Part shown: positions 1-64,000 of the stretch, piece by piece
Position numbering within the stretch: the first letter of the stretch is position 1
How the letters are laid out: every line of letters begins with the position of its first letter
Origin: Rhabditoides inermis
Lineage: Eukaryota > Nematoda > Chromadorea > Rhabditida > Rhabditidae
Assembly: GCA_963966185.1 (NCBI GenBank)
Contig: CAWZYM010000190.1
Location: forward strand, 438,311 to 502,310
Reading direction: 5' to 3'
Length of the DNA: 64,000 nt
Made by a program: the position numbers and the translations under genes
Notes under the pieces: generated by a model
Seen by the model: only the letters and a program-made list of their open reading frames with translations
Told to the model about the DNA's origin: nothing
Database searches by the model: none

Positions 1-3000
1 CAAAGTAAGCATCATTTGCATGTCAGGGAGAGAGAATGGAGTGCTGCGAACAAACTGGAAAACGGGTTGGTGAAACGGATCACTTTATTTTATACGGGCA
101 GGAGTGGTCTGATTAAGTTTGTGATTTGTATTTAATTTGAATTTTCCAATCCAGTACGACAAAGTAAGCATCATTTGCATGTCCGGGAGAGAGAATGGAG
201 TGCTGCGAACACACTGGAAAGCGGGTTGGTGAAACTGATCACTTTATTTTATACGGGCAGGAGTGGTCTGAATAAGTTTGTGATTTGTATTTAATTTGAA
301 TTTTCCAATCCAGTACGACAAAGTAAGCATCATTTGCATGTCCGGGAGAGATAACGGAGTGCTGCGAACAAACTGGAAAGCGGGTTGGTGAAACTGATCA
401 CTTTATTTTATACGGGCAGGAGTGGTCTGAATAAGTTTGTGATTTGTATTTAATTTGAATTTTCCAATCCAGTACGACAAAGAAAGCATCATTTGCATGT
501 CAGGGAGAGAGAATGGAGTGCTGCGAACAAACTGGAAAGCGGGTTGGTGAAACGGATCACTTTATTTTATACGGGCAGGAGTGGTCTGAATAAGTTTGTG
601 ATTTTTATTTAATTTGAATTTTCCAATCCAGTACGACAAAGTAAGCATCATTTGCATGTCCGGAAGAGATAATGGAGTGCCGCGAACAAACTGGAAAGCG
701 GGTTGGTGAAACTGATCACTTTATTTTATACGGGCAGGAGTGGTCTGAATAAGTTTGTGATTTGTATTTAATTTGAATTTTCCAATCCAGTACGACAAAG
801 TAAGCATAATTTGCATGTCCGGGAGAGAGAATGGAGTGCTGCGAACAAACTGGAAAGCGGGTTGGTGAAACTGATCACTTTATTTTATACGGGCAGGAGT
901 GGTCTGAATAAGTTTGTGATTTGTTTTTAGTTTGAATTTTCCAATCCAGTACGACAAAGTAAGCATCATTTGCATGTCAGGGAGAGAGAATGAAGTGCTG
1001 CGAACAAACTGGAAAGCGGGTTGGTGAAACGGATCACTTTATTTTATACGGGCAGGAGTGGTCTGAATAAGTTTGTGAATAGTATTTAATTTGAATTTTC
1101 CAATCCAGTACGACAAAGTGAGCATCATTTGCATGTCAGGGAGAGAGAATGGAGTGCTGCGAACAAACTGGAAAGCGGGTTGGTGAAACGGATCACTTAT
1201 TTTTATACGGGCAGTAGTGGTCTGAATAAGTTTGTGATTTGTATTTAATTTGAATTTTCCAATCCAGTACGACAAAGTAAGCATCATTTGCATGTCAGGG
1301 AGAGAGAATGGAGTGCTGCGAACAAACTGGAAAGCGGGTTAGTGAAACTGATCACTTTATTTTATACGAACAGGAGTGGTCTGAATAAGTTTGTGATTTG
1401 TATTTAATTTGAATTTTCCAATCCAGTACGACAAAGTAAGCATCATTTGCATGTCAGGGAGAGAGAATGGAGTGCTGCGAACAAACTGGAAAGCGGGTTG
1501 GTGAAACTGATCACTTTATTTTTATACGGGCAGGAGTGGTCTGAATAAGTTTGTGACTTGTATTTTATTTGAATTTTCCAATCCAGTACGACAAAGTAAG
1601 CATCATTTGCATGTCCGAAAGAGATAATGGAGTGCTGCGAACAATCTGGAAAGCGAGTTGGTGAAACTGATCACTTTATTTTATACGGGCAGGAGTGGTC
1701 TGAATAAGTTTGTGAATTGTATTTAATTTGAATTTTCCAATCCAGTACGACAAAGTGAGCATCATTTGCATGTCAGGGAGAGAGAATGGAGTGCTGCGAA
1801 CAAACTGGAAAGCGGGTTGGTGAAACGGATCACTTATTTTTATACGGGCAGTAGTGGTCTGAATAAGTTCGTGATTTGTATTTAATTTGAATTTTCCAAT
1901 CCAGTACGACAAAGTAAGCATCATTTGCATGTCAGGGAGAGAGAATGGAGTGCTGCGAACAAACTGGAAAGCGGGTTAGTGAAACGGATCACTTATTTTT
2001 ATACGGGCAGTAGTGGTCTGAATAAGTTCGTGATTTGTATTTAATTTGAATTTTCCAATCCAGTACGACAAAGTAAGCATCATTTGCATGTCAGGGAGAG
2101 AAAATGGAGTGCTGCAAACAAACTGGAAAGCGGGTTGGTGAAACGGATCATTTTATTTTATACGGGCAGGAGTGGTCTGAATAAGTTTGTGATTTGTATT
2201 TAATTTGAATTTTCCAATCCAGTACGACAAACTAAGCATCATTTGCATGTCCGGGAGAGAGAATGGAGTGCTGCGAACAAACTGGAAAGCGGGTTGGTGA
2301 AACGGATCATTTTATTTTATACGGGCAGGAGTGGTCTGAATAAGTTTGTGATTTGTAATTAATTTGAACTTTCCAATCCAGTACGACAAAGTAAACATCA
2401 TTTGCATGTCAGGGAGAGAGAATGGAGTGCTGCGAACAAACTGGAAAGCGGGTTGGTGAAACTGATCACTTTATTTTTATACGGGCAGGAGTGGTCTGAA
2501 TAAGTTTGTGACTTGTATTTTATTTGAATTTTCCAATCCAGTACGACAAAGTAAGCATCATTTGCATGTCCGGAAGAGATAATGGAGTGCTGCGAACAAA
2601 CTTGAAAGCGAGTTGGTGAAACTGATCACTTTATTTTATACGGGCAGGAGTGGTCTGAATAAGTTTGTGATTTGTATTTAATTTGAATTTTCCAATCCAG
2701 TACGACAAAGTAAGCATAATTTGCATGTCCGGGAGAGAGAATGGAGTGCTGCGAACAAACTGGAAAGCGGGTTGGTGAAACTGATCACTTTATTTTATAC
2801 GGGCAGGAGTGGTCTGAATAAGTTTGTGATTTGTATTTTATTTGAATTTTCCAATCCAGTACGACAAAGTAAGCATCATTTGCATGTCAGGGAGAGAAAT
2901 TGGAGTGCTGCGAACAAACTGGAAAGCGGGTTGGTGTAACTGATCACTTTATTTTATACGGGCAGGAGTGGTCTGAATAAGTTTGTGATTTGTATTTAAT

Positions 3001-6000
3001 TTGATTTTTCCAATCCAGTACGACAAAGTAAGCATCATTTGCATTTCAGGGAGAGAGAATGAAGTGCTGCGAACAAACTGGAAAGCGGGTTGGTGAAACT
3101 GATCACTTTATTTTATACGGGCAGGAGTGGTCTGAATAAGTTTGTGATTTGTATTTAATTTGAATTTTCCAATCCAGTACGACAAACTAAGCATCATTTG
3201 CATGTCCGGGAGAGAGAATGGAGTGCTGCGAACACACTGGAAAGCGGGTTGGTGAAACTGATCACTTTATTTTATACGGGCAGGAGTGGTCTGAATAAGT
3301 TTGTGATTTGTATTTAATTTGAATTTTCCAATCCAGTACGACAAAGTAAGCATCATTTGCATGTCCGGGAGAGATAACGGAGTGCTGCGAACAAACTGGA
3401 AAGCGGGTTGGTGAAACTGATCACTTTATTTTATACGGGCAGGAGTGGTCTGAATAAGATTGTGATTTGTATTTAATTTGAATTTTCCAATCCAGTACGA
3501 CAAAGAAAGCATCATTTGCATGTCAGGGAGAGAGAATGGAGTGCTGCGAACAAACTGGAAAGCGGGTTGGTGAAACGGATCACTTTATTTTATACGGGCA
3601 GGAGTGGTCTGAATAAGTTTGTGATTTGTATTTAATTTGAATTTTCCAATCCAGTACGACAAAGTAAGCATCATTTGCATGTCCGGAAGAGATAATGGAG
3701 TGCCGCGAACAAACTGGAAAGCGGGTTGGTGAAACTGATCACTTTATTTTATACGGGCAGGAGTGGTCTGAATAAGTTTGTGATTTGTATTTAATTTGAA
3801 TTTTCCAATCCAGTACGACAAAGTAAGCATAATTTGCATGTCCGGGAGAGAGAATGGAGTGCTGCGAACAAACTGGAAAGCGGGTTGGTGAAACTGATCA
3901 CTTTATTTTATACGGGCAGGAGTGGTCTGAATAAGTTTGTGATTTGTTTTTAGTTTGAATTTTCCAATCCAGTACGACAAAGTAAGCATCATTTGCATGT
4001 CAGGGAGAGAGAATGAAGTGCTGCGAACAAACTGGAAAGCGGGTTGGTGAAACGGATCACTTTATTTTATACGGGCAGGAGTGGTCTGAATAAGTTTGTG
4101 AATAGTATTTAATTTGAATTTTCCAATCCAGTACGACAAAGTGAGCATCATTTGCATGTCAGGGAGAGAGAATGGAGTGCTGCGAACAAACTGGAAAGCG
4201 GGTTGGTGAAACGGATCACTTATTTTTATACGGGCAGTAGTGGTCTGAATAAGTTTGTGATTTGTATTTAATTTGAATTTTCCAATCCAGTACGACAAAG
4301 TAAGCATCATTTGCATGTCAGGGAGAGAGAATGGAGTGCTGCGAACAAACTGGAAAGCGGGTTAGTGAAACTGATCACTTTATTTTATACGAACAGGAGT
4401 GGTCTGAATAAGTTTGTGATTTGTATTTAATTTGAATTTTCCAATCCAGTACGACAAAGTAAGCATCATTTGCATGTCAGGGAGAGAGAATGGAGTGCTG
4501 CGAACAAACTGGAAAGCGGGTTGGTGAAACTGATCACTTTATTTTTATACGGGCAGGAGTGGTCTGAATAAGTTTGTGACTTGTATTTTATTTGAATTTT
4601 CCAATCCAGTACGACAAAGTAAGCATCATTTGCATGTCCGAAAGAGATAATGGAGTGCTGCGAACAATCTGGAAAGCGAGTTGGTGAAACTGATCACTTT
4701 ATTTTATACGGGCAGGAGTGGTCTGAATAAGTTTGTGAATTGTATTTAATTTGAATTTTCCAATCCAGTACGACAAAGTGAGCATCATTTGCATGTCAGG
4801 GAGAGAGAATGGAGTGCTGCGAACAAACTGGAAAGCGGGTTGGTGAAACGGATCACTTATTTTTATACGGGCAGTAGTGGTCTGAATAAGTTCGTGATTT
4901 GTATTTAATTTGAATTTTCCAATCCAGTACGACAAAGTAAGCATCATTTGCATGTCAGGGAGAGAGAATGGAGTGCTGCGAACAAACTGGAAAGCGGGTT
5001 AGTGAAACGGATCACTTATTTTTATACGGGCAGTAGTGGTCTGAATAAGTTCGTGATTTGTATTTAATTTGAATTTTCCAATCCAGTACGACAAAGTAAG
5101 CATCATTTGCATGTCAGGGAGAGAAAATGGAGTGCTGCAAACAAACTGGAAAGCGGGTTGGTGAAACGGATCATTTTATTTTATACGGGCAGGAGTGGTC
5201 TGAATAAGTTTGTGATTTGTATTTAATTTGAATTTTCCAATCCAGTACGACAAACTAAGCATCATTTGCATGTCCGGGAGAGAGAATGGAGTGCTGCGAA
5301 CAAACTGGAAAGCGGGTTGGTGAAACGGATCATTTTATTTTATACGGGCAGGAGTGGTCTGAATAAGTTTGTGATTTGTAATTAATTTGAACTTTCCAAT
5401 CCAGTACGACAAAGTAAACATCATTTGCATGTCAGGGAGAGAGAATGGAGTGCTGCGAACAAACTGGAAAGCGGGTTGGTGAAACTGATCACTTTATTTT
5501 TATACGGGCAGGAGTGGTCTGAATAAGTTTGTGACTTGTATTTTATTTGAATTTTCCAATCCAGTACGACAAAGTAAGCATCATTTGCATGTCCGGAAGA
5601 GATAATGGAGTGCTGCGAACAAACTTGAAAGCGAGTTGGTGAAACTGATCACTTTATTTTATACGGGCAGGAGTGGTCTGAATAAGTTTGTGATTTGTAT
5701 TTAATTTGAATTTTCCAATCCAGTACGACAAAGTAAGCATAATTTGCATGTCCGGGAGAGAGAATGGAGTGCTGCGAACAAACTGGAAAGCGGGTTGGTG
5801 AAACTGATCACTTTATTTTATACGGGCAGGAGTGGTCTGAATAAGTTTGTGATTTGTATTTTATTTGAATTTTCCAATCCAGTACGACAAAGTAAGCATC
5901 ATTTGCATGTCAGGGAGAGAAATTGGAGTGCTGCGAACAAACTGGAAAGCGGGTTGGTGTAACTGATCACTTTATTTTATACGGGCAGGAGTGGTCTGAA

Positions 6001-9000
6001 TAAGTTTGTGATTTGTATTTAATTTGATTTTTCCAATCCAGTACGACAAAGTAAGCATCATTTGCATTTCAGGGAGAGAGAATGAAGTGCTGCGAACAAA
6101 CTGGAAAGCGGGTTGGTGAAACTGATCACTTTATTTTATACGGGCAGGAGTGGTCTGAATAAGTTTGTGATTTGTATTTTATTTTATTTTTCCAATCCAG
6201 TACGACAAAGTAAGCATCATTTGCATTTCAGGGAGAGAGAATGGAGTGCTGCGAACAAACTGGAAAGCGGGTTGGTGAAACGGATCACTTTATTTTATAC
6301 GGGCAGGAGTGGTCTGAATAAGTTTGTGATTTGTATTTAATTTGAATTTTCCAATCCAGTACGACAAAGTAAGCATCATTTGCATGTCAGGGAGAGAGAA
6401 TGGAGTGCTGCGAACAAACTGGAAAGCGGGTTGGTGAAACGGATCACTTTATTTTATACGGGCAGGAGTGGTCTGAATAAGTTTGTGATTTGTATTTAAT
6501 TTGAATTTTCCAATCCAGTACGACAAAGTAAGCATCATTTGCATGTCAGGGAGAGAGAATGGAGTGCTGCGAACAAACTGGAAAGCGGGTTGGTGAAACG
6601 GATCACTTTATTTTATACGGGCAGGAGTGGTCTGAATAAGTTTGTGAATTGTATTTAATTTGAATTTTCCAATCCAGTACGACAAAGTAAGCATCATTTG
6701 CATGTCAGGGAGAGAGAATGGAGTGCTGCGAACAAACTGGAAAGCGGGTTGGTGAAACGGATCACTTTAGTTTATACGAACAGGAGTAGTCTGAATAAGT
6801 TTGTGATTTGTATTTAATTTGAATTTTCCAATCCAGTACGACAAAGTAAGCATAATTTGCATGTCCGGGAGAGAGAATGGAGTGCTGCGAACAAACTGGA
6901 AAGCGGGTTGGTGAAACGGATCACTTTATTTTATACGGGCAGGAGTGGTTTGAATAAGTTTGTGATTTGTATTTAATTTGAATTTTCCAATCCAGTACGA
7001 CAAAGTTAGCATCATTTGCATGTCAGGGAGAGAGAATGGAGTGCTGCGAACAAACTGGAAAGCGGGTTGGTGAAACGGATCACTTTATTTTCTACGGGCA
7101 GGAGTGGTCTGAATAAGTTTGTGATTTGTATTTAATTTGAATTTTCCAATCCAGTACGACAAAGTAAGCATAATTTGCATGTCCGGGAGAGAGAATGGAG
7201 TGCTGCGAACAAACTGGAAAGCGGGTTGGTGAAACGGATCACTTTATTTTATACGGGCAGGAGTGGTCTGAATAAGTTTGTGATTTGTATTTAATTTGAA
7301 TTTTCCAATCCAGTACGACAAAGTAAGCATCATTTGCATGTCAGGGAGAGAGAATGGAGTGCTGCGAACAAACTGGAAAGCGGGTTGGTGAAACTGATCA
7401 CTTTATTTTCTACGGGCAGGAGTGGTCTGAATAAGTTTGTGATTTGTATTTAATTTGAATTTTCCAACCCAGTACGACAAAGTGAGCATCATTTGCATGT
7501 CCGGGAGAGAGAATGGAGTGCCGCGAACAAACTGGAAAGCGGGTTGGTGAAACTGATCACTTTATTTTATACGGGCAGGAGTGGTCTGAATAAGTTTGTG
7601 ATTTGTATTTAATTTGAATTTTCCAATCCAGTACGACAAAGTAAGCATCATTTGCATGTCAGGGAGAGAGAATGGGGTGCTGCGAACAAACTGGAAAGCG
7701 GGTTGGTGAAACGGATCACTTTATTTTATACGGGCAGGAGTGGTCTGAATAAGTTTGTGATTTGTATTTAATTTGAATTTTCCAATCCAGTACGACAAAG
7801 TAAGCATCATTTGCATGTCCGGGAGAGAGAATGGAGTGCCGCGAACAAACTGGAAAGCGGGTTGGTGAAACTGATCACTTTATTTTATACGGGCAGGAGT
7901 GGTCTGAATAAGTTTGTGATTTGTATTCTATTTGAATTTTCCAATCCAGTACGACAAAGTGAGCATCATTTGCATGTCCGGGAGAGAGAATGGAGTGCCG
8001 CGAACAAACTGGAAAGCGGGTTGGTGAAACTGATCACTTTATTTTATACGGGCAGGAGTGGTCTGAATAAGTTTGTGATTTGTATTTAATTTGAATTTTC
8101 CAATCCAGTACGACAAAGTAAGCATAATTTGCATGTCCGGGAGAAAGAATGGAGTGCTGCGAACAAACTGGAAAGCGGGTTGGTGAAACGGATCACTTTA
8201 TTTTATACGGGCAGGAGTGGTCTGAATAAGTTTGTGATTTGTATTTAATTTGAATTTTCCAATCCAGTACGACAAAGTAAGCATAATTTGCATGTCCGGG
8301 AGAGAGAATGGAGTGCTGCGAACAAACTGGAAAGCGGGTTGGTGAAACGGATCACTTTATTTTATACGGGCAGGAGTGGTCTGAATAAGTTTGTGATTTG
8401 TATTTAATTTGAATTTTCCAATCCAGTACGACAAAGTAAGCATCATTTGCATGTCAGGGAGAGAGAATGGAGTGCTGCGAACAAACTGGAAAACGGGTTG
8501 GTGAAACGGATCACTTTATTTTATACGGGCAGGAGTGGTCTGATTAAGTTTGTGATTTGTATTTAATTTGAATTTTCCAATCCAGTACGACAAAGTAAGC
8601 ATCATTTGCATGTCCGGGAGAGAGAATGGAGTGCTGCGAACACACTGGAAAGCGGGTTGGTGAAACTGATCACTTTATTTTATACGGGCAGGAGTGGTCT
8701 GAATAAGTTTGTGATTTGTATTTAATTTGAATTTTCCAATCCAGTACGACAAAGTAAGCATCATTTGCATGTCCGGGAGAGATAACGGAGTGCTGCGAAC
8801 AAACTGGAAGCGGGTTGGTGAAACTGATCACTTTATTTTATACGGGCAGGAGTGGTCTGAATAAGTTTGTGATTTGTATTTAATTTGAATTTTCCAATCC
8901 AGTACGACAAAGAAAGCATCATTTGCATGTCAGGGAGAGAGAATGGAGTGCTGCGAACAAACTGGAAAGCGGGTTGGTGAAACGGATCACTTTATTTTAT

Positions 9001-9815
9001 ACGGGCAGGAGTGGTCTGAATAAGTTTGTGATTTGTATTTAATTTGAATTTTCCAATCCAGTACGACAAAGTAAGCATCATTTGCATGTCCGGGAGAGAT
9101 AATGGAGTGCTGCGAACAAACTGGAAAGCGGGTTGGGGAAACTGATCACTTTATTTTATACGGGCAGGAGTGGTCTGAATAAGTTTGTGATTTGTATTTA
9201 ATTTGAATTTTCCAATCCAGTACGACAAAGTAAGCATAATTTGCATGTCCGGGAGAGAGAATGGAGTGCTGCGAACAAACTGGAAAGCGGGTTGGTGAAA
9301 CTGATCACTTTATTTTATACGGGCAGGAGTGGTCTGAATAAGTTTGTGATTTGTTTTTAGTTTGAATTTTCCAATCCAGTACGACAAAGTAAGCATCATT
9401 TGCATGTCAGGGAGAGAGAATGAAGTGCTGCGAACAAACTGGAAAGCGGGTTGGTGAAACGGATCACTTTATTTTATACGGGCAGGAGTGGTCTGAATAA
9501 GTTTGTGAATAGTATTTAATTTGAATTTTCCAATCCAGTACGACAAAGTGAGCATCATTTGCATGTCAGGGAGAGAGAATGGAGTGCTGCGAACAAACTG
9601 GAAAGCGGGTTGGTGAAACGGATCACTTATTTTTATACGGGCAGTAGTGGTCTGAATAAGTTTGTGATTTGTATTTAATTTGAATTTTCCAATCCAGTAC
9701 GACAAAGTAAGCATCATTTGCATGTCAGGGAGAGAGAATGGAGTGCTGCGAACAAACTGGAAAGCGGGTTAGTGAAACTTATCACTTTATTTTATACGAA
9801 CAGGAGTGGTCTGAA
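1..9815. repeat. 159-bp tandem satellite array, about 62 monomers
   Basis: A direct tandem repeat with a period of 159 bp: the start motif CAAAGTAAGCATC recurs at 1, 160, 319 and onward. Monomers differ by scattered substitutions and rare 1-2 bp indels. Each carries (T/C)ATTTGCATGTC, an inverted POU octamer core, followed by GGGAGAGA and an AT-rich tail. Because 159 is divisible by 3, open frames can run across monomers where the usual TAA is mutated, which explains several 70-90 codon open frames on both strands; none looks like a gene. The array begins before the window and stops inside a monomer at 9815, where a Helitron-like unit is inserted. I see no other gene or element in it. Confidence 0.97.
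160..6190. repeat. higher-order repeat: two copies of a 3,023-bp, 19-monomer block
   Basis: Variant monomers recur 3,023 bp apart (19 x 159 plus 2 bp). Examples are the 'aacacac' variant at 160 and 3183, the 'gtgaatag' variant near 1075 and 4098, and the 'ttttagtttg' variant near 925 and 3948. The match runs from about 160/3183 to about 3167/6190, where the copies diverge. A third partial copy, 8432-9815, resembles 1-1384. This is the mark of unequal crossing-over in blocks of monomers. Confidence 0.85.
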
Positions 9816-11787
9816 TCGCCCCGGCTGGGGCTATATAAAATTTGCTATGGTCCTTGTTTGTTTGTCTGTCCGGGCACGCAGCTCAGTGACCATTGCACCA
9901 TCGAAGTTCATACTGTAAACTTAACATTGTTCTTGTTACCGCATGCAATCGTGTCTTTTTCATAAGCTTACCTCTACTTACCGTATGACTTTACTAAGAA
10001 CTTGACATAGCCTGAAAAACTTTTCACCCATATGCTCAGTCCATGTTTCAAGATACGGGTCTCATACTCTAAACTTAAAATTGGCACACTATATTGACTT
10101 GACACACGTCACTAGAACTCATTCCGATAACTCCTTATATGGGTTTATATAGAATTTCCAAAATTTCAGAGGAACATAACTCAAGACTGAAGAGACATTT
10201 CACACTCAAACTACAAACTTAAGATCAACTAATCACTCTTAACAGACACACGTTAACATAGGTTCCTATCTCATTTCCTTAAATGAGTTCACTAACAACT
10301 CGGTCCACTTCTATGTAAACCTACCTTCAAACTTCATATTTTTTCATGAAACTTGCACAGTAACATGAAACACGCGTGTTATTTACAGTTTTACAGTTTC
10401 ATTTCGAAAAAACAGTTCAAAAAAGTTTTACAGCAATTTTCATTTTCTGACAGGATCAATCACGTAAGATGCAAAACGCAAAAACCTTGAATATCTTTGT
10501 TTGTTTTGAAGACTAAAAATTCAAACTTCAGCTGATGATAGAAGACACTTGGCCGTTCACACCATTTCAATTTCAAATGAAATACTCATTCCGTTTTCAA
10601 AATATGAATATTCAAATTTTCGTAGAAATTTTACATTTTTGATCATAACTTCTTTCGTTTTCAATACTAATTTTTCAAATTTTTATGGTAGATCACTCTC
10701 TTTGACACAATCAACACAAACACGTATGCTCAACTCTATTACTGAAAATAAAAATCATATTTCATGATTCACTAGATCAACTACAATCCCTTACTATCTA
10801 AGAGTTGAGACCTGCATTTTGCAATTTAATTCATAACTCAAAAACTAATATTTAATGACAGAGATTCACATTTTTAGCTTCACTGTAGAAGGATTTGACT
10901 TTTTCAAAAAACCTCGATTTTCAACTAAATGTGGCTCATTTTTGCAGTTGAGCATATGACCGCTGACAGGATCAATCAGGTAAGATGCAAAACGTAAAAT
11001 ACAGTAGATCTAAGTTTCAACTTCTTAGAAAAACTATTTTTAATTCTCTCATTCATTTCACCAATGACACCTTAGGTCCAGAGTACCTGTCAGGTACCCT
11101 CACACCTGTCGTTGCTCACCTGTCACCTGAGATAAATTAGCATAAACATCAAATTTCACCTTAGAGACCCGTAACTTTCTTTCAGATGAGAGTTCACAAC
11201 TGGATTTTGTTATTTATTTATCACTACCGTGACACCTTTATTCATTAATTAATTTAGATTTCTATATATTTTTTGAAATTTAATTAATATTTAAAATTTC
11301 ACCTTTTTACTCAGAAATAATCTAAAATGTATAACTCGGTTAGTTTTCAAGGTAGTGGACTCATACTTGGTACAGGTAACAAGTAAATAAATACAAAATT
11401 TCAAGTTAACAAACTTACGTAAACAAGTAAACAAAAAAGTAAACAATTCCAAATCTCTTTATTTTGATATCTAATTAATACTAAACCTGCAGGAGAGTTC
11501 AAAGGTACTGTTTACAAGACAGGTAAACAAGTAAACAAAAATGTAAACAATTATAAAACTTGAGATTTCGAGGTTTGATGTGTACTAAAGCCATAGTACT
11601 CCGAAACTTGAGATTTCGATGTCTGATGTGTACTAGAGCCATAGTAGAGTTCAGATTTGAAATTTTGATGATTTGACGCGGAGAGGCGAGCGCGCCGAAG
11701 GCGCGCGAGCCTTGGAGCGCAGTGCGGCGGCGAAGCCGCCGCCACTAGCGGGCCGGAGGCGAGCGAAGCGAGCCTCCGGCCCGCTAG
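9816..11787 (+). mobile_element. non-autonomous Helitron-like unit A1 (1,972 bp)
   Basis: Starts TCGCCCCGGCTGGGG then TATATAAAATTTGCTATGG, and ends in a 43-nt hairpin closing with CTAG at 11787. The left junction lies between A9815 and T9816 of a satellite monomer that would otherwise read CTGAATAAG, so insertion was exactly at A^T with TC at the 5' end, as for Helitrons. The unit contains two copies of a CTGACAGGATCAATCA motif about 530 bp apart, clustered GTAAACA motifs, and a GC-rich tail of three hairpins. It encodes no protein I can support. It is a close relative of the units at 18168, 21036 and 23066 and of the left 1.7 kb of the large element. Confidence 0.75.
11745..11787 (+). other. 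terminal hairpin of unit A1, closing with CTAG
   Basis: A 43-nt sequence with a perfect 15-bp stem (CTAGCGGGCCGGAGG with its complement) around a GCGAAGC loop region; a C-G pair can add one more. It is preceded by two more hairpins with GAA loops, near 11690-11710 and 11720-11745. The next unit's TC follows directly. Helitrons characteristically end in a hairpin plus CTRR, though usually with about 10 nt between them; here CTAG is the base of the stem. Confidence 0.8.
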
Positions 11788-12717
11788 TCTGCCCCTGCCG
11801 GCTCCCTTAAATTTGCTATGGCGTGTGTCTGTCTGTTTGTTTGTTTGTTTGTTTGTTTGTTTGTCCAGAGGTCTCCAGCTCTATGGCGTCGACCTAGAAA
11901 CTTCTCCTTATAGGGTTAGAGTTGATATAGTCCTGTGACGCTCGCGTTTACCTGGCACCTCATTTGCATAATTCCTTATATGGGTTCACTAAGAACTCTG
12001 GACTTGTGACGTTTCTATATGAACTCTGTCAGTTTTAGACCTAGAGACTTGATACTTGGTACAAGTAACAAGTAAACAACGTCAAAATTTTTGGTAAACA
12101 ACAACAGTAAACAAGTAAACAAAGAAGTAAACAACTCCAAATCTCTTTTTAAAGGTATCTAACGTGTACTAGACCAAGTACTCAGTTCATATTTATTGTT
12201 TACAAGTCATGTAAACCAGTAAACAAATCTGTAAACAACTCAGAAATGTGTTTTAAAGATCTTCAACGTGTAGTACACAAAACACTAAGTTCGATTTTGT
12301 TGTTTATTTGAGATGTAAACAAGTAAACAATTAAGTAAACAACTCCAAATCTCATTCTAAAGGTATCTAACGTGTACTTGACCAAGTACTGAGTTCATAT
12401 TTTTTGTTTACAAATCATGTAAACAAGTAAACAAAAAGGTAAACAACGCCAAATCTCTTCTTAAAGGTGTCTAACGTGTACTAGACCAAGTACTGAGTTC
12501 AAAACTATTGTTCACAAGTGAAGTAAACAAGTAAACAAAAAGTAAACAAAGCTCAAACGTTCCATATTCAAGTAGAATCCTGTTAGAGATCTTTTTTACT
12601 TATTATCGCAGAAAGGCGAGCGCGCCGAAGGCGCGCGAGCCTTGGCGCGCAATGCGGCGGCGAAGCCGCTGCCACTAGCGGGCCGGAGGCGAGCGAAGCG
12701 AGCCTCCGGCCCGCTAG
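11788..12717 (+). mobile_element. non-autonomous Helitron-like unit B1 (930 bp)
   Basis: Begins TCTGCCCCTG then AAATTTGCTATGG, followed by a TTTG microsatellite (about 11832-11863). It carries TCATTTGCATAATTCC and about six clusters of GTAAACAAGTAAACAAA-type repeats, and ends with the same GC-rich triple hairpin and CTAG (12675-12717) as unit A1. No coding capacity is evident. Confidence 0.65.
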
Positions 12718-14239
12718 TCGCCCTCCTCCCCTAAAATTTCCTATGGCGTTTGTTTGTCCAGAGTCATAACTCATTACTCTTTCCACGAATCAGGATACAA
12801 CTTCAGAGTTAAGGTTTGGTGTCACCTGAGACGCGATGGTTACTCTGACATCTCATTTGCATAACTCCTTATATGGGTTTCACGAGAGGAACTTTGGACT
12901 TTGACTCGAAAACACACTTTTCACAATAACTCGATAACGAATTGAGATAGACAGTTCATATTCACACCTTGCAACAACCTAACTAAGACAAAAGTTTTAG
13001 TAAACATATTATGTAAACAAGTAAACAAATAAATAACTTATGTAAACATTCTCGGAAATCTTAATAACTCAGTCAGTTTTGAAGGTAGACACTTCAAACT
13101 CATACCATAACACAATTACACAAGTACATTTCTGATAGTAAACAACTCATGTCAACAAGTAAACAAAAAAGTAAACAACACAAACTTCCATTTTAAAGGT
13201 ATCTAACATGTACTAGACCGTGTACTGAGTTCAATTGTGTTGTTTACAGAAAAAGTAAACAAGTAAACAAAAAAGTAAACAGAACCAAAACTCATTCTAA
13301 AGGTGTCTAAGATGTACTAGATGGGTTGGTTCGTTGATTCCTAGATTCTCGTGCAGCAAAACATCAAATTCAGTCCTTTCACTAGAACCAAGTCGATTCC
13401 TTCGTCGCCGATTCTTTGGTTTGCAGGGTTTTATGCACTTTTGAACGATCACCACGTCTTCAGATTCAGTCGTGGTAGATCATGAAAACTGTCAGTGGTT
13501 CTAGACATCCATAACTATACATGCGATTTTTCTTTAGACCCTTTTCACTTCTCTACGATTTATTACGAATTTTCAAAGTTTCCGGTCCTTGAACCCAATT
13601 GGTGCAATGACCGTTCTTTTTCAATGGAAGTTTACCGTTTTTTCGGCCGTTGGCCGATATTTCGGCCGCACGTCGCATGCTTGTCTCTTTGTCTATCTCA
13701 GGTCATATTATAGCTACAATCTTCGTACTTTGTATAAAGACAACGTACTGGAATATAAACAGTTTGGTATATGATTTGTTAAATTGAACCTCATTCGAAT
13801 ATCCCAAAAAAGTTCATGTTTATATCTCAGTTTCTATTATAACTACAGTCTTCATACTTGATGTAAGTACAAAGTACTGGAGTATAAACTGTTTGGTGTA
13901 TAACTTGTTTAATTAAACCTCATTCGAATATCCAAAAAAGGTCACGTTTATATCTCAGCTTATATTATAGCTACAATCCTCATACTTGGTATAAGTACAA
14001 AGTACTGGAATATAAACTGTTCGGTGTATAACTTGTTTAACTTAACATCAATTCTATATCCCTAATGAGGTCATGTTCATATCTCGGCTCCTATTATAGC
14101 TACAAACTTGATACTTGGTTTAAGTACAAAGAACTTGAGTACAAACTGTTCTCATTTTGAAAGTATGCAACGTGTACTAAACAAAGTACAAAGCTCATCT
14201 AGCGGCCGGAGGCGAGCGCAGCGAGCCTCCGGCCGCTAG
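12718..14239 (+). mobile_element. non-autonomous Helitron-like unit C1 (1,522 bp)
   Basis: Begins TCGCCCTCC then TAAAATTTCCTATGG and ends with a 41-nt hairpin closing in CTAG (14199-14239); only the last of the three hairpins is kept. Positions 13320-13680 are clearly homologous to the middle of the 883-bp unit that fills 45304-64000, including the CGGCCGTTGGCCGATA block. It also has TCATTTGCATAACTCC and GTAAACA clusters. No gene is seen. Confidence 0.65.
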
Positions 14240-15454
14240 TCGCCACTCTCCCCCCCTAAAATTTCCTATGGAGTTTGTTGTCCGCTCACGTACAGAGTTT
14301 CTGGGTAGAGCACTCGAGCTGACCTTTCAGACTTAAGTTAGATTATTCAATGAGACGGCACATAAATTTTTTCGTCTCATTTGCATATCTTCTTATAGGG
14401 GTTCACTAGCAACCTGACACCTGGACATAGACTGAAAATGACACTTTTCGACCAAATTTTTGTTATAACTCGCTTCATTTCACAGGTACACTGTCACTAC
14501 TTGGTACATATAACAAGTACACAAGACTTATAATTTAGGTAAACAAAACAAGTAAACAAGTAAACAAACAAGTAAACAATAAACACATGTTCAAAGTTCC
14601 AGTTTTCAGAACTTCTATGTAAACTTCATCTTATTTTTGAGATATGAAGATACCCTTTCAGGGTTATGACAAGATAAGTGTCGATAATCAGATTTCATGA
14701 TATCACCTCATTTGCATATTCCCAAGTACGGTAAATGTTGTCTCTAAAATAGTTTTCAAGTTGTAAAAATCGTTTCTCAGTCGGTTTTTCACCTAGACAC
14801 TTCATACTTGGTACAATAACAAGTACACAGATTCAAAGTTTTTGGTAAACAACAACAGTAAACAAGTAAACAAGTACAGAGTTTCTGGGTAGAGATCTCG
14901 AGCTGACCTTCTAGACTCAAGCTAAGGTGGTCCACGTGACGGCACATTTAACTTTACATCTCATTTGCATATTTCCTTATATGGGTTCACATAGAGGGTC
15001 AAGTTTTTGACGCTTATTAAAACTGTACTCAGCCCACGTACCGGTACCATACTTGGCACTTTTAGTTAACTGGTACAAGTCATCATAACCCAGGTATATG
15101 AGCTCATTTGCATAACTCCTTATATGGGTTCACTAACAACCAACTCTGGACTTGGAATCTTAAATCTGGGACACTTCTATATGAACTCTGTCAGTTTTAG
15201 ACCTAGAGACTTCGTTCTTGGTATAAGTACGAAGTACTTGAGTACAAACTGTTTGGTATATAACATATTTAATTTGGAAAACGACCAAATTCACTCCATT
15301 TACTAGAACCAAGTTCATTCCTTGGTTGACGATTCCTTTGGACATGGCATAACTTTCGCTTAAGTGACAGTTGAGAGTTCGATATCATAATTTAATTATC
15401 AGTATACTCATATCATCTACTATGAATATTTTCAGAATTTTAACTAAGTTTTGA

Positions 15455-15855
15455 ATTCTCTTTCGAAAAGTACAGGAGTAAAAAGGAGTGGTTTGTTTTG
15501 ATCTAATTCAACAAAAGCACATGCATATTTTTTTCTTCGCAGCTGACTAAAATTTCAAAACAAACCTGCTCTTTCAAACGATGTACTATGAAATGTTTCA
15601 TAACTATGAAATGTGTGATTTTTGATCAGATATACGCATGCAAATGCATAAAAATTTAACAACAAAAAGGTCTTTTATTTTAAATTATTATAGTACATAT
15701 TACAATTACATATGTTCGCTTTTTTCATCGATTAGAAAGAGCAGGTTTGTTTTGAAATTTTAGTCAGCTGCGAAGAAAAAAATATGCATGTGCTTTTGTT
15801 GAATTAGATCAAAACAAACCACTCCTTTTTACTCCTGTACTTTTCGAAAGAGAAT
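15455..15855. repeat. long inverted repeat (121-bp arms)
   Basis: Arms 15455-15575 and 15735-15855 are near-perfect reverse complements separated by 159 bp. The arms contain TTTGTTTTGATC, AATTCAACAAAAGCACATGC and ACAAACCTGC. The same arm family, diverged, is found at 18882-19190. On its own this would look like a fold-back MITE, but the matching insertion boundaries show that it is the 5' end of a larger element. Confidence 0.9.
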
Positions 15856-16967
15856 GGATGTCCTTTTCTCAAATTTCGAAGAAATTTTGTACATTAGATA
15901 ACGAAAATACATATTACAAACTCACTAGTCAGAATATCATGCTATAAAGATACAAATAACTTACAATTCACAATACTCACAATTAACAATTCACAAATAC
16001 ACAGACATAGTAACAGTCACTGATAACAGTCACGTCAGTAACTTGAAAATCTTCGAAAACTAGTACACTGACGTATCCAAACTAGAGAGTCTTCGAAAAC
16101 GTAGTCAGAATCAGGAAACGAACAGCCTGGTCGGATCGCTCATTGACGATTGATGCGCTCTATTTCGCTTATCTAATAGCCCTCTCTCTCACTCTTTCCC
16201 CCCCCTCTCTCTTTCTCTCTCTTTCTCTATCACTCGCCCTTCTCTTTTTCTTTCCTCTCTCTATCACTCCCTAACTCTCATTATCTCTCCTTCTCCTTCT
16301 CTTTCTCTCTCTCTCTCTCCCTTTTCTATCTCTCTCTTTCTCAATCTCTTTCTCTCTCCTCTTTATCTCCCCTCTCTATCACTTTTTCTTTCTCTCTCTC
16401 GTTCTCTCTCTCAGAGCATATTGTGTTTTATTCTCCGCTTGAACACTCTCTTTTTCTACCCTCACTGTTCTCTCTAGACACAGAAAGACAATCTTCAGAT
16501 TTTGAGCTAATGAACCTTCGGTCATGAATAGCCGGACTGGGTGCGTTGAACTGAACTCAGCTAGCTTTCTTATACGGTTATTTTCCTGTGTTTCTGGTAT
16601 TACTGTTCGAACTGAGGAGTTGCACAGAGAACAAAACAGCGTCATCCGGCCTGCTTTCTGCAATTCGCACGTTTTCTAACCGGCAAGTCGGTAAGAGAAC
16701 ATGCGCTCTCTCACTCTCACACTCTCTCTCGCCGAGATCGTTCGATCAGATAACAGGCCGGCTGCCCAGTCACTCGCCAGTGGACATGAGAGAGTGCGCA
16801 GAGAGTGTGCGCTCGCAAGAGACGCCAGAGACGGCGCGCGATCGATCCGACACGAGAGTGGGTGAGCGAAGGGCGGGGCATGCGCTCGGCCAATCAGTTT
16901 TCACCGGCAAGAGGCCGAGAGACCAATAAGCGCAGAGTGCAGTGGGCGGAGCTTACGTGATGCACAC

Positions 16968-17018
<51 letters not shown>

Positions 17019-17256
17019 CGTAAACACGTTTAGTGGCAAAGCGGGAGAGAGCGAGAGAGAGGCTGTTCTGGGCGCCGCAACCGATATTTATTCAACAAAT
17101 CATACTCATAGGTCTTACAAAATGATACCCTAACACATAACACACTCTAATGAAGTATATTGTATTATGATAGCCAAATAGCGTGTGGATTGGGAGTGGC
17201 GCGCTGCGCGCGCCACTGATCATAACAAACGGGCGGCGCTGGCGCGCCGCCCCTAA
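15456..17256 (+). mobile_element. second-family Helitron-like insertion with fold-back 5' end (1,801 bp)
   Basis: Interrupts a repeat whose intact form is visible at 18127-18170; the host reads TTTTGAA^TTTTTGAAG and the element lies exactly between A and T with no target duplication. It begins with a 401-bp fold-back, continues through a CT-rich stretch (16181-16412), a GC-rich promoter-like block and a GCC repeat, and ends with the hairpin 17231-17252 followed by CTAA. I find no protein in it. A shorter relative lies at 18279-19189 in the opposite orientation. Confidence 0.6.
16640..17030 (+). promoter_or_regulatory. GC-rich promoter-like block with CCAAT and GC boxes and a GCC repeat
   Basis: A GC-rich island in AT-rich surroundings. 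It holds GGGCGG (about 16871), CCAAT boxes in GGCCAATCAG and GACCAATAAG (about 16890-16930), GTGGGCGGAGC (about 16941) and about 14 GCC units (about 16975-17018). The arrangement resembles a CpG-rich animal promoter. No downstream coding exon is recognisable before the element ends at 17256, so it may be captured promoter DNA or spurious. Confidence 0.4.
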
Positions 17257-17267
17257 TTTTTGAAGTT

Positions 17268-18167
17268 TCGCCTCTCTCCCCCCTAAAATTTCCTATGGAG
17301 TCTGTCGGTATGTCAGTCGAGGTACAACTCTTACGGAACGACACTCACAGATGCCCTTTCAGAGTTAAGGTTCTATGGTTCCTGGGATGTCAGCGTAAAT
17401 CAGACATCTCATTTGCATAACTCATTATATGGGTTCACTAACAACTCTGGACTTAGAATCTGAAATTTGTGACACTTCTATATAAACTCTTTCAGTTTTC
17501 GACCTAGAGAACCTAGAGACTTCATACTTGGTACAAGTAACAAATGAACAAGTTCAATTTTTTTTGGAAAATAACAACAGTAAACAAGTAAACAAATAAG
17601 TAAACAACTCCGAATCTCATTTCTAAGGTCTCTAACGTATACTAGACCAAGTACTGAGTTCATATTTATTGTTTACAAGTGCAGTAAACAAGTAAACAAG
17701 TCTATAAACAACTCAAAATTGTGTCTTAAAGGTTTCTAACATGTAGTACACAAAGTACTGAGTTCGATTGTATTTGAGATGTAAACTTATAATAGCGGAG
17801 AGGCGAGCGCGCCTCTACAATTTACTATGGAGTTTGTCCAGTCTCGGAACTCATTACTCAGCAGAGTCTCAGGGCTCTCCTTTTGGGGTCAAGCATCGTT
17901 GGGGTCTGGCACGCGATCGTTTCTTTGACACCTCATTTGCATATTCCATATTTGGTAAAAATTTAGCACCCCTGTAACTTTTAACTGAACGAGATTGAAA
18001 CGAGATTGAGAGCTGGATTTTGTAATTTTATAATCAGTATACTCATACCGTAATCGATAATGTGTGCTACTTGATTCGAGATAAATATTCTATTCTGATA
18101 CTCATATCATCTACTATGCATATTTTCAGAATTTTAACTAAGTTTTGAATTTTTGAAGTTTCGCCTC
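17268..18167 (+). mobile_element. Helitron-like unit E1, relative of the 883-bp unit (about 0.9 kb)
   Basis: Begins TCGCCTCTCTCC then TAAAATTTCCTATGG. It carries TCATTTGCATAACTC, GTAAACAAGTAAACAAA clusters and an internal restart near 17791 (AGGCGAGCGCGCCTCTACAATTTAC), and ends ...GAATTTTTGAAGTT at 18160. Seven extra bases (TCGCCTC) separate it from the TC of the next unit. Length and 3' end match the 883-bp units better than the hairpin-ended units. Confidence 0.5.
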
Positions 18168-18278
18168 TCGCCCCGGCTGGGGCTATATAAAATTTGCTAT
18201 GGTCCTTGTGTGTTTGTTTGTCCGGGCACATTACTCAAGTCACACTGCACATTCACGGCTCATACTCTAAACTTAACA

Positions 18279-19031
18279 TTAGAGAGGGCGCGCAGCGCCC
18301 TCTCTTTTGGCTTAGGATAAGGCTCGCGCTAGAATTTTCAAGAAGCGATATCCAAAGGTCATGTTAGCAGCAACGTGAACTCATCCCATTCATGTTAGTT
18401 AGATTCGCACGGTTCCGTAGGCCAGATCACTGGTTGACTCCATCTTTGTATCTTTTCTATGAAAGAAGTTATGAGCGATCGCGCGCACCCATGAGGCGAG
18501 AGGCCAGCGTGTGGGTGTGTGTGTGTGGACCGTTTCCAGTCAACGCTGGCTGCTAGCTCTCTCCCGGTGGGCGGCGGGGGCGCGAGAGAGAGCGCGAGAG
18601 TGCGCGATATTGGCAGAGCGCGCAGACGGTAGTAGACATGCACTTACGCCTCAGCGATCCAAAATAAAGAGTAAAATTTCTTTCAAAGCGTTTCTTTTGA
18701 TACCATGAGAAACGTTGTTGTACATACGCAACAAACACGACCTGTAGAATGTAGTATATTCAATGACTTGCTACCAGTAGAAATTGTGTCATTCATCATA
18801 GTTTTGCGCATACGAATGAACAACGGAGCTTGGCAATCAGGTAGAAAAGAAATTTCTATGAAATTTAACAAAAGCACATATATTATCTCTTAAAAGTACT
18901 CGCGTAAAGAGAGTCAGTTTGTCTTGACCCAATTCAACAAAAGCGCATGCATAAAACGTTTACAAATACTAACACAAACCTGCGCATATCTGTTCGATGA
19001 ATCGATGAAATCGATGAAATGTAATCAATAT

Positions 19032-19081
<50 letters not shown>

Positions 19082-19189
19082 GAGAGGAGCAGGTTTGTGT
19101 TAGTATTTGTAAACGTTTTATGCATGCGCTTTTGTTGAATTGGGTCAAGACAAACTGACTCTCTTTACGCGAGTACTTTTAAGAGATAA
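18279..19189 (-). mobile_element. second-family Helitron-like insertion (911 bp, minus orientation)
   Basis: On the minus strand it begins TTATCTCTTAAAAG with the fold-back arms, passes through a GC-rich GA/CT segment (18480-18640) and ends with an 11-bp-stem hairpin (18281-18305 on +) followed by CTAA. The uninterrupted host, seen at 21137 in a sister unit, reads CTTAACA^TTCTTCTTG, so insertion was at A^T (minus strand) without target duplication. The ends match the 1,801-bp element at 15456 in kind, while the interior is mostly different. Confidence 0.6.
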
Positions 19190-19190
19190 T
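18882..19190. repeat. long inverted repeat (102-bp arms) around a GA microsatellite
   Basis: Arms 18882-18983 and 19089-19190 are reverse complements. The spacer holds a GA tract (about 19033-19086). Shared words with the arms at 15455 (AATTCAACAAAAGC, CATGCAT, ACAAACCTGC) make the two inverted repeats one family. Confidence 0.9.
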
Positions 19191-21035
19191 TCTTCTTGTG
19201 ACAGCATGCAATCGTTTCATTTTCACAATCACAGCTCTACTTACCGTATGACTTTACTAACAACTTGACATAGCCTGAAAAACTTTTCACCCATATGCTC
19301 AGTCCATGTTTCAAGATGTGAATCTCATACTGTAAACTTAGACTTAGCACACTATATTGACTTGACACACGTCACTAGGACACATTCCGATAACTCCTTA
19401 TATGGGTTTATATAGAATTTCCAAAATTTCAGAAAGACAGAACATTTCACACTCAAACTACAAACTTAAGATCAACTAACCACTCTTAACAGACTGACTA
19501 TGACATAGGTTCCTATCTCATTTCCTTAAATGGGTTCACTAAAAACTCGGTCCACTTCTATGTAAACTTACCTTCAAACTTAATATTTTGTCATGAAACT
19601 TGCACAGTAACATGACTAATGCATGTTATTTACAGTTTTACAGTTTCATTTTGAAATACCAGTTCAAAAAAGTTTTACAGCAATTTTCATTTTCTGACAG
19701 GATCAATCACGTAAGATGCAAAACGCAAAAACCTTGAATATCTTTGTTAGTTTTGAAGTCTAAAATTTCAAACTTCTGCTGAACATAGAAGACAATTGGC
19801 CGTTCACACCATTTCAATTTCAAGTGAAACACTCGTTCCGTTTTTAAAATATAATTATTCAAATTTTCGTCGAAATTTTATATTTTTGATTATTACTTCT
19901 TTCATATTCAATATTAATTTTTCATATTTTTATGGTAAATCAGTCTCTATGACACCATTAACATAAACATTTATGCTCAACTCTATTACTGAAATTAAAA
20001 ATCATATTTCATGTTTCATTAGATCAACTACAATCTCTTACTATATGAGAGTTGAGACCTGCATTTTGCAATTTAATTCATAACTCAAAAACTAATATTT
20101 AATGACAGAGATTCAGATTTCTAGCTTCACTGTAGAAGGATTTGACTTTTTCAAAAAACCTCGATTTTCAACTAAATGTGGCTCATTTTTGCAGTTGAGC
20201 ATATGACCGCTGACAGGATCAATCAGGTAAGATGCAAAACGTAAAATACGGTACATGTATGTTTCAACTTTTTAGAAAATTTTATTTTTAATTCTCTCAT
20301 CCCTTTCACCAATGACACCTTTGGTCCAGAGTACCTGTCAGGTACCCTCACACCTGTCGTTGCTCACCTGTCACCTGAGATAAATTAGCATAAACATCAA
20401 ATTTCACCTTAGAGACCCGTAACTTTCTTTCAGATGAGAGTTCACAACTGGATTTTGTTATTTATTTATCACTACCGTGACACCTTTATTCATTAATTAA
20501 TTTAGATTTCTATATAATTTTTGAAATTTAATTAATATTTAAAATTTCACCTTTTTACTCAGAAATAATCTAAAATGTATAACTCGGTTAGTTTTCAAGG
20601 TAGTGGACTCATACTTGGTACAGGTAACAAGTAAATAAATACAAAATTTCAAGTTAACAAACTTACGTAAACAAGTAAACAAAAAAGTAAACAATTCCAA
20701 ATCTCTTTATTTTGATATCTAATTAATACTAAACCTGCAGGAGAGTTCAAAGGTACTGTTTACAAGACAGGTAAACAAGTAAACAAAAATGTAAACAACT
20801 ATAAAACTTGAGATTTCGAGGTTTGATGTGTACTAAAGCCATAGTACTCCGAAACTTGAGATTTCGATGTCTGATGTGTACTAGAGCCATAGTAGAGTTC
20901 AGATTTGAAATTTTGATGATTCGACGCGGAGAGGCGAGCGCGCCGAAGGCGCGCGAGCCTTGGAGCGCAGTGCGGCGGCGAAGCCGCCGCCACTAGCGGG
21001 CCGGAGGCGAGCGAAGCGAGCCTCCGGCCCGCTAG

Positions 21036-23065
21036 TCGCCTGGCCGGCCTATATAAAATTTGCTATGGTCGTTGTGTGTTTGTTTGTCCGGGCACATAAC
21101 TCAAGTCACACTGCACATTCACAGCTTATACTTTGAACTTAACATTCTTCTTGTGACAGCATGCAATCGTTTCATTTTCACACGCACACCTCTACTTACC
21201 GTATGACTTTACTAACAACTTGACATAGCCTGAAAAATTTTTCACCCATATGCTCAGTCCATGTTTCAAGATGTGAATCTAATACTGTAAACTTAGACTC
21301 AGCACACTATATTGACTTGATACACGTCACTAGGACTCATTCCGATAACTCCTTATATGGGTTTATATAGAATTTCCAAAATTTCAGAAGGACATAACTC
21401 AATACTGAAGAAACTTTTTACACTCAAACTACAAACTTAAGGTCAACTAATCACTCTTAACAGACACACATTAGCATAGGTTCCTATCTAATTTCCTTAA
21501 ATGGGTTCACTAACAACTCGGTTCACTTCTATGTAAACCTACCTTCAAACTTCATATTTTTTCATGAAACTTGCACAGTAACATGAAACATGCGTGTTAT
21601 TTACAGTTTTACAGTTTCATATCGAAAAACGAGTTCAAAAAAGTTTTACAGCAATTTTCATTTTCTGACAGGATCAATCAGGTAAGATGCAAAACGCAAA
21701 AACCTTGAATATCTTTGTTTGTTTTGAAAACTAAAATTTCAAACTTCAGCTGATGATAGAAGACACTTGGCCGTTCACACCATTTCAATTTCAAATGAAA
21801 TACTCATTCCGTTTTCAAAATATGAATATTCAAATTTTCGTAGAAATTTTACATATTTGATCATAACTTCTTTCGTTTTCAATATTAATTTTTCAAATTT
21901 TTATGGTAAATCACTCTCTATGACACAATCAACACAAACACGTATGCACAACTCTATTACTGAAAATAAAAATCATATTTCATGATTTACTAGATCAACT
22001 ACAATCCCTTACTATATAAGTGTTGAGACCTGGATTTTGCACAGTAATTCATAACTCAAAAACTAATATTTACTGACAAAATTTCAGATTTTTCGCTTCA
22101 CTGTAGAAGGATTTCACTTTTTCAAAAAACCTTCATTTTCAACTAAATGTGGCTCATTTTTGCAGTTGAGCATATTGACCGCTGACAGGATCAATCAGGC
22201 AAGATGCAAAACGTAAAATACAGTAGATCTAAGTTTCAACTTCTTAGAAAAACTATTTTTAATTCTCTCATTCCTTTCACCAATGACACCTTAGGTCCTG
22301 AGTACCTGCCAGGTACCGTCTCACCTGTGGCCTCTCACCTGTCACCTGAGATAAATTAGCATAAACTTCAAATATCACTTTACGACCCTGTAACTTTTGT
22401 CTAGATGAGAGTTGACACCTGGATTTTTCTATTTAATTATCACTACCGTAAAACCTTTATTCATGAATTATTTCAGATTTGTAATTAATGTTTGAATATT
22501 AATTAATTTTTCAAGTTCCGCCTTTTTAATACTCAGAAATGTTATAAAATTTATAATTTTGTTATTTTTTGAGGTAGAAGGTTCATACTTGGTACAGGTA
22601 ACAAGTAAATAATTACAATTTTTTTAGGTAAACAACTCAGGTCAACAAGTAAACAAAAAAGTAAACAACTCCAAATCTCCTGATTTTGATATCTAATCGA
22701 TACTAAACCTTCAGGAGAGTTAAGGTATAGTGTTTACAAGTTATGTAAACAAGTAAACAAAACTGTAAACAAGTCCGAAACTGTAGATTTTGATATCTAA
22801 AGTGTATTAGACTCAATGAAGAGTTTGTATCTGATGTTTACATGACAAGTAAACAAGTAAACAAAGTTGTAAACAACTCCAAAACCAGAGATTTTGATGT
22901 CTCATGTGTACTAGACCCATAGGAGAATTCAGATTTGAAGTTTTGATGAGTTAACGCGAAGAGGCGAGCGCGCCGAAGGCGCGCGAGCCTCGGAGCGCAG
23001 TGCGGCGGCGAAGCCGCCGCCACTAGCGGGCCGGAGGCGAGCGAAGCGAGCCTCCGGCCCGCTAG
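21036..23065 (+). mobile_element. non-autonomous Helitron-like unit A3 (2,030 bp)
   Basis: A complete unit from TCGCCTGGCCGGCCTATATAAAATTTGC to the hairpin with CTAG (23023-23065). Internal landmarks follow unit A1: the paired CTGACAGGATCAATCA motifs, GTAAACA clusters and the three-hairpin tail. It abuts both neighbours with no spacer. Confidence 0.72.
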
Positions 23066-25116
23066 TCGCCCCGGCTGGGGCTATATAAAATTTGCTATGG
23101 TCCTTGTGGCTGGGGATTTCACAGCATCTAGCTCAGTGACTATTACACCTACACAGCTCATACTCCAAACTTAACACTCTTATGGTGACCGCATGCAATC
23201 GTTTCATTTTCACGCTCACAGCTCTACTTACCGTATGACTTTACTAAGAACTTGACATAGCCTGAAATACTTTCCACCCATATGCTCAGTCCATGTTTCA
23301 AGATGTGAATCTCATACTGTAAACTTAGACTTAGCACACTACATTGACTTGACACACGTCACTGGGACTCATTCCGATAACTCCCTATATGGGTTTATAT
23401 AGAATTTCCAAAATTTCAGAAGGACATAACTCAATACTGGAGAAACTTTTCACACTCAAACTACAAACCTAAGATCAACTAATCACTTCTAACATATACA
23501 CATTAGCATAGGTTCCTATATCATTTCCTTAAATGGGTTCACTAACAACTCGGTTCACTTCTATGTAAACCTACCTTCAAACTTCATATTTTGTCATAAA
23601 ACTTGCACAGTAACATGAAACATGCATGTTATTTGCAGTTTTACAGTTTCATTTCAAAAAACCAGTTCAAAAAAGTTTTACAGCATTTTTCATTTTCTGA
23701 CAGGATCAATCACGTAAGATGCAAAACGCAAAAACCTTGAATATCTTTGTTAGTTTTTAAGACTTAAATTTCAAACTTTAGCTGATGATAGAAGACACTT
23801 GGCCGTTCACACCATTTCAATTTCAAATAAAAAACTTATTCCGTTTTCAAAATATAAATATTCAAATTTTCGTGAAAATTTTACATTTTTGATCATAACT
23901 TCTTTCGTTTTCAATATTAATTTTTCAAATTTTTATGGTAAATTACTCTCTATGACACAATCAACACAAACACGTATGCTCAGCTCTATTACGGAAAATA
24001 AAAATCATATTTCATGATTCACTAGATCAACTACAATCCCTTACTATCTAAGAGTTGAGACCTGGATTTTGCACAGTAATTCATAACTCAAAAACTAATA
24101 TTTACTGACAAAGATTCAGATTTTTCGCTTCACTGTAGAAGGATTTCATTTTTTCAAAAAACCTCGATTTTCAACTAAATGTGGCTCATTTTTGCAGTTG
24201 AGCATATGGACCGCTGACAGGATCAATCAGGCAAGATGCAAAACGTAAAATACAGTAGATCTAAGATTCAACTTCTTAGAAAAACTATTTTTAATTATCT
24301 CATTACTTTGACCATTGACACCTTAGGTCTTGAGTACCTGCCCGGTACCGTCTCACCTGTCGCCTCTCATCTGTCACCTGAGATAAATTAGCACAAACTT
24401 CAAATTTCACTTTACGACCCTGTAACTTTCGTCTAGATGAGAGTTGACTCCTGGATTTTCTTATTTAGTTATCACTACCGTAATACCTTTATTCATGAGT
24501 TATTTCAGATTTTTTTGTTTTCTGTTTTTATTTTAATTTTTTTTTTTAAATTTTCGTCTTTTTTTAAAGGGTTCTAAAATTAATATCGCGGTTGGTTTTC
24601 AAGAAAGAAGGTCCATACCTGGTACAAGTAACAAATAAATAGTTACAATGTTTAGGTAAACAATTTTGGTAAACTAGTAAACAAAGTTGTAAACAACTCT
24701 AAAACTAGAGAGTTTGATTTTCAAGAAAGAAGGTCCATACCTGGTACAAGTAACAAATAAATAGTTACAATGTTTAGGTAAACAATTTTGGTAAACTAGT
24801 AAACAAAGTTGTAAACAACTCTAAAACTAGAGAGTTTGATTTCTATTCTAAAGTGTACTAGACTTGATGGAGAGTTCATATCAGATGTTTACAAATCAGG
24901 TAAACAAGTAAACAAAAACGTAAACAACTCCGAAACTTGAGGTTTCGATGTCTAACGTGTACTAAAGTCATAGTAGAGTTTAGATTTGAAATTTTGATGA
25001 TTTAACGCGAAGAGGCGAGTGCGCCGAAGGCGCGCGAGCCTCAGAGCGCAGTGCGGCGGCGAAGCCGCCGCCACTAGCGGGCCGGAGGCGAGCGAAGCGA
25101 GCCTCCGGCCCGCTAG
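23066..25116 (+). mobile_element. non-autonomous Helitron-like unit A4 (2,051 bp)
   Basis: A complete unit, TCGCCCCGGCTGGGG to hairpin with CTAG (25074-25116). It differs from unit A3 by a perfect 122-bp direct duplication (about 24597-24718 and 24719-24840) covering the GTAAACA-rich segment. It is followed directly by the TC of the large element. Confidence 0.72.
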
Positions 25117-26860
25117 TCGCCCCGGCTGGGGCTATATAAAATTTGCTATGGTCCTTGTGGCTGGGGATTTCACAACATCTAGCTCAGTGACTATTACACC
25201 TACACAGCTCATACTCTAAACTTAACATTCTTATGGTGACCGCATGCAATCGTTTCATTTTCACGCTCACACCTCTACTTACCATATGACTTTACTAAAA
25301 ACTTGACATAGCCTAAAAAACTTTTCACCCATATGCTCAGTCCATGTTTCAAGATGTGAATCTAATACTGTAAACTTAGACTTAGCACGCTATATTGACT
25401 TGACACACGTCACTACGACTTATTCCGATAACTCCTTTTATGGGTTTATATAGAAATTCCAAAATTTCAGAAGGACATAACTCAAGACTGAAGAAACATT
25501 TCACACTCAAACTACAAACTTAATATCAACTAATCACTCTTAACATACACACACTAGCATAGGTTCCTATCTAATTTCCTTAAATGGGTTCACTAACAAC
25601 TCGGTCCACTTCTATGTAAACCTACCTTCAAACTTCATATTTTTTCATGAAACTAGCACAGTAACATGAAACATGCATGTTATTTACAGTTTTACAGTTT
25701 CATTTCGAAAAACCAGTTCAAAAAAGTTTTACAGCATTTTTCATTTTCTGACAGGATCAATCACGTAAGATGCAAAACGCAAAAACCTTGAATATCTTCG
25801 TTAGTTTCAAAGACTAAAATTTCAAACTTCAGCTGATGATAGAAGACACTTGGCCGTTCACACCATTTCAATTTCAAGTGAAATACTCATTCCGTTTTCA
25901 AAATATAAATATTCAAATTTTCGTAGAAATTTTACATTTTTGATCATAACTTCTTTCATTTTCGATATTAATTTTTCAAATTTTCATGGTAAATCACTCT
26001 CTATGACACAATCAACACAAACACGTATGCTCAACTCTATTACTGAAAATAAAAATCATATTTCATCATTCACTAGATCAACTGCAATCTCTTACTATCT
26101 AAGAGTTGAGACCTGGATTTCGCACAGTAATTCATAACTCAAAAACTAATATTCACTGACAAAGATTCAGATTTTTCGCTTCACTGTGGAAGGATTTCAC
26201 TTTTTCAAAAAACCTTGATTTTCAACCAAATGTGGCTCATTTTTGCAGTTGAGCATATTGACCGCTGACAGGATCAATCAGGTAAGATGCAAAACATAAA
26301 ATACAGTACAACTATGTTTCAACTTTATAGAAAAATGATTAATTATCTCATCCCTTTCACCAATGACACCTTAGGGTCTGAGTACCTGCCAGGTACCGTC
26401 TCACCTGTCGCCTCTCACATGTCACCTGAGATAAGTTAGCAAAAACTTCAAATTTCACTTTACGACCCTGTAACTTTCGTCTAGATGATAGTTGACACCT
26501 GGATTTTCCTATTTAATTATCACTACCGTAATACATTCAATCATGAATTATTTCAGATTTTTAATAAATGTTTAATTTTTTTTCCAATTTTCGTCTGTTT
26601 GAAACTGAAAATTGTACTAAAACTTATATCTCGTTTTGTTTTCAAGGTAGAACGTCCATACTTGGTACAAGTAACAAGTAAATGATTACATTTTTTTAGG
26701 TAAACAATTTATGTAAACAAGTAAACGAAAAAGTAAACAACTTCAATTATTCTAATTTTGATGTCTAAACTACACTAGAACAGTATGAGAGTTACAAAGT
26801 AGTGTTTACAAGTCAATTTAACAAATAAACAAATGTGTAAACACATGTAGTCATCGAAGC
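25117..26860 (+). repeat. non-coding left arm of the large element
   Basis: Homologous to the left 1.7 kb of the A units, with the paired CTGACAGGATCAATCA motifs (about 25750 and 26267) and GTAAACA clusters near 26697-26840. Homology fades just before a short palindrome at about 26853 (AGCCGTCCGGCT), after which the gene region starts. A short open frame at the left end starts at the ATG of TTTGCTATGG, as in sister units, but I do not support it as a gene. Confidence 0.7.
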
Positions 26861-26888
26861 CGTCCGGCTCACTTTCTTATCACTATAA

Positions 26889-26894
26889 TTTATT
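26889..26894 (-). terminator. AATAAA polyadenylation signal overlapping the stop codon
   Basis: On the minus strand the glycoprotein gene ends TAATAAA: the TAA stop (26893-26895) overlaps a canonical AATAAA hexamer. This gives a very short 3' UTR, a compactness common in viral and transposon genes. Confidence 0.6.
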
Positions 26895-28654
26895 AACAAA
26901 TATTACCGCCCACATTGTTGCGAAACTGGCGAACACATCTAACATACGGCATCACTTTCCACTTCAAATACACAACAACTCCGAGAAGCACTATTCCAAA
27001 CACAATCATACACGAAACGATAAGCGCAGATAGCCAATCAACAGAACTCCGAGAACGGCGAGTTTCCAGAGAAGGCAGCCGAGACGTCATAGGGCCTGTC
27101 AACTTTTCCACCTCTTCCGTCAGAACGTGCGGTTCACCCTGAAATAACATCTCTCTCTCCCTCTCTCCCTCCCTCTCTCTCTCTCTCATACACACATTTT
27201 CCTCCCCCTTCACGCACCATGTCAACATTCACTGTGAATGATTCAAATGAGAGTCCCTTCATCACTGTGTCTCCGCATTGCATGTCCTCGCCAACTCGCA
27301 GCTGCTTCACCAGTATTCCGGAACTGCCTACGAGAATGCGCTCTGTGCCACCCTCCAATCTAATCGTACACTCCTGAAAAGAGAACATTTGCACTAACAA
27401 AACAGACAATACTTACCTTTACTGTAGTCGCAATTACATAAACATCTCGAATCAGACGAACATGGGTGAAACTGTTGTTGTACTTCATATAATGCAATGA
27501 GCAAGCGGTTCCGAAATTGAGATGACTACAGTCGTTTGCCGATTGAATGGTACTCGGCACGCACTCAAAATCTCCTCCCGCCTGAATACACAACTACATA
27601 AATACATACCATGCAACGAATAAACTGTACCTTTTCAATGCATCCAGAAACTCCGATATGGCCTTCACTTTCACTGTCGAAACTGTACAAAGGAACGTCA
27701 TGGAAACTATATATTTTGTTCTTTCTATCCAGGAAACCGGTGTCCGCAAACTGCAAAACTGTTCATTCATTAAGTGTTCATGTAAAAATCATATTTCACG
27801 GACCTGGTTAAATACTCCAACTTTTCTCTGCCTGGCATCTTCAAAGGTGAGTGTAGTGTGAATACTAGAAGTGTTCACATCACAGCTGGAGACAACAGCG
27901 GAAATATCACGAACGGCTGCCAGATAGTTCAAACTGCCAGTGAAGTTCACAATGTCCTGAACACGTAATAACGTGATACACTAATCGAAACTGAAGAAAT
28001 ACTGAACTCACCGTAGGTAGATCACTGGCGAACGAACCTGCCAACTTATTAGCAATAAATAAAGAATACAATTCGCTGTTCAATCTCGTCGTTCCAATTT
28101 CCGCATGCAATTTCCTAAATTCATAATCACAATTTCACACACACACACACATCAATGTCACTTACGTTATGCTGTTTCTTGCATCCAGAACAGCTTCCTC
28201 CACGTTGTTGATTCTTCCGTTAAGTTCATGATAAGCGTACTGTTGAGAAATAGATAGGCCAACATTTATGATTTGCAGAAGAAAAATAATAGATCTCTTG
28301 TTACGTTTGATTTCAGAAACTGCCTTATGCGGGACTGAAATCAAATTAACATTTTAATTATTACAAAATTTTATGTACCTGTTGTACAATAGGCTTGCAA
28401 TGTTTTGTTATAGGCTTCCAGCATGAAATCATTCACATGAGAATACGAGAAGCGAAAAACGACATCAGCTTGCACGTAGGGACCCGCAATTCTAAATAGC
28501 CAAACAATTTATGCATGCATTTATATATGTAGACCATTGCTCACCTTGCTATTTTCCCACTATTGTGTAATTCGAGTAGTCCGTTGTTGAGCACACGAAA
28601 CGATGAGTGAATGGGAATCAGGAGCAAGAGGAGGAGAAGGCGTAAAATCATCAT
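26893..28654 (-). CDS. class I fusion-glycoprotein-like type I membrane protein (444 aa, 9 exons)
   Basis: Nine exons with GT-AG introns in one frame: 28654-28545, 28491-28379, 28334-28166, 28114-28012, 27956-27804, 27750-27631, 27581-27417, 27373-27218, 27138-26893. The product starts with a leucine-rich signal peptide (about residues 1-19). A furin-like R-N-K-R lies at 85-88, followed at once by a hydrophobic segment (about 89-104) and a polar, heptad-like stretch (about 105-150). It has four N-X-S/T sequons, scattered cysteines and a membrane span at about 399-421 with a short basic tail. This order is known from class I viral fusion proteins such as baculovirus F and errantivirus Env; 444 aa is near Env size. 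I see no stop or frameshift. The family is inferred from layout, not from recognised sequence identity. It diverges from the Rep-helicase gene. Confidence 0.72.
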
Positions 28655-29572
28655 ACTGAAACACTTAAATTAACAATCATCAACAGAAAAGTGCATTGTA
28701 CATAATAAAAAGTACATAATATAACAAAGAATGACACAGAAAAATTGTGCCTAAGTTAAAAAAAGCTCTTCCATGAGTGTGGTTGATTACGATATGAGAA
28801 CATTGAGAACGCGTCTGTTCTGCAGCAGACAGCACACGCCTCTGGTATTTCACAGTGCTCATTCAGATAGCGCGTCTTCAAAGGGTTTCCCAGCAGACAG
28901 CTTTCCCATTCCCCGTGGCAACATGACCTCATTTTACACATCCAGAAATAAGCGCAATCACGTCATTGCCCCGCCCCCAAAATGACGTCAGCCAATCATT
29001 TTGCACTACCGTATTTCTTTCGTATTATTTTTGCACTACCGTATACATTTCGTATTATTTAGTTCTGTTTTCAATGTTTCAATGAATATCGTAACACTAC
29101 TGCGTGTCAAAGATAAGTAAACATGTCACAAGCGCAATCACGTCATTGCCCCGCCCACTAAATGCCGTCAGCCAATCATATTGCACTACCGTATACCTCT
29201 AATATTATTTAGTTCTATTTTTAATGTTTTCATGGGATAAAAAAGACCACTGTGTCAATGTTGCATTGTTTTAAGTTTGAATACACATCTGCTCATTTAC
29301 ACAAGTCATGTATGCAGGTGCACGCGTTGTTCGATCTATCACGACATACGCTTCTGTTCTACAACAGACACAAATGGCCTCTGGTATTTCAGACTGCTGA
29401 GATAGCGCCTCTACAAAAGGTTTCCCAGCAGACGTATTCCCATGCCCCAGGGCAACATGACCTCTACGCAGACACAAACACGCGCCAAAACGTTCATTCA
29501 CATCTGTACACACATTTCCATAATATTGTTCACTTCTTACACCTTACACTGTTTCATTCATTTCCCTTCAGA
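28655..29572. promoter_or_regulatory. divergent promoter region with duplicated modules
   Basis: It separates two diverging genes. Module Y occurs at 28951 and 29131 (180 bp apart). Both copies hold a CCCCGCCC GC box, a CRE-type site (TGACGTCA at 28983-28990; TGCCGTCA at 29163-29170), an adjacent GCCAATCA CCAAT box and TTGCACTACCGTAT. A second block, X (28811-28930 and 29350-29464), flanks the pair, giving the order X-Y-Y-X, all in direct orientation. TATA-like words are GATAAAAAAG (29236) for the plus gene and TATATT (28723-28718, minus) for the minus gene. CRE plus CCAAT plus GC box suggests cAMP/stress-responsive or constitutive animal-type transcription. Confidence 0.6.
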
Positions 29573-29894
29573 ATGAGCAACATCGATAAACTCTTTTCGA
29601 AGATGTTTACGAGGGCTCGTGTACTGTGCGAAGTGAAGGTGAAGACAGGAAGGATCGAGAAGATGAACGGTGACTGTGTTGTCAACGCAGCCAACGTGGG
29701 ACTGATTCCCGGTGAGTGTTCATATCAGTTCCATTTCGATTACGTCCGTTTAGGTAGCGGAATCGACGGCGCGATTCGGAGGGCGGCCGGGAAGAAGCTC
29801 ACTGAGGAGACGAGCGCTCTCATGCAGAGCAGAGGGAGGAACCTCGACGTTGGAGAGGCAGTGGTCACCAAGGGTCACAAGCTGTGCAAGAGTG

Positions 29895-29934
<40 letters not shown>

Positions 29935-30461
29935 TCTCTTTCGCTCTCTCTCCCTCGCTTTTTCTGTTTGCGAAGTATTCCCCTGTTTAACTGTTCCTTT
30001 CAGGAATCATCCACGTGGCTGGTCCGTACGTGAATGAGGGCACGGTCCCCTCGCAGCACCAGTGTGACCAGCTCCGGATGGCGTACCGGAACGTGTTCCA
30101 GAAGGCGGAGGAGCTGAAGGTGCAGAGACTGGTGAGTACACAACACAAAAACAATTTCAAATTGGGTTTTGTTTCAGGTCGTGCCTTTTCTATCGATTGG
30201 AGTTTTCCATTTCCCCAAGGAAATGGGAGTGAAGATCGCGATGGAAGAAGCGTGGAGATTCAAGAATACGACCTCTGTAAGTCACACTAAAAATTGAATA
30301 TATGTTTCAACGTCTTTGCAGGCCGTGGAAGTGATTGTGTTGGTGTGCAGTGATGTTCACATCACACAACTCGCAGACAGCGACAACGAGCGTCGCTACC
30401 AAGAACAGTACGACCGCGTCGTGAGGAAGGTGCGAGAGGAGAACGCGCGCAAGATGCTGGA
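29573..30461 (+). other. macro domain (ADP-ribose binding), exons 1-5 of the Rep-helicase gene
   Basis: Exons 29573-29711, 29754-29891, 30004-30131, 30178-30276, 30322-30461. Macro hallmarks in order: a GD-type turn and VVNAAN (residues 36-41), GSGIDGAIRRAAG at the next exon junction, DVGEAVVTKGHKL, IIHVAGP and a late FPKEMGVKIAMEEAW helix. VNAAN and the glycine-rich loop form the ADP-ribose pocket of this fold in other proteins. Some macro domains remove or read ADP-ribose marks and occur in RNA viruses that counter host PARPs. Whether this one is a hydrolase or only a binder cannot be told here. I know of no standard Helitron with this domain. Confidence 0.85.
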
Positions 30462-30464
30462 GTG

Positions 30465-30515
<51 letters not shown>

Positions 30516-30661
30516 GCTTCTCAAATGTTCAATGCAGGAAAGTTGCGGCGGAGGATGAGATGCCGCCATTGGACAGAGTCATGGGCTTCGTCCAAGAGAT
30601 GATCGCAGAGAGAGGAAGCAGCATCGACCTTCTCTTGCCCATCAACACTGCTCTCGTAAGT

Positions 30662-30708
<47 letters not shown>

Positions 30709-31323
30709 TTCTTTCTCTCTCTTTCTCTCTCTCTCTCTCTCTTTCTCTCGTCAGTGCTCTCTCTCTCTCTTTCTCAAAATTGTTGTTTACAGAACAGCCG
30801 GCGACGTTTCCGCCACACGTTCGGAGCGACCGGAGCTGCGCAGATTATATCCATTCCTGAATCTCACAGTTACGCTGTTGCCATGTAAGCCAATATCAGA
30901 AATTGATAATATCAATGAAATGTAATCATGTCAGCTATGTGTCTGGGGAACACGTGGTAAGATACTACGATGCGTCTTTGATTGGATCGGATCGACCGGT
31001 GGACACTTGGGTTCGTGAAACATATTGATTTCTATCGTTTGTTCTCAATTCAGTTCAACGAGGAGACGATCAGACAGCTGGTGCACCTCTTCGGAGCACT
31101 GTTCGAGGATGCGCCGATTCGACTATCCGTCGATGTGGCAATCGAAGGATGCAAGAAGGTATTCTATTTATCACTTATTTTAAAATGCATTGGCTTGCAA
31201 TCATCTCTCAGTAATCATTTCATGCCTTGTCCATAATTTGTGATAATTTAAGGGCATTACGAGTCAAGAGTGGGCAGTCGCCACTCTCATCTGTGCACTG
31301 GGCGGTTGCGAGCCTGCCAGGTC

Positions 31324-31378
<55 letters not shown>

Positions 31379-32010
31379 TCTCTCTTTTTTCTCTCTTTCT
31401 TTCTCTCACTGTTATTTCTCATTCGTTTAGTCACTCCTGGAACGCCTCTCTCGTGAAGGAGGCGATGGCAGGTGCGCAGGCGAGGAAGGGAGACTGGGGC
31501 AGCTACGCCAATCTGTGTGATGTGCACAAGTGAGTCCACATCATTCATGTTGATATCACTGATCACAAGTTTCAGTCGCATTGTTCCGCGTGGCGGATTC
31601 GTCAATTTCGCTATTCACCAGGACAGTTTTTGTGCGGAGAAAACTAACAAGTGAGTATAGCGTATAAACTTCCATTCATTCTCATTTCTCTTAGGTTTGC
31701 GGCGCCTCAGAGGGAGATTGAGTATTCTGTGGAGAAGGAGACGAGTCCTGCGACTGTGAAGAAGGCAACTGCAATGGAGAAGAAGGAAGGCGGAAAGAAG
31801 AAGGGGACCAATCCGGAGATCGAGTACGTCTTGGACAGAGGAGCGAGACTGGTCAGTTGGTTCATCCTGTTGTCTTTCATTTATTGTTATATTCAGCCGA
31901 TGCACGGGGAGATGGCAGAGACGGAGTGTGTGGACAAGGCGTGTGAGTATCTGCAGAGGATCGCGCAGATGGAAATCGAAGGAGCGCAGATGGTCCAGAG
32001 TGTGATGGTA

Positions 32011-32066
<56 letters not shown>

Positions 32067-32316
32067 TGTTTTGTAGTTCCTGAACCGGGATGGTGCGATG
32101 CCGATTGTCCATCCGACTGGCACGCTTCCGGCCATCCAGATACACCACCACGAGAAGTTTCAGCACTACGTCATCACCTCGTGAGTACTACACAATTACA
32201 ATACCACATTGAAATGCATTGTATTCAGATATGATCCGGAGAAGCACGTTGTGAAGATCTATGATAGCACGATTGATAACAAGGATAGCGTGGAGGATTA
32301 CGTGAGTTTCTCTTCT

Positions 32317-32370
<54 letters not shown>

Positions 32371-33464
32371 CTCTCTCTTTCTCTCTCTCTTCCTTTCTTT
32401 CTTTCTCTCTCTCTCTTCCTTTCTTTCTTTCTCTCGCTCTCCCTCCCTCTGTCCTTCTCTCTCGCGTAGGCAATGAAAAAGCAACACAAAGAGATTATTC
32501 TACATTATCATAACAGAACGTACACTATCACAACCTCTTTTCTCGTTTTTTGTGGTGCACAGTTCACATTTCACAGTTCACATTTAGTTGATGGACTGTC
32601 TTCCGTTGCGTAAGCAGATCCAGTTCGTGTACAGAGACGTGTTTCCGGGAGAGGACATTCGCATCGCAGTGGAGACGGATTACGACTGCCAGAAAGTGAG
32701 TGCATTATTATTTCAAATAGTTGCAAACTTGTTTTAAAAAATCCAACTACTGATTGTTGCAGGACGACTGGAGTTGTGGCTTCCGGTGTCTGGGTGTGTT
32801 TATTGCGCTTCTTCGCGGTGACGACCCCGCCAGGTAAGTACTTATCATCTTGTGTTTTATTATGATTTGTTCAGAATCGTCTGGAATCGGCATGCTCTCT
32901 GTACTCTGATGACTGATGCGATGCAGAACAAGTACTCGTGGTCTCACTACAACAGTGCCGTTCTCGGAAGGTGATACATGTAGATACCATTCCATATATT
33001 CCAACACGTCTTCTATACAACTACATACACACACACACACACACATATCATATAAATTGTGAAAGTTGTTTTCTTTCAGTCATCGAGATCGACGGACCAC
33101 TCAGACTGAATCCCTTTTCCATTTCCGCCTCAACCAGCGCACTTTCGTTGTCACTTCGACTGATAACAAGTATGTTCATTTGTGTTTTTTTCTGTTTTTT
33201 TCATTGCGTTGATTGCTTAGGGATGTCGAGCGGGGACGACTGAGGGGAGCTCTGACCAGGCGGGAAGCGAGACGAGAGAGGACACCGTCACCTGTGTTCA
33301 TGGAGCTGGACAGAGAGGAGATAGAGAGTGTCGCCTCGAGTGTGTCTTCTGTCACGTCTTCTGTTACATCGACTCCCAGAAGTGGACGAAAGCTGACTCC
33401 GAGGCAGAAGAAGGACCTGCAGAATGAGCGAAAACGACTGTCGCTATCAAGAGGTATCTCTTCT

Positions 33465-33508
<44 letters not shown>

Positions 33509-34107
33509 CTCTCTCTCTCTGGAAGAGAGAAAGTTTCTCTGTGTATATAAAACCTCTTTGCAGAAAGCGCTGAACAGAGAGAGGCACGATTGAAGCGAAA
33601 TCGGGAATACAAAGAAAACAAACGTGCAGATGGTGAATATTATATAATTTTTAAATGTACTGTTTTGAAAATATTTTTTCAGAAACGCCTAAGAAGAGAG
33701 CTAAACGACTCTTCGATAAATCTTCGGAATGGACGGAAAGAATAGAACAAGGTAGTATCAATATCCATAATTCTTATTGCGAATTTTTCTCATTTGCAGA
33801 GGAAGAAGAACATCGCGTAAGGAGATTGGAGAAAAAACAGATACGATCCCATCAACGTCGCGCATCTGGTATGTGAATTACTTTATTATGATTTGTGTTT
33901 ATTCTTCTTTTTTCAGAGACTGAAGAAGAACATGCAATTCGCCTCCGAAAACAAGCTGATCACGATCTTGTGATGCGCCAAACAAGTACGTTGTATGAAA
34001 CATAGTCGTACTCATTTGCACTAATCTCATTTCAACTCTAGGTTCGTATGACAAGAGTGAGGAGGTGAACGAGCGACGCGCGGCGCAGAGGCATGCTCCC
34101 AAACACC

Positions 34108-34170
<63 letters not shown>

Positions 34171-34398
34171 TGCAGCCGGCTTCTTCGAGAGCTACGAGGG
34201 AGTGGAGCAGCACGACTGTGGAGACTTCACCGTAGCGTGCGAGTTCTGTGGAGCAGTCTACCTGGAGGGAGAGTCGCAGTCCGTCAAGTGCTGCCTCGCT
34301 GGCAACTACAAGCCGACCGACTGGGCAGAGAGGCCGGCAGAAGTCAAGGAGATCCTCGGAGCAATGTGGGTTGCGGGAGAGACAGAAAGAGAGAAGGG

Positions 34399-34465
<67 letters not shown>

Positions 34466-34577
34466 CAAGTTGTTTCAGGCTGGTGCAGAACAACTCCGTT
34501 GAATTGAATGCAAACCTTGCGCTGGCATCAATCAACCGAACGTCGCGAGATGTGAAAGGAGGAGTCTTTGCAAGGAA

Positions 34578-34622
<45 letters not shown>

Positions 34623-34826
34623 CTCACTGATTGCAGACACAAGGCGCGCCGTCCCACTCGCTGTCGTCTGCCATCCCCCGTTTCGCAGACCAGCCTCTGA
34701 TGTACGGACAGAGGTGGTTCGGAGACGGACTGTACCCGGACATCAGATGGTCGGAGAAGTACGGTAGATACATGCTTGGCAAGAAGGGACTCAGCCACGT
34801 GCAGGGCAGGAATCTCTCTCTGGTTC

Positions 34827-34883
<57 letters not shown>

Positions 34884-35343
34884 GTGTAAACGTCTAGGCT
34901 CTCGACCGACTCGCGGAGGTGTTGAGGGAGTGGAACCCGTACGTGAAGATGTACGTGTCGGAGGGGGAGAAGTCGCGCGGAGTGCCGAGGAGTGCGATGA
35001 AGACCCGCTGGCTGGTCATCCACCACGACTACGTCACACTCCAGCAGAGGGCGGATCCCGATGTGCACAAGGTGAGAGGCACTTTCTTTGATGACTGATT
35101 CTCTTCGTTTCCAGGGCGCGTACAGCAGACTGAAGGAGGGAGACGTGGTTCTCCTGGCGCAGACAGACAAGGAGGGACGGCCGCTGGACACTGCCAACCT
35201 CTCTGTCGAGTACATCCACACCGGCCGAAAGAGGGAGATCCCCCACTTCAGGTGAGTTAACAGAGAGAAAGAGAGAGGGAGAGAGAGAGAGAGAGAGAGA
35301 GAGTGAGATATAGAGAGATAGAGAGAGTGAGTGAGTGAGTGAG

Positions 35344-35391
<48 letters not shown>

Positions 35392-35661
35392 GAATACTGT
35401 ATTGATTGTAGCCCGCTGGTGGACCCGCTCTGCTATATTCTCATCCATGTGATGGGTGAGTCTGGCTACGACCCGCGTGCCCCTGGAGTGCGGCCGCAGC
35501 TCGCCCCTCTCAAGGACAAGAGACTCGGAGTCGCGCCCAGTGAGTTGCCAATGTACTGTTCCCCATTTGCACTTTCTGTTTCAGCTGACCGCTCATGTGG
35601 ACCGCGCCGCGGGACGGAAGAGCAGGAGCAGGAGGAGGAGGAAGGTATACTATTTCTCTCG

Positions 35662-35716
<55 letters not shown>

Positions 35717-35917
35717 GTATGCGTAATGTCTAATGTCAATTTGTCAATATATAGAGCGTGAGATGGACCATGACGAGGGTGACGTCATAGTAGAAGGAGA
35801 AGCTCCGGAGCGACTAGTGCAGGAGCAGGCGGAGCCATGCGGAGAAGAAGAGATGCTTCTACAGGACGAAGAAGGATTCCGGATTGGTGAGTCTCTCTCT
35901 CCCTCTCTTTCTTCCTT

Positions 35918-36003
<86 letters not shown>

Positions 36004-36494
36004 CTTCTCTGTTTCTCTCAAATTCATGTTCACTATCAGATGTGGGAGTGGAGGGACCAGTAGACGACACTGGAACGGAGATGGCAGATGAGCGTATGGA
36101 GGAAGACGAGGAGGATGAGAACGAGGGAGACTACGGTACAGTGATACAGTGTATAGATTATAAAGAACAAACAGAATATTGAACTCGGTCCAAGTAGCAT
36201 TACAATACAGTTGTGTGGAATCGTCAGGATACAGTAAAATAATTCAGTAATATAACGCTCAATGCATGATAATATATAACGGATTTCGATAGTCGCGTAA
36301 CTTTCTGCTTGTGGCTTCTAGAGAAATGAACTTTTGATGATTGATTTTCAGCTCCCCGCAACTGCAATGAGCCCGGAGAGGCGACTGTGAGAGCGAGCCG
36401 CGCCATTCGGACCAAGTCTCTCCTCACCAACGACAGAGACTTCTTCGGCGACATCGACCAGACAGTGAGTCTCTCTTTTTCTCTCTCACTCTTT

Positions 36495-36534
<40 letters not shown>

Positions 36535-38002
36535 TCACTCACAAACATACAACATACTGTCTAGGAGGAGTCTTCTTTCGTTCGCCCACAACTGCCACGC
36601 AATCGCTCTGCATCTGGCCGCAAGATTCGAGAGCACAAGCAAGAAGGTACGTCATCTTGATTTGTGAAAGAATGAGTTCATTACATTTATAGATTTTGTA
36701 ACACACCTTTTTTTTGAAACTGAGACACATCATTATCGAAACCAAGAAAACTTTAAAATAATACAGATAATAAAATAAGTCATGAAAATGAACATCACGT
36801 CTATATATATATATTTTTTTTTGAATTTTGCAGTCCGTACTTCGTGCATGTCTCGCCGGGAGGAGATGGTGTTCAAGATTAGGACGACTGAGAAGAACCT
36901 GGAGGAGCAGTCCCATCCGATCTTCTCTATGCTCGGACTGGGGCAGTTGTATGTGGAGGACCAGCACATGCGCATCATCCGCGCACAGTGAGTAGTACTG
37001 TATACAGTAGTCGTGTGTAGAAGATGACAGAACAGAACAGAATATTTATCTCGAATCAAATACATAGAACATTATAACACGTATATTACGGTACGGTTAC
37101 GGTAAAATACAGTAATGCAACGCCTACTGCGACTTCCATTAGATCAATAGCACGGATCTCGGTAGTACAGTGTATGCGTACGCGCTATTAGTAACCCATA
37201 TTGTAGACACGACTTCACGAAGATGCATCATGTGGAGAAGAGGACGATGTCAATTCAGGAGGTACGAATCTCTCTTTCTCTCTTGCTCTCCATTCTCTCT
37301 CAATCTCTCGCTCTCTGCTCTCGCTCTCTCTCTTTCTCACACAATTTTCTCTTTCCCTCTTCCGCTTCAAGACTTCGTTTTCAGATGCGTGAAGAGGTGG
37401 CACGTCTGAAGCAGAATCCTTCGAGGGAGAACAGGGCAACCATCCACCAGTCGAATGCGTTCCTTCGCTACAGGGACGCCGCCACCAAGCTGCGAGTCGA
37501 CCTCGGAGCTATTGTGAGAAAATAATTACAATGAAAATTCTGCTATTGAAAAGTAGCAATCACAAAAATATAACGAAAACACACAACACACAAATTAGAA
37601 AAAGTAGTATTGAAAAAAAGAATCCTTAAAAAAATAGCAATCACAAATTATCAAAAATACATTAGCATTTACTAATTCGTGCTCTTGTTTCAGTTCCTTG
37701 CGAATGCTGCTGTGAAGGGATCTCCGCGGTACATGAGGATGCAGGCAGAGAGGGCGACTGTTGTGATGAATGAGGTCGGATCGCCCGATCTCTTCATCAC
37801 ATTCACAGGTACAAGAAGGGAGAGAGAAAAGAAAGATAGAGAGAGATGAAGAAAGAGAAATAGAGAGAGTATACATTTTTCATTTCGTTCACTAATTTAA
37901 ATGTATAGGAAGTCCGGTGTGGGCAGAGATTCAGAGGAACCTGTTACCCGGACAGCGATGGGTGGACGCCCCGGATCTGGTCAATCGAGTGAGTATGGGA
38001 AG

Positions 38003-38057
<55 letters not shown>

Positions 38058-38473
38058 AAGAGAGAGATGAACTGTTTTTTTGCAGATCTTCTACATGAAG
38101 ATGCACGCGGTATTGGACAAGATCATTCTGGAAGGCGCGTTCGGAGAGGTGCTGGCCTATGCGTGGTCGCTCGAGTTCCAGGCCCGTGGCATGCCCCACA
38201 TTCACCTTCTCCTCACACTCAAGGTGCGTCTCTTTCTCTCTCTCTCTTTCTCTTTCTCTCTTTCTCTCTTTTTCTCTATCGTTCTGTTTGATATTTATAG
38301 GAGAAGCTGAGCACTGCGGAGAAGGTGGACCGGTTCATCAAAGCGCAGATCCCGAGTGAACTGGAGCCGGTGCTGCGAGAGAAGGTGCTGCGTCTCATGT
38401 GCCACAAGCCCTGCAGCCACACCGACAAGAAGGGAGTCTTCCACCCGCACAAGGACGAGTTCTGTCGGTGAGT

Positions 38474-38518
<45 letters not shown>

Positions 38519-39472
38519 AGGGGACATGGACTGTTGTGCAGAGTGGACGCGCAGCACCCGGAGGCGAGGCAGTGCGGCAAGGGCTTCCCGAAGCCGTTCT
38601 CCGAGTACACGGTGATGCGTGAGAATGGCTACGCGGAGCCTGCTCGGCCGAAGGGACCGTGGGTGGACACTCCCCGCAAGTACCAGGTCAACAACCAGTG
38701 AGTGCATTCCCCATGGGTACTGTAGTAAACACTTATGTTCAGGTGGGTCGTGCCGTTCAACCCGCGTATGCTGATGGAATTCGACTGCCACGTGAACGCA
38801 GAAGTCACGTCGTCAATCTTCTGCGCCAAGTATATGTACAAGTATATATTCAAGGTGTGTCAAATATTATTTTTATTTACTTTTAATCTGAATCATTCAC
38901 GCAATGTGTTACAGGGTTTCGACAGGGCTATGTGTGAGCTGATCGACAGCGCCATGGTCAACGACGGGAGCCACGCGGGAGTGCCGGAGTTCGCCACCTT
39001 TCAACACGTGAGAAAGACACAGAGATATAAGAAACATGAGAGCGAGAGAGAAAGCAAGTAAAGAGAGAAAGAGTGAGAGTGAGAGAGAGAGAGAAAGAGA
39101 GAGAGAGAGAAAGAAAAAGAGAAAGAGAGAGAGAAAGAGAGCAAATGCAAACTTCTAGTGCGTCATTCCATCTTCTCTGGATCTGAATGAGACCCAGCGC
39201 GAATATATGGACCAGAGTGCGCAGAAGCTGCTCCGCGACCTCCAGGTAAGAACTGCGCACAGACTTTATTTGATTTTACGTTTGAATGACTTCATTGTAT
39301 GTTTCAGATAAGCCCCGAGGAGGAGGTGATCAACGAGGACGGAACGACGGAGAAGGTGAAGAACGTGGTTCTGGACGAGTTCAGCCAGTTCACTACTCGC
39401 ATGGCGATAACTGCCCCGCAGGCCGTGTGGGGAATCCGCGACTGGGAGATCGCCAAGGTGAGTGGAGAGAGA

Positions 39473-39518
<46 letters not shown>

Positions 39519-39872
39519 AGGCGATATCGAGATTGTTTTAGATTTCGCACCACGTGGACTTTGCGAGTGTGCACCTTCCGAAGAGGGCTCCGCTGGTGTT
39601 CGACAAGGACGCGGACTATGAAGAGGTCAGAGCACACAGCACATCTGTGGAAAGGGAACAATCTAAATGTCTCTTTCCAGCTGTTGGCTGAGGCAGACGA
39701 GGGAGAGGCGCAGTCGATCACGGAGGCGTGGCTGGAGCTGAACAAGGAGAACGATCTGGCCAGGCGGTACACCATCCGAGAGGGAATCAAGCACTTCCGG
39801 ATCATCAAGAAGGGACACGGGTACAAGTGGGCTCCGAGGAACAAGAAGCAGCGCATTCACCCGGTCAGTCTA

Positions 39873-39927
<55 letters not shown>

Positions 39928-40461
39928 ATCTAATCAGTTTTAGCCGATCCTCCGTCTGCGCTCCGTGTGTCCTTCTCGCCGCGAAAAGTACGCTCTCCGT
40001 CTTCTCTTCAACAATGTGGCCGGAGCCCGCAGTTTCCCGGAACTCGCGACCACCGTAAGTTCTCTCTCATTATCTCTCGCAATCTCTCTCCTTCTGTCGC
40101 TCTCTCACTATCATTTTCTATTTTAGGACGATGGCCGTCAGTGTTCGACATTCTCGGAGGCGGCAGCGGAGAGAGATCTTGTGACGAGTGACCTGCAGCT
40201 GAAGAAGGCTCTCTCTGAAGTGGCAGCGGACGCGCCTCCTCGAAAGGTCGCACTCTTCTTCGCTCAGCAGCTCGCGAACACTGGACCCAGCAAGGTAAAA
40301 TAGACAATCTCGAATCAGTATCAGAATATTTATCTCATCAATTCTAGGATGCTCCCGCGCAGATGCTTGCAGAGAACTGCGATGCGATGTTCCTCGCTCC
40401 CGCCAAGACGGAGAAGGACAGGACGCGACTGATGAACATGCTCCTCTACTCTCTCCAGGTG

Positions 40462-40501
<40 letters not shown>

Positions 40502-41539
40502 TCTCCCTCTCTCCTTCTCTACGTCAGACATTTACAGAAGATGTTGTCGTGGTATGACTGTGATCTGGAGCAGTTCGGTCTGCCCCTCCCTGATCGCTCG
40601 TTCGTGCCGCAGCCGGAGAGCAGGAGAGGATCGAAGGAGTACGACTACGAGAATGACGTCATCCACACTCCGCCCACCAACTTCAACCTCATGGACAAGA
40701 CGAGTGTATGTTATCTCTCTTTTTCTCTCTCTCTCTTTATCTTCTTCTTTCTCATGTTCAATACACTACTTACAGAAGCAATTGAATGGTGAGCAGAAAA
40801 AGGTCTACGACCACATTCTCCGCAAGTTGAGCGGTGGATTCGACAGGCGACCGGAGATCGTTCTGGGATCCGGCGGATGTGGCAAGACCACTCTCTTCCG
40901 AGCTCTCGTCTACGCTGCCATCGACAAGAACATGAAAGTAAGAGAACATGAAGGATGAACATGAAAGAACATGAAAATATATGACGATATGTATGATTCA
41001 TTTGTCTGTTTGTAGGTGGCGTGTCTCGCGTACACTGGATGCGCGGCCCATCTCCTGCCAGCTGGAAGCACTCTCCACCGCTTCTTCTGGCTGAATCGGA
41101 CTGCTGACGGGACTCTCTACTGCAAGATCACTGGACGCAGCGTCAAGGAAAGCAAGCTGCGAGAAGTGAGTGACAAGGGCAACACATGACACTATACACT
41201 ACATACGAGTAGAAATACAAACGTAATCTAAGCATTTTACAAACATATGGTTTATTCACAACATGTTTTTGTTATGACAAAAAATACTCACTCATAAAAT
41301 ACTTAACATCGCTGCAACTTATTCAGATCGAGCTGTTTCTGATTGATGAGATGTCGATGCTGGATCGGGAGCTGATCAATCTGATCGACGCGGTTCTGAG
41401 GAAGGCGACTGGAGTGAACAAGTTCTTCGGAGGAAAGCTCGTGGTCTTTGGAGGAGACTACAGACAGGTAGGGAGAGAGAAGAGAGAGATAGGGGAGAGA
41501 GAAGAAAGAAAAGAGAAGAGAATGAGATAGAGGGAGAGG

Positions 41540-41575
<36 letters not shown>

Positions 41576-42055
41576 TCTTTTCAGATTCTTCCGATCATCC
41601 AGGGTCTGGAAGGAGACGAGGTTCTGGTGGAGTCTCTTCTGCAACACCCTCTCTGGAGGGTCAGTCGCAAGTCGTGGCTCACTCAGAACATGCGTGCCAA
41701 GGAAGACAAGGACTATGCCGCTCTCGTCTACCACATCGGAAACGGAACTCCGGATCTCACTGCCAAGGTAAGTCGCCGCTCGTTATTCCTGTCACTGGTA
41801 GACATGATCAAATTTAGACATTCACTCAATAATGCAAAAGTAAGCGATTGTGTGAATATTTTACTCTAGAAGTTATATTGATTATTTGCAGGTGTGTTCT
41901 GGCTGCTTCCCGATCTTCAAGGACTCTGCCTCGGATGTGATCAAGTGGACGTTCAACAAGATGGAAGATGAGAAGAAGAGGGTCGGCAGCTGTCTCCTCG
42001 CCATCACCAACGACGAAGTCAACCAGCTCAACGAGGAGGTACGCATCATATCACT

Positions 42056-42115
<60 letters not shown>

Positions 42116-42343
42116 TCTTCTTTATTTTTTTCTATCAACTATGTAACATTGAATAATCCACTTGTATTTGTAGGTTCTCGCGCTGCTTCCTCTCTCGAAG
42201 AAGAAGGTGGATGGCTACTTGGACCACGTCTACCTCTCCATCGACACTCCGGACTCGACTGGTGGCATGCAGCTCTCACCCGAAGACTGCCACACCCAGT
42301 GTCCTGCCGGTCTGCCACCTCACTCTCTTCATCTCAAGGTAAG

Positions 42344-42390
<47 letters not shown>

Positions 42391-42657
42391 GAGGGAGATA
42401 GAGATTTCAATTCAGCTGGGAGCCACTGTGATGTTGATCAAGAACATCGACGTGAGGCGTGGACTGACGAATGGCACTCGTCTCATCGTCCGCAAGATGG
42501 TCAGTTGTCTGATATGCAAATATCACATATTACTTTTCACTTCTCACTATTCATTTTTATGTGTTTTAATTGTATTTTTTTCAGCGGGAGCATTCGATCA
42601 TGGTGCAGCGGATCGGAGATGCGACGGGAGAGACTTACGAACTCGGAAAGTGAGTGA

Positions 42658-42698
<41 letters not shown>

Positions 42699-42963
42699 GA
42701 GGGAGATAGAGATTTCAATTCAGCTGGGAGCCACTGTGATGTTGATCAAGAACATCGACGTGAGGCGTGGACTGACGAATGGCACTCGTCTCATCGTCCG
42801 CAAGATGGTCAGTTGTCTGATATGCAAATATCACATATTACTTTTCACTTCTCACTATTCATTTTTATGTGTTTTAATTGTATTTTTTTCAGCGGGAGCA
42901 TTCGATCATGGTGCAGCGGATCGGAGATGCGACGGGAGAGACTTACGAACTCGGAAAGTGAGT

Positions 42964-43007
<44 letters not shown>

Positions 43008-43054
43008 AGAGAGAGAGGGAGAAAGTGAGAGAGAGAGAAAGAAGGAGAGAAAGA

Positions 43055-43089
<35 letters not shown>

Positions 43090-43705
43090 AGAGAGAGAGA
43101 GAGAGAGAGAGAGAATTTCTTCTATATCTCGATCAAACAATCGTGTATTCAGGATGCTTCTCCAGGACGCGGATCCGAGGAAGAGTCTCTTCACTCGCTT
43201 CCAGTTCCCTATTCGTCTCGCGTTTGCGATGACGATCAACAAGTCGCAGGGAGCAACGCTGGACAGGGTGAGTCTCTCTCTCTCTCTTTCTCTCTCTCTC
43301 TTTCTCTCTCTCTCTCTATCCTTTCTTTTTTTCTTTTCTCCTTCTCACTTACGAATTTTTTTTTATTGTAGGTGGGACTGGTTCTGTCGAATCCGGTCTT
43401 CACTCATGGTCAGCTCTTCGTGGCGATGAGCAGGGTTCGGAGGAGGAAGGACATCGCCATCTACACTGCCATGAAGGTAAGAGAGAGAGAGAGTGGGAGT
43501 GGAGAGAGAGAGAAAGAGAGAAAGAGTGAAAGAGTTAAACAGTCTCTTCTTCCAGTCGATCGATGGAGAGAAGTCGTGTGGGAAGCACCACGCTCGCATC
43601 TACCAGCTGAAGAACATCGTCTACCCGGATGCCGTGCAGGCGATGACCCCGCCCAAGACTCACACCGTTGACCACAACTTGGATGTGGAGGAGGATGACC
43701 AGTGA
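29573..43705 (+). CDS. macro / C48-like protease / Helitron Rep-Pif1 helicase polyprotein (about 2,595 aa, about 66 exons)
   Basis: A single frame can be followed through about 66 coding exons with GT-AG introns and matching phases, ending in TGA at 43703. Domain order: macro (1-182), degenerate C48-like domain (215-425), basic linker, intact C48-like protease (479-695), Arg-rich 23-aa repeats (774-887), zinc finger (about 902-927), Helitron pre-Rep region, HUH Rep (about 1354-1960) and Pif1-family helicase (2108-2595). Helitron RepHel proteins are usually about 1,300-1,600 aa, so about 900 N-terminal residues are extra. The start at 29573 is the first ATG fitting the macro domain; TTTCCCTTCAG just before it suggests a 5' UTR intron. 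The frame is open further upstream to 29252. One exon pair near 42.4-43.0 kb is duplicated. It should act in the nucleus, replicating and moving the element by rolling circle. Confidence 0.9.
30538..31650 (+). other. degenerate C48/Ulp1-like domain (exons 6-12), predicted inactive
   Basis: Exons 30538-30655, 30793-30884, 30935-31010, 31054-31158, 31254-31321, 31431-31529, 31576-31650; residues 215-425. It aligns exon by exon with the protease domain that follows, with intron positions and phases matching. The acidic residue survives (D297 in RYYDAS). The position of the catalytic His holds Ser280 (a His sits one residue earlier), the oxyanion Gln is Lys344, and the nucleophile region reads ITSQEW with no Cys. 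It is thus probably a structural or binding pseudo-protease. Naming it C48-like rests on its likeness to the second copy. Confidence 0.6.
31695..31851 (+). other. basic linker exon (exon 13)
   Basis: Residues 426-478, rich in Lys and Glu (VKKATAMEKKEGGKKKG), with no fold signal; it joins the two protease-like domains. Lysine clusters could serve as a nuclear localisation signal. Confidence 0.5.
31897..33169 (+). other. C48/Ulp1-like cysteine protease domain with intact catalytic residues (exons 14-20)
   Basis: Exons 31897-32007, 32077-32180, 32229-32301, 32588-32695, 32763-32833, 32875-32970, 33080-33169; residues 479-695. The triad order of the Ulp1/adenain clan is present: His545 (FQHYVIT), Asp562 (KIYDS) and Cys615 (WSCGF), with Gln609 (DCQK) at the oxyanion position six residues before Cys. 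Some Helitron-type elements carry cysteine proteases, commonly OTU. This domain may mature the polyprotein or remove SUMO/ubiquitin-like tags. Large intron microsatellites sit at 32007-32076 and 32302-32460. Confidence 0.7.
33221..34107 (+). other. Ser/Arg-rich segment and 23-aa repeat exons (exons 21-26)
   Basis: Exons 33221-33453, 33564-33632, 33683-33751, 33800-33868, 33917-33985, 34042-34107. Exons 22-25 are each exactly 69 bp and phase 1-1, each coding one 23-aa repeat of the pattern E-(S/T/E)-x(2-3)-R-x-x-R-L-x-(K/R), charged and helical; exon 26 is a 66-bp (22-aa) variant. Similar E/R-rich repeats are common ahead of the zinc finger in transposon proteins. One repeat per symmetric exon points to growth by exon duplication. 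Confidence 0.75.
34176..34365 (+). other. Helitron-type zinc finger (exon 27)
   Basis: Residues 888-950. The pattern C909-x2-C912 followed by C926-C927, with C902 and H900 nearby, matches the Cys-rich finger found upstream of the Rep domain in many Helitron proteins. It probably binds DNA, possibly the element's ends. Confidence 0.6.
34479..36646 (+). other. pre-Rep Helitron region and acidic insert (exons 28-37)
   Basis: Exons 34479-34578, 34637-34822, 34898-35071, 35115-35251, 35412-35539, 35585-35644, 35755-35886, 36040-36135, 36352-36464, 36565-36646. Exons 30-32 carry the conserved pre-Rep signature (REWNPYV ... GDVVLLAQTDKEG ... FSPLVDPLCYILIHVMGESG). Exons 33-35 form an acidic insert (EEEQEE-type, residues about 1193-1288) that looks disordered. 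Confidence 0.7.
36834..40054 (+). other. HUH-type Rep (rolling-circle endonuclease) region (exons 38-52)
   Basis: Exons 36834-36987, 37207-37261, 37385-37513, 37694-37808, 37909-37988, 38086-38223, 38301-38467, 38542-38697, 38743-38854, 38915-39007, 39159-39245, 39308-39457, 39542-39625, 39681-39863, 39944-40054. Signatures: KGSPRYMRM then PDLFITFTG; the HUH metal-binding motif H1569-I-H1571 in MPHIHLLLTLK; and the tyrosine motif KYMYKYIFKG (Y1715, Y1719, with Y1717 between). Post-Rep blocks ITAPQAVWGIRDW, HVDFASVHLPKRAP and LRLLFNNVAGARSF are typical of Helitron proteins. The nucleophile tyrosines and metal ligands are present, so the endonuclease is predicted active. Confidence 0.9.
40127..43705 (+). 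other. Pif1-family helicase region (exons 53-66)
   Basis: Exons 40127-40294, 40348-40458, 40538-40705, 40776-40937, 41016-41165, 41327-41467, 41585-41767, 41892-42038, 42174-42338, 42416-42499, 42585-42649, 43153-43267, 43372-43476, 43556-43705, with a second copy of the 84/65-bp exon pair at 42724-42807 and 42893-42957. Motifs: Walker A GSGGCGKTT (K2144), Walker B LFLIDEMSM (D2218, E2219), GGDYRQ, LTQNMRA, INKSQGATLDR and FVAMSRVRRR. All core motifs of a 5'-3' superfamily 1B helicase are intact. It unwinds DNA during strand transfer. Confidence 0.92.
42351..42965 (+). repeat. 308-bp tandem duplication containing two helicase exons
   Basis: The segment with exons 42416-42499 and 42585-42649 is repeated 308 bp downstream (42724-42807, 42893-42957), apparently without differences. 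Both breakpoints lie in GA tracts. Using all four exons breaks the frame, since the first pair ends in phase 2 and the next exon needs phase 0; one pair, or the mixed first-of-one/second-of-other pair, keeps it. It is either a recent slippage or unequal exchange, or an assembly duplication. Confidence 0.85.
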
Positions 43706-44327
43706 AACGAATATATGTACATACCAGTAATTGTTGTAAGTGATTGAATTATGAAGTATTGAGTTAGTTTGTCATTGAAATTATTTGTGTATCATTGAAA
43801 TTGTTAATGACTGAATTGTGAATGTATTGATGGCATCGATTGTTTTTACCGCATTTCAATGATTTCCAGACAGATAAATCAATTTCTGAGTTTCTAACTA
43901 GTTTGTTTTCTTCTGTTTTACATTGTTCACTTTACTATCGGTAACTGTACTGTTTTTATTTGAAATAATGTTTCTACAATTATTATTATGTCACGGTTTT
44001 CATTTACATATCAACAATACACAGTGTGACCACTGCTTGCTTGCCAAAAACACTCTAACTCACGAAGATGCACAGTCACGTCTTATCTTTGCCTACAACT
44101 GAACGTCGGCCAACCATACTGTACTACCGTATAATTCGTACCAATGGATTTTGATTGCGATTTTTGTATGAATACATTTCGACAGTTCAAGTTACGAGGC
44201 ATGGTTGTGATTAACAATTATATTCATTGGTGAACAATATTCTACACAAATACACTATAACTTCAAAAACAATATGTACAATAACGATACATATATACAT
44301 AGACAAGAATGTGTCCTGGCCATGACA
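43706..44327. other. 3' intergenic region between converging genes
   Basis: AT-rich sequence after the Rep-helicase stop and before the stop of the minus-strand gene. I see no AATAAA soon after the plus-strand stop. TTTATT on + near 43955 gives a possible AATAAA for the minus gene, about 370 bp beyond its stop. Near 44100-44150, GTACTACCGTATAATTCG recalls the CACTACCGTAT words in the divergent promoter. No exon is recognisable. Confidence 0.5.
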
Positions 44328-44820
44328 TTAAGGAATGGGAGAAAGAGAGAGAAGCAGGGAAGGGGACGGGGCATCATCCGTCTGACAGCCGACGTCCCTG
44401 TGTCCCTTGAAGAGAGAGTCGTTGTGCTTCTCCGCGAACATCTGCAGTTCTGCTCGCACGCCACGGCGCACAGCATCCGACACTCCGCGGGCGACCTAAA
44501 AAATTTATTACATTACTTATAGCTTGATTTTGATCATATCGTAACATCATATATCTAACCTGGTTCCTTGAGTAACACTTGTACATTCCGATGCAGCAGG
44601 AACAGAGGATAAAGAATACCCCGAGAGCAGAGAGGGCGGCTTGGAACTGTCCAGTGGCGTACCAGGGGATGGAAGGGGTGGGCCAGGGGAGAGAAGTGGC
44701 GATTTCAGGGTGAAAAGAGATATCACCGGGGAGATGACGCGTCGAATCAAGACGGATCGGATGCGCACAGCACATCGTGACGAGGAGAGAGAGAAGGAAC
44801 AGAATAATGTGAGATGCCAT
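44328..44820 (-). CDS. small type I membrane protein, unknown family (142 aa, 2 exons)
   Basis: Exons 44820-44560 and 44495-44328, GT-AG intron, both in phase 0. The ATG at 44820 gives a clear signal peptide (ASHIILFLLSLLVTMCCA); the frame stays open upstream to 44925, but that start would bury the signal. A short ectodomain with a Pro/Trp-rich patch (SLPWPTPSIPW) is followed by a membrane span at about 58-80 that ends in Cys-Cys, a possible palmitoylation site, and then a cytosolic tail of about 60 residues. I do not recognise the family. With the fusion-protein-like gene it makes two secretory-pathway proteins in one element, so an accessory surface or budding role is conceivable but unproven. 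Confidence 0.6.
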
Positions 44821-44999
44821 TGTGAAATGATCTCTTCGTTGACACAACTGCCTTTTATGACATTGTGTTCCCGCGCGAATAGACTGCTCCGTCACCTTTG
44901 TGCCCTCCGGTATAGCCCTTATCACATACTCACATAATGATTGTCATACCCATGTCACATGTGTTGTTATGTGAGTGCAACTGAAAAAAAAACAGCGAC

Positions 45000-45045
<46 letters not shown>

Positions 45046-45260
45046 CGAGAGAGAGAGAGAGAGAGTTTGAGAACTGTTGATTGATGATGTTTACTAGTTA
45101 TGTACAGTAGTAAACGATATAGTAAACAAGATATACTTCACTGAAAACATTCTGATAACTACAAATAACATTTGTACATTCGTGCGACAACCGTTAAAAT
45201 TATGAGTTTATTTTCGTGGAGCAACATTCTCTCAGTCAAATTCTGATTTCACCTGTACAT
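44821..45260. other. non-coding right arm of the large element
   Basis: Holds a GA tract (about 45006-45066), three GTAAAC words near 45090-45140 like those of the A units, and AT-rich sequence up to the terminal hairpin. I see nothing coding apart from an open upstream extension of the minus-strand gene. Confidence 0.5.
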
Positions 45261-45303
45261 CTAGCGGGGCGCGAGCGAGCGAAGCGAGCGCGCGCCCCGC
45301 TAG
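45261..45303 (+). other. 43-nt terminal hairpin closing with CTAG (right end of the large element)
   Basis: The 13-bp stem CTAGCGGGGCGCG pairs with CGCGCCCCGCTAG across a 17-nt loop containing GCGAAGC. Its length equals that of the hairpins ending units A1-A4 and B1, although the stem sequence differs with compensating changes. The next base is T, followed by CCACCGCC of the 883-bp array. Confidence 0.8.
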
Positions 45304-48300
45304 TCCACCGCCTCCCCCTATAAAATTTGCTATGGTGTCTGCGTGTTTGTCGTTCCTCATTTGCACAGAGCTTCCCGCTACAGCTACTGGAATGTGGTTT
45401 CAGACTCAAGCTCAGTTGGTACCTGAGATGCAGGATTCTATCTGACAGCTCATTTGCATAACTCCTTATAGGGGTTTACTAAGAATTCGCCATTTGAACA
45501 TAGAATCTGACCGATGATTATTCTATGTAAAGTATGCTTCGTTTTTGAGTTACTGAGTTCTCCTTTTAGAGTTAGGCTACGGTAGAGATCGTGATTTAAA
45601 TTTTAGTATTTCACCTCAATTGCATACCTCCAATTACAGTTAATTTGTATCTCTGTCAGTTTTGATGCTACAAGTAAACGAAAAAGTAAACAAGTTCAAA
45701 ACTTATTCTAAATGTGTCTAAGATGCACTAGAAGATGAGTTGGTTCGTTGGTTCCTAGATTCTCGTGCAGCAAAAGATCAAATTCAGTCCCTTCATTAGA
45801 ACCAAGTCGATTCCTGCGTGGCCGATTCCTTGGTCTGCAGGGTTTTATGCACTTTTGAACGATCGCCACGTCTTCAGATTCAGTCGTGGTAGATTCTGAG
45901 AACTGTCAGTGATTCTAGACGTGTATCACTATGCGTTCGATTAGTCTCGACTCTCTAACACTTTTCTACGATTTATTACGAATTTTCAAAGTTTTCGGTC
46001 CTTGAACCCGAATGGTGCAATGACCGTCTTTTTTCAATGGAAGTTGGCCGAAATTTCGGCCGTTGGCCGATATTTTCGCTTATGTCACAATTGAGAGTTG
46101 GATTTCACAATTTATTGATCAGTACACTCATATCATCTACTATGAATATTTTCAGAATTTTATCAAAGTTTTGAATTTTTGAAGTTTCCACCGCCTCCCC
46201 CTATAAAATTTGCTATGGTGTCTGCGTGTTTGTCGTTCCTCATTTGCACAGAGCTTCCCGCTACAGCTACTGGAATGTGGTTTCAGACTCAAGCTCAGTT
46301 GGTACCTGAGATGCAGGATTCTATCTGACAGCTCATTTGCATAACTCCTTATAGGGGTTTACTAAGAATTCGCCATTTGAACATAGAATCTGACCGATGA
46401 TTATTCTATGTAAAGTATGCTTCGTTTTTGAGTTACTGAGTTCTCCTTTTAGAGTTAGGCTACGGTAGAGATCGTGATTTAAATTTTAGTATTTCACCTC
46501 AATTGCATACCTCCAATTACAGTTAATTTGTATCTCTGTCAGTTTTGATGCTACAAGTAAACGAAAAAGTAAACAAGTTCAAAACTTATTCTAAATGTGT
46601 CTAAGATGCACTAGAAGATGAGTTGGTTCGTTGGTTCCTAGATTCTCGTGCAGCAAAAGATCAAATTCAGTCCCTTCATTAGAACCAAGTCGATTCCTGC
46701 GTGGCCGATTCCTTGGTCTGCAGGGTTTTATGCACTTTTGAACGATCGCCACGTCTTCAGATTCAGTCGTGGTAGATTCTGAGAACTGTCAGTGATTCTA
46801 GACGTGTATCACTATGCGTTCGATTAGTCTCGACTCTCTAACACTTTTCTACGATTTATTACGAATTTTCAAAGTTTTCGGTCCTTGAACCCGAATGGTG
46901 CAATGACCGTCTTTTTTCAATGGAAGTTGGCCGAAATTTCGGCCGTTGGCCGATATTTTCGCTTATGTCACAATTGAGAGTTGGATTTCACAATTTATTG
47001 ATCAGTACACTCATATCATCTACTATGAATATTTTCAGAATTTTATCAAAGTTTTGAATTTTTGAAGTTTCCACCGCCTCCCCCTATAAAATTTGCTATG
47101 GTGTCTGCGTGTTTGTCGTTCCTCATTTGCACAGAGCTTCCCGCTACAGCTACTGGAATGTGGTTTCAGACTCAAGCTCAGTTGGTACCTGAGATGCAGG
47201 ATTCTATCTGACAGCTCATTTGCATAACTCCTTATAGGGGTTTACTAAGAATTCGCCATTTGAACATAGAATCTGACCGATGATTATTCTATGTAAAGTA
47301 TGCTTCGTTTTTGAGTTACTGAGTTCTCCTTTTAGAGTTAGGCTACGGTAGAGATCGTGATTTAAATTTTAGTATTTCACCTCAATTGCATACCTCCAAT
47401 TACAGTTAATTTGTATCTCTGTCAGTTTTGATGCTACAAGTAAACGAAAAAGTAAACAAGTTCAAAACTTATTCTAAATGTGTCTAAGATGCACTAGAAG
47501 ATGAGTTGGTTCGTTGGTTCCTAGATTCTCGTGCAGCAAAAGATCAAATTCAGTCCCTTCATTAGAACCAAGTCGATTCCTGCGTGGCCGATTCCTTGGT
47601 CTGCAGGGTTTTATGCACTTTTGAACGATCGCCACGTCTTCAGATTCAGTCGTGGTAGATTCTGAGAACTGTCAGTGATTCTAGACGTGTATCACTATGC
47701 GTTCGATTAGTCTCGACTCTCTAACACTTTTCTACGATTTATTACGAATTTTCAAAGTTTTCGGTCCTTGAACCCGAATGGTGCAATGACCGTCTTTTTT
47801 CAATGGAAGTTGGCCGAAATTTCGGCCGTTGGCCGATATTTTCGCTTATGTCACAATTGAGAGTTGGATTTCACAATTTATTGATCAGTACACTCATATC
47901 ATCTACTATGAATATTTTCAGAATTTTATCAAAGTTTTGAATTTTTGAAGTTTCCACCGCCTCCCCCTATAAAATTTGCTATGGTGTCTGCGTGTTTGTC
48001 GTTCCTCATTTGCACAGAGCTTCCCGCTACAGCTACTGGAATGTGGTTTCAGACTCAAGCTCAGTTGGTACCTGAGATGCAGGATTCTATCTGACAGCTC
48101 ATTTGCATAACTCCTTATAGGGGTTTACTAAGAATTCGCCATTTGAACATAGAATCTGACCGATGATTATTCTATGTAAAGTATGCTTCGTTTTTGAGTT
48201 ACTGAGTTCTCCTTTTAGAGTTAGGCTACGGTAGAGATCGTGATTTAAATTTTAGTATTTCACCTCAATTGCATACCTCCAATTACAGTTAATTTGTATC

Positions 48301-51300
48301 TCTGTCAGTTTTGATGCTACAAGTAAACGAAAAAGTAAACAAGTTCAAAACTTATTCTAAATGTGTCTAAGATGCACTAGAAGATGAGTTGGTTCGTTGG
48401 TTCCTAGATTCTCGTGCAGCAAAAGATCAAATTCAGTCCCTTCATTAGAACCAAGTCGATTCCTGCGTGGCCGATTCCTTGGTCTGCAGGGTTTTATGCA
48501 CTTTTGAACGATCGCCACGTCTTCAGATTCAGTCGTGGTAGATTCTGAGAACTGTCAGTGATTCTAGACGTGTATCACTATGCGTTCGATTAGTCTCGAC
48601 TCTCTAACACTTTTCTACGATTTATTACGAATTTTCAAAGTTTTCGGTCCTTGAACCCGAATGGTGCAATGACCGTCTTTTTTCAATGGAAGTTGGCCGA
48701 AATTTCGGCCGTTGGCCGATATTTTCGCTTATGTCACAATTGAGAGTTGGATTTCACAATTTATTGATCAGTACACTCATATCATCTACTATGAATATTT
48801 TCAGAATTTTATCAAAGTTTTGAATTTTTGAAGTTTCCACCGCCTCCCCCTATAAAATTTGCTATGGTGTCTGCGTGTTTGTCGTTCCTCATTTGCACAG
48901 AGCTTCCCGCTACAGCTACTGGAATGTGGTTTCAGACTCAAGCTCAGTTGGTACCTGAGATGCAGGATTCTATCTGACAGCTCATTTGCATAACTCCTTA
49001 TAGGGGTTTACTAAGAATTCGCCATTTGAACATAGAATCTGACCGATGATTATTCTATGTAAAGTATGCTTCGTTTTTGAGTTACTGAGTTCTCCTTTTA
49101 GAGTTAGGCTACGGTAGAGATCGTGATTTAAATTTTAGTATTTCACCTCAATTGCATACCTCCAATTACAGTTAATTTGTATCTCTGTCAGTTTTGATGC
49201 TACAAGTAAACGAAAAAGTAAACAAGTTCAAAACTTATTCTAAATGTGTCTAAGATGCACTAGAAGATGAGTTGGTTCGTTGGTTCCTAGATTCTCGTGC
49301 AGCAAAAGATCAAATTCAGTCCCTTCATTAGAACCAAGTCGATTCCTGCGTGGCCGATTCCTTGGTCTGCAGGGTTTTATGCACTTTTGAACGATCGCCA
49401 CGTCTTCAGATTCAGTCGTGGTAGATTCTGAGAACTGTCAGTGATTCTAGACGTGTATCACTATGCGTTCGATTAGTCTCGACTCTCTAACACTTTTCTA
49501 CGATTTATTACGAATTTTCAAAGTTTTCGGTCCTTGAACCCGAATGGTGCAATGACCGTCTTTTTTCAATGGAAGTTGGCCGAAATTTCGGCCGTTGGCC
49601 GATATTTTCGCTTATGTCACAATTGAGAGTTGGATTTCACAATTTATTGATCAGTACACTCATATCATCTACTATGAATATTTTCAGAATTTTATCAAAG
49701 TTTTGAATTTTTGAAGTTTCCACCGCCTCCCCCTATAAAATTTGCTATGGTGTCTGCGTGTTTGTCGTTCCTCATTTGCACAGAGCTTCCCGCTACAGCT
49801 ACTGGAATGTGGTTTCAGACTCAAGCTCAGTTGGTACCTGAGATGCAGGATTCTATCTGACAGCTCATTTGCATAACTCCTTATAGGGGTTTACTAAGAA
49901 TTCGCCATTTGAACATAGAATCTGACCGATGATTATTCTATGTAAAGTATGCTTCGTTTTTGAGTTACTGAGTTCTCCTTTTAGAGTTAGGCTACGGTAG
50001 AGATCGTGATTTAAATTTTAGTATTTCACCTCAATTGCATACCTCCAATTACAGTTAATTTGTATCTCTGTCAGTTTTGATGCTACAAGTAAACGAAAAA
50101 GTAAACAAGTTCAAAACTTATTCTAAATGTGTCTAAGATGCACTAGAAGATGAGTTGGTTCGTTGGTTCCTAGATTCTCGTGCAGCAAAAGATCAAATTC
50201 AGTCCCTTCATTAGAACCAAGTCGATTCCTGCGTGGCCGATTCCTTGGTCTGCAGGGTTTTATGCACTTTTGAACGATCGCCACGTCTTCAGATTCAGTC
50301 GTGGTAGATTCTGAGAACTGTCAGTGATTCTAGACGTGTATCACTATGCGTTCGATTAGTCTCGACTCTCTAACACTTTTCTACGATTTATTACGAATTT
50401 TCAAAGTTTTCGGTCCTTGAACCCGAATGGTGCAATGACCGTCTTTTTTCAATGGAAGTTGGCCGAAATTTCGGCCGTTGGCCGATATTTTCGCTTATGT
50501 CACAATTGAGAGTTGGATTTCACAATTTATTGATCAGTACACTCATATCATCTACTATGAATATTTTCAGAATTTTATCAAAGTTTTGAATTTTTGAAGT
50601 TTCCACCGCCTCCCCCTATAAAATTTGCTATGGTGTCTGCGTGTTTGTCGTTCCTCATTTGCACAGAGCTTCCCGCTACAGCTACTGGAATGTGGTTTCA
50701 GACTCAAGCTCAGTTGGTACCTGAGATGCAGGATTCTATCTGACAGCTCATTTGCATAACTCCTTATAGGGGTTTACTAAGAATTCGCCATTTGAACATA
50801 GAATCTGACCGATGATTATTCTATGTAAAGTATGCTTCGTTTTTGAGTTACTGAGTTCTCCTTTTAGAGTTAGGCTACGGTAGAGATCGTGATTTAAATT
50901 TTAGTATTTCACCTCAATTGCATACCTCCAATTACAGTTAATTTGTATCTCTGTCAGTTTTGATGCTACAAGTAAACGAAAAAGTAAACAAGTTCAAAAC
51001 TTATTCTAAATGTGTCTAAGATGCACTAGAAGATGAGTTGGTTCGTTGGTTCCTAGATTCTCGTGCAGCAAAAGATCAAATTCAGTCCCTTCATTAGAAC
51101 CAAGTCGATTCCTGCGTGGCCGATTCCTTGGTCTGCAGGGTTTTATGCACTTTTGAACGATCGCCACGTCTTCAGATTCAGTCGTGGTAGATTCTGAGAA
51201 CTGTCAGTGATTCTAGACGTGTATCACTATGCGTTCGATTAGTCTCGACTCTCTAACACTTTTCTACGATTTATTACGAATTTTCAAAGTTTTCGGTCCT

Positions 51301-54300
51301 TGAACCCGAATGGTGCAATGACCGTCTTTTTTCAATGGAAGTTGGCCGAAATTTCGGCCGTTGGCCGATATTTTCGCTTATGTCACAATTGAGAGTTGGA
51401 TTTCACAATTTATTGATCAGTACACTCATATCATCTACTATGAATATTTTCAGAATTTTATCAAAGTTTTGAATTTTTGAAGTTTCCACCGCCTCCCCCT
51501 ATAAAATTTGCTATGGTGTCTGCGTGTTTGTCGTTCCTCATTTGCACAGAGCTTCCCGCTACAGCTACTGGAATGTGGTTTCAGACTCAAGCTCAGTTGG
51601 TACCTGAGATGCAGGATTCTATCTGACAGCTCATTTGCATAACTCCTTATAGGGGTTTACTAAGAATTCGCCATTTGAACATAGAATCTGACCGATGATT
51701 ATTCTATGTAAAGTATGCTTCGTTTTTGAGTTACTGAGTTCTCCTTTTAGAGTTAGGCTACGGTAGAGATCGTGATTTAAATTTTAGTATTTCACCTCAA
51801 TTGCATACCTCCAATTACAGTTAATTTGTATCTCTGTCAGTTTTGATGCTACAAGTAAACGAAAAAGTAAACAAGTTCAAAACTTATTCTAAATGTGTCT
51901 AAGATGCACTAGAAGATGAGTTGGTTCGTTGGTTCCTAGATTCTCGTGCAGCAAAAGATCAAATTCAGTCCCTTCATTAGAACCAAGTCGATTCCTGCGT
52001 GGCCGATTCCTTGGTCTGCAGGGTTTTATGCACTTTTGAACGATCGCCACGTCTTCAGATTCAGTCGTGGTAGATTCTGAGAACTGTCAGTGATTCTAGA
52101 CGTGTATCACTATGCGTTCGATTAGTCTCGACTCTCTAACACTTTTCTACGATTTATTACGAATTTTCAAAGTTTTCGGTCCTTGAACCCGAATGGTGCA
52201 ATGACCGTCTTTTTTCAATGGAAGTTGGCCGAAATTTCGGCCGTTGGCCGATATTTTCGCTTATGTCACAATTGAGAGTTGGATTTCACAATTTATTGAT
52301 CAGTACACTCATATCATCTACTATGAATATTTTCAGAATTTTATCAAAGTTTTGAATTTTTGAAGTTTCCACCGCCTCCCCCTATAAAATTTGCTATGGT
52401 GTCTGCGTGTTTGTCGTTCCTCATTTGCACAGAGCTTCCCGCTACAGCTACTGGAATGTGGTTTCAGACTCAAGCTCAGTTGGTACCTGAGATGCAGGAT
52501 TCTATCTGACAGCTCATTTGCATAACTCCTTATAGGGGTTTACTAAGAATTCGCCATTTGAACATAGAATCTGACCGATGATTATTCTATGTAAAGTATG
52601 CTTCGTTTTTGAGTTACTGAGTTCTCCTTTTAGAGTTAGGCTACGGTAGAGATCGTGATTTAAATTTTAGTATTTCACCTCAATTGCATACCTCCAATTA
52701 CAGTTAATTTGTATCTCTGTCAGTTTTGATGCTACAAGTAAACGAAAAAGTAAACAAGTTCAAAACTTATTCTAAATGTGTCTAAGATGCACTAGAAGAT
52801 GAGTTGGTTCGTTGGTTCCTAGATTCTCGTGCAGCAAAAGATCAAATTCAGTCCCTTCATTAGAACCAAGTCGATTCCTGCGTGGCCGATTCCTTGGTCT
52901 GCAGGGTTTTATGCACTTTTGAACGATCGCCACGTCTTCAGATTCAGTCGTGGTAGATTCTGAGAACTGTCAGTGATTCTAGACGTGTATCACTATGCGT
53001 TCGATTAGTCTCGACTCTCTAACACTTTTCTACGATTTATTACGAATTTTCAAAGTTTTCGGTCCTTGAACCCGAATGGTGCAATGACCGTCTTTTTTCA
53101 ATGGAAGTTGGCCGAAATTTCGGCCGTTGGCCGATATTTTCGCTTATGTCACAATTGAGAGTTGGATTTCACAATTTATTGATCAGTACACTCATATCAT
53201 CTACTATGAATATTTTCAGAATTTTATCAAAGTTTTGAATTTTTGAAGTTTCCACCGCCTCCCCCTATAAAATTTGCTATGGTGTCTGCGTGTTTGTCGT
53301 TCCTCATTTGCACAGAGCTTCCCGCTACAGCTACTGGAATGTGGTTTCAGACTCAAGCTCAGTTGGTACCTGAGATGCAGGATTCTATCTGACAGCTCAT
53401 TTGCATAACTCCTTATAGGGGTTTACTAAGAATTCGCCATTTGAACATAGAATCTGACCGATGATTATTCTATGTAAAGTATGCTTCGTTTTTGAGTTAC
53501 TGAGTTCTCCTTTTAGAGTTAGGCTACGGTAGAGATCGTGATTTAAATTTTAGTATTTCACCTCAATTGCATACCTCCAATTACAGTTAATTTGTATCTC
53601 TGTCAGTTTTGATGCTACAAGTAAACGAAAAAGTAAACAAGTTCAAAACTTATTCTAAATGTGTCTAAGATGCACTAGAAGATGAGTTGGTTCGTTGGTT
53701 CCTAGATTCTCGTGCAGCAAAAGATCAAATTCAGTCCCTTCATTAGAACCAAGTCGATTCCTGCGTGGCCGATTCCTTGGTCTGCAGGGTTTTATGCACT
53801 TTTGAACGATCGCCACGTCTTCAGATTCAGTCGTGGTAGATTCTGAGAACTGTCAGTGATTCTAGACGTGTATCACTATGCGTTCGATTAGTCTCGACTC
53901 TCTAACACTTTTCTACGATTTATTACGAATTTTCAAAGTTTTCGGTCCTTGAACCCGAATGGTGCAATGACCGTCTTTTTTCAATGGAAGTTGGCCGAAA
54001 TTTCGGCCGTTGGCCGATATTTTCGCTTATGTCACAATTGAGAGTTGGATTTCACAATTTATTGATCAGTACACTCATATCATCTACTATGAATATTTTC
54101 AGAATTTTATCAAAGTTTTGAATTTTTGAAGTTTCCACCGCCTCCCCCTATAAAATTTGCTATGGTGTCTGCGTGTTTGTCGTTCCTCATTTGCACAGAG
54201 CTTCCCGCTACAGCTACTGGAATGTGGTTTCAGACTCAAGCTCAGTTGGTACCTGAGATGCAGGATTCTATCTGACAGCTCATTTGCATAACTCCTTATA

Positions 54301-57300
54301 GGGGTTTACTAAGAATTCGCCATTTGAACATAGAATCTGACCGATGATTATTCTATGTAAAGTATGCTTCGTTTTTGAGTTACTGAGTTCTCCTTTTAGA
54401 GTTAGGCTACGGTAGAGATCGTGATTTAAATTTTAGTATTTCACCTCAATTGCATACCTCCAATTACAGTTAATTTGTATCTCTGTCAGTTTTGATGCTA
54501 CAAGTAAACGAAAAAGTAAACAAGTTCAAAACTTATTCTAAATGTGTCTAAGATGCACTAGAAGATGAGTTGGTTCGTTGGTTCCTAGATTCTCGTGCAG
54601 CAAAAGATCAAATTCAGTCCCTTCATTAGAACCAAGTCGATTCCTGCGTGGCCGATTCCTTGGTCTGCAGGGTTTTATGCACTTTTGAACGATCGCCACG
54701 TCTTCAGATTCAGTCGTGGTAGATTCTGAGAACTGTCAGTGATTCTAGACGTGTATCACTATGCGTTCGATTAGTCTCGACTCTCTAACACTTTTCTACG
54801 ATTTATTACGAATTTTCAAAGTTTTCGGTCCTTGAACCCGAATGGTGCAATGACCGTCTTTTTTCAATGGAAGTTGGCCGAAATTTCGGCCGTTGGCCGA
54901 TATTTTCGCTTATGTCACAATTGAGAGTTGGATTTCACAATTTATTGATCAGTACACTCATATCATCTACTATGAATATTTTCAGAATTTTATCAAAGTT
55001 TTGAATTTTTGAAGTTTCCACCGCCTCCCCCTATAAAATTTGCTATGGTGTCTGCGTGTTTGTCGTTCCTCATTTGCACAGAGCTTCCCGCTACAGCTAC
55101 TGGAATGTGGTTTCAGACTCAAGCTCAGTTGGTACCTGAGATGCAGGATTCTATCTGACAGCTCATTTGCATAACTCCTTATAGGGGTTTACTAAGAATT
55201 CGCCATTTGAACATAGAATCTGACCGATGATTATTCTATGTAAAGTATGCTTCGTTTTTGAGTTACTGAGTTCTCCTTTTAGAGTTAGGCTACGGTAGAG
55301 ATCGTGATTTAAATTTTAGTATTTCACCTCAATTGCATACCTCCAATTACAGTTAATTTGTATCTCTGTCAGTTTTGATGCTACAAGTAAACGAAAAAGT
55401 AAACAAGTTCAAAACTTATTCTAAATGTGTCTAAGATGCACTAGAAGATGAGTTGGTTCGTTGGTTCCTAGATTCTCGTGCAGCAAAAGATCAAATTCAG
55501 TCCCTTCATTAGAACCAAGTCGATTCCTGCGTGGCCGATTCCTTGGTCTGCAGGGTTTTATGCACTTTTGAACGATCGCCACGTCTTCAGATTCAGTCGT
55601 GGTAGATTCTGAGAACTGTCAGTGATTCTAGACGTGTATCACTATGCGTTCGATTAGTCTCGACTCTCTAACACTTTTCTACGATTTATTACGAATTTTC
55701 AAAGTTTTCGGTCCTTGAACCCGAATGGTGCAATGACCGTCTTTTTTCAATGGAAGTTGGCCGAAATTTCGGCCGTTGGCCGATATTTTCGCTTATGTCA
55801 CAATTGAGAGTTGGATTTCACAATTTATTGATCAGTACACTCATATCATCTACTATGAATATTTTCAGAATTTTATCAAAGTTTTGAATTTTTGAAGTTT
55901 CCACCGCCTCCCCCTATAAAATTTGCTATGGTGTCTGCGTGTTTGTCGTTCCTCATTTGCACAGAGCTTCCCGCTACAGCTACTGGAATGTGGTTTCAGA
56001 CTCAAGCTCAGTTGGTACCTGAGATGCAGGATTCTATCTGACAGCTCATTTGCATAACTCCTTATAGGGGTTTACTAAGAATTCGCCATTTGAACATAGA
56101 ATCTGACCGATGATTATTCTATGTAAAGTATGCTTCGTTTTTGAGTTACTGAGTTCTCCTTTTAGAGTTAGGCTACGGTAGAGATCGTGATTTAAATTTT
56201 AGTATTTCACCTCAATTGCATACCTCCAATTACAGTTAATTTGTATCTCTGTCAGTTTTGATGCTACAAGTAAACGAAAAAGTAAACAAGTTCAAAACTT
56301 ATTCTAAATGTGTCTAAGATGCACTAGAAGATGAGTTGGTTCGTTGGTTCCTAGATTCTCGTGCAGCAAAAGATCAAATTCAGTCCCTTCATTAGAACCA
56401 AGTCGATTCCTGCGTGGCCGATTCCTTGGTCTGCAGGGTTTTATGCACTTTTGAACGATCGCCACGTCTTCAGATTCAGTCGTGGTAGATTCTGAGAACT
56501 GTCAGTGATTCTAGACGTGTATCACTATGCGTTCGATTAGTCTCGACTCTCTAACACTTTTCTACGATTTATTACGAATTTTCAAAGTTTTCGGTCCTTG
56601 AACCCGAATGGTGCAATGACCGTCTTTTTTCAATGGAAGTTGGCCGAAATTTCGGCCGTTGGCCGATATTTTCGCTTATGTCACAATTGAGAGTTGGATT
56701 TCACAATTTATTGATCAGTACACTCATATCATCTACTATGAATATTTTCAGAATTTTATCAAAGTTTTGAATTTTTGAAGTTTCCACCGCCTCCCCCTAT
56801 AAAATTTGCTATGGTGTCTGCGTGTTTGTCGTTCCTCATTTGCACAGAGCTTCCCGCTACAGCTACTGGAATGTGGTTTCAGACTCAAGCTCAGTTGGTA
56901 CCTGAGATGCAGGATTCTATCTGACAGCTCATTTGCATAACTCCTTATAGGGGTTTACTAAGAATTCGCCATTTGAACATAGAATCTGACCGATGATTAT
57001 TCTATGTAAAGTATGCTTCGTTTTTGAGTTACTGAGTTCTCCTTTTAGAGTTAGGCTACGGTAGAGATCGTGATTTAAATTTTAGTATTTCACCTCAATT
57101 GCATACCTCCAATTACAGTTAATTTGTATCTCTGTCAGTTTTGATGCTACAAGTAAACGAAAAAGTAAACAAGTTCAAAACTTATTCTAAATGTGTCTAA
57201 GATGCACTAGAAGATGAGTTGGTTCGTTGGTTCCTAGATTCTCGTGCAGCAAAAGATCAAATTCAGTCCCTTCATTAGAACCAAGTCGATTCCTGCGTGG

Positions 57301-60300
57301 CCGATTCCTTGGTCTGCAGGGTTTTATGCACTTTTGAACGATCGCCACGTCTTCAGATTCAGTCGTGGTAGATTCTGAGAACTGTCAGTGATTCTAGACG
57401 TGTATCACTATGCGTTCGATTAGTCTCGACTCTCTAACACTTTTCTACGATTTATTACGAATTTTCAAAGTTTTCGGTCCTTGAACCCGAATGGTGCAAT
57501 GACCGTCTTTTTTCAATGGAAGTTGGCCGAAATTTCGGCCGTTGGCCGATATTTTCGCTTATGTCACAATTGAGAGTTGGATTTCACAATTTATTGATCA
57601 GTACACTCATATCATCTACTATGAATATTTTCAGAATTTTATCAAAGTTTTGAATTTTTGAAGTTTCCACCGCCTCCCCCTATAAAATTTGCTATGGTGT
57701 CTGCGTGTTTGTCGTTCCTCATTTGCACAGAGCTTCCCGCTACAGCTACTGGAATGTGGTTTCAGACTCAAGCTCAGTTGGTACCTGAGATGCAGGATTC
57801 TATCTGACAGCTCATTTGCATAACTCCTTATAGGGGTTTACTAAGAATTCGCCATTTGAACATAGAATCTGACCGATGATTATTCTATGTAAAGTATGCT
57901 TCGTTTTTGAGTTACTGAGTTCTCCTTTTAGAGTTAGGCTACGGTAGAGATCGTGATTTAAATTTTAGTATTTCACCTCAATTGCATACCTCCAATTACA
58001 GTTAATTTGTATCTCTGTCAGTTTTGATGCTACAAGTAAACGAAAAAGTAAACAAGTTCAAAACTTATTCTAAATGTGTCTAAGATGCACTAGAAGATGA
58101 GTTGGTTCGTTGGTTCCTAGATTCTCGTGCAGCAAAAGATCAAATTCAGTCCCTTCATTAGAACCAAGTCGATTCCTGCGTGGCCGATTCCTTGGTCTGC
58201 AGGGTTTTATGCACTTTTGAACGATCGCCACGTCTTCAGATTCAGTCGTGGTAGATTCTGAGAACTGTCAGTGATTCTAGACGTGTATCACTATGCGTTC
58301 GATTAGTCTCGACTCTCTAACACTTTTCTACGATTTATTACGAATTTTCAAAGTTTTCGGTCCTTGAACCCGAATGGTGCAATGACCGTCTTTTTTCAAT
58401 GGAAGTTGGCCGAAATTTCGGCCGTTGGCCGATATTTTCGCTTATGTCACAATTGAGAGTTGGATTTCACAATTTATTGATCAGTACACTCATATCATCT
58501 ACTATGAATATTTTCAGAATTTTATCAAAGTTTTGAATTTTGAAGTTTCCACCGCCTCCCCCTATAAAATTTGCTATGGTGTCTGCGTGTTTGTCGTTCC
58601 TCATTTGCACAGAGCTTCCCGCTACAGCTACTGGAATGTGGTTTCAGACTCAAGCTCAGTTGGTACCTGAGATGCAGGATTCTATCTGACAGCTCATTTG
58701 CATAACTCCTTATAGGGGTTTACTAAGAATTCGCCATTTGAACATAGAATCTGACCGATGATTATTCTATGTAAAGTATGCTTCGTTTTTGAGTTACTGA
58801 GTTCTCCTTTTAGAGTTAGGCTACGGTAGAGATCGTGATTTAAATTTTAGTATTTCACCTCAATTGCATACCTCCAATTACAGTTAATTTGTATCTCTGT
58901 CAGTTTTGATGCTACAAGTAAACGAAAAAGTAAACAAGTTCAAAACTTATTCTAAATGTGTCTAAGATGCACTAGAAGATGAGTTGGTTCGTTGGTTCCT
59001 AGATTCTCGTGCAGCAAAAGATCAAATTCAGTCCCTTCATTAGAACCAAGTCGATTCCTGCGTGGCCGATTCCTTGGTCTGCAGGGTTTTATGCACTTTT
59101 GAACGATCGCCACGTCTTCAGATTCAGTCGTGGTAGATTCTGAGAACTGTCAGTGATTCTAGACGTGTATCACTATGCGTTCGATTAGTCTCGACTCTCT
59201 AACACTTTTCTACGATTTATTACGAATTTTCAAAGTTTTCGGTCCTTGAACCCGAATGGTGCAATGACCGTCTTTTTTCAATGGAAGTTGGCCGAAATTT
59301 CGGCCGTTGGCCGATATTTTCGCTTATGTCACAATCCACCGCCTCCCCCTATAAAATTTGCTATGGTGTCTGCGTGTTTGTCGTTCCTCATTTGCACAGA
59401 GCTTCCCGCTACAGCTACTGGAATGTGGTTTCAGACTCAAGCTCAGTTGGTACCTGAGATGCAGGATTCTATCTGACAGCTCATTTGCATAACTCCTTAT
59501 AGGGGTTTACTAAGAATTCGCCATTTGAACATAGAATCTGACCGATGATTATTCTATGTAAAGTATGCTTCGTTTTTGAGTTACTGAGTTCTCCTTTTAG
59601 AGTTAGGCTACGGTAGAGATCGTGATTTAAATTTTAGTATTTCACCTCAATTGCATACCTCCAATTACAGTTAATTTGTATCTCTGTCAGTTTTGATGCT
59701 ACAAGTAAACGAAAAAGTAAACAAGTTCAAAACTTATTCTAAATGTGTCTAAGATGCACTAGAAGATGAGTTGGTTCGTTGGTTCCTAGATTCTCGTGCA
59801 GCAAAAGATCAAATTCAGTCCCTTCATTAGAACCAAGTCGATTCCTGCGTGGCCGATTCCTTGGTCTGCAGGGTTTTATGCACTTTTGAACGATCGCCAC
59901 GTCTTCAGATTCAGTCGTGGTAGATTCTGAGAACTGTCAGTGATTCTAGACGTGTATCACTATGCGTTCGATTAGTCTCGACTCTCTAACACTTTTCTAC
60001 GATTTATTACGAATTTTCAAAGTTTTCGGTCCTTGAACCCGAATGGTGCAATGACCGTCTTTTTTCAATGGAAGTTGGCCGAAATTTCGGCCGTTGGCCG
60101 ATATTTTCGCTTATGTCACAATTGAGAGTTGATTTCACAATTTATTGATCAGTACACTCATATCATCTACTATGAATATTTTCAGAATTTTATCAAGTTT
60201 TGAATTTTTGAAGTTTCCACCGCCTCCCCCTATAAAATTTGCTATGGTGTCTGCGTGTTTGTCGTTCCTCATTTGCACAGAGCTTCCCGCTACAGCTACT

Positions 60301-63300
60301 GGAATGTGGTTTCAGACTCAAGCTCAGTTGGTACCTGAGATGCAGGATTCTATCTGACAGCTCATTTGCATAACTCCTTATAGGGGTTTACTAAGAATTC
60401 GCCATTTGAACATAGAATCTGACCGATGATTATTCTATGTAAAGTATGCTTCGTTTTTGAGTTACTGAGTTCTCCTTTTAGAGTTAGGCTACGGTAGAGA
60501 TCGTGATTTAAATTTTAGTATTTCACCTCAATTGCATACCTCCAATTACAGTTAATTTGTATCTCTGTCAGTTTTGATGCTACAAGTAAACGAAAAAGTA
60601 AACAAGTTCAAAACTTATTCTAAATGTGTCTAAGATGCACTAGAAGATGAGTTGGTTCGTTGGTTCCTAGATTCTCGTGCAGCAAAAGATCAAATTCAGT
60701 CCCTTCATTAGAACCAAGTCGATTCCTGCGTGGCCGATTCCTTGGTCTGCAGGGTTTTATGCACTTTTGAACGATCGCCACGTCTTCAGATTCAGTCGTG
60801 GTAGATTCTGAGAACTGTCAGTGATTCTAGACGTGTATCACTATGCGTTCGATTAGTCTCGACTCTCTAACACTTTTCTACGATTTATTACGAATTTTCA
60901 AAGTTTTCGGTCCTTGAACCCGAATGGTGCAATGACCGTCTTTTTTCAATGGAAGTTGGCCGAAATTTCGGCCGTTGGCCGATATTTTCGCTTATGTCAC
61001 AATTGAGAGTTGGATTTCACAATTTATTGATCAGTACACTCATATCATCTACTATGAATATTTTCAGAATTTTATCAAAGTTTTGAATTTTTGAAGTTTC
61101 CACCGCCTCCCCCTATAAAATTTGCTATGGTGTCTGCGTGTTTGTCGTTCCTCATTTGCACAGAGCTTCCCGCTACAGCTACTGGAATGTGGTTTCAGAC
61201 TCAAGCTCAGTTGGTACCTGAGATGCAGGATTCTATCTGACAGCTCATTTGCATAACTCCTTATAGGGGTTTACTAAGAATTCGCCATTTGAACATAGAA
61301 TCTGACCGATGATTATTCTATGTAAAGTATGCTTCGTTTTTGAGTTACTGAGTTCTCCTTTTAGAGTTAGGCTAACGGTAGAGATCGTGATTTAAATTTT
61401 AGTATTTCACCTCAATTGCATACCTCCAATTACAGTTAATTTGTATCTCTGTCAGTTTTGATGCTACAAGTAAACGAAAAAGTAAACAAGTTCAAAACTT
61501 ATTCTAAATGTGTCTAAGATGCACTAGAAGATGAGTTGGTTCGTTGGTTCCTAGATTCTCGTGCAGCAAAAGATCAAATTCAGTCCCTTCATTAGAACCA
61601 AGTCGATTCCTGCGTGGCCGATTCCTTGGTCTGCAGGGTTTATGCACTTTTGAACGATCGCCACGTCTTCAGATTCAGTCGTGGTAGATTCTGAGAACTG
61701 TCAGTGATTCTAGACGTGTATCACTATGCGTTCGATTAGTCTCGACTCTCTAACACTTCTCTCTACGATTTATTACGAATTTTCAAAGTTTTCGGTCCTT
61801 GAACCCGAATGGTGCAATGACCGTCTTTTTCAATGGAAGTTGGCCGAAATTTCGGCCGTTGGCCGATATTTTCGCTTATGTCACAATTGAGAGTTGGATT
61901 TCACAATTTATTGATCAGTACACTCATATCATCTACTATGAATATTTTCAGAATTTTATCAAAGTTTTGAATTTTTGAAGTTTCCACCGCCTCCCCCTAT
62001 AAAATTTGCTATGGTGTCTGCGTGTTTGTCGTTCCTCATTTGCACAGAGCTTCCCGCTACAGCTACTGGAATGTGGTTCAGACTCAAGCTCAGTTGGTAC
62101 CTGAGATGCAGGATTCTATCTGACAGCTCATTTGCATAACTCCTTATAGGGGTTTACTAAGAATTCGCCATTTGAACATAGAATCTGACCGATGATTATT
62201 CTATGTAAAGTATGCTTCGTTTTTGAGTTACTGAGTTCTCCTTTTAGAGTTAGGCTACGGTAGAGATCGTGATTTAAATTTTAGTATTTCACCTCAATTG
62301 CATACCTCCAATTACAGTTAATTTGTATCTCTGTCAGTTTTGATGCTACAAGTAAACGAAAAAGTAAACAAGTTCAAAACTTATTCTAATGTGTCTAAGA
62401 TGCACTAGAAGATGAGTTGGTTCGTTGGTTCCTAGATTCTCGTGCAGCAAAAGATCAAATTCAGTCCCTTCATTAGAACCAAGTCGATTCCTGCGTGGCC
62501 GATTCCTTGGTCTGCAGGGTTTTATGCACTTTTGAACGATCGCCACGTCTTCAGATTCAGTCGTGTAGATTCTGAGAACTGTCAGTGATTCTAGACGTGT
62601 ATCACTATGCGTTCGATTAGTCTCGACTCTCTAACACTTTTCTACGATTTATTACGAATTTTCAAAGTTTTCGGGTCCTTGAACCCGAATGGTGCAATGA
62701 CCGTCTTTTTTCAATGGAAGTTGGCCGAAATTTCGGCCGTTGGCCGATATTTTCGCTTATGTCACAATTGAGAGTTGGATTTCACAATTTATTGATCAGT
62801 ACACTCATATCATCTACTATGAATATTTCAGAATTTTATCAAAGTTTTGAATTTTTGAAGTTTCCACCGCCTCCCCCTATAAAATTTGCTATGGTGTCTG
62901 CGTGTTTGTCGTTCCTCATTTGCACAGAGCTTCCCGCTACAGCTACTGGAATGTGGTTTCAGACTCAAGCTCAGTTGGTACCTGAGATGCAGGATTCTAT
63001 CTGACAGCTCATTTGCATAACTCCTTATAGGGGTTTACTAAGAATTCGCCATTTGAACATAGAATCTGACCGATGATTATTCTATGTAAAGTATGCTTCG
63101 TTTTTGAGTTACTGAGTTCTCCTTTTAGAGTTAGGCTACGGTAGAGATCGTGATTTAAATTTTAGTATTTCACCTCAATTGCATACCTCCAATTACAGTT
63201 AATTTGTATCTCTGTCAGTTTTGATGCTACAAGTAAACGAAAAAGTAAACAAGTTCAAAACTTATTCTAAATGTGTCTAAGATGCACTAGAAGATGAGTT

Positions 63301-64000
63301 GGTTCGTTGGTTCCTAGATTCTCGTGCAGCAAAAGATCAAATTCAGTCCCTTCATTAGAACCAAGTCGATTCTGCGTGGCCGATTCCTTGGTCTGCAGGG
63401 TTTTATGCACTTTTGAACGATCGCCACGTCTTCAGATTCAGTCGTGGTAGATTCTGAGAACTGTCAGTGATTCTAGACGTGTATCACTATGCGTTCGATT
63501 AGTCTCGACTCTCTAACACTTTTCTACGATTTATTACGAATTTTCAAAGTTTTCGGTCCTTGAACCCGAATGGTGCAATGACCGTCTTTTTTCAATGGAA
63601 GTTGGCCGAAATTTCGGCCGTTGGCCGATATTTTCGCTTATGTCACAATTGAGAGTTGGATTTCACAATTTATTGATCAGTACACTCATATCATCTACTA
63701 TGAATATTTTCAGAATTTTATCAAAGTTTTGAATTTTTGAAGTTTCCACCGCCTCCCCCTATAAAATTTGCTATGGTGTCTGCGTGTTTGTCGTTCCTCA
63801 TTTGCACAGAGCTTCCCGCTACAGCTACTGGAATGTGGTTTCAGACTCAAGCTCAGTTGGTACCTGAGATGCAGGATTCTATCTGACAGCTCATTTGCAT
63901 AACTCCTTATAGGGGTTTACTAAGAATTCGCCATTTGAACATAGAATCTGACCGATGATTATTCTATGTAAAGTATGCTTCGTTTTTGAGTTACTGAGTT
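45304..64000 (+). repeat. tandem array of an 883-bp Helitron-like unit (about 21 copies)
   Basis: Units start (T of TCCACCGCC) at 45304, 46187, 47070, 47953, 48836, 49719, 50602, 51485, 52368, 53251, 54134, 55017, 55900, 56783, 57666, 58548, 59335, 60216, 61099, 61983, 62863 and 63745 (partial). The first 14 are exactly 883 bp and look identical. The unit starting at 58548 lacks about 96 bp at its end, and later ones carry 1-2 bp indels. Each begins CCCCTATAAAATTTGCTATGG, holds TCATTTGCATAACTCC, GTAAACGAAAAAGTAAACA and the palindrome GGCCGAAATTTCGGCC, and ends GAATTTTTGAAGTT without a hairpin. Part of it matches 13320-13680. A 37-codon frame starts at each TTTGCTATGG (first copy 45332-45445); I do not call it a gene. 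Confidence 0.92.

What the first reader, a model, noticed from the sequence alone, without database searches (positions are those of the whole stretch)
25117..45303. Helitron-like element carrying an envelope-type glycoprotein, a second membrane protein and a macro/protease-extended Rep-helicase
Seen: three intact spliced frames lie between a TC...TATAAAATTTGCTATGG left end and a CTAG-closed hairpin right end shared with adjacent non-autonomous units. Known: Helitrons encode Rep-Pif1 proteins, and Mavericks and errantiviruses show that transposons can gain fusogens. Inference: this is a rolling-circle transposon with virus-like cargo, possibly able to move between cells or hosts. I know of no described Helitron with this set.
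Basis: partly seen in the sequence, partly recalled or inferred. Interest (0 to 1): 0.95.

Follow-up and report, generated by a model that had tools for sequence, protein, structure and literature searches.

The report
Helitron carrying a virus-like envelope gene
A rolling-circle jumping gene in an unnamed eukaryote carries, between its own exact ends, two membrane-protein genes, one predicted to be a virus-like membrane-fusion protein, and a diverged pair of the same two genes lies between the inverted repeats of a second, likely unrelated transposon, so mobile DNA might use this pair to pass between cells.

Summary
Window 25117-45303 is a 20-kb rolling-circle element (Helitron superfamily) in a 172.6-Mb eukaryotic genome. 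It begins with TC and ends in a hairpin closed by CTAG. The right end is exact in five copies, the left end in six. It encodes a Macro/protease-like/HUH-Rep/Pif1 protein (62 predicted exons), a 444-aa type I glycoprotein (gp) and a 142-aa membrane protein (mp). gp has the layout of a class I fusogen: signal peptide, one R-x-K-R site, hydrophobic segment, heptad helix, C-terminal transmembrane segment. No sequence relative was found in Pfam, PDB, a word-based search of 5.8 billion proteins, or IMG/VR. Four Helitron copies hold gp at the same place, under purifying selection (dN/dS 0.18-0.22 against the window). gp was lost at least twice. New here: a diverged gp-mp pair (up to 43% and about 30-33% aa identity) lies, gp before mp, between inverted tandem-repeat arms of a TIR-type element without Helitron Rep. 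The eight gp loci found all lie in these two contexts (one of them beside a single arm); no plain host copy was found at this sensitivity. That gp fuses membranes and moves DNA between cells is inferred from layout only.

The parts
25117..25151 (+). left (5') terminus: TC, short GC hairpin, TATATAAAATTTGCTATGG
   Evidence: exact in 6 copies; 39-mer 123 hits, control 0
25117..26843 (+). left arm shared with the 2-kb non-autonomous units
26893..28654 (-). gp: 9-exon gene, 444-aa predicted type I glycoprotein with class I fusogen layout (exons 28545-28654, 28379-28491, 28166-28334, 28012-28114, 27804-27956, 27631-27750, 27417-27581, 27218-27373, 26893-27138)
28168..28332 (-). gp segment with the R-N-K-R site, hydrophobic stretch and most of the heptad block
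28809..29464 (.). gp/Rep divergent intergenic region with duplicated promoter-like modules (TGACGTCA once, CCAAT and CCCCGCCC twice)
29573..43705 (+). Rep gene, 62 predicted exons: Macro - protease-like region - Helitron_like_N - Pif1
   Evidence: HUH and two-tyrosine motifs aligned
29573..30276 (+). exons holding the Macro domain (PF01661, E 2.8e-28)
38086..39007 (+). exons with the HUH (MPHIH) and tyrosine (KYMYKYIFKG) motifs
40776..43705 (+). Pif1 helicase exons
42349..43001 (+). 308-bp tandem duplication of two predicted Rep exons, absent from C98
44328..44820 (-). mp: 2-exon gene, 142 aa, predicted signal peptide and one transmembrane segment
45261..45303 (+). right (3') terminal hairpin closed by CTAG
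   Evidence: DNA fold -22.2 kcal/mol, z -4.75; same in 5 copies

Best explanation
Window 25117-45303 is one copy of a Helitron-superfamily rolling-circle transposon that carries gp and mp as its own genes, and gp is predicted to be a class I membrane fusogen that, with mp as its likely partner, would help the transposon's DNA pass from cell to cell. Shown: the same ends in several copies, the three genes inside them, HUH, tyrosine and Pif1 motifs, purifying selection on gp, mp and Rep, absence of gp from some copies, and a diverged gp-mp pair in a second repeated element. Inferred: Rep nicks and copies the element by rolling circle. gp is made at the cell surface, cut at R-N-K-R, and inserts its hydrophobic segment into a neighbouring membrane, with the heptad helix driving fusion. 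mp assists or regulates gp. Joined cells let DNA or DNA-protein intermediates enter new nuclei, for instance from soma to germ line or rarely between individuals. The pair was selected as cargo because spread by contact adds to spread by inheritance.
For: Ends and copies. Domains: Macro PF01661 2.8e-28, Helitron_like_N PF14214 3.5e-37, PIF1 PF05970 6.7e-31; catalytic motifs aligned with seven Rep relatives. gp layout: strongly hydrophobic at 1-24 and 394-429, a single R-x-K-R at 85-88, best heptad block within 110-139 with all a/d positions hydrophobic and 1% of 200 shuffles as good; the exon piece around it models as one helix, pLDDT 96.7, single sequence. Selection: gp window/C109b 29 synonymous to 18 non-synonymous changes, dN/dS 0.18, p 4e-8; window/C98 0.22; window/C109a 0.19 over 256 codons. 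mp against the diverged C341 copy 0.25, p 1.4e-4. Rep 0.14 and 0.16. gp-lacking copies nest among gp-bearing ones. gp-mp recurs as a same-strand pair in another repeated element, with the mp intron at the same place.
Against: No sequence similarity of gp or mp to a known fusogen, Pfam family (only sub-threshold DUF2905 for mp), PDB chain (gp), PHROG, protein cluster (gp) or IMG/VR contig. The stretch behind the cleavage site is hydrophobic but below the transmembrane-level cut-off used. Of at least 12 close Rep copies, 8 have no gp match in the genome-wide search, so gp is not needed in every copy. The window copy's Rep has an exon duplication. I modelled no fourth gene and saw no capsid-like one, but made no dedicated search. 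No expression data. mp is nearly identical between window and C98 because the last 1.7 kb is 97-100% alike, so only the C341 comparison bears on its selection.
Confidence: 0.55

Rival explanations
1. gp and mp are a pair of host (or old viral) surface genes captured twice, by this Helitron and by a TIR-type element, and serve another purpose: adhesion, signalling, or shielding the host cell against other elements or viruses.
For: Helitrons are known for gene capture (passages of PMC6431247). gp and mp have introns, and gp has lower GC than Rep (0.438 against 0.54-0.57) and short introns of 43-79 bp, which fits a separate nuclear origin. No fusogen similarity.
Against: No plain host locus of gp was found: 20 of 20 candidates scored, and all 8 loci lie in the two transposon contexts, one of these with an arm on one side only; a host copy too diverged for this search is not excluded. 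The same two genes occur as a pair in both contexts. Cleavage site, hydrophobic stretch and heptad block follow one another in fusogen order. PMC6431247 (passages) calls capture of full-length host genes by Helitrons exceptionally rare.
Confidence: 0.27
2. gp-mp is a selfish toxin-antidote-like or superinfection-exclusion pair that keeps the element in the population rather than moving it between cells.
For: Two-gene unit kept by two kinds of element; Maverick cargo genes in nematodes came to light through toxin-antidote elements (one passage of PMC10680173).
Against: gp is broken or cut while mp is kept in C98 and C109a, and mp is deleted in C410a; a killing pair would make losing one part alone costly. 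The layout fits fusion better.
Confidence: 0.1
3. gp and mp do not belong to the element: they are neighbours caught between nested or truncated Helitron ends, moved by segmental duplication.
For: The left arm (25117-26843) is shared with separate 2-kb units, the element lies inside an array, and in five of six copies a related unit also stands in front.
Against: gp sits at the same place inside the ends in 4 copies; flanks differ at the exact ends; C410b joins the same left end straight to 29266, showing that the region between is interior; coding constraint has lasted since the copies diverged.
Confidence: 0.04

Closest known systems
Helitrons (canonical)
   Same: 5' TC, 3' CTRR (here CTAG), HUH Rep with two tyrosines, Pif1 helicase, tandem arrays, non-autonomous partners
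   Different: hairpin is about 43 nt and runs to the very end rather than 16-20 nt about 11 bp inside; 61 predicted introns; Macro and protease-like N-terminal extension; gp and mp genes
Helentrons / Helitron2 (with OTU or VTD proteases and AP endonuclease)
   Same: extra cysteine-protease-like region beside RepHel (PMC9741609 and PMC6431247, passages)
   Different: no endonuclease domain found by Pfam; the protease-like region matched neither Pfam nor PDB; CTAG and TC ends
Nematode Mavericks with a putative fusogen
   Same: DNA transposon carrying a predicted fusogen (one passage of PMC10680173)
   Different: Mavericks have DNA polymerase, integrase and capsid genes; none was seen here
Errantiviruses and the env-bearing planarian Burro elements
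   Same: transposon with an envelope-type gene (PMC6431247, passages)
   Different: retrotransposons; no sequence link of gp to their Env found here
sORF2 of Drosophila MDG1-group retrotransposons (FAST-like)
   Same: mp is a small single-pass protein of similar size; element-coded membrane protein for cell-to-cell passage (PMC11952523, abstract and section 8)
   Different: mp has a predicted signal peptide; homology not tested; no capsid seen in this element

Membership tests
Helitron superfamily / canonical Helitron | 5' TC | tested here: met
   6 of 7 assessed left ends; C87 unclear
Helitron superfamily / canonical Helitron | 3' CTRR | tested here: met
   CTAG in 5 of 5 right ends seen
Helitron superfamily / canonical Helitron | 16-20 nt palindrome about 11 bp from the 3' end | tested here: not met
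   hairpin present but about 43 nt and flush with the end (definition from passages of PMC4067079)
Helitron superfamily / canonical Helitron | insertion between A and T without target duplication | tested here: inconclusive
   array starts at A|T in a 159-bp satellite whose empty 15-mer occurs 52 times; base before TC is A in C109a and C109b, G in window, C98, C410b, C341; no host-side right junction of this element seen
Helitron superfamily / canonical Helitron | HUH Rep with two tyrosines fused to Pif1 helicase | tested here: met
   the join of the two parts rests on predicted exons
Helentron | C-terminal AP endonuclease | tested here: not met
   no such domain in nine Pfam-scanned pieces of Rep, C-terminus included; about 90 residues of a repeat-rich predicted stretch and the doubled exon region were left out
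Class I viral fusogens (by layout; recalled) | signal peptide, basic cleavage site, hydrophobic peptide, heptad repeat, C-terminal TM | tested here: met
   (the peptide behind the cleavage site is below the TM-level cut-off); helix model
Class I viral fusogens (by layout; recalled) | sequence homology to a known fusogen family | tested here: not met
Class I viral fusogens (by layout; recalled) | trimeric fusogen fold and fusion activity | not testable with these tools
TIR / foldback-like transposon (second context of gp-mp) | inverted arms of tandem repeats around the cassette | tested here: met
   C89, C112, C176 on both sides; C87 on one side
TIR / foldback-like transposon (second context of gp-mp) | a transposase | tested here: inconclusive
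   no MULE, rve or Helitron_like_N match at these loci; other families not searched or not answered

The most novel reading that the evidence does not exclude
A portable two-gene membrane-fusion cassette (gp plus mp) was taken up by two unrelated kinds of DNA transposon in one genome, a rolling-circle Helitron and a terminal-inverted-repeat element, and makes them contagious between cells without any capsid: the first 'infectious' Helitron.
Probability: 0.35. Interest if true: 0.97.

Novelty: new variant of a known kind. Interest (0 to 1): 0.86.

Why it matters
Helitrons are known for horizontal transfer, but my paper searches (listings, and passages of the papers named) showed no Helitron-coded means for it. 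A fusogen-like gene kept under selection inside a Helitron, with its partner gene, and the same pair in a second kind of transposon, makes that question directly testable: one protein, one fusion assay, and a comparison of related genomes. It would also show that DNA transposons without capsid genes can carry envelope-type genes.

Tried and rejected
Genes outside the element: rejected by copies with the same ends and changing flanks. Maverick or LTR retrotransposon as second context of gp-mp: no rve match at those loci (150 of 164 candidates scored); the PF03175 polymerase search did not complete, so a Maverick is not excluded by that route. Mutator: 3 matches genome-wide, none there. gp relatives in IMG/VR: 3 stretches matched a pattern, none confirmed; mp: none. 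Macro-RepHel fusion elsewhere: 5 hits, PARP14-like or other macro proteins. Protease-like region against PDB: nothing credible. mp dN/dS against C98 (2 and 1 changes) was dropped as evidence because the whole 3' 1.7 kb is 97-100% alike. The GT-AG count of predicted introns is true by construction and is not used. A paper search on sponges and microsatellites gave nothing used.
Full report
What was claimed.

Setting. The window is C190:438311-502310 of an unnamed eukaryotic assembly of 172.6 Mb in 599 contigs. The contig ends with the window (C190 is 502310 long). The element sits in an array: a 159-bp satellite (1-9816), then non-autonomous units, many of about 2 kb, the 20-kb element, then 22 starts of an 883-bp unit up to the window's end.

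Ends. The right end is a hairpin that is closed by CTAG at 45303 and folds at -22.2 kcal/mol (z -4.75, 0 of 200 shuffles as good). In five copies (window, C98, C454, C410a, C109a) the sequence is the same up to CTAG and then changes to the 5' end of another Helitron-type unit. These followers are of four kinds: C410a and C109a have a similar one, with 3 extra bases in C410a. The left end, TC followed by a short GC hairpin and TATATAAAATTTGCTATGG, is exact in six copies; in a seventh (C87) it is unclear. In five of the six the tail of a related non-autonomous unit stands in front, cut at different points; only C341 has unrelated sequence there, and in that copy part of the stretch between the end and Rep reads N. 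The terminal 39-mer (up to 3 mismatches) has 123 genome matches, its backward control none. The array begins at A|T in the satellite, whose uninterrupted 15-mer is present 52 times in the window. No copy shows this element's right end against plain host DNA.

Genes. Rep (29573-43705, +): a script gene finder gives 62 exons and 2546 aa. Pieces of it hit Macro (2.8e-28), Helitron_like_N (3.5e-37) and PIF1 (6.7e-31); the other pieces hit nothing over its cut-off. The HUH and two-tyrosine motifs align with seven relatives. A protease-like region, read by eye from its H, D and C-G-F-R-C spacing, has no database support. Relatives of the Rep-helicase part are 24-41% identical (39 proteins among 7992 scored; named ones from insects, plants, a fungus, an aphelid and a coral). 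None of five hits to the N-terminal part is a Helitron (3515 candidates within the tool's length limits). gp (28654-26893, -): 9 exons, 444 aa. mp (44820-44328, -): 2 exons, 142 aa. The window copy has a 308-bp tandem duplication of two predicted Rep exons that C98 lacks.

What gp looks like. It has strongly hydrophobic stretches at 1-24 and 394-429 only, one R-x-K-R site (85-88), four N-glycosylation sequons and 11 cysteines. Directly after the cleavage site come a less strongly hydrophobic stretch and the best heptad block of the protein (within 110-139, all a and d positions hydrophobic; 1% of 200 shuffles reach this). A 55-residue piece with these parts models as one continuous helix (pLDDT 96.7, single sequence); this is weak evidence by itself. 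That this order is that of class I fusogens is recalled knowledge. No family, PDB chain or protein cluster matched; the 5.8-billion search is word-based and misses remote relatives.

Copies and selection. From, whose list is cut, I count at least 12 Rep copies with parts at least 88% identical in protein, window included. Full gp without stops: window and C109b. Full gp with one premature stop: C98. First 256 residues: C109a. Remnant of 59 bp: C87. Absent: C410b, where the left end is joined straight to 29266, and one C409 copy, where about 0.6 kb of room is left. The others were not read over the gp place, end with the contig, or read N; the genome-wide search gave no gp match there. Against the window, dN/dS of gp is 0.22 (C98), 0.19 (C109a) and 0.18 (C109b), each with p below 3e-7 by a simple binomial test; these pairs share the window and are not independent. 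Among the others it is 0.20-0.34. Rep gives 0.14 and 0.16. mp gives 0.25 against the diverged C341 copy, p 1.4e-4, with its intron in place. In a tree of a Rep segment of about 940 bp from 8 copies, gp-lacking C410b falls in a clade with C98 and C109b (100% support) and gp-lacking C409 in one with C109a (92%), so gp is best read as ancestral to these copies and lost at least twice; other nodes are weak.

The pair elsewhere. The genome-wide gp search (20 of 20 candidates scored, 37 matches) finds eight places: four Helitron copies and four diverged relatives at C87:1.42 Mb, C89, C112 and C176, at 35-43% identity. mp relatives (30-33%) lie beside three of these (C87, C89, C112), on the same strand and after gp. 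The mp relative beat 100 block shuffles (40.8 against at most 26.2 bits) and has its intron at the same place. No Helitron_like_N match lies near them (85 of 85 candidates scored). A DNA search with 801 bp around the C89 mp gene showed that its far end is a repeat of about 34-35 bp which recurs inverted some 3.7 to 4.4 kb away on the other side in C89, C112 and C176, and on one side only in C87. The same arms flank other stretches without gp or mp matches (C94, C28, C36). I read this as a foldback-like TIR transposon with gp-mp as cargo; its transposase is not known (no MULE there; no rve). So the gp loci found lie in or beside two kinds of mobile element and none in a plain host locus, at the sensitivity of this search. 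A last mp match, C20 at E 0.48, is not counted.

Mechanism. Rolling-circle copying by Rep is inferred from motifs and ends. Helitrons pass through a circular intermediate (passages of PMC6431247). On such a circle gp would be followed by mp on the same strand 2.3 kb on, the order seen in the second element; this is an observation on the map and not a test. The most likely use of gp and mp is fusion of neighbouring cells, so that transposon DNA reaches new nuclei. This fits known cases in other transposons: a putative fusogen in nematode Mavericks (passage of PMC10680173) and sORF2 in Drosophila retrotransposons (abstract and section 8 of PMC11952523). The shared promoter-like modules between gp and Rep suggest joint expression. 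All of this is inferred.

Against it. gp has no known relative, half of its Helitron copies are damaged, 8 of at least 12 close Rep copies show no gp match, and nothing about expression or transfer could be tested.

Known or new. In full-text searches for Helitron with envelope, fusogen, glycoprotein, Macro domain and related terms no listed paper, judged by titles, abstract starts and the passages named here, describes such an element; listings were capped, and 'Helitron' with 'macro domain' gave 0 papers. The library holds open-licence papers only. The element fails one feature of canonical Helitrons (place and size of the palindrome; passages of PMC4067079) and lacks the endonuclease of Helentrons in the pieces scanned. 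I therefore call it a new variant within the Helitron superfamily, with a cargo pair not described in what I searched.

Holding the report against the calls changed these points: number of kinds of right and left neighbours, identity ranges of the second pair, spacing of the arms, the Pfam cover of Rep (one search added), and the argument against the toxin-antidote rival.

Noticed in passing
45304-64000: 22 starts of an 883-bp unit in tandem, each with the Helitron 5' end but no hairpin at the junctions looked at; further arrays elsewhere in the genome.
   Followed up: partly
29573-43705: Rep has 61 predicted introns; 24 of 61 hold runs of at least 10 GA or CT units, while gp introns are 43-79 bp, mostly without such runs. 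Other Helitron Reps in the genome are open frames of about 1900-2850 aa.
   Followed up: partly
9817-25116; also L041, L046: Non-autonomous units whose 3' hairpin (CTAG...CTAG) is present in most copies and cleanly missing in others at an A|T, as if the hairpin were a separable piece.
   Followed up: no
43600-45303: The last 1.7 kb is 97-100% alike between window and C98 while the rest of the element is mostly less alike: recent exchange of the 3' end.
   Followed up: partly
L039 (C410a) 238846-241885: Long open frame that looks like a Penelope-like reverse transcriptase, next to this Helitron copy (read by eye).
   Followed up: no
L034/L035 (C87): Mariner-like sequence where gp would be in this copy (read by eye).
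   Followed up: no
28809-29464: Duplicated promoter-like modules between gp and Rep, with a third short copy near 44104-44133 close to mp.
   Followed up: partly
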